Assembly: GCF_903064525.1 (NCBI RefSeq)
Contig: NZ_LR797830.1
Location: 1,178,001-1,242,000, forward strand
Source of the DNA: Methylacidimicrobium sp. AP8
GTDB lineage: Bacteria > Verrucomicrobiota > Verrucomicrobiia > Methylacidiphilales > Methylacidiphilaceae
Direction of reading: 5' to 3'
DNA: 64,000 nucleotides
A program made the position numbers and the translations under genes. Shown one piece after another: positions 1-64,000 of this stretch (positions are counted from its first letter, which is position 1; every line of letters starts with the position of its first letter). The notes under the pieces were generated by a model. The model was not told where the DNA came from, searched no databases, and was given only the letters and a program-made list of their open reading frames with translations.

Positions 1-624
1 ATAGGCACTTATGTTCGCGCCAAGGACGGAAAGGCTACCCGTCTATGGACCAATCTTGTATACAATGGTCCACCCGAGCCGCCGTGGACGGCGCTGGGGC
101 TCACTTTTCGCGAAGCGGTGGAGATGCGAAAGCAAAACTTGCTACCATCGCTCCAAGATGCCATTGCGGAGAACCGAAAGGAGGAGATGATCCGGGCCTG
201 GCATAAGATGGCGGAACGGAAGCCGGGCACGCCCATCCCACACTTCGCAGAGAGTCCTTGGGATTACTATCCTGAAGTCATCGAAGCGGCCAAAGAGCTG
301 GGCCTTCTTCCGAAGGATTTCGTCCTCCCGGCTCTGGCTCCCAAGGATCAGCGCTTCCTCAATATCATGCTCGGCATTGAAGAACCCACTATGACTCCCG
401 AGGAAGAAGCGCGCCAGGAAGCCATCGCCAACGCGCTTGCCCGGATGATTCGCGCAAGCCTCGAAGGCGACAGGAAGACGGCCGAGGAGGCGAATAACAA
501 GCTCCTGGAGTTGCTGGACCTTTCGGAATTGACCGGCGAATCCGGCGACAATCCTTCCCCTCCCCAGCAGCCGCCGGCGGGGAACGCCCAGGGAAAACAG
601 CCAATCCCCCCGAGGAGTCGGTGA
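1..624 (+). CDS. Secreted-protein family, copy A (5' end outside window)
   Basis: The frame is open from base 1 to the TGA at 622-624, so this is the C-terminal 207 residues of a gene that begins left of the window. It is nearly identical to the downstream copy at 817-1742. Visible family features are PPW, LGLTFREAVEM and a charged helical tail ending in a Pro/Gln-rich stretch. Full copies start with a signal peptide, so the product is probably exported. No known domain is recognised. A diverged full-length relative at 50371-51210 is translationally coupled to a toxin module, which is the only hint of function (possible immunity or accessory protein; inference). Confidence 0.6.
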   Translation: MGTYVRAKDGKATRLWTNLVYNGPPEPPWTALGLTFREAVEMRKQNLLPSLQDAIAENRKEEMIRAWHKMAERKPGTPIPHFAESPWDYYPEVIEAAKELGLLPKDFVLPALAPKDQRFLNIMLGIEEPTMTPEEEARQEAIANALARMIRASLEGDRKTAEEANNKLLELLDLSELTGESGDNPSPPQQPPAGNAQGKQPIPPRSR

Positions 625-816
625 CAAAGAGCTCTCGGAGCTTAGGATTCGGCTCCCCTGATCCCCGCCGGGAGATGCATCGCTGGCCGGCGATATGCTG
701 TTCGTGACCGCTCGCACCATAGCTATTCTTCCGGCCAGCAAGGCCTTGCCCGCCGGCGGAAAGCCGATCCGCTTTTTCCGCTGGATCGGTCCGATTCCAC
801 CCAGAAAATCAAGCCC

Positions 817-1742
817 ATGAAAAGAAACCTCCCCACACAAACCGTGCCGCCTGACCCCCGGCCATTCCCGATGCGCCACGGCCGCAGATGCCTGCCGCTC
901 CTGTGGAGCGTCTTCGTTCTCCTCCTGACCCCTCCCCTCCTCTTCGGCGCCAAGCCCTTGCATCCTTGCGCCCGTCCACCGGAGATCTCCCCGGAAGCCT
1001 GGAAGGATCTCTTTTGGGGAACCCCTCAGGTGATCCGAGCGCAAATCAAGGCGGCCGATGGCGCCACCTATTATGATTTCACCGAGTGGAACCCTCACAG
1101 CAAGTATGGCGTAGGTCCTATAGGCACTTATGTTCGCGCCAAGGACGGAAAGGCTACCCGTCTATGGACCAATCTTGTATACAATGGTCCACCCGAGCCG
1201 CCGTGGACGGCGCTGGGGCTCACTTTTCGCGAAGCGGTGGAGATGCGAAAGCAAAACTTGCTACCATCGCTCCAAAATGCCATTGCGGAGAACCGAAAGG
1301 AGGAGATGATCCGGGCCTGGCATGAGATGGCGGAACGGAAGCCGGGCACGCCCATCCCACACTTCGCAGAGAGTCCTTGGGATTACTATCCTGAAGTCAT
1401 CGAAGCGGCCAAAGAGCTGGGCCTTCTTCCGAAGGATTTCGTCCTCCCGGCTCTGGCTCCCAAGGATCAGCGCTTCCTCAATATCTGCTCGGCATTGAAG
1501 AACCCACTATGACTCCCGAGGAAGAAGCGCGCCAGGAAGCCATCGCCAACGCGCTTGCCCGGATGATTCGCGCAAGCCTCGAAGGCGACAGGAAGACGGC
1601 CGAGGAGGCGAATAACAAGCTCCTGGAGTTGCTGGACCTTTCGGAATTGACCGGCGAATCCGGCGACAATCCTTTCCCTGCCCAGCAGCCGCCGGCGGGG
1701 AACGCCCAGGGAAAGCAGCCAATCCCCCCGAGGAGTCGGTGA
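817..1742 (+). pseudogene. Secreted-protein family, copy B, frameshifted
   Basis: ATG at 817 starts a signal peptide (basic start, MRHGRR, then a Leu-rich core ending at LLFGA). It is followed by the family core: EISPEAW, LFWGTPQVI, TYYDFTEWNP, TYVRAKDG. Compared with copy A, one base is missing near 1485 (AATATCTGC against AATATCATGC). The first frame therefore stops at 1512 and the remainder continues in the 1509-1742 frame. Restoring the base gives an intact 309-residue protein. The lesion may be a real pseudogenisation or a sequencing error. No function is recognised. Confidence 0.75.
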
Positions 1743-1934
1743 TAGGGATCGCCCGGAGCTTTGGACTTGGCTCCCCTGATCCCCGCCGGGAGATGCATCG
1801 CTGGCCGGCGATATCCTGTTCGTGACCGCTCGCACCATAGCTATTCTCCCGGCCAGCAAGGCCTTGCCCGCCGGCGGAAAGCCGATCCGCTTTTTCCGCT
1901 GGATCGGTCCGATTCCACCCAGAAAATCAAGCCC

Positions 1935-2155
1935 ATGAAAAGAAACCTCCCCACACAAACCGTGCCGCCCGCTCCCCGGCCATTCCCGATGCGCCACGGC
2001 CGCAGATGCCTGCCGCTCCTGTGGAGCGTCTTCGTTCTCCTCCTGACCCCTCCCCTCCTCTTCGGCGCCAAGCCCTTGCATCCTTGCGCCCGTCCACCGG
2101 AGATCTCCCCGGAAGCCTGGAAGGATCTCTTTTGGGGAACCCCTCAGGTGATTTG
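1935..2155 (+). pseudogene. Secreted-protein family, copy C, 5' fragment
   Basis: This repeats copy B from the ATG through the signal peptide to GTPQVI, then loses similarity at about 2155 within CAGGTGAT. There it is joined to the start of a diverged paralogue. The hybrid frame ends at 2222 after unrelated residues. The junction looks like a recombination endpoint between two members of the tandem family. Confidence 0.7.
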
Positions 2156-2156
2156 T

Positions 2157-3110
2157 GCGCCGCGATCGCATTGGCGGTCGCCTCCGGCTTGCTCCTTGCT
2201 CCGATTCGGGCGGAGGGGGTAGCCCTCTCTCCGTCCCCTCGTCCTCTCGATATTTCGCCGGAGAATTGGCAGAGGATCTTTCCGGAGTACCGCAGGTCAT
2301 CGTCGCCCGCCTCAAGGCCGCCAACGGCATCACCTACTACGAGTTCGTCGATTGGGATCCCAATCCACCCCGCACGGGCCTCGGAGGTACGATCGCCTAT
2401 GTCTTTGCATAAAACGGGGAAGTCCGGGTTCCCTGGCGCTTCCAGTGGTTCAGCAATGATGCTCCCCCGTGGATCCCGTGGATCCGCCTAGCGGCCATTT
2501 CTCACAAATTTCGTAGCCGAGGCGCCGCAAATGGGCTTGGGTGCGAGGCGGGCGCAGGTTTTCCACCGGAGCTGTATGAAGACATACTGCGAGGATGGAA
2601 AACCAAGCGGGAGCGAAGCAGACGAGCCCGTTTTGCAAGCCGTAGGAGAAAGCTTGTGAGAAATGGCTGCTAGGGCTCAGCTTTCCCGAAGCGGTCGCCA
2701 TGGTAAAGCAGCGGTATCAAAAGTACATCCAGGCCTTTGGCCTCGAAGAGGCGCAGCGAGCGTCGGTTGGTATGTATACGGACAAAGGGGTTCGGACGCC
2801 CATCGACTATTACTATCCCGAGGTAATCGAGGCTCAGAAGGAGTTGGGTCTTCTACCCAAGGATTTCATTCCTCCCGCTCTTTCCCCGCGGCGCGAGCGC
2901 TACTTGCGGATCATGCTCGGGCGGGAAAAGCCCAAGAGCCAGTTGACCGAGGAGCAAAATCGCAAATTTGGCGAGAAGCTCTCGGAGCTGATTCGCGCCA
3001 ACGCCCGCGGGGACAAAGCGGCCAAGGAAAAGGCCAACCGGGAACTTGACGAAATCGCGTACCCGAATCCCGCGGGACAAACCGTTCCGCCCATGCAAGA
3101 GCAGCGGTGA
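2157..3110 (+). pseudogene. Secreted-protein family, copy D, broken by frameshift, stop and MITE
   Basis: A diverged family member closer to the gene at 50371-51210. Its signal-peptide core and PRPLDISPENW are in one frame to about 2280. The frame then shifts to VPQVIVARLKAANGITYYEF, an in-frame TAA interrupts at 2410-2412 where relatives have a KNG/KDG lysine, and a 178-bp MITE splits it at 2491. Removing the MITE and one CTAG duplication rejoins PPWIPWIRL to GLSFPEAVAM exactly in frame, proving a single ancestral gene. The 3' part runs to the TGA ending at 3110 and includes YYPEVIEAQKELGLLPKDF, as in relatives. The gene is dead. Confidence 0.85.
2492..2669. mobile_element. MITE copy 1 (178 bp), inside secreted-protein gene
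   Basis: The terminal inverted repeat CGGCCATTTCTCACAA is matched at the right end (one mismatch here), flanked by the 4-bp duplication CTAG at 2488-2491 and 2670-2673. The interior is a long imperfect palindrome containing GGTTTTCCACC and GGATGGAAAACC arms. There is no transposase. The CTAG target fits the YTAR target of IS5-group transposases (established for IS5). Identical-length copies lie at 29285, 34957 and 39165. Confidence 0.9.
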
Positions 3111-3228
3111 TGGCTATACCGCAGCGCGAATCATAACTCTTGGGCGCCACGGCCGGAGTCGCCCATCCCTTCGCTTCCCCGATCGTTCATCCGACAAGGA
3201 GCGCTGGGATGCCCTTGCTATGAAAGGA

Positions 3229-3705
3229 CTACCGAAGGACGGGGACGGTCTGGTACGTCCCCGGGTAGGTTACTCCGCTGGCGTCATCCTTCCGGGAAGG
3301 CACATAGGTGCTCCGGTAGCTCGGCTCATTGACGCGCTGGTTGTAGGGATAGACGTCGTTCTTTTTTAGGTCGGCCTCGTTTTGGGCGAGCTCGGCCAGC
3401 GCCTGCGCCTTTCCGACGGCGATCCCTTTGTGGTAAGCATCCATCCGCCGCTTGTCGTTGTACTTCTGAAGCCCGTATTCTCCGACCGCGCCCACCCCCG
3501 CGCCGGCGGCGCCGGCGGCTCCGCTGCCTCCCAGTTGTCGACCGGCGAAATATCCGACGGTTCCCGCCCCGCCGATGCTGCCGTAGCGGACCGCGGCATC
3601 CGTCATGGAGCGGGTCGGACTGTCGTACTGGTTGTAGACCTCGTGGGAACAGCCTGCGGTGAACAGGATGGCGAGCAGGGAGCCATAAAGGGGAATCTTT
3701 TTCAT
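3229..3705 (-). CDS. Outer-membrane lipoprotein with glycine-zipper segment
   Basis: A 158-residue protein with a lipoprotein signal (lipobox LFTAGC, Cys19). It is followed by a Gly/Ala-rich stretch at about residues 43-78 (GGAGTVGYFAG, GAAGAGVGA) resembling a glycine zipper that could insert in a membrane, then a charged helix and a tail ending in YPGTYQTVPVLR. It is the last gene of the minus-strand secretion operon and is paralogous to the gene just upstream. A TraT-like surface-exclusion role is possible for such a lipoprotein in a conjugation locus, but that is inference. Confidence 0.7.
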   Translation of the reverse strand: MKKIPLYGSLLAILFTAGCSHEVYNQYDSPTRSMTDAAVRYGSIGGAGTVGYFAGRQLGGSGAAGAAGAGVGAVGEYGLQKYNDKRRMDAYHKGIAVGKAQALAELAQNEADLKKNDVYPYNQRVNEPSYRSTYVPSRKDDASGVTYPGTYQTVPVLR

Positions 3706-3727
3706 CTCGAATCCTCCGTCCGGGTCG

Positions 3728-4217
3728 TCAGCGGTAGACCGGGACCGTCTGATACGACCCGGGATAGGTGACGCCCGTGCTCTCGTCTTTCCGGGAGGGA
3801 ACGTACGCCGTCCGGTATTTGGGATACCCGACCTTCTTTCCTTCGGGCGGAATGCCGTACTCCGCCTCTTTCTTCCATTTTTCGTTTAAAATGTCGGCCG
3901 TAACCTGAGCCTTGCCGTCGGCCACTCCTTGCTCGAAAGCGTCCTTCCGCTTCCGATCGTTGAACTTGTTGACCGCCCACTGCCCGAGAACCCCTACCCC
4001 GGCCCCCACCGCGCCGGCGGTCGGTGTCCCCGATCGCCTTGCCCGCAAAGTAGCCTCCGGCGCCCGCGGCGGCCATCGAGCCGTAGCGGACGGCGTTGTC
4101 GGCCACTAGCTGGCCGGTCGAATCGCCCTGGGTATACGGCTGGCTGGCGCAGCCGCCGGCAAGGATGGCCAGGGCCAACCAGGTGAGTCTAGGGAATCGG
4201 AATGGTTTTTCGCACAT
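3728..4217 (-). pseudogene. Paralogous glycine-zipper lipoprotein, frameshifted
   Basis: ATG at 4217 gives MCEKPF, then a lipobox (ILAGGC), VRYGSMAAAGAGGYFAGKAIGD and a break near 4020. The rest (AGAVGAGVGVLGQWAVNKF to YPGSYQTVPVYR) continues in another frame to 3728. The two pieces align end to end with the 3229-3705 protein, so one gene carries a one-base indel in a C/G-rich run. The start overlaps the end of the upstream gene (stop at 4189), consistent with operon translation. A TTG at 4226 is an alternative start. Confidence 0.7.
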
Positions 4218-6672
4218 AGGTCGCAATGCCTCCGGTTTTATCCTCTATTAGGTTTTCCCAAAGCAGCCGGTCGGTGAGGATCGCGGTCATGATCGCCTGC
4301 TCGAGCATCCGCATCTCCGAAGCCCAGCCGAGCTCGCCCCCCTTCGCCTTCGCCATCCGCACGACGACCGCGCGAAGGAAAAGCGGATGCTCCTTTAGGG
4401 CGAGGGCGAAGGCGTTTTTCCAGCCGTCCAGCGCTTCTTTTCTGGAAAGAATCCATTGGGCGACCACGGGCGATTGGTCGCCGAACTTGGTGACCAGGAA
4501 GACCGATCTCTCCCAACCCTCCCGGAAGGAGGGGTCGGACAGGCAGCCGGAGAGAATCTGCCGCGTAGCGGTCGGATCTTCGGCAAGGATCTGAAGAAGA
4601 TCGGTGGTCTTTCCGAGGGACCGGGCGAATTTGTCCGCCAGCGCTCGCGCCTCCGGCCGCTCGAGCACGTTTTTGGTAGCGGTCACGAGCACGCCGTTGA
4701 GATCGCTGAGCCCGTCGGAGTGAAGCACCGCCTCGACCAGAAGTGCGCGATCCTGCGGGGAATCCCACAGCGCGTCCCAGACGCGGCCGCAAGCATCGGC
4801 CACCGCGTAATCCCATCCGGCGATGGCGCGCAACGCGGCTTCCGGACCCCCGTAGGCGACCAAGGTGTCGGCCGCTCGCTCGCAGGCGGTTTTGGCGCTC
4901 GGCAGGTAGGCGAGCCCTCCGTAGCCGCGCCAAAAGGCTTCCGGATCGGCACGCCAACTGGTCAGGAAAAGTCGGCGAAGCTCCTCGGCCACGCCCACTT
5001 CCCGTTGCAGCCGGCGGAGGATGAGCTCCCAGCCCGTCTCGCTCGCCCACTGGGAGAAGGCTTCCACGAAGAGCTGAGCCTCCTCCCCAAGCACCGGGCT
5101 ATTCTTTTCTAAAGCCTGCCGCAGCTGGTCCCCCGCCTCCTGGAGCCACGGGGCATAGGCGGGAACGGCCACGCGTGCCTGCGGCCGCGAAGTCATCCAC
5201 CGGCCGAAGGCGACGAATGCCTCCTGATCGTTGTGCAGCAGCGTATCGAGCCAAGCCAAGGCGCATTCCGGGGTCACCTGCACGAGCAGGGGAAAGACCG
5301 AGAGCAAAAAGGGCGAGCTTAGCGGAGTTCCCTCCTCTTTGTTCACGAACAGAGAGCACCAGGCCGAATCGCTCCTTTCCAGCAAGGAAGCGATGACTCC
5401 GCCTACGCCCAGGAGCGAGTTCCGATCGAGCTCGCCCCGGGAAGAGCTCCGGCGGATCTCGGCCGCGCTCTTCCCCCGTGTCGCCTCGCAGAGGCTCCAC
5501 CAGGGAGATTGCTCCAGCTGGCCCGCCAACTCGATCTGCCCTTCCCAAATCGACTGCAAGGCTTTGCGGACAACCCCCTCGTCTTGCCGCAGCGCGTGGA
5601 CAAGGGCGCTTCGGGTCGCCTGCGCCGCCGCTTCGGCCGGCCGCGTCAGATGCCAGAGAAGGAAGTCGGCGTAGCGGTCATCGGTCATCAAGAGAGAAGC
5701 GAGCTTCTTCTTGGCGAGGGGCAGGAGGCCGCCGCCCGCTCGGGGCCCCACCAGGCCTTCCCAGAGCCATTTGGCCCGACCGACAGGTGTGGGGTGGAGG
5801 AAATCGATGGCGAAGTAGTGGCGGAGGAAGTTGTCCCCCTCCACCGAGTCGAGAGCGGTCTGCAAGGTCTGCACGAGCCACCGGCGGCTCGTGGAGGAAA
5901 AGAGCAAGCGGTCGCGGTATTCCCGGAGGAGAGGCGGATCTTCCACCAGGGAGCGCCAGGCGAGCTGCCAGAGGGTATCATAGAAGGTTGCTTCCTTCTT
6001 GGGAAAGGTCGTCAAAAGGAGCAGGGCCCCCCCTCCCTCCCCGCCCAGCGTGCCCAGCCTCTTTGCGGCCTCCCACCGGGCTTCCAGGCCCTCGGGCTTC
6101 TTGGGCGGGAGGAGAAGGGAGCGCATCGCCGTCTCCATGACCGAACCGGGGAAAGCGTCGGGATCGTCATGCTCCCACGCATCGATGGCGAAGAGAGCCG
6201 ACGGGTAGCCGGACGGCGTCGAGAGCAGGTAGTCCCGGACGGCCCCGACCGCACGCTGGCTTGTGGAAAGGCTTGTCCAGAGACGGCAGTGCCCTTCCCG
6301 CGCCAACTCCTCGACCTGTTCGCGGGCTGTCCGGCTGCCGACCCGAAGGATCTCGAAGCCTCGCGTCAACGCATCGGCCAGCAACCCGTCCCCACGCAAA
6401 AGATCGCGTCGGATGAGGGCGGACGACTCGTCCTTTCGGAGGAATTGCAGGAGGATCGTATCCAGCCAATCCGGTCGCAGAAAATCGCGCCCGTTGCCCG
6501 AGCTGATCAACCATTTCAAGGTCCGGTCCTTCCATCCGGTCTGGGCGAGCACCGGGTCGAGATCTACGGCTTCGGACAAGGTTCCCGCCCGCAGCGCAAG
6601 GGTCCCCGCTCCGATCCCGAGGATCAGGAGAAGAGTCGCCGACGTGGATAACCGGCGCCTGGACGGTTTCAT
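4189..6672 (-). CDS. Large exported protein of the secretion operon, unknown
   Basis: An 827-residue protein. The start at 6672 is chosen because its ATG overlaps the TGA of the VirB4 gene (ATGA) and leads straight into a basic N-terminus and hydrophobic stretch (SATLLLILGIGAGTLAL), a signal peptide or anchor. The remainder is helical and Trp/Leu-rich with no motif I recognise; the pattern could be an alpha-solenoid. Translational coupling to the VirB4 ATPase suggests a periplasmic or inner-membrane part of the same apparatus. The longer upstream extension to 6984 is out-of-frame overlap with virB4 and is rejected. Confidence 0.7.
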   Translation of the reverse strand: MKPSRRRLSTSATLLLILGIGAGTLALRAGTLSEAVDLDPVLAQTGWKDRTLKWLISSGNGRDFLRPDWLDTILLQFLRKDESSALIRRDLLRGDGLLADALTRGFEILRVGSRTAREQVEELAREGHCRLWTSLSTSQRAVGAVRDYLLSTPSGYPSALFAIDAWEHDDPDAFPGSVMETAMRSLLLPPKKPEGLEARWEAAKRLGTLGGEGGGALLLLTTFPKKEATFYDTLWQLAWRSLVEDPPLLREYRDRLLFSSTSRRWLVQTLQTALDSVEGDNFLRHYFAIDFLHPTPVGRAKWLWEGLVGPRAGGGLLPLAKKKLASLLMTDDRYADFLLWHLTRPAEAAAQATRSALVHALRQDEGVVRKALQSIWEGQIELAGQLEQSPWWSLCEATRGKSAAEIRRSSSRGELDRNSLLGVGGVIASLLERSDSAWCSLFVNKEEGTPLSSPFLLSVFPLLVQVTPECALAWLDTLLHNDQEAFVAFGRWMTSRPQARVAVPAYAPWLQEAGDQLRQALEKNSPVLGEEAQLFVEAFSQWASETGWELILRRLQREVGVAEELRRLFLTSWRADPEAFWRGYGGLAYLPSAKTACERAADTLVAYGGPEAALRAIAGWDYAVADACGRVWDALWDSPQDRALLVEAVLHSDGLSDLNGVLVTATKNVLERPEARALADKFARSLGKTTDLLQILAEDPTATRQILSGCLSDPSFREGWERSVFLVTKFGDQSPVVAQWILSRKEALDGWKNAFALALKEHPLFLRAVVVRMAKAKGGELGWASEMRMLEQAIMTAILTDRLLWENLIEDKTGGIATYVRKTIPIP

Positions 6673-9335
6673 CGTATGGCCATCGGTTCCGCAGGAATCG
6701 CGGATTTTCCCGCCGCCTCTTCGCGCACCCCGATGGGGAACCGGCGAGCCAGGGAAGAGAGGGCTTGAGCCAAGTCGTTGGGAAACGCTTCCCGGGCCGC
6801 CTTCCAAGCGGGCAGGTCGGCGGGCGTGGTCGTCGTCAGCCAATACTCTTCGGGCTCGATCTCCACGCGCACGATCCCGGAGAGGGCATCGGCGCCCCTG
6901 CCCCGCAGGTAGAAGGCCTCTCGCCAGAGCTCGACTTCCCCATCGGGGTGGAGGCGGGCCGCGTTCCGGAGGTTGAGCAGACAATCGCGTTGCCCCTTGG
7001 TGAGCTCAAGCTCCTTGACGGCGAACTCGACGTGCTGCTCGCTTCCCTGCGGCAGCATGATCCAGGTATCCACGTTCTGGATCACCGCCTTGGCCACCTT
7101 GGAGTTGTCCGTTAGATCGAGGATTGCCTGGGATTCCCCGACGATGGCGCACCGTTTCTTGCGGTACGTTTTGAACGCGTCGACGATGAGGTTGGCGCTC
7201 GTCGGGTTATTGATGTGCTGCCACATCTCGCCGAAGACCAGGATCTTGAAGACCTCCGGATGCGAAAGGATCATGTCGCTTACGAAGAGGGTCGACATGG
7301 GAATCAGGGCGGCCGCCAGGGTCTCGTCCTTGGCGACATGCTCGAAGTCGAAATGGACCACCCGGCTTTTCAGGTGGAATTGGGTTTCTCCGTTGAACCA
7401 ATCCCGATAGCGCCCCTCGCTGAAGGGCTTGAGCCGTTCCGCCAGAAAACGGGCATCGGACCGGTAGGCGAGCTGCCGGGTGAAGTCGCTGAGCGTGACC
7501 AGCTGCTCGCGGTTCTTGACGGCGTTGGAAAAGGTCTGCCGCGTGATCGCCTCAAGGATGTTCCTCCCTTCGGTCGAAAGCCCCTCGTCCTGGCCGGCGT
7601 TCGCCAAAATCTCCAGGCAGTTGATGACCTTGGCGAGCTCGGCCGGCTCCGGTTCCCGAAGCTCCCCGGAGGCGGTCGCCCCGACGTAAACCTGGAACGG
7701 GTTGAAGCAGATGGGATGACCCGCGTCGAGCCGGACCGTGGTTCCTCCGAGAAGCTCGACCAGCCGATCGTAGCTCGATCCTTTGTCGATGATGAGGAGG
7801 ATCGAGTCCGGACCGATATGGCGGAGGACGATCAGCTGGGCGAGCACGCTCTTCCCGGAGCCTTTGACCCCGCTCACGTAGAGCATCGTCGCCCCTTCGT
7901 TCCTCTTGTCCTCCAGATCAAGAGCGACGAGGCCGCCGGTGGTGTTCCCGAAGAGGTGAACCGGCCTTTCCTGAGTTTCGAGGCCGCGGAAAATAGGCAT
8001 TAGATCGGCGGCCATTCTGGCGCGGACAAGAAGGGGCCGGAGGAGCGGGGCGTAGACCCCCGGCATTTCGGTCATGAAGACCGGCAGAAGGCTCGATCGC
8101 TCGATCCAGCCCCGCGCACGGGAGAGATCGCCGAACCGGTTGAGGATCTGCTTGGCCCGGCGGCGAAGCTCGCTCGCCTCCCGATGCCAGGAATGGACGG
8201 TCAACTGGATCTGGACAAGGTCGTCGGCCCCGGAACGCACATCGCTTAAGAGCGACTGGGCCTCCTCGATCTGCATCCAGGCCTCGATATTTTGAACGCC
8301 GGATTCGCGGCGATCATCATGCGGCTTATGGAGCATGTCGATTAGGTTCAACCCCATCCGCATCCGCTGGTCGGCCCAGTCGATCCGGTTCCGCAGCTTC
8401 TCCATTTCCGCCAGCTTGCTTGTTCGCCGGACGATCAAGCTGACGCGGACATCCCGGAACGGAAGACCGACCGTCATCCGCTCCATGTCCCGGGGGCGCG
8501 TTTCGAGCGGAAGACTGACCAAAGAAACCAAGCCGTGGGCATAATCGCCGATCCGCAGGTGATCGGGCTCTACCCGGACCTCTTGGAGCATCCAGGCGTC
8601 GACGAAGGGCATCCGGTTATAGTCGTAGTTGACGCGCATGCCGTTCTCCACGGCGAGCCCGGGATTCCAGAGGCGGAAGAAATACTCGGCGATTCCGTGG
8701 GCATCGAGCGGGCTGACGCGGGCACCGGCGCGTCGCGCGGTATCGACAAAGACCGATTCGGCCATTTCGAGGCTGTGCACCGCCGCATCGAATTCGGCGC
8801 GCGTGATCCGCCTCCGTTCAATGGAGGGGGCTCCTTGGCCGCTCACCCGCTGGGTCCATTCGCTTCCCCCCTGCCCGGATTGGTGGCTCGGGACGGCCGT
8901 AAGGATCGTGTGCGTTTCGATCCAGACCAGCTTTCGGGCCACCATCCGCTCGGAGAGCCTCCGGGCCTTCTCGGCCCGCATCGGAGCGACGGACGGATGA
9001 GAGGGGATACGCGCAAACTCTTCCAGGACAGGACCGTAATCCCCGTTGCAGGTGAAGAGGTGCTGGGTTTGGGCGATTTCCGGAGGCAGCTGCGTCAAGA
9101 GCAGCCGGAGCTGCTCCTGGAGCTCGGAAAGCCGCTCGGGACTCGCAATGTCGGCCTGCGGGAAGTAGGTGCGGTAGAAGGCATGGACCGCCCCGAACTT
9201 GTCGACGAGAAACCGGTCGTACAGCCCCACGTAGGGGCAGGCGTCGCTCCAGTCATGGAACACCGGCGTTTTCTTGGCATGGAAGAGCTGGGTTTTTTCC
9301 CATAGCCTCCGCGGTGGGGCAAAGAAGGTGCTCAT
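6669..9335 (-). CDS. virB4: VirB4/TraC-type secretion ATPase
   Basis: An 888-residue ATPase that energises pilus biogenesis and substrate transfer at the inner membrane. The N-terminal half has the VirB4/TraC-type layout. Walker A is GVKGSGKSVL at about residue 483, followed by LLIIDKGSSYDRLVELLGG and FNPFQV as in this family. The expected Walker B is KILVFGEMW, with Gly in place of the usual Asp. Family members usually have DE, so this is a notable deviation, though the Glu is kept. It overlaps the VirB3-like gene by ATGA upstream (9332-9335) and the 827-aa gene downstream, so the three are coupled. No membrane segment is seen. Confidence 0.9.
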   Translation of the reverse strand: MSTFFAPPRRLWEKTQLFHAKKTPVFHDWSDACPYVGLYDRFLVDKFGAVHAFYRTYFPQADIASPERLSELQEQLRLLLTQLPPEIAQTQHLFTCNGDYGPVLEEFARIPSHPSVAPMRAEKARRLSERMVARKLVWIETHTILTAVPSHQSGQGGSEWTQRVSGQGAPSIERRRITRAEFDAAVHSLEMAESVFVDTARRAGARVSPLDAHGIAEYFFRLWNPGLAVENGMRVNYDYNRMPFVDAWMLQEVRVEPDHLRIGDYAHGLVSLVSLPLETRPRDMERMTVGLPFRDVRVSLIVRRTSKLAEMEKLRNRIDWADQRMRMGLNLIDMLHKPHDDRRESGVQNIEAWMQIEEAQSLLSDVRSGADDLVQIQLTVHSWHREASELRRRAKQILNRFGDLSRARGWIERSSLLPVFMTEMPGVYAPLLRPLLVRARMAADLMPIFRGLETQERPVHLFGNTTGGLVALDLEDKRNEGATMLYVSGVKGSGKSVLAQLIVLRHIGPDSILLIIDKGSSYDRLVELLGGTTVRLDAGHPICFNPFQVYVGATASGELREPEPAELAKVINCLEILANAGQDEGLSTEGRNILEAITRQTFSNAVKNREQLVTLSDFTRQLAYRSDARFLAERLKPFSEGRYRDWFNGETQFHLKSRVVHFDFEHVAKDETLAAALIPMSTLFVSDMILSHPEVFKILVFGEMWQHINNPTSANLIVDAFKTYRKKRCAIVGESQAILDLTDNSKVAKAVIQNVDTWIMLPQGSEQHVEFAVKELELTKGQRDCLLNLRNAARLHPDGEVELWREAFYLRGRGADALSGIVRVEIEPEEYWLTTTTPADLPAWKAAREAFPNDLAQALSSLARRFPIGVREEAAGKSAIPAEPMAIR

Positions 9336-9730
9336 CGGGAGGAGTGCGGTTCGAAGATCGACGCCGGATCGAAGCGGGTCAGGACATTGTGAAAACGATG
9401 CTCGTAGCGCTTTGGGAGCTGGTGATAGTCCGCCATCAGCTTCAGGAAATCCTTCGGCTTGTCGTTGAGGTAGATGCGCAGGAAAAGGTAGACGGCCACG
9501 AAGGCGATCAGGCAGAGAAAGAAATTCTTGGTGATCTTGTGGAGCGTGATGAAGACGAGCGCGGGCACGAAGATCAACGGCCCTTCCAGGCCGAGAAAGG
9601 TGTCCTTCTCGTTGGCCAGCACTACCGACCGGGTGACCGGCAATCCGCCCCGCCTCTCGGGACCGCGTTGCAGGTTGGAGAACGAGTAGGCGGGCTGGAA
9701 GCCGACCACTCCCGGCGTTCGATCGGTCAT
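9332..9730 (-). CDS. VirB3/TraL-like inner-membrane protein
   Basis: A 132-residue protein with a short polar N-terminus, then two closely spaced hydrophobic segments (PLIFVPALVFITL and FFLCLIAFVAVYLFLRIYL at about residues 50-88) and a basic C-terminal tail. The size, paired membrane segments and position directly before virB4 with an ATGA overlap match VirB3/TraL proteins. These sit in the inner membrane and work with VirB4. Sequence identity to known members is not obvious, so the call rests mainly on context. Confidence 0.65.
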   Translation of the reverse strand: MTDRTPGVVGFQPAYSFSNLQRGPERRGGLPVTRSVVLANEKDTFLGLEGPLIFVPALVFITLHKITKNFFLCLIAFVAVYLFLRIYLNDKPKDFLKLMADYHQLPKRYEHRFHNVLTRFDPASIFEPHSSR

Positions 9731-9839
9731 GGGCGTCGATGGCGGAAGGAACTGGTTCTGCGTCCCGGAGATGGGCTCGGAATAACAGCAGAGTCGACCC
9801 TCGCGTCTTCCCTCCCTGATAGGCCGGCCGGCTTTCCGG

Positions 9840-10109
9840 TTATGACCCCGAGAAGCTTTGCAGGAAGATCTGCCCGAGTCCTGTCGCGCTCACGATCACC
9901 AGGGCTCCCGCGAAGAACGCAAACCAGCGCTCGGTTTCGACCGTGTGGATCGAATGCGAGAGCCCCAGGTAGATCGTATAGAGCGAGAGCAGCTCCAAGC
10001 TGACCGGTGTCAGAATCTGCTCGTAGGCCGTCTGCACCACCGAGATCACCGGCTGCGAGAGGCTGGCGGATTGCGCAAGAACCAGAGGCAGGAGCGGTTG
10101 CGGATTCAT
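9840..10109 (-). CDS. Small membrane protein, second pilin-like candidate
   Basis: An 89-residue protein with a hydrophobic start (PLLPLVLAQSASL) and two later hydrophobic stretches, one around LELLSLYTIYLGL and one around FFAGALVIVSATGL. It lies between a VirB2-like gene and the VirB3-like gene, where TraA/VirB2 and small TraL-like proteins occur. It could be a second pilin or an assembly factor; no motif decides. The 109 bases to the next gene (9731-9839) hold nothing recognisable. Confidence 0.5.
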   Translation of the reverse strand: MNPQPLLPLVLAQSASLSQPVISVVQTAYEQILTPVSLELLSLYTIYLGLSHSIHTVETERWFAFFAGALVIVSATGLGQIFLQSFSGS

Positions 10110-10187
10110 CTGTCCTCGTCGTTTGCCGATTCTTCTTCGAGCCGTTGCCCTCGGCGGCGATTTGCGGCCGCGGTCGGCGGAAGGCTC

Positions 10188-10532
10188 TTAGTGCTGTCCC
10201 ATCGCACCCGCGTTGGCCATCTGCGCGATGCCGTTGGCCAACTGGGGGCCTCCGTAGATCACGCCCGCCGCCACCAGGGCACCGATCGTGAATGCCGGCC
10301 GGTTGAAGAACCACATCACCCCGCCGAAGACGAGCATCGCCAGAGAGATCTGGAACGCGTAATCGGTCAGGACCTGCCGGGCGTAGACGATGGGTTGGGA
10401 AAAGCCGGTGGCCCCGCTTGTGCTCGGCATCACCGCCTGCGCCCAGAGCGCATCGGCGGTGAGAAGCACGAAGAAGACCAAGAGAACTCCCAAGAATGCG
10501 CGGTAACCAATCGATGGAAAGTTTGTGTTCAT
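10188..10532 (-). CDS. VirB2/TrbC-like pilin
   Basis: A 114-residue protein with a long signal peptide (hydrophobic core VLLVFFVLLTADALWAQA, likely cleaved after AQA). Two membrane segments follow (FQISLAMLVFGGVMWFF and FTIGALVAAGVIYGG) separated by a short polar loop, then a short tail. This is the VirB2/TrbC pilin layout: cleaved leader, two helices, about 80-residue mature subunit. It would polymerise into the conjugative pilus. A GTCCTAT box lies upstream at 10543-10549 on the same strand, suggesting its own promoter inside the operon. Confidence 0.7.
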   Translation of the reverse strand: MNTNFPSIGYRAFLGVLLVFFVLLTADALWAQAVMPSTSGATGFSQPIVYARQVLTDYAFQISLAMLVFGGVMWFFNRPAFTIGALVAAGVIYGGPQLANGIAQMANAGAMGQH

Positions 10533-10542
10533 GGAGGTGGGA

Positions 10543-10549
10543 ATAGGAC
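10543..10549 (-). promoter_or_regulatory. GTCCTAT box upstream of pilin gene
   Basis: On the minus strand this reads GTCCTATTCCC and ends 10 bases before the ATG at 10532. It is one of many such boxes upstream of genes in this element; see the corresponding finding. Confidence 0.45.
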
Positions 10550-10638
10550 ACGGCGCGGCGTTTCGATCCCCTCACGGCGGGGAAGAAAGGGAAGAATACG
10601 CACGGTCGGCGCCGCCTCGCCGGTGGCGCAACTATTCT

Positions 10639-11391
10639 CTAGTCGCCTTCGGGAGGGGGCGCCTGGGTCTCCCCTTCTTCGGCAACCGGCGGCTTCCCGG
10701 GCAGATGCAAGAGGACGACATCGGGCCATCGGAATGCCGCGAGGCTCCGGATTGCGGGGTCATCCGCCTCTCGGAGCGCCGAGAGGAAGGGGGAGAATAC
10801 ATTCCGGGGAGCGACCAGCGGTCCGACTCCCCGCCATCCCCCCTTGCCCGTCGGCCGGCGTTCGGTCGCGCCCCCCGGCGCCGGAAGCTCGATCCAAACG
10901 TCCGAGGCGATCGGCCGGAAGCCGCCTCCCGGCTCCTGGAAAAGACTCAAGACTTGGCAGGCGGAAACCCGGGGAGCGGAGGCCATAAAGGGGAGGTCCT
11001 CTCCTAAGACCATGGTGGCCTCCAGAAGAAAATGGCCGTTCCCCTGCCGGTCGATCCAGAGCGGGATCGGCCCGCTTTCTTCTCCATCGGGATGGATCCA
11101 GCGAGCGACCCAGCATCCCTCTTTGGACGGCAAAGCAAGACTCCGGCGCATGACGCCCGGGACGCATCGCTGCGGCGCGCGCTCGACCGGTGGAGTCTCT
11201 GGCCGCGCCGCCGGCGCATCCTTCCTCGTAGTCTCCTCGGCGGGAAGAGCGCTTTCTCCCTTTTCCTTCGGCTCCGGCTTTGCCGAGGGCTTGGTCCCGC
11301 CGAGCAGGTCGGGAATTTCGCGCGCCACGAGCGCATTCCCGGTCCACGCGAGCAAAACGGAGGCGAGGATCGAGAAGCGCAGCGGGCGCAT
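10639..11391 (-). CDS. Exported protein of secretion operon, unknown
   Basis: A 250-residue protein with an N-terminal signal peptide (FSILASVLLAWTGNALVA) and a Pro/Glu/Lys-rich low-complexity stretch to about residue 70. The folded part contains CWVARWIHPDGE and IPLWIDRQGNGHF. It has three cysteines after the signal peptide. The start is 1 base after the stop of the upstream gene, so the two are co-translated. No family is recognised; a periplasmic or outer-membrane accessory role in secretion is inferred from position. Confidence 0.6.
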   Translation of the reverse strand: MRPLRFSILASVLLAWTGNALVAREIPDLLGGTKPSAKPEPKEKGESALPAEETTRKDAPAARPETPPVERAPQRCVPGVMRRSLALPSKEGCWVARWIHPDGEESGPIPLWIDRQGNGHFLLEATMVLGEDLPFMASAPRVSACQVLSLFQEPGGGFRPIASDVWIELPAPGGATERRPTGKGGWRGVGPLVAPRNVFSPFLSALREADDPAIRSLAAFRWPDVVLLHLPGKPPVAEEGETQAPPPEGD

Positions 11392-11392
11392 C

Positions 11393-12109
11393 TTACTTCA
11401 CCGGGAGCGGATAGTCGGAATTGTCGGCGTTGGGAGGGGCGGCGGGCGGGCTTCCCTCTGCGGCGATACCGCGCGCGTTCCCCGGCTCTTGGCCTTCCCT
11501 CGGGTCGACCACCTTCCCCTCCGCCCGCAGGGCTTCCAGCACCTCGATATTGCGCAAGAGGGCCGCCTGCCTTCGTGCCAGGGCGGCGATCTCGCGCTCC
11601 AGCTCGTGCTTCTGGCCTTCGCCGTTAGAGGTGATCAAAAAAATTCGCCCGTCCTTGGCGGAAACCTCGAAAAGACCCGAACTCTTGAGCGGGACGATCA
11701 GGTCCGCCGGAGAAATGCCGCGGGGCTCGATCGAGATGACAAGATCGCCGCCCAGCTCTCTGGCGATCCTCTTGAGTTCCATCAACTCCCGCGTTCGAAA
11801 GTCGAGGACGATCCCGTGCGCCTGCGCGGCCGAAGCCTCTGCCGGCTCGCCGCCCCGCTCCTCCGATCCCGCCGTCTCCTCCGGCGAAGCGGCGGCGCCT
11901 TCGGCCAGCGGGCCCGATGGCACCGGTCGCCAGACGCCGTCATCTTGCGTGTCCGGCGGTCGCCCGGCCGGGGTGCTCTTGACGCTCTTGCGAGGCGGCG
12001 CAACCGCCCCGGCCGCCGTCGCCGTCTGCGGGGGCGCCGACGGAGGATCGCCCCAAGCTGTCGCCCCCCAGAGAAAAGCAATCAGGATGCCGCATACGCT
12101 TCTACGCAT
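11393..12109 (-). CDS. Exported protein with secretin-N-like core and coiled coil
   Basis: A 238-residue protein: a signal peptide (ILIAFLWGATAWG), a Pro/Ala/Glu-rich linker to about residue 98, then a compact domain with IVLDFRTRELMELKRIA and GRIFLITSN. This has the beta-alpha-beta rhythm of secretin N0/STN-type domains. A predicted coiled coil (ELEREIAALARRQAALLRNIEVLEAL) follows. The architecture resembles the gene at 42049-42920. It probably works in the periplasm near the outer-membrane channel; this is inference. Confidence 0.55.
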   Translation of the reverse strand: MRRSVCGILIAFLWGATAWGDPPSAPPQTATAAGAVAPPRKSVKSTPAGRPPDTQDDGVWRPVPSGPLAEGAAASPEETAGSEERGGEPAEASAAQAHGIVLDFRTRELMELKRIARELGGDLVISIEPRGISPADLIVPLKSSGLFEVSAKDGRIFLITSNGEGQKHELEREIAALARRQAALLRNIEVLEALRAEGKVVDPREGQEPGNARGIAAEGSPPAAPPNADNSDYPLPVK

Positions 12110-12214
12110 ATCTCTCCCTCTAAGCCACTTGAGCGGATTCGTGTTCCTGGCCGCATCGGGCGGGCCAAACGGACGCCGTTCGCCGGATCCGATTCCAGCC
12201 TCCTCCGCCTGCTA

Positions 12215-13609
12215 TTAGGATAGGCAGCCGCTTCCGGCCTCGCCCGCATCGACCGTCCTCGGCTCGATGCCGGCTCGCGGATCGGTCGGGGCCGGCTCCT
12301 CGGCCGCGAGCCGCCGGGTCTTCTCCGCCAGGAATGCCCCCAGAGCCGTTGCGGCGATGGCGATCTCCCGGTGTAGGTCCAGCCACCCGGCTAGGAGGGA
12401 ATCGGCTATGCTGCCGCTGCGGCGGAGGACGTGCCAGAGGCCGGCCAGTGGGAGGACGGCGCCCAGGAAGAGGGTGGAGCAGACGGTGATCGCCACGGTG
12501 CAGTAGCCGATCAGGCCGCCCATCATCTCGTACAGTCCCAGGAAGATCATTCGCGGAAGCTCCGGGGTGAGCGACCAGAACACCAGGAGCAGCGATCTTT
12601 TGCTCGCCAGCCCCCTGAGCCATTCGCCGCCGGTCTCCCGCAGCTCGCTGAAGAGCCCCCTCTCCCCGAGCACCGACGCAAAGAGCGTTGTCAGGCCGAG
12701 ATACGAGAGGGCTGCGAGCAGCGACCAGAGAATCGGGACCAGCGATGCGATAAGGAAGAGTCGGAGCCAGGTCCGCCCGTGGCGCACAGGAAATCCCACC
12801 AAAATCCCGGGGAGCGCCACAAGCGCCGCCGCCATGGTCAGCTCCCAAAGAAAGGTGCTTGCGCCGCAGAAAAGCAGCTGAAGCCCCGAAAGGAGAAAGA
12901 AAGCGATGCCTAGGAGCGCCAGGGAGAGAAAGAGAAGGAGACGCAACGATTTTCTCTCCGCCAGGAGCAGGAGCGTGTTGAGGGCGTTGTCGAGCTTCTT
13001 GCCCGGAAGAAGATCCTGCCGGGCCGAAGCGGTCAACGCGCGGCGCGCCTGATCGATGAGGTAACGGCGGGCTCTGCCTCCCCCCTCCGGAAACCCCAGG
13101 ACCCTCTCTTGCGCGTAGGTGGGCGAGAGCTTGCCGCCGCCGGGATCGTCAAGGGATCCGAGCCAATGCCGCCACCATTGTCGCGCATTTTTCCCCCGAG
13201 CCCCTTCCGGCGAAAGCCGGGCCAGCCGATTGGCGGCGAGCTGCGCCGCGTTCGGGAGCAGCCCCTTGGCGGGATGCAAAAAGATTTCGGGAGCCCGGAG
13301 AATCAACAGGGCGGAGAGCAGAAGATAGAGCGCGGCATTGGCCGCCCCCTCGCCGTTTGACCGCCCGCGAAGGAGGCGCCAGCCGGCGATCGCGATCGCC
13401 AAGGCAAGACACAAGGGCGTGATCGCGCGGTTGACCCGCTTAGCGTGGGCATACAGCCAGCGGCCGGCTTCTTCCGCGTGCTCGTTGAGGGCGTCCACGC
13501 CCCGGTCGAGCGTGTCGCCGCCGCGGGCTGGCGGGGCGGCATGGGCAAAGCCGGATGCGGTGATCCAGAGAAGAACGGCGCCAAGAAGAGCGGTGAATCG
13601 GTTGTTCAT
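12215..13609 (-). CDS. VirB6-like polytopic membrane protein
   Basis: A 464-residue protein with a signal-like N-terminus and at least six strongly hydrophobic segments (for example ITPLCLALAIAIAGWRLL, LLLFLSLALLGIAFFLL, LTMAAALVALPGILVGF and LFLIASLVPILWSLL). This matches the VirB6/TrbL/TraG-N class that forms part of the inner-membrane channel. It is the first gene of the minus-strand operon. A second VirB6/TrbL-type protein is encoded at 32114-33670. Specific sequence similarity is weak, so assignment rests on topology and context. Confidence 0.6.
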   Translation of the reverse strand: MNNRFTALLGAVLLWITASGFAHAAPPARGGDTLDRGVDALNEHAEEAGRWLYAHAKRVNRAITPLCLALAIAIAGWRLLRGRSNGEGAANAALYLLLSALLILRAPEIFLHPAKGLLPNAAQLAANRLARLSPEGARGKNARQWWRHWLGSLDDPGGGKLSPTYAQERVLGFPEGGGRARRYLIDQARRALTASARQDLLPGKKLDNALNTLLLLAERKSLRLLLFLSLALLGIAFFLLSGLQLLFCGASTFLWELTMAAALVALPGILVGFPVRHGRTWLRLFLIASLVPILWSLLAALSYLGLTTLFASVLGERGLFSELRETGGEWLRGLASKRSLLLVFWSLTPELPRMIFLGLYEMMGGLIGYCTVAITVCSTLFLGAVLPLAGLWHVLRRSGSIADSLLAGWLDLHREIAIAATALGAFLAEKTRRLAAEEPAPTDPRAGIEPRTVDAGEAGSGCLS

Positions 13610-14059
13610 GGCTCCCCGTGGATCGATCGACGGCCGACCGTCACCCGGCCCGAAGCCGGACGAGGGCCCCGCCGCGCGAACGCCCGCCGTCCAGGCCGAT
13701 CTTAACAGATGCCTTTTCTTAACATCGACATTTCCCGATGCGGCAACAAGACAGGAACGAATGCAAGCTATGCGGATAGAATGTCACTTAGAATTCCGTT
13801 CATTTCGGGCCGGGCCGTCATATCCGCACGGCGTCGCGTCCCGGGTCGATTCGCCCTCCCCTCTATTAGAGTCCACGGCTTCTCGGCTTTACAATGAGAA
13901 GGAATCGTCTGGGCGATAAGCAAATCGAGATGGGTCGCAACGTTAAAAAAAATTCACAAAAACGTCACATGGCAGTTTCTCCCCTTCTCTTTAATCTTAC
14001 CTCGAAACGGTTGTTGTCCTTCGAGACGACGGAACCCTAAAGAGGAGAAAGGAGGAAAA
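13610..14059. promoter_or_regulatory. Divergent control region, 450 bp without a gene
   Basis: This region separates the minus-strand secretion operon from the plus-strand sigma/parB operon and is visibly more AT-rich than its surroundings (for example around 13925-14000, with a run of A near 13945). It must hold the divergent promoters. A CCCTAAAG box at 14035-14042 followed by AGGAG-type ribosome-binding sequence precedes the ATG at 14060. I could not identify direct-repeat iterons or a ParB site by eye. Confidence 0.5.
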
Positions 14060-14980
14060 ATGGTGGCTGGGAAAAGGAGGAGCGTTCCCGCATGGATCGT
14101 GCGCGCCCGGGAGCGCACGAAGGAATACGAAAGTCAATTAGCCGAACAGCAGCCGCGCGTGTTGGCGGCGCAGGCAGGGGATCCGGATGCGTTACGATGG
14201 CTCTGCGCACACACCGAACCCGCGCGGAAGGAGGCGGCTCGGTTCTACCTTCCGGCCCGTACGGACCTCTGGCCGGATGCGGAAAACGTGGGCTGGATCG
14301 GGGTGGTGGATGCTCTCGGCCGGTGGAACGCCGGCGCGGGCGTCCGTTTTCTCGACTATGCCGTCCACCACATCGGGAATCGAGTCCGGGAATTCGCGCA
14401 AGCCTACCGGAGTCCTGTCCGCCGGCCCGCTTGGGTCTACCGTGCCTATCGAAAAATGGAGCGCCTGATCGACCAGGGGCTCGACTGGGAGGAGATCGGC
14501 CGGCAGTGGGGCTATTCGGAATCGACCCTCGCTTCGATCGTAGGGGTCTACCGTGGAGACGCGAGCCTTCACGCCCAGGTCGGCCGCCCAGGGGAGGAAG
14601 ATGATCGAACCTGCCTCGACCTTCTGCCCGCCCCCGAAGGGTCGGGCCAGGAGGAAGAAGGGGGAGAAGAAGATCGGCTTCTCACCTTAAAGCTGCTTCT
14701 CTCGGGACTCGACCGGCAGGCCCAGCGCGTCGTTCGCCTTTCCTTCGGGCTTGACGAAGAGGAGAGCAAGCCGCTGACCCCGCGGGAGGTCGCAAGGAGG
14801 CTCCGCCTCCCGGCAAAGACGGTCGAGCGGATCTTGACGACGGCGCTCGAAACGATGCGTATCGGGCTCTTGCGCCACGAGCGCTGCTATGCGCTCCACC
14901 CCCTTCCCGTCGGGGTGGCTGCCCACCAACTCCACCAGCCGCTCCCTCTCGACGAGGAGTGCCCGGAGGATTTCGAATGA
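14060..14980 (+). CDS. Element-encoded sigma-70 family RNA polymerase sigma factor
   Basis: A 306-residue protein. Region 2 lies at about residues 60-125 (LWPDAENVGWIGVVDALGRW, then VRFLDYAVHHIGNRVREF), the pattern used for core binding and -10 recognition. A linker includes DWEEIGRQWGYSESTLASI (helix-turn-helix-like). Region 4 is at about 215-285 (LLSGLDRQAQRVVRLSFGLD, then LTPREVARRLRLPAKTVERI), the -35-binding helix-turn-helix. A strong AGGAG site precedes the ATG. The gene ends in an ATGA overlap with parB. It is likely to direct polymerase to element promoters; see the GTCCTAT finding. Confidence 0.8.
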   Translation: MVAGKRRSVPAWIVRARERTKEYESQLAEQQPRVLAAQAGDPDALRWLCAHTEPARKEAARFYLPARTDLWPDAENVGWIGVVDALGRWNAGAGVRFLDYAVHHIGNRVREFAQAYRSPVRRPAWVYRAYRKMERLIDQGLDWEEIGRQWGYSESTLASIVGVYRGDASLHAQVGRPGEEDDRTCLDLLPAPEGSGQEEEGGEEDRLLTLKLLLSGLDRQAQRVVRLSFGLDEEESKPLTPREVARRLRLPAKTVERILTTALETMRIGLLRHERCYALHPLPVGVAAHQLHQPLPLDEECPEDFE

Positions 14981-16566
14981 AGACCGACTCCGAGATCAAG
15001 TCGATACCCTTGGACCAAATTGTCGCTTCGCCGCATAACCCAAGAAAAAGCTTTCCGGAAGAAGGGTTGGCGGAGTTGGCGGAATCGATCAAGCGCCATG
15101 GGCTGCTCCATCCGATCCTGGTTACCCCCCGGGGCGAGCAGCGCTATCAAATCGTCGCCGGAGAGCGGCGCTGGCGCGCATGTCAGCGGCTCGGGCGCGC
15201 CACGATCGAATGTTTCGTCCGGCATCTGGACGAGAAGACCGCGATCAGCATCGCCGTTATGGAGAACATCCAGCGCTCGGGTCTCAATCCGATCGAGGAG
15301 GCCGCGGGCCTGCAGGCGATGATCGACGTGGGCAAGATGACTCCGCGGGAGGTGGCCTCCATCATCGGCAAAGGACGGGACTATGTCGCCCGCATGCTGC
15401 TGCTCAATCGCCTTCCGGAAGCCGCCAAGGAGGCGATCCGCACGGGGCGGATGGGCCGGAGGGCCGGCTGGTACATCGCACGCATCCCGCTGGCCTCTCT
15501 TCGGTCGCTCGTCACCTCGGAGGCGTTGAGCAAGCGGCTCTCCACGGCGGAAGTCGGCAAGCTCGTGCTCGAGAACTACCTCCTGGATCTCCGGAAGGCG
15601 GAATTCCCGCTCCACGCGGCGGATCTGCTCCCGGAGGTGCCCTCCTGCTTGAATTGCCCTTCCCGCACGGGGAATGCCAAGGACCTCTATTCGGACATTT
15701 CCGATCCCATGATCTGCACAGACCCCGACTGCTTTGCGCGCAAGCGGGAGGCGGACTGGATGCGCCGCTGCCAACGGGCCTGGGCGGAGGGAAACGCGGT
15801 GGTGCCCGATTCGGAGGCGGTCGACGAGTTCCTCTTGGGGACGGCGCAGCTCAGCGAAGAGTCCCGCTACATCGACCTGGAGGTCAAGTGTCCCTGGGAT
15901 CCGTCGGGACGCCGCTGGAGCGCTCTTCTGGCAGAGGAGCTCCAGTGTCGCGAACCGCATTCGCGTTTGCGTCTCTTTCTTGCGAGGAGCCCGGTCGGAA
16001 CAATTCATCAGCTTTTGCGGAAGGAGGAAGCCCTCTCGGCGCTCAAGCGGCGCGGCTACGCCTTTGCCCGGAAGGCGCATGCCGCCCTCACCGAAGAAGA
16101 CCTACGAAAGCAAAACGAGAGGCAGCGGGCGGAGTTCATCCGGCTAAGCTGCCGCTCTCTGGTGTCGCAAGCGAGCCAAAAGGCCGCCTTGGAAAGCCAC
16201 GTCGGACTGGATGATCTCTTTCTGGGCTGCATTCTCCGGCTCGTGCCGCGTCTGGTCGTCGCCGGTGTCTTCGAACGGCAGCAGCTCAAGCTCGGGACTC
16301 ATGAGGAGACCGTGGCGCTGGTGCGCGCGCTCGAACCTGCCAAGCGGCGTGCGCTCCTGGTGGATCTGCTCTTCAGCGCCGAGCTTGAGGCGGAGCGCCT
16401 ACAGAATGTTCCCGATCTCCTCCGGGAACTCTGCTCCCGACTGGCGATCGACATCGACGGCGTCTGCCGAGAAGTTGAGGCCGTCCTTGACCAGGATGCG
16501 CAAAAGCCGCCGCTTCGGCGGCGCGGCCGTCCTCCGAAGCGGGCGGCCGCGGGGCTGAACGGCTAA
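14977..16566 (+). CDS. parB: ParB-like DNA-binding partition or regulatory protein
   Basis: About 529 residues. The start at 14977 has GGAGGA seven bases upstream and overlaps the sigma stop; the ATG-like start at 14959 is less likely. The N-terminal ParB/Srx-type domain shows IVASPHNPRKSF, HGLLHPILV, GERRWRACQRLG and MENIQRSGLNPIEEA. A KorB/ParB helix-turn-helix follows (MTPREVASIIGKGRDYVARM). A Cys cluster (CLNCPSRTG, CTDPDCFARK) resembles the zinc-binding middle of some plasmid ParB-like proteins. The tail is basic (RRRGRPPKRAA). No ParA is found nearby, so it may act as a regulator or nucleoid-type binder rather than in partition. Confidence 0.8.
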   Translation: MKTDSEIKSIPLDQIVASPHNPRKSFPEEGLAELAESIKRHGLLHPILVTPRGEQRYQIVAGERRWRACQRLGRATIECFVRHLDEKTAISIAVMENIQRSGLNPIEEAAGLQAMIDVGKMTPREVASIIGKGRDYVARMLLLNRLPEAAKEAIRTGRMGRRAGWYIARIPLASLRSLVTSEALSKRLSTAEVGKLVLENYLLDLRKAEFPLHAADLLPEVPSCLNCPSRTGNAKDLYSDISDPMICTDPDCFARKREADWMRRCQRAWAEGNAVVPDSEAVDEFLLGTAQLSEESRYIDLEVKCPWDPSGRRWSALLAEELQCREPHSRLRLFLARSPVGTIHQLLRKEEALSALKRRGYAFARKAHAALTEEDLRKQNERQRAEFIRLSCRSLVSQASQKAALESHVGLDDLFLGCILRLVPRLVVAGVFERQQLKLGTHEETVALVRALEPAKRRALLVDLLFSAELEAERLQNVPDLLRELCSRLAIDIDGVCREVEAVLDQDAQKPPLRRRGRPPKRAAAGLNG

Positions 16567-16588
16567 AGCATCGGCCGAAGCCGATTCG

Positions 16589-17458
16589 CTATTCCGGCAA
16601 GGTGATCTGCACGACGTCCTTCCCGGCGGGTGCCAGCCGGCGGATCGTCTGGCCTCGATAGACCGCCTTGACGGCGCGGTTCGGGAGAAACTCGAGCACG
16701 ACATAGTCCCCCTGGGGGGCTTTGACCGCCATCGCTTGACCGGCCTTGCCGATGGGAACCTCGAGGACGGCCCCGGAGCGGTTCCCGCGCCGTTCCGGCG
16801 GAGGAGTTGTCGCCTCCGGCTCTTCGTCTCCGACCACGATCGCCGATGTCTTGTGGGGCCGCGACCCGGAAAAGGGGCTCCCGGCCGATTCCCCCTCGGG
16901 TTCCCCCACACGGATCGAAGGCAGGGTTTTCGCCTGCCCGTCACGCTTTTTTTGCTGCGCGGCATTGGTGTTGATCGCCTCCCGGACCGGACCGCCGGGA
17001 ACGGCGTCCGCAACCATGCTTTCCAGCTTGGCGAGGCGGTTGCGCATGGTCGTCAGATCGATCTCCATCCCGTTGTCCCCCGTGCCGGGGTTGGCCTCCG
17101 GCGGGTTGGGAACGACCATCTGGCCGTTGTCGGCCCGCATGTAGGGCCTTCCGGAAAGTTCCGCTTCCTCGAGCGTCGCCCAATGCCCCTGATCGATTAC
17201 CGTTCCGACATAGTGACCGCCGATCCACTGTCCGGTTTTCGGATCGACCTCCGCCTTCGCCCACCCGGTGTTAATGACGGGCAGCATATAGACGGGCTTT
17301 GTCTTGTCATGGACATCGCGCGGCTTGGTGTAGTCGTAGCTGTTTTGGATGAGCGCCGGATCCACGGGAACCGCCGCCGTCCGTTCGTGAGTAGAGCATC
17401 CGATCAGCGTGAGCGTGCATAGTCCCGTGCCGGCAACGACCGTCAGCTTGGCTCGCAT
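16589..17458 (-). CDS. VirB7/TraV-type lipoprotein of the core complex
   Basis: About 289 residues. The start at 17458 (MRAKLTVVAG) gives a lipoprotein signal with lipobox LTLIGC. The mature protein has YDYTKPRDVHDKTKPVYMLPVINTGWAKAEVD, a linker region, and a C-terminal SH3-like beta segment with YVVLEFLPNRAVKAVYRG. It is the last gene of the VirB8-B9-B10 operon, where VirB7 or TraV lipoproteins that anchor VirB9 to the outer membrane are expected. It is larger than classical VirB7. The longer upstream extension overlaps virB10 and is rejected. Confidence 0.6.
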   Translation of the reverse strand: MRAKLTVVAGTGLCTLTLIGCSTHERTAAVPVDPALIQNSYDYTKPRDVHDKTKPVYMLPVINTGWAKAEVDPKTGQWIGGHYVGTVIDQGHWATLEEAELSGRPYMRADNGQMVVPNPPEANPGTGDNGMEIDLTTMRNRLAKLESMVADAVPGGPVREAINTNAAQQKKRDGQAKTLPSIRVGEPEGESAGSPFSGSRPHKTSAIVVGDEEPEATTPPPERRGNRSGAVLEVPIGKAGQAMAVKAPQGDYVVLEFLPNRAVKAVYRGQTIRRLAPAGKDVVQITLPE

Positions 17459-17486
17459 GTTTCTCCGGAGGATTGGACCCAAAAGA

Positions 17487-18758
17487 TCATTTCCCATAGT
17501 CGGCTTGCGAAACGTCGAGATAGTTCTTGAGGTAGACGCGGAAGCGCGTCCCCGCCGGAACGAAGGTGTACGGCTTGTACTGGCCAACATCCTGGCTGAG
17601 GATCTGCATCAGCTGGTTGACGGCTTGGGACCCGCCCATCATTCCGCCCATCATCAATCCCTGCTGCATCATCTGGCTTCCGTTGATTCCCGTGTTCGGC
17701 ATCATGCCGCCGTACGGATAGGCTCCGAACATCCCGTAGGGCGAATAGCCCATGCCCATGTAGGGGTTCATCGTGAAGAGCGATGCCTGCATCATGAGGG
17801 AGTAGAGGGCCCCCTGGGTCAGGGCGCCCAGCAGCGGGCCGACCATCTGCTTCCCCAGCTCGCTGACCCGGTAGCCCTTGATTCCCTCGGTGCCGTCGGT
17901 ATGGAGCGCCACGCCGTCGATCGGCAACGTCCGTCCATCCTTGAGGACGATCCGGTCGAACTTGACCGGCATCCGATCCCGAAAGGCCGAGTTCCCCTTG
18001 GCCGTGCCCAACAGCCGATCGCCCGGCTCCAAGAGCAGGTTCCCTTGGAAGTAAAAGGGCAGCCAGACCGCGCCCACGACATCGATATCGGTGTTCGAGC
18101 TGAAGGCGGACATCGTCGCCGCCGCTTCGATGATCTCTCCCCGAGGCGCGAAGGTATCGAGGTTGATCTTGGAACGCTCGTCCCCTTCCTCCTTTCCCCC
18201 GGCGCTCGTCTCCACGGCCGAGTCCGACAAATTGCGGAAGAGATAGCGCTTCTTGGCGATCCGAGTGACGACGGGACTGCTTTCTCCGAAACTATCGACC
18301 AGGGCATGCTGGTTGACCAACCCGGTCGGGACGGGCGCTTGCCGATTGGGGGGAGCGGCATCGAGCGGCCCCAGGGTGTTCTTCTCTTTCTCCGTCCGCG
18401 GCCGGCTGATTTGAATCGGGGGGCTTGGCGCCTCCGGAGGCCTTTCATGGGCCTTGGCCACATCCAGAGGCACGGCGGACGGAGCGGGACCGCCGGATCG
18501 TTTTTCCACGACAAGGGCCTGCTCCCGGGGAGGAAGCGCCCGCTTCTGCGGAAGCGCCGTCAGACGCGCAGGCGCCTGCCGCTCCCGATAGATGGCTCTC
18601 GCATGTTCCACGAGCCGGCGTGCCAAGGCGTTGACCCCGTAATCGGCGCCGGCCAGCAGCAGCAGGACCAGGAGCCCGACCGCGCTGAAGATGGCCAAGT
18701 CCCGGTGGCGGCGGATCCATTCCCGCGCCCGGTTCAGAAAGCGTTGGATCGGATTCAT
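17487..18758 (-). CDS. virB10: VirB10/TraB/TrbI-type core channel protein
   Basis: A 423-residue protein: a cytoplasmic basic N-terminus, one membrane segment at about residues 24-45 (FSAVGLLVLLLLAG), a Pro-rich periplasmic linker, then the VirB10/TrbI beta-barrel domain. Family features are AVWLPFYFQGNLLLEPGDRLLG, PVKFDRIVLKDGRTLPIDG and the terminal FVPAGTRFRVYLKNYLDV. A Met/Gly/Tyr-rich insert at about 325-365 (YMGMGYSPYGMFGAYPYGG) occupies the position of the two-helix antenna that forms the outer-membrane pore. It bridges inner and outer membranes in the core complex and lies between the VirB9 and VirB7-type genes. Confidence 0.85.
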   Translation of the reverse strand: MNPIQRFLNRAREWIRRHRDLAIFSAVGLLVLLLLAGADYGVNALARRLVEHARAIYRERQAPARLTALPQKRALPPREQALVVEKRSGGPAPSAVPLDVAKAHERPPEAPSPPIQISRPRTEKEKNTLGPLDAAPPNRQAPVPTGLVNQHALVDSFGESSPVVTRIAKKRYLFRNLSDSAVETSAGGKEEGDERSKINLDTFAPRGEIIEAAATMSAFSSNTDIDVVGAVWLPFYFQGNLLLEPGDRLLGTAKGNSAFRDRMPVKFDRIVLKDGRTLPIDGVALHTDGTEGIKGYRVSELGKQMVGPLLGALTQGALYSLMMQASLFTMNPYMGMGYSPYGMFGAYPYGGMMPNTGINGSQMMQQGLMMGGMMGGSQAVNQLMQILSQDVGQYKPYTFVPAGTRFRVYLKNYLDVSQADYGK

Positions 18759-18791
18759 GGCGACAGGAGAGTCACAGAGCGGCTTTTCCCT

Positions 18792-19790
18792 TCATTTCGA
18801 TTTCCAGACCAAGGTGAAGGGCTGATCGAGCGCGAACGGCGGATCAAAGAGGATGAGGAATCCGGAGGTGGCGGCCCGTGGGGGCAGCAGCTCCTTGTTC
18901 ATCGACACGAAGTCGGGGATGAACCGGCTCTGTCCGATCGCTACGCGCAGTGTTGATTCGTCCAAGCGGACCGGATAGGGAAAGGGATTGCGCCAGCAAA
19001 AGGTGATCGCCAGCGGACCCGACGCGAACCGGTAGAGATAGTAGTAGTCGAACCCGGTCAGCTGGGAATGGCGGAAGAGCGGCAGCCGCTGGATGTCGCG
19101 CGGGCTGATCGAACCCTCACGTGCGAGAAGATCGTAATTTTCGATGACGCGGGCGACCTCGGCGACATCCGCGTACTGCCCCGGCTGCGCTCCTCCCCCC
19201 CAGGAAACCTTCTGGACCAAGCCCTCCTGTCGGCGGAAGGGAGCGACCCGGATCAGGGTCTGCGTCTTGGCGAACGATTCCTCGATGAACACATGATACG
19301 GCCGGGCTTTTCCGCCGCCGAAGAAGACGATGAGCGACGTATCTCCCCCGCGTTCGGTCGCTCGGAGGATGAGCGATTGATAGGACCGTTTGACGGAGAG
19401 CAGCTTGCCGTCCCCGACTTCCCAGCCGGAAATCGGATCGGCGAATTCGAGAACAAGCGGATATCCCGGCGCGAGCCGCAGCACCTCCACCTGCCCGTCC
19501 CCTTGGTGGATCATCCGCACCTTGCTCTGCAGGAAGCCGAGCATCTCGTCGTCGGTCAGCTCGTCCGCCCGGCGCCCGTTGATGACCACCGGGGGGGCTT
19601 CTTCCTCGACGACCTGCTTGTTCGCCCCTCCCGGGTTCGCCAGCGCTTCGTTGACGCCCGGCGGCAGGTTCGGCTGCGGGATCGTGCCCGGCGGGAGGGC
19701 TCCCGGCAGCGGATCGGCGGATAGCGATCCCCCGAAAACCAGCGAAAGGGAAAGAAAGCTCAGGCAGAGGACCGGAGCGTCGGCTTTCAT
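18792..19790 (-). CDS. VirB9/TraK-type core complex protein
   Basis: A 332-residue protein with a signal peptide (LCLSFLSLSLVFGGSLSA) and a Pro-rich N-terminus. The beta-rich part has YPLVLEFADPISGWEVGD, TSLIVFFGGGKARPYHVFI and a C-terminal domain with YYYLYRFASGPLAITFCW. This follows VirB9/TraK, where the N-terminal beta domain and C-terminal domain line the outer-membrane complex with VirB7 and VirB10. The ATG overlaps the VirB8-like stop (19787-19790), so they are coupled. Confidence 0.7.
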   Translation of the reverse strand: MKADAPVLCLSFLSLSLVFGGSLSADPLPGALPPGTIPQPNLPPGVNEALANPGGANKQVVEEEAPPVVINGRRADELTDDEMLGFLQSKVRMIHQGDGQVEVLRLAPGYPLVLEFADPISGWEVGDGKLLSVKRSYQSLILRATERGGDTSLIVFFGGGKARPYHVFIEESFAKTQTLIRVAPFRRQEGLVQKVSWGGGAQPGQYADVAEVARVIENYDLLAREGSISPRDIQRLPLFRHSQLTGFDYYYLYRFASGPLAITFCWRNPFPYPVRLDESTLRVAIGQSRFIPDFVSMNKELLPPRAATSGFLILFDPPFALDQPFTLVWKSK

Positions 19791-20563
19791 GGTTTCTTTT
19801 CTATGCCCGCGGGCAGCGGCTCTTTATGGATTAGGCTCGGATCGACGATGGGAGCGGTCATCGCCCAAACCTTGTCGGCTTCCGCCCCCTTGAACTCTTC
19901 GACCCCTTCCAGCCGGAGCCCGAGGGGGTTCGTAGGCGTGTTGCGGGTCTGGCTCAGGTAGAAGACGATCACGATCTGTTCGCTGACGATGTCGTGGACG
20001 CCGTTCTCGATCCGGTACCGGGCGCGGTCGCACTTCCCCGCAATGGTGAGATAGCCGGGATGCTTCGGATCCTCGTAGCGGCGGATCTCCCGCAGGGTCC
20101 AGACGATCCGCTCCGCGTTTCGGCCCGTGGCGATCGGGCCGTAGTACTCCCGGAAAACCTGCGCGATTCCGGGGGAAATCTTGTCGACCACCTGCTGAAT
20201 CTCGTAGGAGCCGGGGCTGACCTCGTAGATCACTTTGCCTACCTGGTTGAGAAAGGTGCGGAGCAGTTCCTCGCGCAGCTGGAGCACCTCCACCTTCGGC
20301 CAGATCACGTATCCGGGCAGATCGACGATCACCCGCGTGGGCTCGTGCACCTTGGCCCAGAGCGCCAATCCCAGAAAGATCAGGGCTACTCCTTCCAGGC
20401 TGCCGAGGATCACCAGCCAAGTGTTGACGATCGCCAGATCCTCCTTCCACTCCCAGACCGGTCGGAGAAACGAGGGGAGCGTCAGCCGTTTGGCCGGATA
20501 CCGGTCGTCGTGCCGGTGCTCCGGCGGCCGAACCTCGTGCGCACTCGTGGGCTTCCAGCGCAT
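19787..20563 (-). CDS. VirB8/TraE-like inner-membrane assembly protein
   Basis: A 258-residue protein with a cytoplasmic N-terminus, a single membrane segment (TWLVILGSLEGVALIFLGLALWA at about 48-70), and a periplasmic domain of about 185 residues. This is the VirB8/TraE layout, and it heads the operon that continues with VirB9-, VirB10- and VirB7-type genes. VirB8 nucleates channel assembly. The periplasmic sequence contains IVWTLREIRRYEDPKHPGYLTI and FYLSQTRNTPTNPLGLRL. A GTCCTAT box lies upstream at 20586-20592 (minus). Confidence 0.65.
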   Translation of the reverse strand: MRWKPTSAHEVRPPEHRHDDRYPAKRLTLPSFLRPVWEWKEDLAIVNTWLVILGSLEGVALIFLGLALWAKVHEPTRVIVDLPGYVIWPKVEVLQLREELLRTFLNQVGKVIYEVSPGSYEIQQVVDKISPGIAQVFREYYGPIATGRNAERIVWTLREIRRYEDPKHPGYLTIAGKCDRARYRIENGVHDIVSEQIVIVFYLSQTRNTPTNPLGLRLEGVEEFKGAEADKVWAMTAPIVDPSLIHKEPLPAGIEKKP

Positions 20564-20585
20564 GCCACCACCCGCTACCTGCGCA

Positions 20586-20592
20586 ATAGGAC
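20586..20592 (-). promoter_or_regulatory. GTCCTAT box for the VirB8-B10 operon
   Basis: Minus-strand GTCCTATTGCG, 22 bases upstream of the ATG at 20563. It is divergent from the CCCTACT box at 20709 that precedes the ATPase gene. Confidence 0.45.
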
Positions 20593-20708
20593 AGCGGAAA
20601 TTCGGCGGTTCCTTCGGGACAAGCGCGGCCGCCGGTGGCGCCTGCTCTTTTTTCCGTGCGGGCCGGCCGAGGCGCGCGGCTGGTTTCCCGCGGCGCCGCC
20701 GCCCGCCG

Positions 20709-20715
20709 CCCTACT
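20709..20715 (+). promoter_or_regulatory. CCCTACT box upstream of secretion ATPase
   Basis: The sequence CCCTACTCCAAT resembles GTCCTACTCCAT at 34718. It lies 24 bases before the proposed TTG start at 20740 and is followed by GGGAGAAGGAG as ribosome-binding site. Confidence 0.35.
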
Positions 20716-20739
20716 CCAATCGGGAGAAGGAGAACGCCG

Positions 20740-22821
20740 TTGACCGGTCCCCCCCCTTGCCCGTCGCCGTTCCGCCTTTCGCGGAATCCGCATCCGGCCG
20801 TCCAGCGCCTGGAGTCCTTCCTGATCCGAAGCCGCCTTGTGCTGGTCGATACCCTCAAAGCGTGGCATGCCGAAGCGACGGATTTCGACCTGGAAGAAGC
20901 ACTGGTGCGCCACAGTCGCTCGCTTCCGTGGGAGCGGTGGGCGGAGGCATGCGCCGGACAACCCGGATGGCCGCCGCTCTACCCGGCGGATGCGGGGCAC
21001 CCGCTGCCGGAGGCCGCCTTCTCCGAGACAGGCCGGCGGTTGCGGCGCGAGAGCCACGGGATCCTGCTCTCCCAAGAGCCGGCTTGGTGCATAGGAATTC
21101 TCAATCCGTTCCGGCTCGAAGAGGTCGAATCCTTTGTCGCCGGCCATCTGGCCGACAAGCCGCGCTGCTTCTTTTTGCTAGCGCCCGGCGATTACGGCAC
21201 GCTCGCGCTCCGCATCGAGCAGGACGCGGCGGGATTCCCCGACTGGGAAGAAGAGGACCGCGAAGAGTGGGCGTCCCGACTCGGGCTGGATCCCGCCCTC
21301 TATCCCTCGGTCTCCGCGCTCGTGGGAGAAATTCTCTTCGGAAGGGATCCGCACCCGGTCATCCCTCTGGGAGCCGTCGCCCAGGCCGGGCCGATTCCCG
21401 GGTGCGAAAAGGCGCTCCTGTGGCGCCGATCGCAAACTCACGCCTGGGTGCTGACTCCCGACGCCTTTTGCCCCTCCTTGATCGACAGCCTGATCGAAAC
21501 CCTGCGGGCCAAGATCCATCCGGTCGCCTGCGGTCCGAAGCACTTCGCCCGGCTCCGATCCCCAATCGAAAGGCCGAAAGAGCCTCCGGGCCTCCTTTCC
21601 GCCGATCCGCTGCACGTTCGGAGCTGGCCGCCGACAGAGCTGCTCAACCTCAACCGCTCCGGCATCGTCCTTTTCGATGCGATCGTGAGCTCCGCCCTGG
21701 ATATGGGGGCTAGCGATATCTCTTTGGAACCCAAAGAGAAACAGGTTAGGGTGCGGTTCCGGGTCGATGGGGACTACTACGAACAGGCGCCGCTGACGCG
21801 CTCCCAGTACGCCGCGCTGCTGGACCGGGTGAAGCTCTACGGCAACATGGCCGCCGATGCCAAGGGCATCTTCCAGGACGGCAGCGGGACCCATCTCCAT
21901 CGTGGGATCCGCTACGACCAGCGGTACAGCATCGTCATCGCCAAGGGAATGGAGGAGGTGACGGCCGTCCGCCTTCTTTCCTCCCGCGTGCCGAGCCTCG
22001 CCGATCTGCGGCTCCCTCCCTTGGAGCATCAGACGCTCCTCTGGTTCCTCAAGCAAGGAGAGGGCATGTTCATTTCCACGGGCCCTACCGGGAGCGGAAA
22101 GACCACGACCCTGTATGCGATGCTGCGGGCGATCAGCACGCCCAGGCGAAAGCTGATGACCGTCGAAGATCCGGTCGAGAAGCATTTTCCCGATGCCGTG
22201 CAGATCGAAGTGCGGGAAGAGGCGGGGATCACCTTCGCCTCCGCTCTCCGCGGGATCGTCCGGCAGGACCCCGACGTCCTCATGGTCGGAGAAATCCGCG
22301 ACCGAGAGAGCGCGCAAATCGCCATCGACGCCGCTCTCACCGGCCACCAGGTCTTTACTTCGATTCACGCGAACGACGCGGTCGGTGTGGTCGAGCGGAT
22401 GGTGCAGAGCTTCGGCATCGATCGGCTGGCGATCGCGTACGCGCTCCGGCTTGCCGTCGCCCAACGGCTCGTCAGCAAGCTCTGCCCGTTTTGCCGGCAG
22501 ACACGCCCCGCAGAGCCGGAGGAGATCGCGCCTTTCCCCGAGGTGGCGATTCCCGAGCCGGTTGTGGCCGAGGCCCCGGGCTGCCCGGTCTGTCGAGGGA
22601 CCGGAACCGCAGGACGAATGCCGGTGATGGAGCTTTTGCCCGTGGACGGGGAGATCTTGGCGATGTTCGAGGCGGGAGCCACCCCCAACGAGATCCGCCG
22701 CCACAACGAGGGGCGCGGCTTCAAGCCGCTTTCCCGCCAGGCTGCCGAGCTCTTCATGACGGGGACAATCACCAGGGAGGAGGCGATGCTTCTCCTCTCC
22801 TCCCGGACGCTTTCTAAGTAA
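20740..22821 (+). CDS. GspE/PilB/VirB11-superfamily secretion ATPase
   Basis: About 693 residues from a TTG start preceded by GGGAGAAGGAG; an earlier ATG-like start at 20635 lies inside low-quality basic sequence. The N-terminal 300 residues are unassigned. The ATPase core has the N2-type stretch DIVSSALDMGASDISLEP-like at about 310 (seen as ALDMGASDISLEP), Walker A GPTGSGKTTTLYAM, Asp box TVEDPVEKHFPDAVQ, Walker B DPDVLMVGEIRDRESA and His box THQVFTSIHAND-like. A Cys4 zinc element (CPFCRQ and CPVCRG) is typical of GspE/PilB. It would power pilus assembly or secretion from the cytoplasmic face. Confidence 0.85.
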   Translation: MTGPPPCPSPFRLSRNPHPAVQRLESFLIRSRLVLVDTLKAWHAEATDFDLEEALVRHSRSLPWERWAEACAGQPGWPPLYPADAGHPLPEAAFSETGRRLRRESHGILLSQEPAWCIGILNPFRLEEVESFVAGHLADKPRCFFLLAPGDYGTLALRIEQDAAGFPDWEEEDREEWASRLGLDPALYPSVSALVGEILFGRDPHPVIPLGAVAQAGPIPGCEKALLWRRSQTHAWVLTPDAFCPSLIDSLIETLRAKIHPVACGPKHFARLRSPIERPKEPPGLLSADPLHVRSWPPTELLNLNRSGIVLFDAIVSSALDMGASDISLEPKEKQVRVRFRVDGDYYEQAPLTRSQYAALLDRVKLYGNMAADAKGIFQDGSGTHLHRGIRYDQRYSIVIAKGMEEVTAVRLLSSRVPSLADLRLPPLEHQTLLWFLKQGEGMFISTGPTGSGKTTTLYAMLRAISTPRRKLMTVEDPVEKHFPDAVQIEVREEAGITFASALRGIVRQDPDVLMVGEIRDRESAQIAIDAALTGHQVFTSIHANDAVGVVERMVQSFGIDRLAIAYALRLAVAQRLVSKLCPFCRQTRPAEPEEIAPFPEVAIPEPVVAEAPGCPVCRGTGTAGRMPVMELLPVDGEILAMFEAGATPNEIRRHNEGRGFKPLSRQAAELFMTGTITREEAMLLLSSRTLSK

Positions 22822-22897
22822 CGCGAACCGGACCGCGCCGCCGCGGATGCGCCCGCAAGGGCGATCGCCTAACAAGGAGGAGGAGAATCCACAATCC

Positions 22898-23838
22898 ATG
22901 CAACCGGTTCAAATCAATCCTCAGGGGACGAACGCCGCCGAGCCGCACCGGCCGATGCTCCATCCCTTGCACGGGCAAAATGTCGATCTGGCGAACGAGA
23001 GCGGCCTGGGCGTAGGAGACCTCGCCCGGGCGGCGCGCAACCTCTGGAGCCTCTGCAAAAGATCCCTGCCGTGGCTCATGGGCGCCTTCGGCGTCTACCA
23101 AATCTGGCGGTTGTTCGAAGACCGCGCAGACCACGCGCCCGCGAAGAGCCCGGAGGAGGCCGCTGTTGTGCCGGCGGGAGGCCGGCCGGCGCGACGGCCG
23201 CCCTCCCCTTCCCCCGCTATATCCGGACCGATTGCCGGATTGCGCGCCGCCGCCCTTGGGGTCGTGGGAGCGGCGGTTGCCGCCATCGAAGATCCGGAAA
23301 AGCGGAAGCCCTCCGATCCCTTCGCCCTGCGACTGCTCCGAACGGTCACCCGCTTCGCCGGCCCCGGTGCGAATACCGGCCTTGCGTTGGAGGAAGCGGC
23401 CCCCGATGTGATCTGCGGAACCCGGCTTCTCTCGCGCGGGGACGCTGTTCATGCCGGCGGGGCCTTCGCGCGCGCGTTCGTCAAGACGGCGATGACGATG
23501 GCGGCAGGGAGGGCGGGGAGACCGCGGGCGAATGGGCCCTCGGGTGGCTTCCCGCCGGAAGGCCCGTCGGCCGCTGGCTGGGGTGGGTCTTGGGATCGGC
23601 GTTCGGCGAGCGGCTCGGCACCGCCGCTCTGGCCGGGCTGCAAAAGATCGCGGCCTCGCTAAAACAGGAGCCCTCCGCGTCCCCATCTTTGCCCGAGGAG
23701 CTTCCGACGAAGACCTCCGTCGGGGCCCGGCGCAAGGCGGCGGCGTCGCCGGAGATTCGACCGGAAGAAAAGCGGGCTGCGGCAGGTCCGAGGCCGGACT
23801 TCGTGACCCGGACCATGGACCGCGGCATCGGGCGCTAA
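22898..23838 (+). CDS. Element protein, unknown, with probable frameshift
   Basis: ATG at 22898 follows AAGGAGGAGGAG. The first frame gives a polar N-terminus, a hydrophobic segment (SLPWLMGAFGVYQIWRLF) and a Pro-rich linker, then AFARAFVKTAMTMAAG. Sensible coding then moves to the other frame near 23505-23515 in a G-rich run, continuing WLGWVLGSAFGERLGTAALAGLQKIAASL to the stop at 23838. Read as one gene, about 313 residues with one or two membrane-associated helices. It lies 76 bases after the ATPase and is probably co-transcribed. No family is recognised. Confidence 0.55.
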
Positions 23839-23919
23839 GGGGAGGGCAAGGCTTGCTACAAAAGCGTGCCCGAGCACGCGAAGGGAAAGCACGGAATCCG
23901 AATCGGAATAGGAGGGGAT

Positions 23920-24504
23920 ATGGGAGAGCATGTTCGTCCGGTAGAAGTGCGCAGCCACACAGGAGGCGAGGGAGCGGTCCGGGCTCCGGAGATCGCTTCG
24001 CTCTCGGCTCCGGTCGGCGGCCCGGACTACGCCGGGCAGTCGCTGGGTGGCGCGCTCGGGCAAGCCATGGGCCGAGCGGAGCCGCCGGAAGAGGCGCGCC
24101 GGCCGGGGCCGATCGGCCCGCTGCGCCACGCGGCGCAGCAGCTGACGGCGAAGGCCGTAGAGACCGCACGCTCGGCCGGCGAGACGGTGCACGAGATGGA
24201 GCAAGATCTGGATCGGGCCACGGAGCACGGTCTTTCCGAGATCAAGCAGCGGGTGGTCGAAATCTTTTCCACCCGCTATCGGCCGAGCGGACCCGAAGCC
24301 GAAGAGCAGCAGGCCGCTTACGCTCGGAGCCGGGAGCGTTTGGATCGGGCGTCGCCAATGGCGCTCCCGCGGCGAAAGGAAGCCGAAAACGCTCCTCCGC
24401 CGCTGGATTCCAAAGATTTTCCCCTTCAGCCTTACCTCCATCCCGGGCGCGACCGGCAGGACGAGCAGAAACGGCAGATGGAGCGGGGAGGCCGAACTTT
24501 GTGA
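23920..24504 (+). CDS. Helical hypothetical protein
   Basis: A 194-residue protein. The ATG at 23920 is preceded by AGGAGGGG. The N-terminal third is Gly/Pro/Ala-rich and probably disordered. A charged amphipathic helix follows (LRHAAQQLTAKAVETARSAG, then EMEQDLDRATEHGLSEIKQR), then a polar C-terminus. There is no signal peptide, so it is cytoplasmic. It follows the frameshifted gene on the same strand and ends near the convergent gene at 24515. No function is visible. Confidence 0.6.
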   Translation: MGEHVRPVEVRSHTGGEGAVRAPEIASLSAPVGGPDYAGQSLGGALGQAMGRAEPPEEARRPGPIGPLRHAAQQLTAKAVETARSAGETVHEMEQDLDRATEHGLSEIKQRVVEIFSTRYRPSGPEAEEQQAAYARSRERLDRASPMALPRRKEAENAPPPLDSKDFPLQPYLHPGRDRQDEQKRQMERGGRTL

Positions 24505-24514
24505 GCCCGATCCG

Positions 24515-25177
24515 CTATCGGATCTGGCTGCGGCCGACGAGTTCCTCGGCTTCTTCCTTGATCTGGATGATACCGCGCACGTCTGCGATGAGCCGGTAGG
24601 GGTTCTCTTTCTCGGAAAACCCATCCGCCAGAGGCGAAAAGGTTTCTTGGACTTCTTGGGCCGCCTGCGCCACGGCCGCTACATCCTCCATGAGCGCATT
24701 GCTCCCCTTGCCGAGCAGCGGGAGATAATCCTTCAGGAAAAAGCTCGCTCCCTCGTGCAGAATCCAGCCCATCATCGCGGAGACCGGGAGCGAAAACTCT
24801 CCTGCGCAGCCCTGAGAACACCATGCGAGATAGCGCCAGAGGTAGTCGCTCGCCATCATCGCAATCGCTTGATGGATCAACGCGCTCGCTTTGAGGGATT
24901 CTTTCCAGCTTGTGGCCAAATTCCCGAAGAAGCCGATGTGCTCCTCGCAGAGACGCTCGACGATCGGCGACTGCCCGAAGTAGGCGACGACCGGCGGATA
25001 GGTGGTCAACCAGAGCGCAAGGCGGTGGGCCTTTGTCGCCGGAAACGCCAAGTCGATCGGCGTGCGCAGATCCGCGTCGTCCAGGAGAGCGAAAAAGGCC
25101 AGATTGCCCATTTCGTTGGGAATGGGAAAAAGCGGACGATATTCGACGGGTCCGCCGCCACCACCGTTTGCATTCAT
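24515..25177 (-). CDS. Hypothetical helical protein
   Basis: A 220-residue protein starting MNANGGGGGP. The body is helical and aromatic-rich (HRLALWLTTYPPVVAYFG, IAMMASDYLWRYLAWCSQG, MMGWILHEGASFFLKDYL), with two cysteines in WCSQGC and a C-terminal helix. No motif identifies it. It is divergent from the gene at 25212 across a 34-base gap holding two opposed CCTAT boxes, implying tight divergent promoters. Confidence 0.6.
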   Translation of the reverse strand: MNANGGGGGPVEYRPLFPIPNEMGNLAFFALLDDADLRTPIDLAFPATKAHRLALWLTTYPPVVAYFGQSPIVERLCEEHIGFFGNLATSWKESLKASALIHQAIAMMASDYLWRYLAWCSQGCAGEFSLPVSAMMGWILHEGASFFLKDYLPLLGKGSNALMEDVAAVAQAAQEVQETFSPLADGFSEKENPYRLIADVRGIIQIKEEAEELVGRSQIR

Positions 25178-25193
25178 GTCCTATCCAATAGGG
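25178..25193. promoter_or_regulatory. Overlapping divergent CCTAT boxes
   Basis: GTCCTAT (25178-25184, plus) points to the ATG at 25212, and CCCTATT (25187-25193, read on minus) points to the ATG at 25177. They form the near-palindrome GTCCTATCCAATAGGGC. Each box is correctly oriented for its own gene. Confidence 0.45.
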
Positions 25194-25211
25194 CAGCAGA
25201 GTCTTCTCCCG

Positions 25212-25823
25212 ATGAGCACATCCGATGGTTCGCCGGAGAGCCGATCGGCAAAAACTTCCGAGGAGCTCAACCGGCGGCTCCGGTTCCGGCGGAGCCTGCG
25301 GGAGCTTTCCTCGCTCCCTCCGATCCCCCCATCCCTGCTCTCGCTCGATCCGGAACCGAAAACGGGGGCGATCGATGCCGGCCGCGTCGATTCCGGATGG
25401 CTCCACCTTTGGACGCCGATCGGGCAGTGGCCCGATCCCTGGCGAGCCATCTATCGCCAGGATCTGTTGGCCGTTTTTCCGTCACAACGCAAGCCCGAGC
25501 CGGCCGGGATCGAGGAGGTCGCTCTCTGCTCGGGGGTCTTCCGGTGCCCGCGGAAGGGATTCCGGCTCGAAGAACGAAGCTGCCTTTTCTACTGCCAAGG
25601 CATCTGCGCCCTGGCGACGCTCCAGCGGCGCGCGGATGCGCCGGATCCATCCCTAAGCCCGAGCGCGCTGAGCTATTACCTGGGGATCTCCCGGCAGCGG
25701 GCATCGCTGCTCTCCAGTCGAGCCCGGGCCTACGTCGAGAGGGGAGTGCGGAGCAAGCGGGGCTTTCGTGAGCTCTGCCCTCCCGGCGCGCGAGGCGCGA
25801 GCGCTTCCCGGCCGGGCGGCTGA
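25212..25823 (+). CDS. Hypothetical protein with possible C-terminal HTH
   Basis: A 203-residue protein from ATG 25212 (MSTSDGSPES). The middle has WLHLWTPIGQWPDPWRAIYRQDLLAVF. Four cysteines in the centre (CSGVFRC, CLFYCQGIC) might bind a metal. The C-terminal LSPSALSYYLGISRQRASLLSSRARAY looks like a helix-turn-helix, so it may bind DNA. No family is recognised; a regulatory role is a guess. Confidence 0.55.
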   Translation: MSTSDGSPESRSAKTSEELNRRLRFRRSLRELSSLPPIPPSLLSLDPEPKTGAIDAGRVDSGWLHLWTPIGQWPDPWRAIYRQDLLAVFPSQRKPEPAGIEEVALCSGVFRCPRKGFRLEERSCLFYCQGICALATLQRRADAPDPSLSPSALSYYLGISRQRASLLSSRARAYVERGVRSKRGFRELCPPGARGASASRPGG

Positions 25824-25863
25824 CGGACCCCGCGCGCCGCCGGCGCGACGGTCGCCTTCGCCC

Positions 25864-26526
25864 TCAACTGCCGCTGCGGCGGTGGATGCGCCAGAAGACT
25901 AAGAGGGCGAGCGTTTCGGCGGCGAGCGCCAGAAGGATAGCGCGACTCCAGAAGAAGCCGAGCGTGGCGCAAAGAAAAGCGGCCATGGCCAATGCCGCCC
26001 CCAGGCGCGCCGGACCTTGGCGGGAAGCGGGAACCGCCCGCCAGAGACCGGGCAGATCCCGGAAGATGTCGACGAACTGGATGCCTTTTTGGAGAACCGC
26101 CCGCGGCTCGATCTCTTTGGCCAGCGCCTCGACCTCGGCGAGCTCCCGCTGGTTTTCCAGCCGGACGACCAGCGGTTCCGGGCAGCCGGGAAGGTAGAGA
26201 TAACCGGAATAGGAACGCGGGCTAGTCTTGCGGCAGATGCCGAGCGAGAGGATGCCGGCGGCCGTTTGGGCTGCGACGGAGCGCCGCCGGCACTGTTCCC
26301 GGAACTCGTCCGGGGTGGCAAAGCCGTAAGCCCGCCAGGCTCCTTCCCGGACGAGCAGGCTTCGGCCGCCCCCCGCCGAAAAGGAGGCTACCGCCGATCC
26401 GTCCGGCCACTTCTCCGGCCAATCCGCCGGCTCGGAGCGAAGGACGAAGCCGTCGATCCTGCCTTCGGCGACTCCGCGCACCCAACTGCGCCAATGGGCC
26501 GGCCATCCGGTCTCCTGCTCGTGCAT
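25864..26526 (-). CDS. Membrane-anchored hypothetical protein
   Basis: A 220-residue protein with a soluble Trp/Arg-rich N-terminal domain of about 165 residues and two C-terminal membrane segments (LGAALAMAAFLCATLGFFW and AILLALAAETLALLVFW) ending in a basic tail. It is therefore a tail-anchored inner-membrane protein with a cytoplasmic head. It is divergent from the coupling-protein gene. It could be a docking partner of the coupling protein, but nothing in the sequence proves it. Confidence 0.6.
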   Translation of the reverse strand: MHEQETGWPAHWRSWVRGVAEGRIDGFVLRSEPADWPEKWPDGSAVASFSAGGGRSLLVREGAWRAYGFATPDEFREQCRRRSVAAQTAAGILSLGICRKTSPRSYSGYLYLPGCPEPLVVRLENQRELAEVEALAKEIEPRAVLQKGIQFVDIFRDLPGLWRAVPASRQGPARLGAALAMAAFLCATLGFFWSRAILLALAAETLALLVFWRIHRRSGS

Positions 26527-26583
26527 TCCGGGTAAAAAATAGAACGCAGGAACCGATGCGCCATGTGGCGCACCGATTCCGGC

Positions 26584-26590
26584 GGCCTAT
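26584..26590 (+). promoter_or_regulatory. GGCCTAT box upstream of coupling protein
   Basis: It lies 13 bases before the ATG at 26604 and inside the longer 26556 reading frame. It therefore supports the later start for the coupling protein. Confidence 0.35.
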
Positions 26591-26603
26591 TCTCCGTTTT
26601 GCC

Positions 26604-28760
26604 ATGCTCGAAAAGTTGCAGACGCTGGGCCGAGCCTTCGGCAAGCGGATTTTGGCTCCGCTCTCCGCCGATCCGAAGGCGCCCAAGGCGACGCTCGCCG
26701 CCCGCTCCACCGGAACCGACTACTGGAAACGGGCGCCGATCGGCGAAGGGGAATACGGAGCCCTCCGCTTCCGCGTGGCCACCGAACCTCAAGAGCTGGT
26801 TGACGAGCGGGGGCGGCCGCTCACGATCGGGGATCTTTACTCGCACGCCAGCATCATCGGCGGGTCCGGAGCGGGAAAGACGCGCTATGTGCTGACCCAG
26901 ATTCTCGAGAGCCTCTTCCGGGCGACCGACCTGCGCAACCCGGAAGCGCGCCGGGCCCGTAAATTCGGCGGCCTTTTCCTGGACGGAAAGTGCGAGCTCA
27001 CCGGAATTCTCCGGTGGCTTGCCCAGAGGTACGATCGAACCGAGGATCTCCTCCTTTTCGGGCCGGACCACGATCTGGCCATCGATCCGTTCAACGATCC
27101 GGACGCGCTGCCCTCGGAGCTGGGGGATCTGATGATCACGCTCAAGCAAGCGGTGGACGACGGAAAGACCGCCCAGGATCCGTTTTGGGATGCGGCGGGC
27201 CGGAAGCTGTTCACCTCCCTCTTCCAGCTCCACCGGGCTCTTGTCGCGGCGGCGCAGGAGGGGTTGATCGAAACCCCGCCTCCGCCGATCTCCTTTTCCC
27301 TCTTGAACCTGCTGGTCATGGATCGCGGGCTTCCCTCCAATCAAGCACAGATCACCCAGGCGGAGGCGCTCATCAAGGAGCTTCGCGAGAAGGCCTTTGC
27401 CTGCTTCGAAAAGCTCTCGCGGATCACGAACCGGGTCGAGCCCGAGATCCCCATGCTCCTAGCCCGGATCAAGAAGAGCCTTCGTTCCGTCCTGGAGGAA
27501 GACCGTCCAACCGAAGACGACGCGCGGGAGGCCTGGCTCCTCCGGCGTAGCTCCTTCGAGACGGCGGTAAGGCTCCTCGAAGGGGATCCGCAGCCGAAGC
27601 TCCGGGGGTCGCCCGCGGCCTGTCCGCTCCTCGCCTATCTCCCGCAGGTCCGCACGTTGCGGACGATCCTTTACACCCACCGGGTCGACGAGGAGCTCTA
27701 TGAAAGGGCGGCCGGCATCCTCGAAGAGGTCGCCCACCGTTTCCGCGGCCTCATGCCCCACTGCGAGCTGCTGCCGGAGCGGGGCGGGGAGCTGCGCGAT
27801 CTCTTCCTTGATTTTCTGAGCGAAGCCGACCAGGCCGTCGCCCTCCTCTCGGAGCTGAGCCGCACGCCGGTGCCGGCGCCGGAGCATGGGCCGCTCCAGC
27901 AATGGCTCGAGCAGTACGAGCGGGTCCTGCGGAGGCGGGGCGTGGAGCCCAATTCCGACGAGATCTACCTATACTTCCGAGGTGAATACCTCAACATCGC
28001 CAACGAACGCACCTCCGGATCGATCGGCATGACCGTCTCCACCCTCACCTCGCTGATGACGCAGCCCCCCTTCAGCTCGATGGTCCGACCCGGTGGCCGT
28101 CTCACCTTCCGCGACGTCATCGACCAGGGGAAAATCGTGGTCCTCGACATGAACTTCGCCCGCTGGCGCAACGCGGCGAAGGTGGCCAGCCTCCTGCTCA
28201 AGCTCGACTTCTTTCGGGCGGTGTTGGCCCGGAAGACCTTGATGAAGGAAGACAAGACCCCGATCAACCAGGAGCGCCCCGTGATCTACCTCTGCGACGA
28301 GTTCGCCACGGTGGCCACCACCGGCGACTGGACGGGAGAGCGCGGCTTCTTCGACAAGGCGCGGGAATACCGCTGCGCCTGCATCATCGCCTTCCAGTCG
28401 CTGGCGGTCTTGGAAGGCCGCCTGCCGAAGCCCGAAATCGAGGCCATCCTCACCAACACAGCGACCATGATCTTTCTCCGGAATCCGCACACGGCAACCA
28501 ACGAGTTTGCCTCCCGCCTCTTCGGCGAGGTCGATCGCAGCGATGGATTTCTCTCCCGCGGAACGCAAGAGCTTCTCTTCGATCTGAACAAGCCGATCGC
28601 GGCCCAGGATTTCCAGATCAACTTCCGGAAGGACCTGCTCTACTCGCCCTATGTTTTTCCGAAGCTCAAGGACGGAGAAGCGATCGTGAAGCTCCATCCC
28701 CGCTTCGGGCGCCGGAGCTTCAAGCGGGTGCAATTTCTTCTGCATCTGGTTCCGCGATAG
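26604..28760 (+). CDS. virD4: VirD4/TraD-type coupling ATPase lacking a membrane domain
   Basis: 718 residues from ATG 26604 (MLEKLQTLGRAFGKR); 26556 is an alternative start. Walker A is IIGGSGAGKTRYVL at about residue 90. FGGLFLDGKCELTGIL and HDLAIDPFND follow as in coupling proteins. Walker B is PVIYLCDEFATVA near residue 560, followed by KAREYRCACIIAFQSL and IEAILTNTATMIFLRNP. Type IV coupling proteins bring substrates to the channel and normally carry two N-terminal membrane helices. None is visible here, and the protein begins with a basic soluble stretch. The next gene encodes a small membrane protein that could supply the anchor. Confidence 0.85.
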   Translation: MLEKLQTLGRAFGKRILAPLSADPKAPKATLAARSTGTDYWKRAPIGEGEYGALRFRVATEPQELVDERGRPLTIGDLYSHASIIGGSGAGKTRYVLTQILESLFRATDLRNPEARRARKFGGLFLDGKCELTGILRWLAQRYDRTEDLLLFGPDHDLAIDPFNDPDALPSELGDLMITLKQAVDDGKTAQDPFWDAAGRKLFTSLFQLHRALVAAAQEGLIETPPPPISFSLLNLLVMDRGLPSNQAQITQAEALIKELREKAFACFEKLSRITNRVEPEIPMLLARIKKSLRSVLEEDRPTEDDAREAWLLRRSSFETAVRLLEGDPQPKLRGSPAACPLLAYLPQVRTLRTILYTHRVDEELYERAAGILEEVAHRFRGLMPHCELLPERGGELRDLFLDFLSEADQAVALLSELSRTPVPAPEHGPLQQWLEQYERVLRRRGVEPNSDEIYLYFRGEYLNIANERTSGSIGMTVSTLTSLMTQPPFSSMVRPGGRLTFRDVIDQGKIVVLDMNFARWRNAAKVASLLLKLDFFRAVLARKTLMKEDKTPINQERPVIYLCDEFATVATTGDWTGERGFFDKAREYRCACIIAFQSLAVLEGRLPKPEIEAILTNTATMIFLRNPHTATNEFASRLFGEVDRSDGFLSRGTQELLFDLNKPIAAQDFQINFRKDLLYSPYVFPKLKDGEAIVKLHPRFGRRSFKRVQFLLHLVPR

Positions 28761-28811
28761 AGGGGGAAACGGCGCGCCCGAACCACTGGAAACAAAGAAA
28801 GGAAGACAGCG

Positions 28812-29204
28812 ATGTTCGAGCAGATTCACAATCCGAATGCCGGAGTCCACCAGCAGAACCTCCAGATCGTCGGCCTCATTTTCCTGGCGCTGATCTCCGG
28901 GGTGCTGACCGTGAACGGGGACCGCCTCTTTTTTTCCAGCACCGTTTCGTCGGGCCCGGAACTCTGGCTCATCTTTCCTGTTGCCGTGGCCTATCTCGCG
29001 GCCGGTTCTCGCTCGGCGGCCGACCTCGCGGTCTTCTCCTTCTACACGGTGGTTCTTTCGGTCACGCTCCTCGGCGCCACCCACCTCTACGCCCGCTACA
29101 TCGGCACCCCGCGGAGGATCCGCATGATGGTAGAAGAGGGGGAATATCAAGCGGAGCTCAAGCAACGCTACACCGACGCGATCCGGGCCAGAAAGGGGCA
29201 GTAG
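28812..29204 (+). CDS. Small inner-membrane protein, possible coupling-protein anchor
   Basis: A 130-residue protein with three hydrophobic segments (IVGLIFLALISGVLTV, LWLIFPVAVAYLAAG and AVFSFYTVVLSVTLLG) and a charged C-terminal cytoplasmic tail ending in KQRYTDAIRARKGQ. It starts 51 bases after the coupling protein with an AAGAAAGGAAG ribosome-binding sequence. Pairing of a soluble VirD4 ATPase with a separate small membrane partner is plausible from position only. Confidence 0.6.
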   Translation: MFEQIHNPNAGVHQQNLQIVGLIFLALISGVLTVNGDRLFFSSTVSSGPELWLIFPVAVAYLAAGSRSAADLAVFSFYTVVLSVTLLGATHLYARYIGTPRRIRMMVEEGEYQAELKQRYTDAIRARKGQ

Positions 29205-29236
29205 CGGCGAGATCCCCGATCGCCCCACGAGGAGTC

Positions 29237-29709
29237 ATGTCCAATACGCTCTCCCCCCGATCTCCCTTAGCTCAACGGCTTTCACGGCCATTTCTCACAA
29301 ATTTCGTAGCCGAGGCGCCGCAAATGGGCTTGGGTGCGAGGCGGGCGCAGGTTTTCTACCGGAGCTGTATGAAGACATACTCCGAGGATGGAAAACCAAG
29401 CGGGAGCGAAGCAGACGAGCCCGTTTTGCAAGCCGTAGGAGAAAGCTTGTGAGAAATGGCCGTTCACATCTCTGCTTGGCCTTCGTGGCCTTTTCGGCGG
29501 TCCGGGACGCGGCGGCACTTCTTTCCCGTTCCCGGCACGATGCCAGCCGCTTTCTTTGGCAAGGAATCGCCCTGGCCGCCGCCGCCGGATGGGGAAAGAC
29601 GGGTCAGAGCCTGGAACATTGGCTGCTGGAGCTGGGAGCGATGCTGGAAGGGGGATTTCAGGAGATCGGAGGACACCGGCGGCACGATCCCTCTTCCCGC
29701 CTCCGCTAA
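29237..29709 (+). pseudogene. Small gene split by MITE copy 2
   Basis: ATG at 29237 after ACGAGGAG begins MSNTLSPRSPLAQRLS and is cut by the 178-bp MITE at 29285-29462. Removing the element plus one TTCA duplication continues perfectly in frame as HLCLAFVAFSAVRDAAALL to the TAA at 29709. This gives a 97-residue ancestral protein with a hydrophobic start and a helical C-terminus (LEHWLLELGAMLEGGFQEIG). It sits in the coupling-protein operon; function unknown. Confidence 0.8.
29285..29462. mobile_element. MITE copy 2 (178 bp)
   Basis: It has perfect 16-bp terminal repeats CGGCCATTTCTCACAA and the direct duplication TTCA at 29281-29284 and 29463-29466. It interrupts a small gene. It differs from the other copies by a few substitutions, such as TTTTCTACC in the left arm. 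Confidence 0.9.
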
Positions 29710-29724
29710 ATTCGGAAGGCGACC

Positions 29725-30321
29725 GTGGCGCGCAATCCAAACGAGGGAGCCGAGGGCGAGACGGCGGAGCGGCCGGAGCGGGTGGTCTACCCGGAGGATC
29801 TCGCACTCGATCTTTTAGGCGGCGGAACCCCGTCCGTCTCTCTGCAGCAGCGCGCGCTTCTCTTCGAGGCCTACTTCGCGCAGCGCCTGGGCGGGGATCT
29901 GCCCCGCACGAGCAGATCCGAGCCGGCCTTTCCGGCGATCGTCGTCGACCGGACCTTCTTTCGGGAACTGCTTGAGGGGGAGTACCCGATCTGGGCGCGA
30001 ATGCTCGACGAGTCACCCGATGCGTGGGCGGAGTGGTTCGTGGTCGATTCGGCGCGGGATCCCGGATCGGTGCTCCTCTCGATGCCGATCGAGGATCCTT
30101 CGGTCGGAGAGCACTCGCTTTGCTTCCTCTCCCGCTCTTCGGACCATCCGCAAGGCCGGCTGCTGATCCCCGTGTGCCGCGAGCTGGCCTCCGCCTGCCA
30201 AGCGCTCCACCGGCGCTGGAAAGGCCGTCCCGTCCCCTTCGTCCGCTTCGACCGGCTGCCCGCCGGGTTCGTCAACCGGCGCACACGCCTCCTCCAGCTT
30301 CAGGCGTTGGCGGGGCGATAG
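29725..30321 (+). CDS. Hypothetical soluble protein
   Basis: 198 residues from a GTG at 29725 with GGAAGG upstream. It has a polar N-terminus and a central region LLFEAYFAQRLGGDLPRT and FFRELLEGEYPIWARMLD, then WAEWFVVDSARDPGSVLLSMPI and a basic C-terminus. No signal peptide or membrane segment is seen. Its position between the coupling protein and VirB5/TrbJ-like gene suggests a cytoplasmic accessory role; no family is recognised. Confidence 0.55.
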   Translation: MARNPNEGAEGETAERPERVVYPEDLALDLLGGGTPSVSLQQRALLFEAYFAQRLGGDLPRTSRSEPAFPAIVVDRTFFRELLEGEYPIWARMLDESPDAWAEWFVVDSARDPGSVLLSMPIEDPSVGEHSLCFLSRSSDHPQGRLLIPVCRELASACQALHRRWKGRPVPFVRFDRLPAGFVNRRTRLLQLQALAGR

Positions 30322-30341
30322 GGAGGAGACGGCCGTAAATA

Positions 30342-30348
30342 TCCTATT
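30342..30348 (+). promoter_or_regulatory. TCCTATT box upstream of TrbJ-like gene
   Basis: The sequence AAATATCCTATTACCGGGAGC leads to the ATG at 30358, 9 bases after the box, with GGGAG as ribosome-binding site. Confidence 0.4.
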
Positions 30349-30357
30349 ACCGGGAGC

Positions 30358-32037
30358 ATGAACCGAATTCTCTCCAATGGCGCCGCGGTCGTGCTTCTGC
30401 TTGCCGCCTTGGGCTTGCCTCTCTGGCCGCTCTCCCGCGCCGACGCCCAATACTCGGTCAACGTGACCGACTTCACGGGCCAAGCGGGAATGCTCATGCA
30501 GCAGATCCAGCAGCAGCTGGCCTGCATCCAGACCAAAACCCAGCAGGTCCAGCAGCAGACCTTGCTTCTCCAGCAGATGGAGCAGGGGACAAAGAAGAGC
30601 GCCTCCCAACTCGCCGGCCTCAGCCAGTTGTCCGCCTACGAGAGCCAGCTCAATCAGAGCCCCTTGGCGGCGCAGAACCTGCTCGGGCCCGGCGGTCCAC
30701 TGGGGATGCTATTCAACGGCAGCGGCTTGGTCGGTGCCGGACTCGGCTTTATCGGCAACCTGATGGGTCTCTCCGGCCTGCCGCTCGGCATGTCCTGGAT
30801 GCCTCCCTTTCTGCTCACCGGCCTCAATGCGGCCCAAATGGCGGCCGCGCAGGCTCTCGGCAACCAGTTCCTGGGAAGCGGCAGCCCTGTTCTGGGCGGG
30901 ATGCTCGGAAATCTCGGGACGATGGCGACCAGCTTCGCGCCGCTGTTCCTGGGGGCATCCAACCCGCTCTCGACGATGGGCGCAGGAGCGCTCGGCAACC
31001 TGGCATCGCTCGCCGCGGTAGGCGCTTCCGGCGGGTTGAGCGGGGCCGCTCTCCCTGCAGCCCTCTCCGCGATTCTTCCCTCTGTGCTTAACGGCGCGAC
31101 GATGATTGGAAACGGGGCGTACGTCCGTCCGGCGGCGCAGCCGACCGATGCCGCTTACCAGGCGGTCACCTGGGAGGGCACGGGCCCCCAGCAGGCGGCA
31201 TTCTGGACGAGCCAAGCGGGACTTCCGAATGCTTCCGCCACGGCGGGCGGGCTCTACCATCCGATCACCGGCCCCAACGCGAACGCCGCCTACGGATTGA
31301 GCCCGGTCGCATCCGACATCTTCACCAGCGGAGCCTGGGGGGCCGTGCAGCGGTATCAGATCGACCAAGCCCAAAGAGCCGGCGCGGGCGGCACCGGCCT
31401 CGCGAATCCGTTGGATACCTATGCCCAGCAAAACCTCCCTGCGATCCAGACGGCTCTGCTCACGACCCCACCCGGAGAGCCGATCGTGCCCCGCCCCGCC
31501 AGCACCTTCCACCCCTTGCCGGAGGAGAGGCTCCCGATCGTGCCCGTGCAGCTCGGAGCCGGCGGGCTGGCGGGCGCCGTGGGCACGCTCGTCACCGGAA
31601 TGGGAGCCGCCGTCATGCAGACCTTTTTGGGCCAGATGGCTGCGAACCTCCAGCGCATCCAGCAGAATTATGCGAGCGAGCAGATCAACCGGCAGCTCTA
31701 CCAGCATACGCAGGCGACGATCGCCGCTTTGCAAGACCTCCAAAAGGCGGCGCAAGGATTGGCGGCGACCTTTACGGACAACCCGAATCTTCCGATCGCC
31801 CAGGTGGCGCAGTTCCGAATGCTGGTGAACAGCGAGATCAACGCCAGGCATCAGCATCTGAACGCTCTCCAGCAGCAGATCGAGCACCACCGGCAGACCC
31901 GTTACGGGCTTCTCCAAGAGCATGAGCATCTCCGCCAGGCGATGCGCCAGAGGACGATCCTCGATGGCGGCGGGACCGCCAACGCGCTCTTGAACCAGAT
32001 CAACGCACGGGTCAACGCCGGGAGCAACGGAGCCTAA
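30358..32037 (+). CDS. VirB5/TrbJ-like exported coiled-coil protein
   Basis: 559 residues with a signal peptide (VVLLLAALGLPLWPLSRADA). The mature start is a Gln-rich helix (GMLMQQIQQQLACIQTK, QQVQQQTLLLQQMEQG), typical of TrbJ/VirB5-type proteins. A long Gly/Ala/Leu-rich middle with repeated small-residue patterns comes next, then a C-terminal coiled coil (LQRIQQNYASEQINRQLYQH, ALQQQIEHHRQTRYGLLQEH). VirB5/TrbJ proteins sit at the pilus tip or periplasm. It is longer than the usual about 250 residues because of the middle region. It precedes a VirB6/TrbL-like gene as in trb operons. Confidence 0.65.
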   Translation: MNRILSNGAAVVLLLAALGLPLWPLSRADAQYSVNVTDFTGQAGMLMQQIQQQLACIQTKTQQVQQQTLLLQQMEQGTKKSASQLAGLSQLSAYESQLNQSPLAAQNLLGPGGPLGMLFNGSGLVGAGLGFIGNLMGLSGLPLGMSWMPPFLLTGLNAAQMAAAQALGNQFLGSGSPVLGGMLGNLGTMATSFAPLFLGASNPLSTMGAGALGNLASLAAVGASGGLSGAALPAALSAILPSVLNGATMIGNGAYVRPAAQPTDAAYQAVTWEGTGPQQAAFWTSQAGLPNASATAGGLYHPITGPNANAAYGLSPVASDIFTSGAWGAVQRYQIDQAQRAGAGGTGLANPLDTYAQQNLPAIQTALLTTPPGEPIVPRPASTFHPLPEERLPIVPVQLGAGGLAGAVGTLVTGMGAAVMQTFLGQMAANLQRIQQNYASEQINRQLYQHTQATIAALQDLQKAAQGLAATFTDNPNLPIAQVAQFRMLVNSEINARHQHLNALQQQIEHHRQTRYGLLQEHEHLRQAMRQRTILDGGGTANALLNQINARVNAGSNGA

Positions 32038-32113
32038 AGGAGGGTTCGCGGCCGGCCGAGCGGGCTCGGGGACGAGCGGAAAAGAGCGGCAACCATCCAC
32101 CCTGCCAAAAAAA

Positions 32114-33670
32114 ATGCGCATGCGCCACGGCCGCTGTCGGCGAGTCCTCCGGATCCCATTATGGCTTCTGCTGCTTCTCGTTTGCCTCCTGCCGGAGAGC
32201 CTCTGGGCGCAGAGCGGGTATCAGGTCAATCAGGCGTTCAACGTCTCGCCCCTCCTGGAAGCGATCATGCAGTTCGCCTTCCGGATGGGCAACCTTCTGC
32301 GCCAAAACGGGCTGGCGATCGCCCAGGGGGTGATGCCCTATGTCCTCTTCTCGGCCGCCACCTTTGCCGGATGGCGGATCGTCTTCGGCCGGCCGATTCT
32401 CGATGAGCTCCTCGATTACACCCTGCTTGCGTTTCTGGTCTGGCTTCTGGTATATGCGCAGGCGCCCCAGCTCCTGATCGACCGCTATCGCCAGGCGATG
32501 ATCGCCGGCGGCCAGCAGATCGGCATCCAGATCGCCCAGATGGGAACGTCGGACGACCCGCCCCCGAGCGGACCCGATCCGGCCCAGTGGTGGTTTGCCT
32601 GGATGGGACTTCCTCCGGGCACAGGAGGGGAGTCCGCGACCCCCGCTTCCTCTCCTTCGCCGCAGACCTTCAAATTCGGTCCCACCTATATCGGATCGGT
32701 GATGTTCAAAACCGTCTTCCCGGGAATGGGCCCGAATCCCTTCGAAAACGTACAGCTCTACCAGCAGCTCCAACAGATTTTGCAGACCTTGACGAATAGC
32801 TTGAATATTGGCGGCGGCAACCCGAAGGGGGGCGAAAACACCAATTGGAATGAAATCCTCTTTGTGGGGATTCCTTTGATCACCTCGCTCGGAATGGTGA
32901 TCGGGTTGATCGTAACGGCCGCGATCCTGGCGATTACCGCGGTCTTCAGCCTGATCTTCACCCAGCTCCTGATCGTCGCGGGGAGCGAGCTCGCCTATCA
33001 AGCCCTGCTCGCCTTCGGGCTTGTGATGTTGCCCTTCATCTTCTTTACAAGCTTCCGGGGGATCTGGCGGCCGATGCTGCAAGCGCTGGTCGCCACCGCC
33101 CTGGTACCGACCCTCTACTTCGTCTTCGCGGGCGTCGGCTACGCCCTCTCCGTGACGATCTTCCACTTCATGTTCGGCCAAGGGCAGACCCAAACGGTGC
33201 TCGGATCGGCGATCCCGACGATCCTGCAGGCGATGGTAGGCTGGCCGACGCTGAACCCCGTCAGCCCCTCTCCGGCCAGCGACGCGGGCAATAGCGTTGC
33301 GGGTTCGGTGGTGGCCGTCATCCAAAAAATTTTGGCATCCGGCGGCAGCATGGCGCAAAATCTGGCGACCGCCTTATGGGGCCTGCTGGAGGTGGCGGGC
33401 GCGTGGGCGTTCTACAGCCTGGGCGTGAACGTCGTGGCCGCCTTCATCCACGCCGGCTCGATGTTTCCCTTTGTGGCCGCGCGCATCGCCTTCGGCTGGT
33501 CCTCCGCGTTCGCCGATATGGCCGGCGCCATGCTCGAAGGGTTCAGCCAGAGCTTCAGCCGCATTCATGGGGCGGTCAGCGAAGGGCTGCGGAGCACCGG
33601 GCAAGACGCGATCGGCCGCGTCTCCAGCTGGGTTCAGTCGGTCGCATCGCGGCCGGGATCTTCCCGGTAG
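32114..33670 (+). CDS. VirB6/TrbL-like channel protein
   Basis: 518 residues: a signal peptide (LWLLLLLVCLLPESLWA), then membrane segments including VMPYVLFSAATFAGW, YTLLAFLVWLLVYA, SLGMVIGLIVTAAILAITAV, LLAFGLVMLPFIFF and LVATALVPTLYFVFAGVGY. This is the TrbL/VirB6 layout with a large periplasmic loop between the second and third helices. The C-terminus is soluble (FSQSFSRIHGAVSEGLRSTG). It would form the inner-membrane part of the channel, and it is the second VirB6-type protein of the element. Confidence 0.75.
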   Translation: MRMRHGRCRRVLRIPLWLLLLLVCLLPESLWAQSGYQVNQAFNVSPLLEAIMQFAFRMGNLLRQNGLAIAQGVMPYVLFSAATFAGWRIVFGRPILDELLDYTLLAFLVWLLVYAQAPQLLIDRYRQAMIAGGQQIGIQIAQMGTSDDPPPSGPDPAQWWFAWMGLPPGTGGESATPASSPSPQTFKFGPTYIGSVMFKTVFPGMGPNPFENVQLYQQLQQILQTLTNSLNIGGGNPKGGENTNWNEILFVGIPLITSLGMVIGLIVTAAILAITAVFSLIFTQLLIVAGSELAYQALLAFGLVMLPFIFFTSFRGIWRPMLQALVATALVPTLYFVFAGVGYALSVTIFHFMFGQGQTQTVLGSAIPTILQAMVGWPTLNPVSPSPASDAGNSVAGSVVAVIQKILASGGSMAQNLATALWGLLEVAGAWAFYSLGVNVVAAFIHAGSMFPFVAARIAFGWSSAFADMAGAMLEGFSQSFSRIHGAVSEGLRSTGQDAIGRVSSWVQSVASRPGSSR

Positions 33671-33717
33671 GGCGAAACCGGGCTGCGGCTGCGGCGCACC
33701 CGTGGACAAACTTCTTG

Positions 33718-34716
33718 TCAGGGGCGGGAGAGCACCCGCGAAGGACCCGGCGGACCGGCATGCCCGTTTTGGTGCCCGCCGACGGTTGCCGGCGCCGCAT
33801 CGGCGGCCGGCTCCTCCCCCGGCCGGTCGGCGGCAAGGATGAGGGAGCGCAGCCGCGCGGCCAAGGCCATCGGGTTTTCCTCCAAGTACTTCCGGTCCTG
33901 CGGCAGGGGAATGAGGCCGGCCACCAGAAACCGGCTCCACTCCAAGAGGGTGAGATGGCGGCGGCGGATGCGCCAGCAGTCGCCGAGCAGCCGGACGATT
34001 TCCGGCGGGGATGGTTTCTTCCTTACCCCCGGGTGCTGGCGGAGCTGGTTGGCGGCGGCCACCAGCGGCTCGCAGAGCTCTCTGGTAGCCCAGGGCCAGG
34101 TACGCTGGATCAGCCGGATTTCGGTTTCCGGCGCGGGCCATCCCATGTAGACGGTGCGGCAACGGCGGATCAGCGCCTCGGTCGCATCCCGGAGATCGTT
34201 CTTGGTGATCGCCACAAAAAGATTTCCGGGATCGGCGCGCAGCTCGCCTCCGAGCTGAGGAACCGTGATCGCGCCTTCGTTGAGAAAATCGAGCAGAAAG
34301 CTGTCGACAGACACGTCGGCCTTGTCGAGCTCGTTGAGAATCAGGACCGTCTTCTGCCCCCTGGAAGCCGCAATCGCCTGGGGGAGAAGGCCTTCGACGA
34401 ATCCCTGCCCGTCCAAGGAGCGATCCCGAAGGAGTTCCTCCTTTCCGCAGCCCGGGAAAAACTGGAAGAGATAGCGCTTGGCTCCCAAGATCCGGGCGAT
34501 CGCCTTCCCCAGAAAAGTCTTGCCGCAACCCGGCGGTCCGTCGAGAAGAACGGCTGCCAGCGACTCGTCCGTTCCCATCGAGTGGACGGCGCATTCCACC
34601 GCCAGCACCGCCGCCGGATCCGTCAAAATGTAGTCCGGAGGGAAGACGAGCCGGGGAGCGGGTTCGAGGCTTCTCCCATCGGACCCCGGGGATCCGGTTG
34701 CCGGCGGACTCTCCAT
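33718..34716 (-). CDS. MoxR/dynein-type AAA ATPase
   Basis: 332 residues from ATG 34716 (MESPPATGSPG). Walker A is LDGPPGCGKTFLGKAI at about residue 60 and the Walker B equivalent is TVLILNELDKADV, with Asn where Asp is expected but the Glu kept. GELRADPGNLFVAITKND carries sensor 1 and ALIRRCRTVYMGWP the arginine finger region. MoxR-type ATPases remodel partner complexes. The longer frame to 35103 runs through MITE copy 3 and is an artefact of that insertion. Divergent CCTAT boxes lie just upstream. Confidence 0.75.
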   Translation of the reverse strand: MESPPATGSPGSDGRSLEPAPRLVFPPDYILTDPAAVLAVECAVHSMGTDESLAAVLLDGPPGCGKTFLGKAIARILGAKRYLFQFFPGCGKEELLRDRSLDGQGFVEGLLPQAIAASRGQKTVLILNELDKADVSVDSFLLDFLNEGAITVPQLGGELRADPGNLFVAITKNDLRDATEALIRRCRTVYMGWPAPETEIRLIQRTWPWATRELCEPLVAAANQLRQHPGVRKKPSPPEIVRLLGDCWRIRRRHLTLLEWSRFLVAGLIPLPQDRKYLEENPMALAARLRSLILAADRPGEEPAADAAPATVGGHQNGHAGPPGPSRVLSRP

Positions 34717-34717
34717 C

Positions 34718-34734
34718 GTCCTACTCCATAGGTT
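34718..34734. promoter_or_regulatory. Overlapping divergent CCTAY boxes
   Basis: GTCCTAC (34718-34724, plus) faces the ATG at 34735, and AACCTAT (34728-34734, minus) faces the ATG at 34716. The arrangement is the same as at 25178-25193. The 18-base gap leaves almost no room for leaders. Confidence 0.4.
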
Positions 34735-34938
34735 ATGGAACCAATTCGTTTTTCCGTCATCCCGTTTCCCGACGAGTGCCGCGTATGCCAAGCCCGGAAT
34801 GGGCGAGAGCTCGGGCCGTGGCTCGACAAGGCGAACCCTTCCGCCTTCGGCCCCTTGACCGCCGGCGGAGAAGAGCGGATGCCGACCCGTCCCGAACCCG
34901 AGCGGAAGAGCATCCGTTGGCGCGATCGGCGCGACTGA
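34735..34938 (+). CDS. Small hypothetical protein
   Basis: 67 residues (MEPIRFSVIPFPDECRVCQA). It has one CxxC pair and a basic C-terminus (KSIRWRDRRD). Support is the ATG placement just after a GTCCTAC box and the compact divergent arrangement. MITE copy 3 begins 18 bases after the stop. Function unknown. Confidence 0.4.
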   Translation: MEPIRFSVIPFPDECRVCQARNGRELGPWLDKANPSAFGPLTAGGEERMPTRPEPERKSIRWRDRRD

Positions 34939-34956
34939 GCGCCTTTCCTCCTCTAA

Positions 34957-35134
34957 CGGCCATTTCTCACAAATTTCGTAGCCGAGGCGCCGCAAATGGG
35001 CTTGGGTGCGAGGCGGGAGCAGGTTTTCCACCGGAGCTGTATGAAGACATACTGCGAGGATGGAAAACCAAGCGGGAGCGAAGCAGACGAGCCCGTTTTG
35101 CAAGCCGTAGGAGAAAGCTTGTGAGAAATGGCCG
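34957..35134. mobile_element. MITE copy 3 (178 bp)
   Basis: Perfect CGGCCATTTCTCACAA terminal repeats, with CTAA duplicated at 34953-34956 and 35135-35138. It is inserted 31 bases upstream of the gene at 35166, so it may have displaced or supplied that gene's promoter. Its minus strand is open throughout and fuses in frame with the AAA ATPase frame. Confidence 0.9.
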
Positions 35135-35165
35135 CTAATCGCCGGATCGCCTCCGGAGCCGGACG

Positions 35166-36359
35166 ATGCACGAGGTCAACGGGTTTGCTCTGCTCAACGA
35201 GGCCGAGGTCGCCTTGGTGCTCGGCCCCTCTGGGCAGGGGAGCGGACCGATCGTCCGGATCGGCGCGCCTTCGCTGAGCCGCGCCGGGATGGAGGCCCTC
35301 CGCCGAGAAGCCGAATCTCTTTCCGGACAATGGCCTCGGCTGGCGCGCACTTCCGATCCGGGTTCCCTCCTTGCGGAGCGATTGGAGCGGATGGCGGCCG
35401 CGCAAGAGGCCCGGAGCGACAGCGCCGCTTGCTCGGCGACCGCGATGGCCCTGCGCGATCCGCAATGGCGCACCAATCCGGCCGTCCTCGCGGATCTGGC
35501 GCGCGTCACGGATCGGATGGGACGGCCTTGCGCCGTCGCATCGGAGGCCGAGGGCGGGACGGAAACGGCCGTCGAGGGCGACCGGATTCCCTCCTTCGAA
35601 GAGTTTGTCTCCAGCGTCCATCGGAGCCTGCCGGCGGAGCAGAGACGCCGGTTGGCCAACCTCTACGAGGAGCTTGCCGCCGCTTACCGGAGCCGCTACG
35701 AGGCCCTTTTGCGATACCATTGGGTTCTCGCCGGCGCAGAAAACGCCCGGCAACGGTCCTGCCCCTGGTCGGCCAAGGGCTACTATCGGCCGATGCGGGA
35801 CGGACGCGATCGGGTGCTCGCCGATGCCCAGGGACGGATCTTCTTCGAGTACGTGAATCCGGCCTCTCCGACCCGCTGGGCCCGCAAGGCGGCCCGGGCG
35901 GCCGCCCTCGCCTGCGGGAGCGGCCGGGAGCAGGCCGACCGGTTCGCCGAGCGCTTCCACTTTTTGGACATCGCGGCCGGGGAGCTTCGGGCCGGGCTCG
36001 AGAACACCGCTTCCCACTTCTTCCATATGGTCAACAGCAAGAACGTCACCGATCCCTATGCGCGGGCCTTCGCCATCGTGTTCTGGTCGGTGAAAGACTT
36101 CCTGGACAGCCGGAGCGGGGAATATCCGGAGGTGGTTCGGGGTGCCGCCCTTCGCGAAGCGGCCGGCAAGGCCGCGGCTTTGCTCGCGCTCCCGCAGGAG
36201 CGGGCCCGGGCGGAGGAGGAGCTGGCGGCGATCGATCGCCGAATCGGCGCGCGGGAGCGCGAGATGGAGGCGGTTCTCGGGCAAAACGGGTGGAGGCCGG
36301 GGGAACGGAGGGCGGCGCCACGGGCGCCCGTGGCGCATGGCGGCGACCGGAGCCGATAG
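35166..36359 (+). CDS. Hypothetical soluble helical protein
   Basis: 397 residues from ATG 35166 (MHEVNGFALLNEAEV). The body is helix-rich, with FEEFVSSVHRSLPAEQRRRL, YRSRYEALLRYHWVLAG and FHFLDIAAGELRAGLENTAS, then a C-terminal coiled coil (ALPQERARAEEELAAIDRRI). No signal or membrane segment is present. No family is recognised. The MITE immediately upstream leaves no CCTAT box in front of it, unlike neighbouring genes. Confidence 0.6.
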   Translation: MHEVNGFALLNEAEVALVLGPSGQGSGPIVRIGAPSLSRAGMEALRREAESLSGQWPRLARTSDPGSLLAERLERMAAAQEARSDSAACSATAMALRDPQWRTNPAVLADLARVTDRMGRPCAVASEAEGGTETAVEGDRIPSFEEFVSSVHRSLPAEQRRRLANLYEELAAAYRSRYEALLRYHWVLAGAENARQRSCPWSAKGYYRPMRDGRDRVLADAQGRIFFEYVNPASPTRWARKAARAAALACGSGREQADRFAERFHFLDIAAGELRAGLENTASHFFHMVNSKNVTDPYARAFAIVFWSVKDFLDSRSGEYPEVVRGAALREAAGKAAALLALPQERARAEEELAAIDRRIGAREREMEAVLGQNGWRPGERRAAPRAPVAHGGDRSR

Positions 36360-36366
36360 GTCCGTT

Positions 36367-36375
36367 GTCCTAAAG
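36367..36375 (+). promoter_or_regulatory. GTCCTAAAG box upstream of sigma-like gene
   Basis: The sequence TTGTCCTAAAGAAAGGAAGC leads into GTG at 36385. The other sigma gene has CCCTAAAG at 14035, so both sigma-like genes share the CCTAAAG variant. Confidence 0.35.
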
Positions 36376-36384
36376 AAAGGAAGC

Positions 36385-37473
36385 GTGAAGCTGGCCGGAG
36401 AGGACTCGCCGGAACCCGGCGGCGGGAAGAGAAGCCCGATCCCTTGGGCGGAGGAGATCGCCCGCTATCAAGAGAGCCTGCGTCGGGAAAAGCTCGCCCT
36501 CTTGGCGGTTCCGGCGGTTCGCGGGATCTTGGTCGAGAGGCTTCTCTCGATGCACGAGCCGAGCCGGCAGCGCCGGATCAACGCTGCCGAGGTCGTCGGA
36601 TTGATCTCCCGCCTTCGCAGCCAGCACGCTCCGGCGCTGGAGGCCGTGCTCGCCGCTTTGGACCGGTTGAAGCTCAACATATTCTGGTGGAACACGCTGC
36701 GCGAGGCGGCCGAGGAAGACCGATCCGGCGCGGCAGAAGAGTGGCGCCGGTGTCGCTCCAATCTCGCCGCAGTCGCGGAACCCCTCCTGGTCGTCGGCTT
36801 GCGGATCGTCGAGCGGTTTGTTTCCGAGGAGCAGAAGCCGGAGATCCGCGAGGCGATCCGAAGCGACGGCATCATCGGCATCTACCGGGCCTTGGAGCGC
36901 TTTGATCCCGGCCGGAACAAATCCTTCCCCCAGTACGCGACCTACTGGGTGCGGAACGAGATCGCCACGGGAGCGCTTCGGTCGCGCGTCGTCCCGCTCA
37001 CGGGCCATGGCCGGCGCAAGCAACGAAAGGAAGCGGTCTCGACCTCCGACCCCGAGGCCGCCTCTCCTTCTCCCGAGCTCCACCTGCTCAGCTTGGACGC
37101 GCCAGGGGCGGCGATCGATTCCGAAGAGGAAGGGGGCTCCCTGCACGAGGTTCTCCCCGATCGCAAGACCTCACCGCCACTTCTCGACGCCCAGGAACTG
37201 ATCCGGGAGTGGCTCGAGATTCTCCAGGACTGTCCCGACTCTTTGCGCGCCTTCCTGGTGCTCCGCTACTACTTCCCCGTTTGGCCGGCGGAAGCCGTCG
37301 GCGCGGTCCGCGGAGCGGAGGTGTTCGAGGCGCTAGCGCCCATGGCGCGCGAAAGGCTGACCGCAGCTACGTCGCCGATCCGGATTTCGGGTTTCCGACA
37401 TCCCGCCTGCGCACCGAGGGACCGCCACCTCTCGGGCACAAACGTTGCGAGACCGGCAGGCTACCGAGAATGA
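36385..37473 (+). CDS. Sigma-70 region-2-containing protein, second element sigma-like factor
   Basis: About 362 residues from GTG 36385 (AAAGGA five bases upstream); ATG 36337 is an alternative that overlaps the previous gene. A region-2 signature is clear at about residues 160-190 (DGIIGIYRALERFDPGRNK, then SFPQYATYWVRNEIATG), matching core-binding and -10-recognition helices of sigma-70 factors. Upstream helices may be region 1.2/2.1. A recognisable region 4 is missing; the C-terminus (LIREWLEILQDCPDSLRAFL) only faintly resembles one. It may recognise -10-only promoters or be an anti-host modulator. Confidence 0.65.
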   Translation: MKLAGEDSPEPGGGKRSPIPWAEEIARYQESLRREKLALLAVPAVRGILVERLLSMHEPSRQRRINAAEVVGLISRLRSQHAPALEAVLAALDRLKLNIFWWNTLREAAEEDRSGAAEEWRRCRSNLAAVAEPLLVVGLRIVERFVSEEQKPEIREAIRSDGIIGIYRALERFDPGRNKSFPQYATYWVRNEIATGALRSRVVPLTGHGRRKQRKEAVSTSDPEAASPSPELHLLSLDAPGAAIDSEEEGGSLHEVLPDRKTSPPLLDAQELIREWLEILQDCPDSLRAFLVLRYYFPVWPAEAVGAVRGAEVFEALAPMARERLTAATSPIRISGFRHPACAPRDRHLSGTNVARPAGYRE

Positions 37474-37640
37474 AACAACCGGCCGACCCAATGGACCACC
37501 GCCTCCATCGCATCGCCCGTCATGTTCCAACCGTTGAGGAGCCAGGAATGGATCGGTTCGGGGGCGAAGCGGTCGAGGGCGATCGCCACGAGCAGGGCGG
37601 TGCCGATATCGACGATGTAGTGTCCAATCTTTTGGCGCAT
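37461..37640 (-). CDS. 59-residue small membrane protein
   Basis: ATG at 37640 gives MRQKIGHYIVDIGTALLVAI, one hydrophobic helix, then a soluble tail with VVHWVGRLFHSR and a TAG at 37461-37463. The composition is protein-like and different from a random frame. The 3' end overlaps the convergent sigma-like gene by 13 bases. It is short, has a weak ribosome-binding site (GGAG about 12 bases upstream) and no known relatives, so the call is tentative. Confidence 0.4.
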   Translation of the reverse strand: MRQKIGHYIVDIGTALLVAIALDRFAPEPIHSWLLNGWNMTGDAMEAVVHWVGRLFHSR

Positions 37641-37786
37641 GCGTAAGACCGTTCTCCGGAATCAGGTTCTTGCCTGCCTGTCTCACGAGGTCGGCATCCG
37701 CGGCGTCCGTCCCTTTTCGGACGCCGGCCCGAGAGAAGCGAACCGGGTTTGCCATAAGTAGGACCAGACCACAAGGAAAGAGAGCG

Positions 37787-38686
37787 ATGGAGGCGGGCCT
37801 GCTGCTCATTCTGTACAGCGGACTTCTCTGGGCGCTGCGGGGAGTGCCTCCGCCGCCGGCTCCTTCCGGCCGGCTCGCCGTTCTCCTCTGGCAGCTGGTC
37901 TGCCTGGGTTGGTGGCCTCATGGAGCGTTCCTCCGTCAAGATCCGAAGGCGAAGTGGATTGCGAGCGCCTGGATCGCGGGGACCTTTTTGCTCGGCCGGG
38001 CCAGCCTTTTCGCTCCCCACTCCCCCCTCGCCTATTCCCTGGATCAGCTCGGAAACGTAGCCGCCGGCCTCTGTCTTCTGGCGGGCTTCGGCTTGGCCGC
38101 GTTCCAATTGCGTGCCCGAGCGGAGGAAGCGACTCCCCGAGCACAGGAGAACCCACCGCCTCCCCGGGCGCTCGTGGCGCTTCGCGAGGACGAAGGGGTA
38201 GTCCGGCTGCCCGGCCATGCGGTGCAAGCCGCACGCCGGTTAGCGCCCAAGCTCTACGTGATGCCGGGCGAAGCGGCGGCTCTTCTCGGGAGAGATCGAG
38301 TGGTAAGCCTGGCGCCATGGCCGCCGGAGGCCGAAGCCGTCGAAACGGCGTTGGTCGCCGTCCAGGAAAAGCTCGCGCAAACCGAGGAACGGGCGCTTGC
38401 CCTAAGCTTGGAAAAGGACCGGGCGATGGCAGGGCTGCGCGCGATCGAAGGACGGCTCGAGGAGCTGGAGCGGGCCCGTTCCCAGCTCGTCAAGGATCTG
38501 GCGCGGATGCGGGCGGAGAGCCGCCTCGGAAGCCAATCGGAATTCTATCGCCTCTCCGAGGAGGAGTTGATCCAAGCGCGCGAGGTCCGGCGGAAGGAGA
38601 TCCTGTGGATCGAGCAGATCCTCGAAGTCCGGCAGAAGGCGGGCGCGGCGGAAGCCGATCCGGCGGCGCCGGAGCCGGTGCCCTGA
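37787..38686 (+). CDS. Membrane protein with long coiled-coil cytoplasmic domain
   Basis: 299 residues from ATG 37787 (AAGGAAAGAG upstream). Up to four N-terminal hydrophobic segments (GLLLILYSGLLWAL, LAVLLWQLVCLGWW, WIASAWIAGTFLLG, LGNVAAGLCLLAGFGLAAF) are followed by a soluble region with a coiled coil (VAVQEKLAQTEERALALSLE, LRAIEGRLEELERARSQLVK). It could be a scaffold in the secretion machine; no family is recognised. Confidence 0.6.
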   Translation: MEAGLLLILYSGLLWALRGVPPPPAPSGRLAVLLWQLVCLGWWPHGAFLRQDPKAKWIASAWIAGTFLLGRASLFAPHSPLAYSLDQLGNVAAGLCLLAGFGLAAFQLRARAEEATPRAQENPPPPRALVALREDEGVVRLPGHAVQAARRLAPKLYVMPGEAAALLGRDRVVSLAPWPPEAEAVETALVAVQEKLAQTEERALALSLEKDRAMAGLRAIEGRLEELERARSQLVKDLARMRAESRLGSQSEFYRLSEEELIQAREVRRKEILWIEQILEVRQKAGAAEADPAAPEPVP

Positions 38687-38698
38687 GCGGCTTCCGGC

Positions 38699-39115
38699 TC
38701 ACCGGTAACCTTGCGGCTTCGGTCGGGAAAGAGGGGGGGAGAATTTTCCGGAGGGAGGGCAGACGGTCCAGCGGCAGCCGGTGCAGACGTCGAAGAGGGT
38801 CACCCGGCGCCAGCCGAAGTGAAGGAACGGGAAAAGCAGGCGGAGAACGCCGCGGGCCAGCGATCGGGCGAGCGTGAGCCGGCCGGCGGATTCCAGCCGC
38901 CAGCCGAGAAGCCGATGAACGGGCCGGGAGCCGATCTTCGCCTCCCAGGTAGCGCACCAGATGGGATGAAGAAGAAGGAAGAGCAGATCTCCCGAGCGTC
39001 CTGCGGCCCAAAGGCAGAGGGCCAAGAGCGTGACGGCTTCCGCAAGGCTCGCCATGCCCCGTTCCCAGAGCGCGGGCCGGGCCGGCTTTCCTTCCTTCCG
39101 TTCGACCGCCGCCAT
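38699..39115 (-). CDS. Small membrane protein, unknown
   Basis: 138 residues from ATG 39115. There are two hydrophobic stretches (AEAVTLLALCLWAAG and LLFLLLHPIWCATW) and a C-terminal segment with two Cys in DVCTGCRWTVC. It is convergent with the preceding gene. A GCCCTAT box (39128-39134, minus) lies 12 bases upstream, as for other element genes, which supports it being real. Confidence 0.5.
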   Translation of the reverse strand: MAAVERKEGKPARPALWERGMASLAEAVTLLALCLWAAGRSGDLLFLLLHPIWCATWEAKIGSRPVHRLLGWRLESAGRLTLARSLARGVLRLLFPFLHFGWRRVTLFDVCTGCRWTVCPPSGKFSPPLSRPKPQGYR

Positions 39116-39127
39116 CCTTCCTGTTTC

Positions 39128-39134
39128 ATAGGGC
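39128..39134 (-). promoter_or_regulatory. GCCCTAT box upstream of small membrane protein
   Basis: Minus-strand GCGCCCTATGAAACAGGAAGG runs into the ATG at 39115. The box ends 12 bases before the start codon. Confidence 0.35.
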
Positions 39135-39164
39135 GCCCGTCTCCTTCCGCGACCGGTGTCCTAG

Positions 39165-39342
39165 CGGCCATTTCTCACAAATTTCGTAGCCGAGGCGCCG
39201 CAAATGGGCTTGGGTGCGAGGCGGGCGCAGGTTTTCCACCGGAGCTGCATGAAGACATACTGCGAGGATGGAAAACCAAGCGGGAGCGAAGCAGACGAGC
39301 CCGTTTTGCAAGCCGTAGGAGAAAGCTTGTGAGAAATGGCCG
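39165..39342. mobile_element. MITE copy 4 (178 bp)
   Basis: Perfect terminal repeats, with CTAG duplicated at 39161-39164 and 39343-39346. It sits between a minus-strand gene and a plus-strand lipoprotein gene. The pre-insertion target reads GTGTCCTAG, similar to the element's promoter boxes. Confidence 0.9.
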
Positions 39343-39386
39343 CTAGTAGACCGGTGCATCCCACCGATCCATCCTGCCGCTCCCCT

Positions 39387-39806
39387 ATGAAAAAGAGACC
39401 TCTGGCTCTCTTCTGCCTCGCAGCCGCAGCCCTCGTTCCGGCCGGATGCGGAACCGGCTCCCCGGTCGCCTTTGCGCCGGCCTGTCCGGTCGACGTTCCG
39501 TGCCGAGCCAGCGACCCGATGCTCTCCTCCCAGCCCGTCCGCGTCCGGCCTTCCCGTTACGGCTTCGTCCTGAGCGAATCGCTGCGGCTGGGCGGCAAGC
39601 GCATCCTTCCGGCGGGAACCGAGCTCCGCGCCGAGCGGGTCTACGTCCAATCGCTTCCTCCCCGCTACGTCGTCGATGGGCTTCGCTTGGATCCCCGGAT
39701 GCCCTTCGTGCCGGCGACGGGCGACGTGATCGAGGACGGCGGAGTCTTTTGGGCCACGCTCAGCAATGCACGCATTCCGCGGGAGAGGCCCTCTCCGAAG
39801 CGGTAG
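39387..39806 (+). CDS. Lipoprotein, first gene of envelope operon
   Basis: 139 residues from ATG 39387 (MKKRPLALFCLAAAALVPAG). The lipobox is LVPAGC. The mature protein has a Cys pair early (ACPVDVPC) and a beta-rich body with YGFVLSESLRLGGKRILPAG and GDVIEDGGVFWATLSN. It resembles a pilotin or small outer-membrane lipoprotein serving the downstream PilO/P/secretin-like proteins, which is inference from context. MITE copy 4 lies 44 bases upstream. Confidence 0.6.
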   Translation: MKKRPLALFCLAAAALVPAGCGTGSPVAFAPACPVDVPCRASDPMLSSQPVRVRPSRYGFVLSESLRLGGKRILPAGTELRAERVYVQSLPPRYVVDGLRLDPRMPFVPATGDVIEDGGVFWATLSNARIPRERPSPKR

Positions 39807-39834
39807 CCCGCGGAAATAGCAGGCGGGTGGCGAT

Positions 39835-39841
39835 GTCCTAT
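39835..39841 (+). promoter_or_regulatory. GTCCTAT box in front of envelope-protein operon
   Basis: GATGTCCTATGGAAGGC is followed by ATG at 39849 and 39858. It is almost identical in layout to the toxin promoter box at 42998 (GTCCTATGGGAATAGGC). Confidence 0.4.
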
Positions 39842-39857
39842 GGAAGGCATGGAAGCG

Positions 39858-40826
39858 ATGAACACAGAGCGGAGCTTGGCCGAACGAGAAGGGGAGGACC
39901 GTGGGGAGCCACGCCGTACCCCGGCGCCTCTGCGCCCCGGCGGCAGCGTCCCGGCGGCGCGGAGCCCCGGAGCCTCCGGGCAATTCCCTCGCCCTCCGGA
40001 AGCTCCGTCCGGCAGCCCTCCCTGTTCGGACGAAGCGCCGGCAAGCCCCGCAGACGCCCCGGAACTTTTTTCCAAGGGAGAAGGAGCCACCGCGGGAAGC
40101 CCCGCGCCTTCGGAGTCCCCGTTTTCCCGTTCTGCTCGCATCCCAAGCCCGATCGAGCCTATGCCGCCCGGGACCTCCCATCGGACCGACAAGACCAGGA
40201 GAAAGCCCCCTCTTCTCCTCGGGACGATGGGAGGGATCCCGGCATGGACCAATGGGCGGGACGCGGCAAAGGCCGCCCCGTCTCCTCCCAACCTGTTCGG
40301 CCTTCCGATCGAGCGCTTGACTCTCTTGGCCGGTTGGGCGGTCCTTGCCGCCAGCTTTTTCTACCTGGCCGTCAAAGCCGTGCCCGTTCTTGCCGCCCCT
40401 TCCTGGTGGCAGGCCGACGGCGCCGCGGTTCGGCTGGCCCGCGAGGCGGCGACCCTCGTCGAGGGGGCCCGCGCTCTTGCGCAGGAGGAGGCGGTGCGGA
40501 CCCGGCTCGCGCCGCTGATGGCGGCCGTCGCCTTCTCCTCGGTGCCGACGCTCCTTGTCGACGAGGCGGAAATCCTGGCCCCGCTGCCGAAGCAACCGGG
40601 TCGCGTCCGGATCCAGATCCGCAGCTATGACGCCGACGGCATGGGAGCGCTGGCGACCTTCGGCGCGATGGTGGCGATGGGCTTCGAACGGAGCACGGGG
40701 AAGAAAGTTCGGCTCAACCCGACCGGTCTCAAGATCCCCTATGCGTTGGATGCGGGAAGCCGGTACAGCCCGGAGCCGATTCGGGCGACTCTGACGGCTC
40801 CCCTGCGCTGGGAGGAGTGGCAATGA
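39858..40826 (+). CDS. Bitopic inner-membrane protein, possible PilN/assembly-platform analogue
   Basis: About 322 residues (MNTERSLAER; upstream ATGs at 39840 and 39849 are in frame). A 155-residue Pro/Arg-rich cytoplasmic region comes first, one membrane helix (LTLLAGWAVLAASFFYLAV) next, then a periplasmic domain with VRIQIRSYDADGMGALATF. The last codons overlap the next gene (ATGA at 40823). The topology and adjacency to a PilO-like protein suggest an inner-membrane assembly platform. No direct sequence family is recognised. Confidence 0.55.
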   Translation: MNTERSLAEREGEDRGEPRRTPAPLRPGGSVPAARSPGASGQFPRPPEAPSGSPPCSDEAPASPADAPELFSKGEGATAGSPAPSESPFSRSARIPSPIEPMPPGTSHRTDKTRRKPPLLLGTMGGIPAWTNGRDAAKAAPSPPNLFGLPIERLTLLAGWAVLAASFFYLAVKAVPVLAAPSWWQADGAAVRLAREAATLVEGARALAQEEAVRTRLAPLMAAVAFSSVPTLLVDEAEILAPLPKQPGRVRIQIRSYDADGMGALATFGAMVAMGFERSTGKKVRLNPTGLKIPYALDAGSRYSPEPIRATLTAPLRWEEWQ

Positions 40827-41389
40827 GCGCCCGCACGCTCCTCTCCCTGGCTTCCTGCCTCGTGCTCAGCCTGATCCTCCTCGGGCTCGCCTGCTGGATT
40901 CCGGAAGAAGGGAAGAGGCGTGCGCGCCTCTTCCAAGAAGACGAGGAGGCGAGGGCATTCCTCAGCCGCCACGCCCGGGAGATCGAGGAAGCGCGATGGA
41001 GGCTTTCCCGCTGGCAGCAAGGGACCGCGGGCTCGGCCGAGAACCGGCTGGTGGACGCCGTGAGCCGCTTTCAACGGCACAGGGATGACTTCCGGCTGGT
41101 CGGGCTGATGCCGGCTCCCGAAGGAATCCTGATGGAAGCGGAATGCCGGTCGCAGGCGGCCGTCGAATTTCTTCTCTTCACCGATCGCGAGCTCCCCGAC
41201 CTGACGCCATCCCGGATCTTCCTCAGCCGCCCCCCGGAAACCCGGGTGGGCAGCTTGCGCGCCGAAATCAGCTTTCGGCGGCTGCGGCCTCCGGAGATCC
41301 ATCCCGCCGGCCCCGCTTCTCCCGATCCCGAAACCTTCCCTCCCCCCCCGTTGGATCCGCGAGCGGCCGAACTTCGAATCCGTCCCTGA
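40823..41389 (+). CDS. PilO-like bitopic membrane protein
   Basis: 188 residues from ATG 40823. An N-terminal membrane helix (LASCLVLSLILLGLACWI) is followed by a coiled coil (EDEEARAFLSRHAREIEEAR) and a small alpha/beta domain (FRLVGLMPAPEGILMEAECR, AVEFLLFTDRELPDL). The order helix, coiled coil and ferredoxin-like domain is that of PilO/GspM-type proteins. The C-terminus is Pro-rich. The ATGA overlap with the upstream gene indicates coupled translation. Confidence 0.5.
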   Translation: MSARTLLSLASCLVLSLILLGLACWIPEEGKRRARLFQEDEEARAFLSRHAREIEEARWRLSRWQQGTAGSAENRLVDAVSRFQRHRDDFRLVGLMPAPEGILMEAECRSQAAVEFLLFTDRELPDLTPSRIFLSRPPETRVGSLRAEISFRRLRPPEIHPAGPASPDPETFPPPPLDPRAAELRIRP

Positions 41390-41407
41390 TGCACTAAGGA
41401 GGAAGCA

Positions 41408-42052
41408 ATGCAGGAGAGCACCCCGCCCCGTCAGGCCGAGGAAGTTCGACCGCCGGCCAAAGGAAAGACGCCTTCTCGGACGACCCTTCTCCTCTCGGCC
41501 GTGCTCGGGTTGCTCCTCCTTCTCCTCTTCCTTCCGAACCGGCGCAGCGGCGGCGGCTCGATGGGGAAGATCACACATGCGGCGGCTGAAACGGTTTCGG
41601 CCGGTGTTCTGCCCGGAGAGAGATCGAGGCGGATCGTCCAAGACCTTCCCGCGGCTCCCGTTCCGAAACCGGCGGCAAGCCTCCCCATCCCCCCTCCGGG
41701 AGGCGTCGATGCTTTCGGGTTGCCGGCCGACGGCGCCTTCGAAACCGGCTCGGCCCAAAGCGGAGACCGGCCTCTTTCCTTGGCGAGCCTTGCCGCCTAC
41801 CTGCCGATTTGGGGCTATCTGGAGGGAGAGGAAGTGATCGTCGGAGGGCGGGTCTATCATCCGGGCGATCAACTGGTGATTCGGACGCCCTCCGGGCTGT
41901 GCAAGGCCCGCGTGGCCCAAATCGACCGCCACTGTCTTGTCCTCCGCGACGAGGAAGATACGGAGGTCCGCGTTCCTTGGCCGCGTGCGAGCGGGGGAGC
42001 GGCATCGGCGGTCAACGAGATCTTCATCGACCCGACATCCTCCCAACGATGA
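41408..42052 (+). CDS. Bitopic envelope protein, PilP-like
   Basis: 214 residues from ATG 41408 (AGGAGGAAGC upstream). One N-terminal membrane helix (TLLLSAVLGLLLLLLFL), a long Pro-rich linker, then a C-terminal beta domain with WGYLEGEEVIVGGRVYHPGD and CKARVAQIDRHCLVLRDEED. This layout is like PilP/GspC proteins that touch the secretin. The stop overlaps the next ATG (42049-42052), linking it to the secretin-N-like protein. Confidence 0.5.
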   Translation: MQESTPPRQAEEVRPPAKGKTPSRTTLLLSAVLGLLLLLLFLPNRRSGGGSMGKITHAAAETVSAGVLPGERSRRIVQDLPAAPVPKPAASLPIPPPGGVDAFGLPADGAFETGSAQSGDRPLSLASLAAYLPIWGYLEGEEVIVGGRVYHPGDQLVIRTPSGLCKARVAQIDRHCLVLRDEEDTEVRVPWPRASGGAASAVNEIFIDPTSSQR

Positions 42053-42920
42053 ACACCCTGCTGCGACTCTCGCTCCGGGTCGGCGCACCGCTGCTCTGCT
42101 TTCTTGCTCTTCCGGCCCAGGCAAAGCCATGGAGCCGGCAACCTCCGCCGCCTAAGCAGTTCGATCTCGATTTCCGTCCGGGAGCGAAACCGGCTCCTTT
42201 TTCCGCCGAGAGCCCTTCGGAAAGACCGCCTGACGACGGAGCCTCCAGGGCCTATCACATTCTCGGCATGCCGCTGAACGCCTTCCTCCAGGCGATGGCG
42301 CAGCGTGCCGGAGCCAATTACATCCCCTCGCCGGAAGTCCAGGGGATGGTCAATTCGGTCTTCTACGATCTCGACCCCTTATCGATGGCGAAGGCCGGAG
42401 CCCGGAGCAACGGCTATTCCCTCGAGTCCCTCGACGGCGTTTTCGTCGTCCACCGGATCCCGCCCCCTGAGCAGACCCAGCCACCGCCCAGCACCTTTCT
42501 CCAGCGCAAGGCGAACACCGGCGCCTCCGTCCCTCCGCCCCCTCCGGCGCCGGCTCCGGACGGGCCGCTGACCAAAGCCGCCTCCCCGCGGCGGCAGCCG
42601 CCGGCCCATCCGGGGCCCGTCAAGCCGGAGCAACTCGCCTCCGGGGAGAAGCCCCCGCGCAAGAAAGCCCCCGCAACGCCGCAATCCGTCCTGGCCGCCG
42701 AGGACAAGAAGCTTGTCGCGCTCACCAAAAAAAGCTGGCCCGGCAGAAGATGGAGGAGAAAGAGCTGCTGGCACAGGAGCGGCAGCTCCACCGGCGGCTT
42801 CAGGAGGAGGAGCGCGCCCTCCAAGCCGAGAGGAAAGCCACCGAGAAGGCGCTCCGGGAACAGCTCCTCCGGGCCAAGAAGGCCGCCGAGGAGCTCCGGC
42901 GGATGCAGGCGGCCGAATAG
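42049..42920 (+). CDS. Exported secretin-N-like protein with coiled coil, reached by a -1 shift
   Basis: ATG at 42049 starts a signal peptide (VGAPLLCFLALPAQA). The domain at about residues 65-140 (YHILGMPLNAFLQAMAQRAG, NGYSLESLDGVFVVHR) resembles the short N-terminal domain of secretins and TonB receptors. A Pro/Ala-rich linker follows. At the A7 run 42727-42733 the zero frame becomes basic nonsense. The -1 frame continues as a coiled coil (TKKLARQKMEEKELLAQERQ) to the TAG at 42918-42920. A paralogous fragment at 52296-52640 has AAGAAG at this point, confirming the intended product. Either a mutation or programmed slippage. Confidence 0.65.
42727..42733 (+). other. A7 run, candidate slippage or frameshift site
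   Basis: ACC AAA AAA AGC in the zero frame. A one-base backward slip gives AAG CTG GCC and joins the secretin-N-like domain to its coiled coil. In this GC-rich gene a seven-A run is conspicuous. The A AAA AAG shape resembles the known dnaX-type slippery heptamer. Confidence 0.4.
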
Positions 42921-42997
42921 CCTAAGCCGCCCCCGCTTGCGAGTCGAGGCCCCGGCCGCCGGGCGTTGACCTCGTCCACCCCGCGCTCCGCCTCGCT

Positions 42998-43004
42998 GTC
43001 CTAT
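42998..43004 (+). promoter_or_regulatory. GTCCTAT box upstream of toxin 1
   Basis: The sequence CTGTCCTATGGGAATAGGC precedes the ATG at 43015. Toxins 2 and 3 carry the matching ACCTATTTCCAAGGGC before their GTG starts. It favours 43015 over the ATG at 43003, which overlaps the box. Confidence 0.45.
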
Positions 43005-43014
43005 GGGAATAGGC

Positions 43015-44672
43015 ATGGCCCGGCCCTCCCCATCCCGCCGCCGTTGCCCGCTCTTCCTCCGCCTGCTCGTCGCCGCCTATTGGCTCGCTTGGTCCTTCCG
43101 GGCCCCGGGGCAGCTCTACCAACTTGAAGCCTTGCCCGCCGAAAGCCCGGCTCCCCAAGCCGCTTCCTCCGCGCCGGCGGCAAGCGGGTCCGATGCGCCG
43201 GCGCAAAACGGCGCCACGGGCGCCACGGCCGCCGCTTGCGACCCATGCCCGCCGCTCTCCCCTTCGGCTGTGCAGCCGGCCGCGAAAGCAGCCGGTGGCG
43301 CCTCTTCCGACACCCAAGCTCCTCCGGAGAAGAAGTCCGACCAACCGGCCGATGCCGACCCTCCCCGCCTTCCGAGAGCACGCTGGCCCACCGCAAGCGA
43401 GTGGCTCCAACTCCAGGCTGCGGAGAGCGCCGCAAGAAGCAAGCTGCCGGGCAACTCCTTCCCCGATCGGCCCGACTGGGCGCTCCGGATCGGCGATCCC
43501 ACCCCCTGCCCCCATTCGGCCTACAGGCATCCTCTCCTCCCGCCGGCGCAACCCCGCAGTGGGACATCACCTTCGTAGCCAAGCCCGCCGTCCAGGCCGA
43601 CAAACCGATCGACCGGCCCATCGACCATGCCCCGGCGGCCCTACCCGATGGCCGGGCCCATCCCGCGCCCTCTTTGCCGGCACCGCTCCCTTCCCCTCCA
43701 CCGGCGGCGCGGGCCGAATCGGCCCCTTCCGCAGCCCCAGGGCTTTCCGGACCATCGATCCCCCCGGGTACTGGTACTCCGAGCCCGCTCGGCGAGGCGG
43801 CCGGCTTCGCCCGGGGCTTTGCCCAGGGCGCAGGAGATGAGCTCAAGGACACGGCAACCACCCTCCGCCGGCTCCCCACGGTCGCCTACGAGGTCGCCAC
43901 CGACGCCCGGTATCGCCAGCAGGTTGGGAAGGCGGTGGCCGCCAGAGCCCGCGCGGCGGCCGAGTTCGCCAAGACGGCGCTCACCCATCCCGACGAGGCG
44001 GCCCGCCGGATCGCGAGCGCCGCCGGCCAGGCTTGGCAATCCTTTCTAGACGACTACCAGCGCGAGGGGGCCGCCGCCCTCGGCCGCGCCCTCGGCCATG
44101 CCGTGGTCTTCGTCGCCACTACCATCATCCCCGGCGGAGGAGAAGCGGCCGCCGCCGCCAAAGCGGTCAAGGCGTTCGAAGCGATCCAGGCGTTCGAAAA
44201 GGCCGGAGACCTCGAAAACGCGGTTGCGCTGTTGAAGGCGGCCAGGGCGGCCGGACTCGAGGATAAACTAGCGCAGGAAGCCAAGCTTGCATTCATAAAG
44301 GCGGGCTGCCCTCGCGGGTACGTCGACATATTTGCGATTGAATTTTCGAAAGATTATCATTGGGCACGTCCCGAAACCTTGTACCGCCACTCGGTGGAGC
44401 ACGAAAAGGACTTCGGGGCAACGGGCCCGGCAAGCTATGCCAGGATGGCGCAGGAGTTCTTGCGGCGCGCGCAAGCCGAAGGGCTGCCCACCAAGATCGA
44501 TTCGGAAGGGGTGATTCGAATCTACGATCCGGCCACCGCCACTTTTGGCGTCTATAACGCGGATGGAACGACAGCGACGTTTTTCAAGCCGTATGGCGGC
44601 GAGCCAAAGAAAGCCCAAGCCTATTTTGACCGACAGCCCGGAAATTCTCCGAATCTTTTAGGAGGGCCTTGA
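43015..44672 (+). pseudogene. Polymorphic toxin 1, frameshifted in the linker
   Basis: Start MARPSPSRRRC, then a membrane anchor (LFLRLLVAAYWLAWSF), GQLYQLEALPAE and a Pro/Ala-rich linker with CDPCPP. The frame breaks at 43500-43530 in C-rich sequence. The second frame continues TPQWDITFVAKPAVQ, then a pre-toxin region (GFARGFAQGAGDELKDTATT, ALGHAVVFVATTIIPGGGEA) common to polymorphic toxins. A C-terminal tip follows (DYHWARPETLYRHSVEH, FGATGPASYARMAQEF, YDPATATFGVYNADGT, FFKP). The tip pattern recalls BECR-fold ribonuclease toxins. The stop is one base before the immunity ATG. Toxin 3 at 53002-54593 is the close relative. Confidence 0.75.
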
Positions 44673-44673
44673 A

Positions 44674-45588
44674 ATGCCGTACATCTGTCCCGTATGCGGT
44701 TTTCCTGATTTGCTAGATCCGCCCCGCAGCAAGTCCGGCGGAGGTTCATATGAGATCTGTCCCAGCTGTCGGTTTCAATTTGGGTACCATGATGATGCTT
44801 ATACCTACGAAGAGTGGCGCCAGCGGTGGATCAAGGACGGGATGGGTTTTTGGGCGTATTGGGAGCGGCCTCGTGGCTGGGATCCGGTCGAGCAGCTCCG
44901 CAATCTCGTAGCTCTTGGAGCGGACATAGACCTCGAAAAGGCGGCGCGCGCCGCCGACGCCACAAGATATCGAGCCGACATAATTGCGAAGGAATTTTCG
45001 AAAGATTATCATTGGGCACGTCCCGAAACCTTGTACCACCACTCGGTGCGGCACGATAAGGACTTCGGGGCAACGGGCCCGGCAAGCTATGCCAGGAAGG
45101 CGCAGGAGTTCTTGCGGCGCGCACGAGCGGAAGGGCTGCCGACAAAGATCGATTCGGAAGGGGTTATTCGAATCTACGAACCGGCCACGAACACTTTTGG
45201 CGCCTATAACGCGGATGGAGCGACCAAGGCGTTTTTCAAGCCATCGACGGGCCGACGCTATTTTGACAGACAGCCCGGAAATTCTTCGAATCTTTTAGGA
45301 GGCATTGAAATGCCGTACAGAGGCCTTGAAATGCCGTACATCTGTCCCGTATGCGGTTTTCCTGATTTGCTAGATCCGCCCCGCAGCAAGTCGGGCGGAG
45401 GTTCATATGAGAACTGTCCCTGCTGTGGCTTTGAATTTGGGTACGATGATGATGATCGTGGCTTTACCTACGAAGAGTGGCGCCAGCAGTGGATCGAGGG
45501 CGGGATGCTTTGGCGTGAGAGGCCCGCTTACCCGCCTTTTGGCTGGGATCCGGTCGAGCAGCTCCGCAATCTCGAAAAGCTAAAATAA
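44674..45588 (+). CDS. Immunity-toxin tip-immunity fusion, copy 1
   Basis: A 304-residue single frame. Residues 1-78 are a Cys4 protein (C5, C8, C29, C32 in CPVC and CPSC) resembling Cys-rich CPCC proteins. Residues 79-104 are a linker similar to the pre-tip of toxin 1. Residues 105-210 are the toxin tip (YHWARPETL, FGATGPASYA, YEPATNTFGAYNADG, YFDRQPGN). M220-304 is a second Cys4 domain with CPVC and CPCC. In toxin 1 the tip stop and immunity ATG are separated by one base. Here a one-base change plus a short duplication (GGCATTGAAATGCCGTACA) has put tip and immunity in one frame. The product would be a self-neutralised toxin or multivalent immunity protein. Confidence 0.8.
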   Translation: MPYICPVCGFPDLLDPPRSKSGGGSYEICPSCRFQFGYHDDAYTYEEWRQRWIKDGMGFWAYWERPRGWDPVEQLRNLVALGADIDLEKAARAADATRYRADIIAKEFSKDYHWARPETLYHHSVRHDKDFGATGPASYARKAQEFLRRARAEGLPTKIDSEGVIRIYEPATNTFGAYNADGATKAFFKPSTGRRYFDRQPGNSSNLLGGIEMPYRGLEMPYICPVCGFPDLLDPPRSKSGGGSYENCPCCGFEFGYDDDDRGFTYEEWRQQWIEGGMLWRERPAYPPFGWDPVEQLRNLEKLK

Positions 45589-45658
45589 GTTCGAAGAGCG
45601 CTTCCCTGCCGCCCAGGAGCGCCCACACCACCCACGCGACGGCACGGAGGAAAGGACC

Positions 45659-45918
45659 TTGGGGCAACGAGCTCGGCAGACTATGCCAGGAAGGCGCAGG
45701 AGTTCTTGGGACGCGCGCAAGCCGAAGGGCTGCCGACAAAGATCGATTCGGAAGGGGTGATTCGAATCTACGATCCGGCCACGAACACTTTTGGCTCCTA
45801 TAACGCGGATGGAACGACGAGGACGTTTTACAAGCCGTATGGCGGCGAGCCAAAGAAAGCCCAAGCCTATTTTGACCGACAGCCCGGAAATTCTCCGAAT
45901 CTTTTAGGAGGGCCTTGA
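45659..45918 (+). pseudogene. Orphan toxin tip 1
   Basis: After the spacer the sequence joins the toxin tip at LGATSSADYARKAQEF and runs to LLGGP and TGA at 45918, one base before the next immunity ATG. The first part of the tip (WARPETLY and the His region) is missing, and there is no good start codon. It is therefore probably silent, a donor for recombination, or translated only from a weak TTG at 45706. Confidence 0.65.
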
Positions 45919-45919
45919 A

Positions 45920-46834
45920 ATGCCGTACATCTGTCCCGTATGCGGTTTTCCTGATTTGCTAGATCCGCCCCGCAGCGAATCCGGCGGAGGTTCATATGAG
46001 ATCTGTCCGAGCTGTGGAATTCAATTTGGGTACGATGATGATGCTTATACCTACGAAGAGTGGCGCCAGCGGTGGATCAAGGACGGGATGGGTTTTTGGG
46101 CGTATTGGAAGCGGCCTCGTGGCTGGGATCCGGTCGAGCAGCTCCGCAATCTCGTAGCTCTTGGAGCGGACATAGACCTCGAAAAGGCGGCGCGCGCCGC
46201 CGACGCCAAAAGATATCGAGCCGACATAATTGCGAAGGAATTTTCGAAAGAGTATCATTGGGCACGTCCCGAAACCTTGTACCACCACTCGGTGCGGCAC
46301 GATAAGGACTTCGGGGCAACGGGCCCGGCAAGCTATGCCAGGATGGCGCAGGAGTTCTTGCGGCGCGCACGAGCGGAAGGGCTGCCGACAAAGATCGATT
46401 CGGAAGGGGTTATTCGAATCTACGAACCGGCCACGAACACTTTTGGCGCCTATAACGCGGATGGAGCGACCAAGGCGTTTTTCAAGCCATCGACGGGCCG
46501 ACGCTATTTTGACCGACAGCCCGGAAATTCTTCGAATGTTTTAGGAGGCATTGAAATGCCGTACAGAGGCCTTGAAATGCCGTATATCTGTCCCGTATGC
46601 GGTTTTCCTGATTTGCTAGATCCGCCCCGCAGCAAGTCGGGCGGAGGTTCATATGAGAACTGTCCCTGCTGTGGCTTTGAATTTGGGTACGATGATGATG
46701 ATCGTGGCTTTACCTACGAAGAGTGGCGCCAGCAGTGGATCGAGGGCGGGATGCTTTGGCGTGAGAGGCCCGCTTACCCGCCTTTTGGCTGGGATCCGGT
46801 CGAGCAGCTCCGCAATCTCGAAAAGCTAAAATAA
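45920..46834 (+). CDS. Immunity-toxin tip-immunity fusion, copy 2
   Basis: 304 residues with the same layout as the 44674 gene. Differences include CPSCGIQFGYDDD in the first Cys4 domain, SKEYHWARP at the tip start and SSNVLGG before the second immunity domain. The second Cys4 domain keeps YENCPCCGFEF. Substitutions rather than stops have accumulated, so the fusion frame has been kept open since duplication. The stop is followed by the shared spacer, then by the ISL3-type element. Confidence 0.8.
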   Translation: MPYICPVCGFPDLLDPPRSESGGGSYEICPSCGIQFGYDDDAYTYEEWRQRWIKDGMGFWAYWKRPRGWDPVEQLRNLVALGADIDLEKAARAADAKRYRADIIAKEFSKEYHWARPETLYHHSVRHDKDFGATGPASYARMAQEFLRRARAEGLPTKIDSEGVIRIYEPATNTFGAYNADGATKAFFKPSTGRRYFDRQPGNSSNVLGGIEMPYRGLEMPYICPVCGFPDLLDPPRSKSGGGSYENCPCCGFEFGYDDDDRGFTYEEWRQQWIEGGMLWRERPAYPPFGWDPVEQLRNLEKLK

Positions 46835-46904
46835 GTTCGAAGAGCGCTTCCCTGCCGCCCAGGAGCGCCCACACCACCCACGCGACGGCACGGAGGAAAG
46901 GACC

Positions 46905-48316
46905 GGCTCTTCGCTGTGCGGAGTGGAAGGAGGGGGCAGATTTGCCATTGAGGGATGGCAAGAAACGGTGTTCTTGCCATCCGTCTTCGACGGATTTTGA
47001 GTCCGGGCGAATTGCCGTCAAGGACACTTCGACTTCGTCGATCCTCCTTGACGGCGGATTGCCAAGCTCGCCTCGTTTTCCGATTCTTCGGGCATGGATG
47101 CGAACAAGCTTTTTGGGATGGCCTTACAGTTGGGTCCGGAATGGAAGGTGACTCGAAGCGAACTGTCTGCGGTGGATCACACCTTGAAGATCTGGCTCGA
47201 TTTTCGCGAGGGCCATCGGTTCCCCTGTCCGGAATGCGGGCGTCCTTCTCCTGCGCACGACACGGTGGAGAAGCGGTGGAGGCACATGAACTTCTGGCAG
47301 TACAAGACCGAGCTGGTGGCGCGGGTTCCTCGGGTGGACTGTCCGGAGCACGGAGTGCGGTTGGCGGAAGTTCCCTGGGCCAGACCGGGGAGCGGGTTTA
47401 CCCTGATGATGGAGGCGGTCATCCTGATGCTTTCCCAGGAGATGCCGGTTTCCCAGGTGGCCAAGATGCTCAAGGAGCAGGACACCCGGCTGTGGAGAAT
47501 CTTGGAGCATTACGTGGAAAAGGCCTATCGGAAGGAGGATTGGAGCGGGGTGAAGCGGATCTTGGTCGACGAGACCAGCAGCAAGCGGGGTCACCGCTAC
47601 GTGACCGCCGTTACCGACGCGGAGAGCCGGAAGCTCCTCTTCCTGGCGGAAGGCAAAGGGAAGGAGGCCTTGGAGGCATTTGCCAAGGAGATGCGCGAGC
47701 ATGGAGCGAGTCCCGAGCAGATCGAGCTAATCTGCATGGACATGAGCCCTTCCTACATTTGCGGAGCCAAGGAGCACTTCCCCAAGGCGCAGATCGTCTT
47801 TGACCGCTTCCACCTCATGCAGATGGCGGGGGAGGCGGTCGACCAGGTGCGTAAGGAGTTCGTGCGTCAGGGGCTGCTGCCGAAGGGAAGCCTCTGGGCG
47901 CTGCGAGGCAACGAATGGACGCGAAGCGAGGGGCAGAAGAGTCTGCGCGCTTCCCTTTGCGCCGCCTACCCCCGACTGGGAAGAGCCATTGGGTTGCGGG
48001 AGGCTCTGCAAGAGATCCTCGCCCAAGAGGATCCCCAAGAGCTCCGCTGGTGGTTCCAGTGGGCCGACCGCAGTCGGCTTGCTCCCTTCCGAAAGCTTTC
48101 CAAGACGATCAAAGACCATCTGGACGGCGTCCTTGCTTTCCTCCAGAGCCGGGTGACCAATGGTCTCATCGAGGCGATCAACGGACTCATCCAGCTTGCC
48201 AAAAGGATGGCCAGAGGCTTCCGAAGCTTTCGGTGCTTACGGATCGCCGCTTTCCTCAAAGCCGGAAAGCTGAGGTTGGATATTCCCGCCTTGGCCACAT
48301 GAAACAGCGAGGAGGC
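46905..48316 (+). mobile_element. ISL3-family insertion sequence (1412 bp)
   Basis: The left end GGCTCTTCGCTGT and right end ACAGCGAGGAGGC are imperfect inverted repeats. The 8-bp duplication AAAGGACC at 46897-46904 and 48317-48324 matches the size typical of ISL3. It is inserted exactly between a spacer and an orphan toxin tip. One transposase gene fills it. Confidence 0.9.
47094..48302 (+). CDS. ISL3-family transposase
   Basis: 402 residues, apparently intact. The N-terminal zinc-finger region has CPECGRPSPAHD and VPRVDCPEHG as in ISL3 transposases. The DDE-type core includes RILVDETSSKRGHRYVTAV, ELICMDMSPSYICGAKEHF (second Asp region), VFDRFHLMQMAGEAVDQVR and a C-terminal VTNGLIEAINGLIQLAKRMA carrying the Glu. 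It catalyses movement of the surrounding element. Codon use and length look normal, so the copy may be active. Its terminal repeats are imperfect at two of 13 positions. Confidence 0.9.
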   Translation: MDANKLFGMALQLGPEWKVTRSELSAVDHTLKIWLDFREGHRFPCPECGRPSPAHDTVEKRWRHMNFWQYKTELVARVPRVDCPEHGVRLAEVPWARPGSGFTLMMEAVILMLSQEMPVSQVAKMLKEQDTRLWRILEHYVEKAYRKEDWSGVKRILVDETSSKRGHRYVTAVTDAESRKLLFLAEGKGKEALEAFAKEMREHGASPEQIELICMDMSPSYICGAKEHFPKAQIVFDRFHLMQMAGEAVDQVRKEFVRQGLLPKGSLWALRGNEWTRSEGQKSLRASLCAAYPRLGRAIGLREALQEILAQEDPQELRWWFQWADRSRLAPFRKLSKTIKDHLDGVLAFLQSRVTNGLIEAINGLIQLAKRMARGFRSFRCLRIAAFLKAGKLRLDIPALAT

Positions 48317-48324
48317 AAAGGACC

Positions 48325-48584
48325 TTGGGGCAACGAGCCCGGCAAGCTATGCCAGGATGGCGCAGGAGTTCTTGCGGCGCGCACGAGCGGAAGGGCTGCC
48401 CACCAAGGTCGATTCGAAAGGGGTGATTCGAATCTACGAACCGGCCACGAACACTTTTGGCTCCTATAACGCGGATGGAACGACGAGGACGTTTTACAAG
48501 CCGTATGGCGGCGAGCCAAAGAAAGCCCAAGCCTATTTTGACCGACAGCGCGGAAATTCTCCGAATCTTTTAGGAGGGCCTTGA
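48325..48584 (+). pseudogene. Orphan toxin tip 2
   Basis: As for the tip at 45659: it begins in the middle of the tip (LGATSPASYARMAQEF) and ends LLGGP one base before the immunity ATG at 48586. An internal ATG at 48357 could start a 75-residue peptide holding VIRIYEPATNTFGSYNADGT. The ISL3-type insertion separated it from its spacer. Confidence 0.65.
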
Positions 48585-48585
48585 A

Positions 48586-49500
48586 ATGCCGTACATCTGT
48601 CCCGTATGCGGTTTTCCTGATTTGCTAGATCCGCCCCGCAGCGAATCCGGCGGAGGTTCATATGAGATCTGTCCCAGCTGTCGGTTTCAATTTGGGTACC
48701 ATGATGATGCTTATACCTACGAAGAGTGGCGCCAGCGGTGGATCAAGGACGGGATGGGTTTTTGGGCGTATTGGGAGCGGCCTCGTGGCTGGGATCCGGT
48801 CGAGCAGCTCCGCAATCTCGTAGCTCTTGGAGCGGACATAGACCTCGAAAAGGCGGCGCGCGCCGCCGACGCCACAAGATATCGAGCCGACATAATTGCG
48901 AAGGAATTTTCGAAAGATTATCATTGGGCACGTCCCGAAACCTTGTACCACCACTCGGTGCGGCACGATAAGGACTTCGGGGCAACGGGCCCGGCAAGCT
49001 ATGCCAGGAAGGCGCAGGAGTTCTTGCGGCGCGCACGAGCGGAAGGGCTGCCGACAAAGATCGATTCGGAAGGGGTTATTCGAATCTACGAACCGGCCAC
49101 GAACACATTTGGCGCCTATAACGCGGATGGAGCGACCAAGGCGTTTTTCAAGCCATCGACGGGCCGACGCTATTTTGACCGACAGCCCGGAAATTCTTCG
49201 AATCTTTTAGGAGGCATTGAAATGCCGTACAGAGGCCTTGAAATGCCGTACATCTGTCCCGTATGCGGTTTTCCTGATTTGCTAGATCCGCCCCGCAGCA
49301 AGTCGGGCGGAGGTTCATATGAGATCTGTCCCTGCTGTGGCTTTGAATTTGGGTACGATGATGATGATCGTGGCTTTACCTACGAAGAGTGGCGCCAGCA
49401 GTGGATCGAGGGCGGGATGCTTTGGCGTGAGAGGCCCGCTTACCCGCCTTTTGGCTGGGATCCGGTCGAGCAGCTCCGCAATCTCGAAAAGCTAAAATAA
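48586..49500 (+). CDS. Immunity-toxin tip-immunity fusion, copy 3
   Basis: 304 residues, nearly identical to the 44674 copy, with the RSESGGGSYEICPSC variant in the first domain and YEICPCCGF in the second Cys4 domain. Three open, in-frame copies argue that the fusion protein itself is maintained or was amplified very recently. It is followed by the spacer and a truncated tip. Confidence 0.8.
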   Translation: MPYICPVCGFPDLLDPPRSESGGGSYEICPSCRFQFGYHDDAYTYEEWRQRWIKDGMGFWAYWERPRGWDPVEQLRNLVALGADIDLEKAARAADATRYRADIIAKEFSKDYHWARPETLYHHSVRHDKDFGATGPASYARKAQEFLRRARAEGLPTKIDSEGVIRIYEPATNTFGAYNADGATKAFFKPSTGRRYFDRQPGNSSNLLGGIEMPYRGLEMPYICPVCGFPDLLDPPRSKSGGGSYEICPCCGFEFGYDDDDRGFTYEEWRQQWIEGGMLWRERPAYPPFGWDPVEQLRNLEKLK

Positions 49501-49570
49501 GTTCGAAGAGCGCTTCCCTGCCGCCCAGGAGCGCCCACACCACCCACGCGACGGCACGGAGGAAAGGACC

Positions 49571-49718
49571 TTGGGGCAACGGGCCCGGCAAGCTATGCCA
49601 GGATGGCACAGGAGTTCTTGCGGCGCGCGCAAGCCGAAGGGCTGCCGACCAAGGTCGATTCGAAAGGGGTGATTCGAATCTACGATCCGGCCACGAACAC
49701 TTTTGGCTCCTATAACGC
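49571..49718 (+). pseudogene. Orphan toxin tip 3, cut by IS1634 remnant
   Basis: LGATGPASYARMAQEF to TFGSYNA, then cut at 49719 where the IS1634-type left end (GGCCCATGTTTGG) begins. The rest of the tip and its immunity gene are absent here. A matching immunity 3' end appears at 57691, on the far side of the block. Confidence 0.7.
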
Positions 49719-50043
49719 GGCCCATGTTTGGTGAAAAGCGGCCTTTTGGACGACGGCTCCAGGGTTAGGGAACGAAAGTTTGCCAAAATGTAGTGCCACA
49801 CTGTGAACAACTTTATCGCATGCAATTAGCCTTTTGCTCTTGCGCATCACGATGCTGCACTGTAATGCTATTTCCTGTTTTTGCGCACCCTGCGGTTGCG
49901 TCGGAGGACGGGAGCGAGGCGGAGTAGGTCCGCTTGGTCGAAAGCTACCGGGAAAAGGGACGGGTCAAGCAGCGGATCGTCGCGACTCTTGGCCGCAAGG
50001 ATCTCTTGGCCCCCCCACTTGGATCGGCTCGCGGAGATGCTCG
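49719..50043 (+). mobile_element. IS1634-family left-end remnant
   Basis: Starts GGCCCATGTTTGGTGAAAAGCGG and follows the left 325 bases of the element at 55766, including the transposase start region (LRLRRRTGARRSRSAW-like in shifted frames). It then joins secreted-protein family sequence near 50043 at GGAGATGCTCGGGCG. Only the 5' end is left, so it is inactive. Confidence 0.75.
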
Positions 50044-50198
50044 GGCGCAGGGATGCGCGGGCTTGGCGGTAAAGAGCGGCACAGGGATCAGCACGAGAAG
50101 GAAGGTAGCCCGAAGGAGCGGGAGGCGTAGCGGCCGTGGCGCATCGGAAACGGGATGGGAGCAAGCCGCATGTTTTGGATGGTGAGATTTCGTTTCAT
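50044..50198 (-). pseudogene. Secreted-protein family 5' fragment
   Basis: From ATG 50198 on the minus strand, MKRNLTIQNMRLAPIPFPM is followed, after an indel, by LPLLRATFLLVLIPVPLF, TAKPAHPCARA. This matches the signal-peptide part of the copies at the window start, and the upstream region (GATCCGCTTTTTCCGCTGG) matches too. The gene is cut by the IS1634 remnant. It shows the toxin island and the window-start array exchanged sequence. Confidence 0.7.
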
Positions 50199-50370
50199 GG
50201 GCTTGAATTGGGCTGAATGGGGCCGATCCAGCGGAAAAAGCGGATCGGTCCGTCAGTATGCCTCTTGGTAAGCGGATCAAGATTCTTCCTTTCCCATCCG
50301 TGGAAATCGGCGGTTTAAGCGCCCTCCTGAGTGCTCGCTGCGAGTGCAGGGGGCCATCCGCTGTCTGTTG

Positions 50371-51210
50371 TTAGCGTTGCTCGGCCGGGGGCGCGCTTTG
50401 CTCCGACGGCTTGGGGTGAAAAAGCTCAGGGTGAAAGATCTCGTCGAGCTCCCGATTGGCCTTGTCCATCGCCTTCTTGTCCCCTAGGGCATTGGCGCGG
50501 ACGAGTTCGCCCAGCTTCCGGGTAATCGCGTCGTTCTGCTCCTTGGTAAAACGGGGCTTCACCTTCTCTTGGCCGAGCATAACCTTAAGAAAGTGCTGAT
50601 CCTTCTCCGAGAGTGGCGGCGGAACAAAGTCCGGAGGAAGGAGCCCAAGCTCCTTTTCTGCTTCTATGCTCTCTGGATAATAGTTTTGAATATCGAAGGA
50701 GTGTCCTGGCAGCTTGGCCGACGCCTCGTATGCCCTCCGAATATGGTCGCGTAAGTTCTCAAACCCAACGACTTGTATCTCTTTTTCTGCGCTTTGCTTT
50801 ACCATCTCGACCGCCTCCCGCTCAGTCAAGCCGAGGGAAGCCCATGGAGGGTCGATCGTTCCAAAGGGTTGGAAACGCCAGGGGACGGTGACATGCCCGT
50901 CTTTTACTTGAACGTAGGTTGCGGCACCCCCCATCCCGCGGACTTCCGGACTCGGATCCCAGTTTCGAAACTCATAGCAGCTTACTCCCTTTGTTGTGAC
51001 AAGGTGTGCGGTAATGATTTGCGGCGTTCCTCTAAAGAGCCGTTCCCAGTCGGCGGCGCTAATGTCAGCGGGGCGAGAGACGGGAGAAAACAAGACGTCA
51101 GCGGAGAGGGGGCCAGCGACTAGCAGAAGACCGCTAAATAAGACTGTGCTTTTTAATAACTTAAACCGGAAGAAAGTCGGGACCAAGCGGAAGTCGAGTT
51201 TTGTCTTCAT
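50371..51210 (-). CDS. Secreted-protein family, intact member next to toxin 2
   Basis: 279 residues from ATG 51210. The signal peptide (LLKSTVLFSGLLLVAGPLSA) is followed by the family core: PADISAADWERLFRGTPQII, CYEFRNWDPSPE, GAATYVQVKDGHVTVPW, PPWASLGLTEREAVEM, and a helical tail with ELVRANALGDKKAMDKANRE. It is the only complete member in the window. The start overlaps the preceding small gene (51207-51210), which overlaps toxin 2. A periplasmic immunity or chaperone role for that toxin is a reasonable inference; no known domain is recognised. Confidence 0.7.
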   Translation of the reverse strand: MKTKLDFRLVPTFFRFKLLKSTVLFSGLLLVAGPLSADVLFSPVSRPADISAADWERLFRGTPQIITAHLVTTKGVSCYEFRNWDPSPEVRGMGGAATYVQVKDGHVTVPWRFQPFGTIDPPWASLGLTEREAVEMVKQSAEKEIQVVGFENLRDHIRRAYEASAKLPGHSFDIQNYYPESIEAEKELGLLPPDFVPPPLSEKDQHFLKVMLGQEKVKPRFTKEQNDAITRKLGELVRANALGDKKAMDKANRELDEIFHPELFHPKPSEQSAPPAEQR

Positions 51211-51476
51211 GGTTTTGGAGGATAAGGAACGGGGCCGTTCCAGTGAAACAAGCGCATCGGTCCGTGGGTATGCATCTCGGAAAGCGGCATGACGTTCCAT
51301 AGGGGACTGCCGTCCACATTGGTGGAGACGGCCACCCAGTCGTTTGTCGCGGGATCAAATTTCACGAATCCGATGTGACCAGACACATAGTTCACAGGAC
51401 GCTCGTTCAGTATACTAGGCGGGTTATACGGATCGATGGCCGGGGACGCAGGGATGATAAAGGTATCCCCGCTCAT
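51207..51476 (-). CDS. Small protein between toxin 2 and secreted protein
   Basis: 89 residues (MSGDTFIIPASPAIDPYNPP). It is beta-rich with GHIGFVKFDPATNDWVAVST and LSEMHTHGPMRLFHW. The ATG overlaps the stop of the upstream frame and the stop overlaps the next ATG, a tight three-gene unit. It could be a split toxin tip or an immunity protein. The FDPATNDW stretch faintly recalls the YDPATNTF of the other tips, but this is not strong evidence. Confidence 0.5.
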   Translation of the reverse strand: MSGDTFIIPASPAIDPYNPPSILNERPVNYVSGHIGFVKFDPATNDWVAVSTNVDGSPLWNVMPLSEMHTHGPMRLFHWNGPVPYPPKP

Positions 51477-52259
51477 CGTTCTATTTCCGGGACTTCGACG
51501 AAATATGGATTTAGTCTGTGGAGATCTTCATCCAGCATGGCCTGACCCATTGGAGATATTCTAGTCTGGTCTAACTTTGTGGCATTGTCAAGCGAAGGAA
51601 AGTTGGCCATAAAGAACCCAGGGCCCAGGTCTATGCTCGAGTCGGCGAGGGTCGCATCCCAATCCGTAAAGCAGAGCCCTTGAGTTTCGGGGTCGAAGCC
51701 ATTATCTTGCAAATTCAACTCCTTATCCAGCGTCTGGACAATGGGTGCGTTGGCCACCGACATCGGTTTGGCCACATGAGCGGACGCCGCTGGCGTGTTC
51801 GAGCCGGATTGTGAGCTCGGGTTCGGAGTGATTCCGTATTGAACCGCAAGCTGGGCGGCGAGTTCGCTCTCCGGGTTTCTTAGGTCTTTCTCGGTAAACC
51901 AGGGAGCTTTCTTGACGTTGGGAAGATCGGCGTCGGCCGGTTCGTTGGATTTGTTTTCCGGAGGAGCTTGCGCGGCCGAAGATGCGCCGCCGGCCGCTTG
52001 CGGGGCGGCCTGGTTGGCAGGGGCGGGAGCGGGAGGGCATGCGTTGCAGGCGGCGGCCGTGGCGCCGTTCTGGGCCGCCGCATTGGGCGCGCTCGCTGCC
52101 GGCGCGGCTTGGGGTGCGGGGCTTTCCTTCGGCGGGCAGGACTTCCGACTGGTAGAGCTGCCCGGGGGCCGAGAAGGTCCAAAAGCCCCAAAACGCGGCG
52201 ATCAACAGCCGCAGGAGGAGCGGGCAGCGGCGGTGCCGGGATGTTGACGGTGCAGCCAC
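51473..52259 (-). pseudogene. Polymorphic toxin-like protein 2, frameshifted
   Basis: GTG at 52259 gives VAAPSTSRHRRC, a membrane anchor (LLLRLLIAAFWGFWTF) and GQLYQSEVLPAE, as in toxin 1. One extra G (GCCGAAGG against GCCGAAG in toxin 3) shifts the frame. The correct frame continues through the Pro/Ala linker, APWFTEKDLRNPESELAAQL and LAVQYGITPNP, to a different C-terminus (VANAPIVQTLDKELNLQDNG, FDPETQGLCFTDWD) and stop at 51473. It lacks the pre-toxin region and YHWARP tip, so it carries another effector or is truncated. Confidence 0.65.
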
Positions 52260-52269
52260 GCCCTTGGAA

Positions 52270-52276
52270 ATAGGTC
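52270..52276 (-). promoter_or_regulatory. GACCTAT box upstream of toxin 2
   Basis: Minus-strand GACCTATTTCCAAGGGC leads to the GTG at 52259, 10 bases after the box. The homologous position before toxin 3 (54603-54609) is where the IS481-type element inserted. Confidence 0.35.
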
Positions 52277-52295
52277 AGCAAACTTCAAGGTTCGA

Positions 52296-52640
52296 TCATT
52301 CGGCCGCTTGCCTCCGCCCGAACTCCTCGGCGGCCTTCTTAGCCCGAAGGAGCTCTTCCCGAAGCGCCTTCTCGGTGGCCTTCCTCTCGGCTTGCCGGGC
52401 GCGCTCTTTCTCACGAAGCCGCCGATGGAGCCGGCGCTCCTGTTCGAGCAGCTCCTTCGGCTCCATCTTTTGCCGGGCCAGCTTCTTGGTGAGCGCGATT
52501 AAGCTTCTTGTCCTCGGCGGACAGAGAGGCCTGGGCCGGCGCGGAAACTTTCTTGGGCGGCTGCCGTGGAGGGTGGACGGCTTTGGTCAGCGGCCTTGGA
52601 GGAGCCGAGGCCGAGGCGAAGGAAGTTCGGTTATCGGCGG
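52296..52640 (-). pseudogene. Secretin-N-like/coiled-coil gene, 3' fragment with indel
   Basis: The C-terminal half of a paralogue of the 42049 gene: APPRPLTKAVHPPRQPPKK, SLSAEDKKL, then after a one-base insertion (CTTAATCGCG) a coiled coil with ALTKKLARQKM to FGRRQAAE and TGA at 52296. The 5' half with the signal peptide is missing. It precedes toxin 2 just as the 42049 gene precedes toxin 1, showing that the two genes form one mobile module. Confidence 0.7.
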
Positions 52641-52742
52641 CAGGGCACCATCGCTGCGGTGACGGGTCGGGTCCTGGCTGACCCTCCTCATCCAGAGGCC
52701 GCGCGGACGCCAAACGCCGCAGGGAGGAGTCAATCAGCAACT

Positions 52743-53000
52743 CTATTTTCCTTTCGAGAGGTTACGGAGCTGCTCGACCGGATCCCAGCCAGGAGGAGGC
52801 TTCCGGCTCGGACTCCACCACACCATCCCGCCCTCGATCCACTGCTGGCGCCACTGCTCGTAACTAATCTCTAGATCATCATCCGTGACCCCAAATTGAA
52901 ATCCGCAGCACGGGCATATTTCATATGATCCGCCACACCCCTCGGTGCGAGGCGGCTCGTACAAATCCGGAAAACCGCATACTGGACACATGTAAGGCAT
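52743..53000 (-). CDS. Cys4 immunity protein for toxin 3
   Basis: 85 residues (MPYMCPVCGFPDLYEPPRTE) with CPVC and CPCC zinc-ribbon-like pairs and an acidic patch (FGVTDDDLEISYEQWRQQWI), ending GWDPVEQLRNLSKGK. It is a stand-alone version of the domains fused in the array. It starts one base after the toxin 3 stop, the normal toxin-immunity spacing. It resembles the Cys-rich CPCC family; binding to the tip is inferred from synteny. Confidence 0.75.
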   Translation of the reverse strand: MPYMCPVCGFPDLYEPPRTEGCGGSYEICPCCGFQFGVTDDDLEISYEQWRQQWIEGGMVWWSPSRKPPPGWDPVEQLRNLSKGK

Positions 53001-53001
53001 C

Positions 53002-54593
53002 TCAAGGCCCTCCTACAGTTACCGGAGACACTCCGTCCTGTCGATCAAAATAGGCCCGGCGCGCTCGCGGCTTGTAGAATGTCTTAGTCGTTCCATCTGC
53101 GTTATAGGCGCCAAAAGTGTTGCTGGCGGGATCGTAGACCCGGATCACACCCTTCTTGTCGATCTTGCTCGGCAGCCCTTCGACTTGCGAGCGGTGGAAG
53201 AACTGCTGCGCCATCCTGGCATACTCCTCAGGGCTCTTTGCTCCAAAGTCCGCTCCGTGGTCCACCCAGTGGTCATAAAGGGTATCGGGACGTGCCCAAT
53301 GATATCGTTTAGCAAGTAACTCCGCGTTGGCCTTGATCAGATTTTCTGTAGTCGCCGCCTTGGCCAACTCTTCGGCAGCGATGGCCGCCTTTCCAAGGCC
53401 TTCGGCCGCTCGGATCGCCTTGGCGGCGGCGGCCGCTTCGCCTCCGCCGGGGATGAAGGAGGTGGCGGCGATCACCACGGCATGGCCGAAGGCCCGACCG
53501 AGAGCAGCGGCACCCTCGCGCTGGTAGTCATCCTGAAACGCATTCCATGCCGCGCCGGCCGTGCTGGCGATCTGATGGGCCGCCTCACCGGGATGCGTTA
53601 CCGCCGTCTTGGCAAACTGGACCGCCGCGCGTGCGCCGTTCCAGGCCGCTTGCCAAGCCTGCTGGCGATAGTGGGCGTCGGTGGCGATCTTCTGGGCGAT
53701 TGTGGAGAGTTGGGCGATGCTAGCCGCCGTATCTTTAAGTTCGTCCCCCACACCGTGAGCGAAACCGCCGATGAACTCGCGGGCCTGGGAGGCCAGACCG
53801 GCGGTGTCCGGCGGTCTTGAAGGTCCGGAGATCTCGGAGGGGGCGGGCTCGCTCCGCGCCTCCGCGGGAACCGAAAGGGGCGGCTGCGGCGGATTCGTGG
53901 CGGCATCGGCATGGGCTTCGGCATCGCGCCCGGCGGCCGGGGCTTGGCCGACTGGCTGGTTCGGCTCCGCGGTAGGCTTGGCTACGAAGGCGATGTCCCA
54001 TTGCGGGCTTGGGCCGGCGGGAGGGGACGCCCTTTGGCTGAATGCGGGCGTCGGGGTGGGATCACCCATCCGGAGCGCCCAGTTGGGCCTGTCGGGGAAG
54101 GAGTAGTAGAAGGAAGCGGGGCCTTGCCGCCTACCGGATTGCCAGCTCGGGTTCGGAGCGATTCGGGTTCGGAGCGATTCGGTATTGAACCGCAAGCTGG
54201 GCGGCAAGTTCGCTCTCCGGGTTTCTTAGGTCTTTCTCGGTAAACCAGGGAGCTTTCTTGACGTTGGGAAGATCGGCGTCGGCCGGTTCGTTGGATTTGT
54301 TTTCCGGAGGAGCTTGCTCAGACGATGATGCGCCACGGGCGGCCTGGCTGGCAGGGGCGGGAGCGGGAGGGCATGGGTTGCAGGCGGCGGCCGTGGCGCC
54401 GTTCTGGGCCGCCGCATTGGGCGCGCTCGCTGCCGGCGCGGCTTGGGGTGCGGGGCTTTCTTCGGCGGGCAGGACTTCCGACTGGTAGAGCTGCCCGGGG
54501 GCCCGAGAAGGTCCAAAAGCCCCAAAACGCGGCGATCAACAGCCGCAGGAGGAGCGGGCAGCGGCGGTGCCGGGATGTTGACGGTGCAGCCAC
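53002..54593 (-). pseudogene. Polymorphic toxin 3, two frame lesions
   Basis: GTG at 54593 gives the shared anchor region. An extra G (GCTTCTCGGG) shifts the frame after WGFWTFS. Later a 16-base direct duplication (AATCGCTCCGAACCCG twice, near 54150-54185 on the minus strand) shifts it again. From 54207 the frame is open for 401 residues: SFPDRPNWALRMGDPTPTP, PQWDIAFVAKPTAEPNQP, the pre-toxin region (FIGGFAHGVGDELKDTAASI, GHAVVIAATSFIPGGGEAAA), then the tip RYHWARPDTLYDHWVDHGAD, EEYARMAQQFF, VYDPASNTFGAYNADGTTKT, YKP. It is the best-preserved toxin domain in the window. Confidence 0.75.
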
Positions 54594-54608
54594 GCCCTTG
54601 GAAATAGG

Positions 54609-55673
54609 TGTTGGGGTTCGCATGATTACCTTCTAGAAAATCGCCGTCCGTTGCTGATCGGGCGTGCGGTGCTTCGGGAGGTTGTGGCAAGCTGGAAAGC
54701 CGAGGTAAAGATATGAGAATCACCCTGCACAAAAATGCGACGACTACGCCGGCGATCCGCACGGCGATTCAACGGGCGAAGGGCAGCGATTACGAGTTGG
54801 CGAGGCAGTTTCGCGTGACTCGGGAGACGATTCGTCGGTGGCGGAAGCGGGATTTTGTCGAGGATGCCAGCCACACCCCGCATCATCTTCCGACGACACT
54901 CAATCCGGGACAGGAAGAGCTGGTGATCTACTTGCGCACGCAGCTCCGGCTGCCGCTGGACGATCTGCTGGCCGTCATCCGCGAATTTATCGAACCCTCC
55001 ATGACCCGCTCGGCCTTGGGCCGGCTCCTGCGGCGCCGAGGCCACTCCCGGCTGCCTCAACCGGAAAAACCGGCCAATCCCACTCAACCCTTTAAAGTTT
55101 ACCTGCCGGGCTACTTTCATGTGGACCTCAAATACCTGCCCCAGATGGCCGACGAGACGTCTCGCCGTTATGTCTTCGTCGCCATCGATCGAGCCACCCG
55201 TTGGGTCTTCTTGGCGGTCAAGCGTGCAAAGACCCCAGCGGCCGCCCGCAGCTTTCTCCAGGCGCTGGCCAAGGCGGCACCCGTGAAAATCCGAACCATC
55301 CTCACCGATAACGGCAAGGAGTTCACCGATCGCGTCTTCGGCCAAGCAGCCAAGGATGCTACCGGAGCCCATGAGTTCGACGCGCTCTGCCAAGCATTGG
55401 GAATCGAGCACCGCCTGACCAAGCCAAAGTCGCCTCGCACCAATGGCATGGTGGAGCGCTTCAACGGAAGACTGGCGCAGATCCTCCGTACTCATCACTT
55501 CCAAAGCTCCCTCGACCTGAAAACCACGCTCCACCGCTACGCCTGGCTCTACAACGAACACCACCCTCAAAAATCGCTCAATCACCAAACCCCACTTCAG
55601 GCCCTAAAAACATGGCAACAATCCCATCCGCATCTCTTCCAAAAAGCAGTACGCAATCATGCGGGACCTGACA
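54609..55673 (+). mobile_element. IS481-family insertion sequence (about 1065 bp)
   Basis: The left end TGTTGGGGTTCGCATGATT and right end AATCATGCGGGACCTGACA form imperfect inverted repeats beginning TGT. AATAGG is duplicated at 54603-54608 and 55674-55679. The uninterrupted target is present at 52268-52280 (GGAAATAGGTCAGC). The target lies inside the promoter box of toxin 3. Confidence 0.85.
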
Positions 55674-55678
55674 AATAG
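54713..55678 (+). CDS. IS481-family transposase
   Basis: 321 residues, apparently intact. An N-terminal helix-turn-helix (SDYELARQFRVTRETIRRWR) is followed by an rve-type DDE core: first Asp in GYFHVDLKYLP, second in TILTDNGKEFTD, Glu in NGMVERFNGR. The C-terminal YNEHHPQKSLNHQTPLQAL is typical of IS481. The TAG stop lies in the right-hand target duplication, five bases beyond the element end, so the reading frame is completed by target DNA. Confidence 0.9.
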   Translation: MRITLHKNATTTPAIRTAIQRAKGSDYELARQFRVTRETIRRWRKRDFVEDASHTPHHLPTTLNPGQEELVIYLRTQLRLPLDDLLAVIREFIEPSMTRSALGRLLRRRGHSRLPQPEKPANPTQPFKVYLPGYFHVDLKYLPQMADETSRRYVFVAIDRATRWVFLAVKRAKTPAAARSFLQALAKAAPVKIRTILTDNGKEFTDRVFGQAAKDATGAHEFDALCQALGIEHRLTKPKSPRTNGMVERFNGRLAQILRTHHFQSSLDLKTTLHRYAWLYNEHHPQKSLNHQTPLQALKTWQQSHPHLFQKAVRNHAGPDK

Positions 55679-55700
55679 GTCAGCAAACTTCAAGGTTCGA

Positions 55701-55765
55701 TCATTCGGCCGCTTGCCTCCGCCCGAACTCCTCGGCGGCCTTCTTAGCCCGAAGGAGCTCTTCCC
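55701..55765 (-). pseudogene. Third coiled-coil gene fragment
   Basis: The last about 21 codons of the secretin-N-like/coiled-coil gene (ending RRQAAE and TGA at 55701), cut at 55766 by the IS1634 element. It is identical over its length to 52296-52360 and marks the upstream partner of toxin 3. Confidence 0.7.
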
Positions 55766-57690
55766 GGCCCATGTTTGGTGAAAAGCGGCCTTTTTGACGA
55801 CGGCTCCAGGGTTGGGGAAGGAAATTTTGCAAAAATGTAGTGCCACACTGTGAACAACTTGGCCGCATGAAAGTGGCCTTTTGTGCTTGCGATTCACGGT
55901 GACGACCGGTAATGCTATTTCATGTTTCTGCGCACCCTGCGGTTGCGTCGGAAGGACGGGAGCGAGGCGGAGTATGTCCGCTTGGTGGAAAGCTACCGGG
56001 AAAAGGGACAGGTCAAGCAGCGGATTGTCGCGACTCTTGGCCGCAAGGATCTCTTGGCACCCCACTTGGATCGGCTCGCGGAGTTGCTCGGGCGGAGCGC
56101 GCCGGCTTCTCGGAGAGCGCTTGAGCCTCAGGAATCCACAGTTTGGGGTCCAACGCTTGTCGCCAGACATCTCTGGAAGGAGCTGGGTATGGAAGAGCTC
56201 TTGGAGGAGAAGAGGGGGGAAAGGCAAAGGACTGTCCCTTGCGGAACGGGCGTTCGTCCTTGTGGTCAACCGGCTCTTGTCCCCGGGGAGCGAACACGCC
56301 TTGGCCCAGTGGCTGGAGACCGACTACGTTCCCGACGGGAGAGGAGAGCGGATCCGGCCGGTCTGGAAGCAGAATGGCCGAGTTCGGGTCGACCACCGCT
56401 TCCTTTGGCCGTGGTACCGGACCCTTGACGAGCTCATAGGGCGGAAGGAGCGGACCCTAGGAAGGGCTCTTTGCCCGGCTGCGGGATCTCTTTTCTCTTA
56501 AGCCCGAGATGGTCTTCTATGATTTGACTTCCTCCTATTTCGAAGGGGGAAGGCCCCGAGGGTTTGGCTCAATACGGCTACAGCCGGGATCAGCGGGAGG
56601 GAAACCGGCAGATCCTCTTGGGGGTCGTCATGGCCAATGGCTGGCCGATTGCCCACCATGTCTTCCGGGGCAATCGGCACGATTCGGAAACAGTTCTGCC
56701 GATCGTCGCCGATTTGGAGAAACGCTTCGGGTTGCGTCGGATCGTCTTCGTCGGGGACCGGGGGATGGTGAGCACGGCCAACTTGGGCTTCCTGTGGAGC
56801 CAGGGGCATGGGTTTTTGTTCGGCTTACGCCGACGAAGGAGCCCGGAGGTCTTGGAGTATGTCCGCAAGGCCCAGAGCGGTTCCTGGCAGCCCTGCTCTC
56901 CGGAGGAAAAGGATCGGGTCTGCGAAGTCGAGGGAGCGCTTCCCGGGCAGCGGATCTTCGTGGTCGAAAGCGCCGAGCGGCTGGCCTACGAGCAGGCCAT
57001 GCGGGAGAGGGATGTCACGAAGACCCGGGAAGAGTTGGGCAAACTCGCCAAGCGTATCGAAAAAGGAGAGCTTCGGAATCGGGAAGAGATCGGCAGCTCC
57101 GTCGCCCGAATCCTCTCTCCATCGCGGCCACCGCTACTTCCGCTGGAGTCTGCGGGCAGGCAAGCTCCAAGTGTCCGAAGAGCCGGTGGAGACCGAAAAG
57201 CTTCTGGAGGGGAAGTACGTGATCCTCACCGAGGAAAAGGATCTCTCCCCGCTCGAGGCGGTCCGGGCCTACAAGGAGCTCTCCGAGGTGGAAAGAGCCT
57301 TCCGGAAGCTCAAGGACGTCCTGGAGCTTCGTCCGATCTACCACCACAATCCCAAACGGGTGCGGGCGCACGTCTTCGTCGCCGCCTTGGCCTTCCTGCT
57401 CGACCGGCTCCTGGAGAAGAAGCTCAAGGCGGCCAATCTACCCTTCTCCAGCGAGCAAGCTTGGGCTGCCCTCCGAACCATCCATCTGGTGGATTTCTCC
57501 TTCGGAAGCGAAAAACGTCGCGGGGTCACCGCCGGGAATCATCAGGCCCGGCAAATCCTCTCCGCCTTACGCATCTCTGCCCGGGAGCCGTAGCCGACCG
57601 CAAAGGGCAAAAATAGCCCCTGTAGTGCCAATTGGAAATGACGGGTACTGTCTCGCAACGACTTACAAGACCTTCCCCCAAACATGGGCC
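55766..57690 (+). mobile_element. IS1634-family insertion sequence, decayed (about 1925 bp)
   Basis: Ends GGCCCATGTTTGG and CCAAACATGGGCC are inverted. There is no target duplication: the left flank is coiled-coil gene sequence and the right flank is an immunity 3' end. The flanks therefore come from different original sites, implying recombination between copies (the other being the remnant at 49719). Confidence 0.8.
55922..57593 (+). pseudogene. IS1634-family transposase, multiple frameshifts
   Basis: ATG 55922 gives MFLRTLRLRRKDGSEAEYVR, and the protein is then traceable through four frame changes (near 56215, 56450, 56560 and 57110). Landmarks include FVLVVNRLLSPGSEHALAQW, MVFYDLTSSYFEGG (first catalytic Asp region), RRIVFVGDRGMVS (second) and YKELSEVERAFRKLKDVLEL (Glu region), ending at 57593. 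It is inactive as read. A different, intact IS1634-type transposase lies at 58343. Confidence 0.8.
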
Positions 57691-58001
57691 GGTCGAGCAG
57701 CTCCGCAATCTCGAAAAGCTAAAATAAGTTCGAAGAGCGCTTCCCTGCCCCCCAGGAGCGCCCACACCACCCACGCGACGGATCGGCCGCCGGCCTCGCA
57801 CCGATTTGGCGCCGGAGCGATCGGCCGCCCCGGACACTCTCCTTCGATCCTCCTAAACGGCAGAACGGATCGGCTCTTTCCGGTAGCCTTGGGCGTCCGC
57901 CCACTCTCCGGATGAGGAATGCCATGAGCTGGGGGCAGAACCCCGGCGATAGCGCATCGCAGCCGATTGCGTGTTCGGCTTTCGTCCTATAAAAGGAACC
58001 C
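57691..58001. other. Immunity 3' end, spacer remnant, then no recognisable gene
   Basis: 57691-57726 encodes the last residues of a Cys4 immunity protein (VEQLRNLEKLK stop). 57729-57780 is the array spacer (GTTCGAAGAGCGCTTCC). After about 57781 the sequence is unlike the array, and I see no gene up to the small protein at 58002. This is the right edge of the toxin island. Confidence 0.7.
57984..57990 (+). promoter_or_regulatory. GTCCTAT box upstream of small membrane protein
   Basis: The sequence TTTCGTCCTATAAAAGGAACC leads to the ATG at 58002, 11 bases after the box. It is the rightmost member of the motif set, which suggests that the element extends at least this far. Confidence 0.45.
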
Positions 58002-58205
58002 ATGACCGCCTACCTCATCGGATACTTCATCGGCCGCCTCTTCATCGCCTGGTTCCTGGTCTTCCTGGGCACGCTGGTATGGATGCGGGGCCGCTGGCGC
58101 CGGGCACTCTTGCGCAGCGTCTGGCCCTGGGGATGGATCGCCGTGGTGATGCTTTTCGGGCTGGGACTCTTGGGCTCGGCCATCGCCTCCTACAAGGGAG
58201 GGTAA
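58002..58205 (+). CDS. Small membrane protein
   Basis: 67 residues (MTAYLIGYFIGRLFIAWFLV) with two hydrophobic helices separated by a basic turn (MRGRWRRALLRS), ending in SYKGG. AAAAGGAA precedes the ATG and a GTCCTAT box lies upstream, which supports it being a genuine gene. No function is recognised. Confidence 0.55.
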   Translation: MTAYLIGYFIGRLFIAWFLVFLGTLVWMRGRWRRALLRSVWPWGWIAVVMLFGLGLLGSAIASYKGG

Positions 58206-58342
58206 GCGAGCTTCCGGAGGAAAGCTTGCGCAAGGCAAGAGAAGAAGAGAAAGGAGCAAAAGGTCTACAACCGGAATCTGAACACTCTTCGGCTACTTTC
58301 TTATTGATCGGCGGCGAACCGGCGTAGTTAGGCTAAGCCGGG

Positions 58343-59959
58343 ATGTACATTCATCGCGTTCGGAGCATACGGAACGGCAAGGTCTACGAGTCGGTTCTTC
58401 TGCAGGAGTCCGTTCGCACCCCGAAGGGGCCGCGAGCTCGGACGATCCTGCATTTGAACCGGCTGCCGCCGGAACTGCAAGCGGCCATCATCGCCGCCGT
58501 CGAAGGAAAAGAGATGGTCTCCCTGCCGGATTTGGCAGTCTCCCCGGCGCTGGACTGCGGGGGCTTGGCGGTTTTGCGGGACGCATGGGATCGGTTGGCA
58601 GCGGAGAGGCTTTTCGCACCGATTCCCGGGGAAAGGCAGAGGAAGCTTCTGCGGGCGATGGTCTTCAGCCGGATCCTTTCCCCTCGTTCGCAGCCGGCGC
58701 TTCGGGAGCAAGCGGCGCAGTGCTTGCTCGCCTGCTCTTGCGGCTTGGAACCGGACGAAACCTTCAGCGAAGAGGATCTCCACGCAGCGATGGCTGCGCT
58801 GGACGGGCGCTGGAGCCGAATCGAGCGCGAGCTGTACCGGCAGGCCGCTCCTGGAGGGGTGAGTCTTGTGCTCTACGACCTGACGCGGATCGATTTCGAT
58901 GACGATGCGCTGATGGACGACTACGGCAGCGCCTACCGGGGCGAGCGCCGGGGTGTGCTCTTGGCGGTGGCCATCGATCCGGAAGGCGTTCCGGTTCATG
59001 GGGAAGTGCTTCGGGGGAGCCGGTCGGACAGTGCGACGTTGACCGGGCTCCTGGTCAGTCTGCGGCGCAGGCTCGGGATCCGAGAGGCAGCCTTCGTCTT
59101 CCCCGCCGGGCTCAAGGGCCGGTGGAACCCGAAGCGGCTGCGAGGCCGCAAGCTCCCCTACGTGACTCGGGCGAGCCGAGGAAAGCTGCAGGAGCTGCTG
59201 AAGGGCCGTCCGCAGGACGCCCGACCGGAGCCTGCGGAGAAGACACGCCTTTGGGAGATGGAGCGGGACGGAGTGCGGTATGTGATCGCCGGAGGGAAAG
59301 AACAGGCGTCGCGGGATGCGGATCGGAGAAGGAGAAGGATAGCGCGGGGGGAAAGAGAGCTTACGGCGCTGGCGGCGGCGCTTCCCGAGAACCTCAACGT
59401 TGTCGACCTCGGGAGACGGGTCCGGCCCGCGCTGGAGCGGCTCAAAGCTCATCAATACTTCCTCTACGGGATCGATGAAAAGGGAAGCTTCTTTTGGAAA
59501 CGCAACGAGGAGGCGATCCGGGAGGAAGCATCGCTCGACGGCTGGTCTCTTCTTTTAGAGACTAACCTCCCCGCCGAAACGGCGGCTCCCGAAACGGTGC
59601 TCCGTCATCACCAAGGCCTTGTCTTCCTCGAATCGGCCTTTTCCGATTTCAAAAGTTCGCTTGCCGGCCTTCCCCTCCGGGACTGGCAGCCGGATCGGAT
59701 CCGCAGCCGCGTTCGGATCTGCTTTTTGGCCTGCTGGATGACTGCCAAGATTTCCCAGGAATGGAAGAAGCTCGGGGTGACCGAAGAGGTTCACCGGCTC
59801 CTCTCGGAACTCCAGCAGATCCGGGTCAGCACCGTTTACGCCGCCGGCAAGGCTTTGCGGAAGCCGCTCGTCTATATCCCGAATCGGCTGGAGAGCCGAA
59901 TCGACCGGCTCGGTATCCGCCCTCTGTTCCGAGACCTGCCGGCTTGGGCGAGAGCGTAG
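58343..59959 (+). CDS. IS1634-type transposase, intact, without visible terminal repeats
   Basis: 538 residues. It starts MYIHRVRSIRNGKVYESVLL, the typical IS1634/IS4-group opening. The DDE-type core has VSLVLYDLTRIDFDDDALMD (first Asp), and the C-terminal half has VLRHHQGLVFLESAFSDFKS (the Y/E region is FLESAFSDFK) and IRSRVRICFLACWMTAKI. I did not find inverted repeats or a target duplication around it, so it may be a stripped or domesticated copy. It lies between the toxin island and rpoN, convergent with rpoN. Confidence 0.75.
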   Translation: MYIHRVRSIRNGKVYESVLLQESVRTPKGPRARTILHLNRLPPELQAAIIAAVEGKEMVSLPDLAVSPALDCGGLAVLRDAWDRLAAERLFAPIPGERQRKLLRAMVFSRILSPRSQPALREQAAQCLLACSCGLEPDETFSEEDLHAAMAALDGRWSRIERELYRQAAPGGVSLVLYDLTRIDFDDDALMDDYGSAYRGERRGVLLAVAIDPEGVPVHGEVLRGSRSDSATLTGLLVSLRRRLGIREAAFVFPAGLKGRWNPKRLRGRKLPYVTRASRGKLQELLKGRPQDARPEPAEKTRLWEMERDGVRYVIAGGKEQASRDADRRRRRIARGERELTALAAALPENLNVVDLGRRVRPALERLKAHQYFLYGIDEKGSFFWKRNEEAIREEASLDGWSLLLETNLPAETAAPETVLRHHQGLVFLESAFSDFKSSLAGLPLRDWQPDRIRSRVRICFLACWMTAKISQEWKKLGVTEEVHRLLSELQQIRVSTVYAAGKALRKPLVYIPNRLESRIDRLGIRPLFRDLPAWARA

Positions 59960-59967
59960 CCCCACAG

Positions 59968-59990
59968 AAAACCCCCGGCCGACTCCGGGG
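59968..59990 (-). terminator. Intrinsic terminator after rpoN
   Basis: Read on the minus strand, CCCCGG-AGTCGG-CCGGGG forms a 6-bp GC stem followed by GTTTTC, just past the rpoN stop at 59998. It could also slow convergent transcription from the transposase gene. Confidence 0.55.
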
Positions 59991-59997
59991 AGCAGGT

Positions 59998-61386
59998 TCA
60001 GGCCGCCGACTTCCGGAGGTGGGAAGGAAGGATCTTGAGCGCGGTCCGGTACTTGGCCACCGTCCGGCGGGCGAGCACGATCCCCTTCTGCCGGAAGGCT
60101 TCGACAATGTCCTGGTCCGACAGGGGATTCCTCGGGTCCTCTTTGCGCACCATCTCCTCGATCGCCGCCTTGATGGTCTGGTTGGAGAGGCGGTCGCCCT
60201 TGGCCGTCTGGTAGCCTGGGCGGAAGAAGTACTTGAGCTCGAAGACTCCATGAGGGGTTTCGATGTATTTGTTGGCGATCGCGCGGCTGACCGTCGTCTC
60301 GTGAATGCCTATGCGGCGGGCGATCTCGCTCATGGTGAGCGGCCGGAGGCGGCTCAAGCCGTGGTCGAAAAATTCCGTTTGGCAGGCGACTACCGCAGAA
60401 GCCACCTCGGAGAGCGTCTGCTGGCGCAGGCGTAGGCATTTCAGGAGGAATCGGCCGGATTGAATCTTCTCTCTAAGGTAGTTCCGCAGGCTCGGATCCT
60501 GCCCGCTGGCATGGAGCAGATCTTTGTACGCTCCGTTGATCCGTAGACGGGGAACGGCCGCCTCGTTGGCGATAACCGTCCACGTGCCGTCGACCTTTTC
60601 GACGCGCAGATCGACCTCGATGACCGCCTCCCTCTCGGTTCGGCGGAAGCTCCCGCCCGGATTCGGTTGGAGCGTCCGGATGAGGTTGGCGGCGGTCGTG
60701 ATGCGGGGGACGGAGACGCGGAGGAGCTTCGCAAGCTCGGAGAATTTCTTCCGCGCAAGGAGCTCGAGGTGGCACTCCACGATTTTCCCCTCCACCTCCT
60801 CTTCCTTTCCGAGGCGGCGGAGCTGGAGCAGGAGGCACTCCTTTAGGCTGCGGGCGGCCACACCCGCCGGATCGAAGCTCTGCACCAATCGGAGAGCCTC
60901 TTCGGCTTTCTCCTGAGGAACTCCGGCAAGGCCGGCCACCTCCTCCAGGTCGGTCCGCAGGTATCCCCGGTCATCAAGATTGCCGATGATTTCGATTCCT
61001 GCGCGGACCAGCTCCGGATCGTCCGTCGAGGCCGTGAGCTGGCGCGCCAGGAAGTCGCGCAGCGTCTCGGGGACCGCCTGCGAGTCGAAGAAGTACTGGT
61101 GTTTTTCTTCGGAATCGTCGGAAACCGCGATCTTGGTCTCCGTAGGACCGAGGTAGTCCCGCCACGACTCCTCGACCTCGGCTAGGGCTTCGAGCGAGCT
61201 CTCCCGCCCCTCTTCCGGCGCGGCCGTTTCCACCTCCTCCTCCAGCACGGGATTGTTCAAGAGCTCCTGCGCGATCACCGAGCGAAGCTCCACGGCGGGG
61301 GCCTGCAGCAGAGCCAGCGACTGCTGCATCTGCGGCGAGAGAGACTGGCTCAGCCGGACGGATTGGAAAAGCCCCAGGGAAGGCAC
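59998..61386 (-). CDS. rpoN: RNA polymerase sigma-54 factor
   Basis: 462 residues from a GTG at 61386. Region I is Gln-rich (LSQSLSPQMQQSLALLQAPA, IAQELLNNPVLEEE). The core-binding region follows (YFFDSQAVPETLRDFLARQL, GNLDDRGYLRTDLEEVA). The helix-turn-helix is LTMSEIARRIGIHETTVSRA, then GVFELKYFFRPG, and the RpoN box is ARRTVAKYR near the C-terminus, which reads the -24 element. The length matches the family (about 460-500). It is a housekeeping-type gene and marks the chromosome side of the boundary. A terminator follows. Confidence 0.95.
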   Translation of the reverse strand: MPSLGLFQSVRLSQSLSPQMQQSLALLQAPAVELRSVIAQELLNNPVLEEEVETAAPEEGRESSLEALAEVEESWRDYLGPTETKIAVSDDSEEKHQYFFDSQAVPETLRDFLARQLTASTDDPELVRAGIEIIGNLDDRGYLRTDLEEVAGLAGVPQEKAEEALRLVQSFDPAGVAARSLKECLLLQLRRLGKEEEVEGKIVECHLELLARKKFSELAKLLRVSVPRITTAANLIRTLQPNPGGSFRRTEREAVIEVDLRVEKVDGTWTVIANEAAVPRLRINGAYKDLLHASGQDPSLRNYLREKIQSGRFLLKCLRLRQQTLSEVASAVVACQTEFFDHGLSRLRPLTMSEIARRIGIHETTVSRAIANKYIETPHGVFELKYFFRPGYQTAKGDRLSNQTIKAAIEEMVRKEDPRNPLSDQDIVEAFRQKGIVLARRTVAKYRTALKILPSHLRKSAA

Positions 61387-61553
61387 AGGCTAAACTAATC
61401 AACCGACTCCGTTGCCGCCAGGAGAAAAAAGCGGTGCTCTGGGCTTGCCGGAACGAGGAGGGCGACCGGCCCCGGCCCGCCGAGAACCCGGAAAGCTCGC
61501 CCCTCTAGGGAGTGAGGCTCCGGGTCGAGCTCCGCATGGCATCCCGAAGAGAC

Positions 61554-61856
61554 TCAGGCGGGATCGCCCAAGAGGGAACGGACGATCTCCTGCCACTCCC
61601 GCTCGAGCGGAGCACGGCTTTCCGGCTTTCCCGCCCGCGCATACCAGTACCGGGCGTTGCCCAAGTCGCCTTCCCGGCGATGGAGATAGGCATGAACCCA
61701 GGCCGCAGAAGCATCGCCCTCGGCCTGAACGATCCGGTGGGCTCGGTCCCACTGTCCCGCCCGCTCGTACCAGAGAGCTGCCAGAGCAGGACGCAGACCG
61801 GAGGGGACACCGCCTGCGGGGTCGTCGCACGTCTTAAGAAATTCTTCGTAGTTCAT
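61554..61856 (-). CDS. Small TPR-like conserved hypothetical protein
   Basis: 100 residues from ATG 61856 (MNYEEFLKTCDDPAGGVPSG). The pattern LAALWYERAGQWDRAHRIVQ, then WVHAYLHRREGDLGNARYWY looks like two tetratricopeptide-type helix pairs with an AG-P ending. It is a type of short cytoplasmic protein conserved in many bacteria without a known role. Divergent from the NIPSNAP-like gene. Confidence 0.65.
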   Translation of the reverse strand: MNYEEFLKTCDDPAGGVPSGLRPALAALWYERAGQWDRAHRIVQAEGDASAAWVHAYLHRREGDLGNARYWYARAGKPESRAPLEREWQEIVRSLLGDPA

Positions 61857-61972
61857 GGGTTGGTTTTCAATGGAAAAACTCTCTCGGGCGCGGTGAAAGG
61901 CAAGGAGAAAGGATGAGGGGCGATCGATGAGGCCCGATTGCATTCACGCGGGGAAGCCTTTAGCATCGCTCG

Positions 61973-62293
61973 ATGATCTACGAGTTGCGGGAGTATGCCA
62001 TCAAGCCTGGATGCCTGGAGGAGTTCGTGCGGTTCCTGGATGAGGAGCTTCTGCCCTTCCAGGCGAGCAAGGGGGTAAGGGTCGTGGGCTCCTTCACGGT
62101 CTCCGGAGATTCCGGCCGTTACGTCTGGATCCGCGCCTTTGCGGATGAGAAGGAGCGGGAGCGGATCTGCCAAGCGGTCTACGGGAGCCCTGAATGGAAG
62201 GAGCGGTTTGGACCGAGGTGCGAGCAGCTGATGGAAGCCCAGGGTATCCGGGTGTCGATTCTCGAGCCGACTCCCGCTTCGCAGCTGCAATGA
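61973..62293 (+). CDS. NIPSNAP-family protein
   Basis: 106 residues. It begins MIYELREYAIKPGCLEEFVR and contains VVGSFTVSGDSGRYVWIRAF and YGSPEWKERFGP, the typical dimeric alpha-beta-barrel pattern of NIPSNAP proteins (ferredoxin-like fold). Family members are small and of uncertain biochemical role. ATG 61973 is the natural start. It is followed in the same direction by the hydrolase. Confidence 0.8.
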   Translation: MIYELREYAIKPGCLEEFVRFLDEELLPFQASKGVRVVGSFTVSGDSGRYVWIRAFADEKERERICQAVYGSPEWKERFGPRCEQLMEAQGIRVSILEPTPASQLQ

Positions 62294-62372
62294 TCGGCCG
62301 GGAGGCAGACGGCCTGTCGGAAACGGCGGCCGGTCGATCGAGGAGACGAGAGCCGCAAAGCCGGAGGCGACG

Positions 62373-63416
62373 GTGAAAGCCAACGGCAGAGCGGCCTTTG
62401 CCGCCGGTTGGCTCTCGCTCCTCCATCGGCGCTGGGCGCGGTGTGTCGACGAGGCGAGCTTTGCCTGGATCTCCCTTCTCCAAGCCCGGCACCGGCCGGA
62501 ACCGACATTCCGGCAGCGGCTGGAAGCGTACGTCGAATCCTGGCGCGGCGCCTCCCTGGACCAATATTACGCGCTTCCCTCCGGCTGCTCCCCTGCTCTT
62601 TCGGTCGCCAAGCGCGGCAACGGGCTCCGCATCCGCTTCCCGAGTCCCTTGTCGCCCGGACCGGAACGGCGCAACCGGACGGCCGTCTTCGATTTCTGGC
62701 TGGGTCCGGAAGGCTGGAGCGGCCCCACTATGATCCTCGCGCACGGCCTGATGTCGGTGAGCGATGTCGGCTACCGGTACTGGGCGGGCCGGCTGGGTGC
62801 TCTCGGCTGGAACGCGGCCTTCATGCATCTGCCCTATCACTACGCCCGGCGCCCCTTCGGCCTTTTCCCCGGCGAAATGTGCGTGACTGCCGACCTGGTG
62901 CACACCGCCGAGACCTTGCGCCAAGGGGTGCTCGAGCTGCGGGTCTTCGTTCGCTGGCTACGCGCGCAGGGCACCCGGCTCGTAGGGGGATGGGGAATCA
63001 GCTATGGAGGCTGGGTATTGGCCGAGGCGGCCTGCGTCGAGCGGGTCTTCGACAGGCTCATGCTCCTGGAGCCGATTTTCCGGATCGAGCATGCGATGTG
63101 GGAATCTCCAAGCGGCCGCGGCATCCGTCGGACTCTCGAGCGGCTGGGGATTTCCGCCGAGGCGGCCGCACCCCATCTGCGGCTCGTCTGCCCGAGCCTT
63201 GCCCGGCCACACCTCAAGCCCGAAGAGGTGCTCCTCTTGGGAGGGATCTACGATCGGGTGGTGCCGCTGCGGCTCCTGGAGGAGTTTCGCGATGCCTGGC
63301 GGGGCTGCCACTTGTATCCCTTTCCCCAAGGCCACGTCGGCTACCGGCTCATGCGGGAGAGCCTAGGCATTGCGCAAGAGATTTGGCCGGGGGATTTTGC
63401 CCCGGCACGGCATTGA
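62373..63416 (+). CDS. Alpha/beta-hydrolase
   Basis: 347 residues from a GTG at 62373 with GGAGG upstream. Oxyanion-type motif ILAHGLMSVSD, nucleophile elbow WGISYGG (GxSxG with Ser), a likely acid in GGIYDRVVPL and the catalytic His in FPQGHVGYRLM are in canonical order. An N-terminal helical extension of about 75 residues precedes the fold. The substrate cannot be told; it may be an esterase or amidase. Ordinary chromosomal gene. Confidence 0.8.
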   Translation: MKANGRAAFAAGWLSLLHRRWARCVDEASFAWISLLQARHRPEPTFRQRLEAYVESWRGASLDQYYALPSGCSPALSVAKRGNGLRIRFPSPLSPGPERRNRTAVFDFWLGPEGWSGPTMILAHGLMSVSDVGYRYWAGRLGALGWNAAFMHLPYHYARRPFGLFPGEMCVTADLVHTAETLRQGVLELRVFVRWLRAQGTRLVGGWGISYGGWVLAEAACVERVFDRLMLLEPIFRIEHAMWESPSGRGIRRTLERLGISAEAAAPHLRLVCPSLARPHLKPEEVLLLGGIYDRVVPLRLLEEFRDAWRGCHLYPFPQGHVGYRLMRESLGIAQEIWPGDFAPARH

Positions 63417-63447
63417 CAGCGAACCAAAAAAATTGATCATTTTCCTT

Positions 63448-64000
63448 ATGGATGCTCCGCGCGCGGTATCCGTAGCCTATTCCGGTCCCTTTTCCGAAGG
63501 CGCAAGCCGGACGATTGCCGAAGAGCTGCGGGCGAAGCTCGGCGGCGGCCCCTCGCTCGTTTTGGTCTTCGCTTCTTCCTCGTATGCGGCCGACTTGGCC
63601 GAGCTTTGCGAGGTGCTGACCATCTACGCCCACGCTCCCCTCCTGGTCGCCGTGACCGGGCAGGGCTTCCTGGCCGAAGGAGCCGAGTTCGAAGCCGAAG
63701 AGGGGTTTTCGGTGCTCGGCCTCCGCCATCCGGGGATCCGGGCGACTCCGGTCCCCTTGTTGCCCGAGCAGCTGGAAGCTGGGGAAGAACCGGCGGTCTG
63801 GCATCGGATCACCGCGGTCGGGCCTGGAGAGGCGGTAGGATGGATCCTCTTCGCCAATCCCAACCTGCTTCCGGTGGAGCGGCTCCTGCAGATCTGGAAC
63901 CGTGCATATCCCGGAATTCCTGCCTGGGGGTTGGCGGGCGGGACCGATGAAGGGACACCGCCGTCTTTTTGGATCGGAAGCCTGTGGAGGGGGGAGTCGC
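63448..64000 (+). CDS. FIST-domain protein, 3' end outside window
   Basis: From ATG 63448 (MDAPRAVSVAYSGPFSEGAS) the frame is open to the window end, giving 184 residues. The stretches PSLVLVFASSSYAADLAELC, HAPLLVAVTGQGFLAEGAEF and AVGWILFANPNLLPVERLLQ follow the FIST N-domain, thought to bind small ligands in sensory proteins. There is no signal peptide. The C-terminal part is missing, so full architecture is unknown. Confidence 0.7.
   Translation, partial: MDAPRAVSVAYSGPFSEGASRTIAEELRAKLGGGPSLVLVFASSSYAADLAELCEVLTIYAHAPLLVAVTGQGFLAEGAEFEAEEGFSVLGLRHPGIRATPVPLLPEQLEAGEEPAVWHRITAVGPGEAVGWILFANPNLLPVERLLQIWNRAYPGIPAWGLAGGTDEGTPPSFWIGSLWRGES

Follow-up and report, generated by a model that had tools for sequence, protein, structure and literature searches.

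Organisation of the window and the 178-bp repeats

The window, by which we mean the whole 64,000-nt stretch of the Methylacidimicrobium sp. AP8 genome that was analysed (contig NZ_LR797830.1, positions 1,178,001 to 1,242,000), has over much of its length the appearance of an integrated conjugative element carrying an F-type secretion system. A VirB4/TraC-like ATPase and a TraG/TraD-like coupling protein are found at 6669–9335 and 26556–28760. Positions 1–1785 hold a 1.1-kb direct tandem duplication (1–667/1120–1785, 96–99 % identical) that extends to the window edge, and three near-identical 304-aa frames (44674, 45920 and 48586) are arrayed at 44397–49560 around the transposase of the window, which belongs to the ISL3 family (47094–48302); a 98-nt repeat of this array occurs a second time at 57689. 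Four copies of a short repeat also lie in the window and are listed below, with copy 2 divided into its parts.

2492–2669, plus strand: MITE copy 1, 178 bp; 16-bp terminal inverted repeats (TIRs) with one mismatch; target site duplication (TSD) CTAG at 2488–2491 and 2670–2673
29285–29462, plus strand: MITE copy 2, 178 bp; perfect 16-bp TIRs; TSD TTCA at 29281–29284 and 29463–29466
29285–29300, plus strand: left TIR of copy 2, CGGCCATTTCTCACAA; 15/16 bases as in one end of the IS1380 copies L066 and L076
29301–29446, no strand assigned: interior of copy 2, an imperfect palindrome of 146 bp without a transposase gene and without detectable similarity to the IS1380 ends examined
29447–29462, minus strand: right TIR of copy 2, the identical 16 bases
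34957–35134, plus strand: MITE copy 3, 178 bp; perfect TIRs; TSD CTAA at 34953–34956 and 35135–35138; upstream of a minus-strand AAA ATPase gene
39165–39342, plus strand: MITE copy 4, 178 bp; perfect TIRs; TSD CTAG at 39161–39164 and 39343–39346

The first-pass annotation had described these repeats as a MITE family, and its account of the four copies was accurate in position, in the length of exactly 178 bp, in the terminal repeats (perfect in three copies, one base off in the copy at 2492) and in the duplications CTAG, TTCA, CTAA and CTAG. At the 29285 copy, same-genus relatives align across the joined flanks without the element, the exact target being poorly conserved.

A genome-wide search with the terminal repeat, which the annotation had proposed as a check, returned many further copies. 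The 16-bp end occurs 132 times at up to 3 mismatches in the 2,300,970-bp genome (versus 7 occurrences of a reversed control), and pairing of ends gives at least 45 full-length 178-bp copies in these 2.30 Mb, besides one divergent 198-bp copy and several fragments; BLAST with the MITE gave at least 40 matches per search of the genome. These counts combine genome searches with individually fetched stretches. Nine of the copies analysed are identical. Outside the host, matches were confined to six genomes of the same genus among the 40 genomes searched, and the element is abundant in two of them. The repeats are short, carry neither a transposase gene nor a long conserved frame, and have 16-bp TIRs, TSDs, an empty site and many near-identical dispersed copies; with their ends, duplications and further copies in agreement with the annotation, they are a real and abundant non-autonomous MITE family. 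The precise TSDs, the empty orthologous site and the nine identical copies indicate recent insertion, and the family has apparently been active recently.

The annotation had also held that one strand of the interior is an open frame of about 59 codons, by which insertions could add in-frame extensions to genes. A stop-free frame is indeed present, but the 29285 copy has two, one on each strand, and the stop-free frames differ between copies. The element and one duplication together measure 182 bp, which is not a multiple of three, and insertion therefore shifts the reading frame. One recognisable gene, that of the AAA ATPase, lies beside a copy in the window; its open frame (33718–35103, minus strand) runs back into copy 3, where the in-frame codons that could start it are TTG/GTG only; the ATG in MESPPATG, its likely start, is found some 220 bp downstream from the MITE. 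In-frame extension is not supported, in view of the variation of the frames between copies and of the frame-shifting length.

Target sites and flanking genes

Matching 4-bp flanks were found in 30 of the 43 tabulated copies; among the remainder, several are one base off, and in the others the ends are damaged or were placed wrongly by automatic extension. CTAG predominates in the 30 duplications (17 copies), followed by TTAA (5), CTAA (3), TTAG (2) and TTCA, TCAA and ATAG (1 each), giving the consensus YTAR, as the annotation had maintained from the copies in the window. A sequence preference outside the four target bases was not evident in the 43 copies.

The YTAR target contains TAG or TAA, and many copies lie at the stop codon of a neighbouring frame. 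Among the 31 copies flanked by YTAR on either side, 25 adjoin a frame of 100 codons or more that ends at the flanking TAR, compared with 53 % at other YTAR sites (n = 373; Fisher p 0.002). When a codon-position GC filter was applied, 15/31 copies lay on a stop versus 25 % of the other YTAR sites (p 0.01). Gene-like stops hence host nearly half of the testable copies, about twice the rate at other YTAR sites, which is what a stop-like target that makes insertion harmless would give. Genes were judged by Pfam matches and codon-position GC, since gene calling by codon usage, with the window as training set, proved too weak. Genes with Pfam matches that end at MITE flanks encode a YceI protein, thymidylate synthase (thyA), a TPM protein, a TetR regulator, a DUF202 protein and an IS1182 transposase, and at one flank an FtsK gene and a FabG-like reductase gene converge on a single TTAA. 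The site at locus L244 is empty in three relatives, in which the gene terminates at one lone CTAG and the element is absent.

Insertion at a stop codon is harmless because the duplication of YTAR restores the stop, and the enrichment is most simply read as survivorship. Other copies lie within genes: that at locus L257 interrupts a coding sequence, the alignment of the relatives running unbroken through the site, and at L239 the match to an N-acetyltransferase breaks off after 45 of 240 positions. With regard to orientation, the gene lies to the left of 12 of the stop-codon copies and to the right of 4, a bias that is suggestive and not significant (two-sided binomial p about 0.08).

Candidate transposases

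Mobilisation in trans, as the annotation had stated, is required, the MITE having no transposase gene. MITE-like ends that lacked a second end at the 178-bp distance pointed to elements of 1.71 kb encoding a 462-aa DDE transposase, which matches the IS1380-family model NF033539 (E value 2.8e-118) and PF13701 (E value 3.2e-152). Four 462-aa copies in the genome, among them that at 468342–469727, are full-length and intact, with no internal stops, and the relatives of the transposase include, by name, proteins of Methylacidimicrobium tartarophylax and Verrucomicrobia bacterium LP2A. The ends seen in the IS1380 copies are CCCCCATTTCTCACCA, CGGCCATTTCTCACCA and CCGCCATATCTCACCG, the variation centring on CCCCCATTTCTCACCA; in L066 and L076 one end reads CGGCCATTTCTCACCA and agrees with the MITE end at 15/16 bases, and L076 is an intact copy (508093–509802). 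Every full-length transposase-bearing element with such ends that we inspected belongs to the IS1380 family. The duplications of these elements are CTAG, TTAG, ATAG, TTAA and CTAA, and at three loci a MITE and an IS1380 copy have one CTAG in common.

The IS1380 elements thus resemble the MITE in their ends (up to 15/16), in their 4-bp YTAR duplications and in their presence in the same genome, and differ from it in coding for a transposase and in their interior, that of the MITE being palindromic and unrelated. Taken together, we consider it very probable that the family is cross-mobilised by the resident IS1380-family element, so that the genome of one verrucomicrobial methanotroph would hold both an abundant MITE family and its candidate transposase. 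A pattern in two further genomes (G003 and G006) points the same way: most MITEs there start with CCGCCATTTCTC (CCGCC), as do the IS ends of those genomes, while the host MITEs start with CGGCC. This is consistent with MITE ends that track the local transposase, and shared ancestry could explain it as well. Against IS1380 stands position 15 of the MITE end, which is A and is C or G in every IS end seen; nor does the YTAR duplication by itself point to IS1380, since the IS1182 elements of this genome make it too.

What we propose would be mobilisation by IS1380, not descent from it. Comparison of the main MITE interior with the IS1380 ends gave z below 3 in all cases, and a derivation of the interior from IS1380 by deletion found no similarity to any IS end compared; descent is therefore not supported. 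Such a deletion origin is common among MITEs and is no requirement for being one. A search of the available literature returned no account of an IS1380-linked MITE in the genus Methylacidimicrobium, and the 178-bp repeats are a new family of a kind already known.

In the mechanism that we envisage, the IS1380 transposase (462 aa, DDE) would recognise the shared end, approximately C[CG]GCCATTTCTCACMA, on the MITE as on its own element, and would excise or copy the MITE, presumably by cut-and-join chemistry. The element would then be joined at a YTAR site with a 4-bp stagger, CTAG being preferred, and the site would be duplicated. At the stop codon of a gene, the TAG or TAA inside the duplicated YTAR would leave the protein unchanged, and such an insertion would survive. 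A CTAG left on both sides could serve as a target again, with elements accumulating side by side.

Shared targets of this kind also involve a third element. Pairs of MITE and IS1380, of MITE and IS1182 and of IS1380 and IS1182 share one CTAG at eight junctions, which include a chain of MITE, IS1380 and IS1182 at about 1939216–1942700; the duplicated CTAG evidently stays usable as a target. The IS1182 copies (L361–L366), with ends CAGCCTGTCGG, insert at CTAG or CTAA directly beside MITEs or IS1380 copies. The MITE–IS1182 junction at about 855.7 kb is the same as that at about 1543.5 kb, and the two elements were possibly moved or recombined there as a unit.

Could an IS1182-family element be the mobiliser? 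Its copies duplicate CTAG and CTAA and adjoin MITEs at L361, L362, L363 and L364, and there is a precedent in MITEPye1 of Paracoccus yeei, which has been ascribed to IS1182 and is present in 1–3 chromosomal copies per genome (PMC11578231). MITEPye1 shares with the present family its small size, its non-autonomous nature, TIRs, TSDs, a long predicted hairpin and a proposed trans-mobilisation by an insertion sequence; the differences lie in the element concerned (IS1182 there, IS1380 here) and in the copy number (1–3 there, at least 45 here; PMC11578231). The aligned IS1182 ends, CAGCCTGTCGG, nevertheless match CGGCCATTTCTCACAA at few bases, set against 15/16 for the IS1380 ends. IS1182 was weighed for its shared CTAG and its adjacency and dropped for its differing ends, and we regard it as an unlikely mobiliser.

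The annotation itself had proposed an IS5-family mobiliser from the YTAR duplications. Members of the IS5 group target and duplicate YTAR, and the motif of the MITE duplications fits that group. In this genome, though, IS1380 and IS1182 elements make identical duplications, so YTAR is not diagnostic of IS5 here, and the lesson is that YTAR duplication alone cannot name an IS family. The two IS5 transposase models tested (NF033580 and NF033581) had no genome-wide match above cut-off. The weak matches of NF033581 include IS1182-family elements (for example, 1542185–1543369, which matches NF033551 at 9.7e-92). The search for a full IS5-group element with MITE ends, also suggested by the annotation, yielded IS1380 elements in its place: among the 100 of 132 end matches listed, only MITEs or IS1380 copies were found, and none was an IS5 element. 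The IS1380 identity of the transposase (NF033539 and PF13701), together with the lack of a match above cut-off to these two IS5 models, led us to reject an IS5 origin, and mobilisation by IS5 appears very improbable.

The palindromic interior and related elements

The annotation had described the interior as a long imperfect palindrome, and folding against shuffled sequences confirmed this: the folding energy of the MITE is −88.2 kcal/mol on the plus strand (z −8.3) and −76.4 kcal/mol on the minus strand (z −6.9), with no shuffle as low. An unlikely reading is that the conserved palindromic interior is selected as a portable 3′ end, the hairpin affecting termination or mRNA stability and some copies having been recruited by the host. 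If this were true, the copies at stop codons, with their regenerated stop, would give genes of the host a strong hairpin.

It is highly improbable that the repeats represent no transposon at all but a conserved regulatory or structural RNA hairpin family under selection. In favour of this, the palindrome is strong, the interior averages 87 % conservation over 37 copies from several species and some paired changes occur on both sides; against it, an Rfam search of the window returned no family, and the precise TSDs, the empty orthologous site and the nine identical copies point to recent insertion. In the 37-copy alignment, moreover, the both-sided changes concentrate in the terminal repeats and are sparse elsewhere in the element, a distribution that matching to a transposase explains; it would fit a need for both ends to match the enzyme rather than selection on an RNA. 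A structured RNA was accordingly set aside, for want of an Rfam family and for compensatory changes lying mainly in the terminal repeats, and cross-mobilisation by IS1380 remains our preferred reading of the family.

A second MITE, present as a single 177-bp copy (956802–956978; L072, 803–979), differs from the main family in having an interior derived from IS1380. One of its halves shares 91 % identity with an IS1380 end; the other is that same end in inverted and diverged form (z 6.5), the opposite end being no match (z −0.4). This suggests that two copies of a single IS end, in inverted arrangement, may give rise to palindromic MITEs. Variants of the main family in genome G003 (L125, L128 and L122) have the usual interior with different outer ends, CCTGCCTGTCTCAC; both ends match in L125, and in variants of this type it seems that the two ends changed together, with the interior unchanged.
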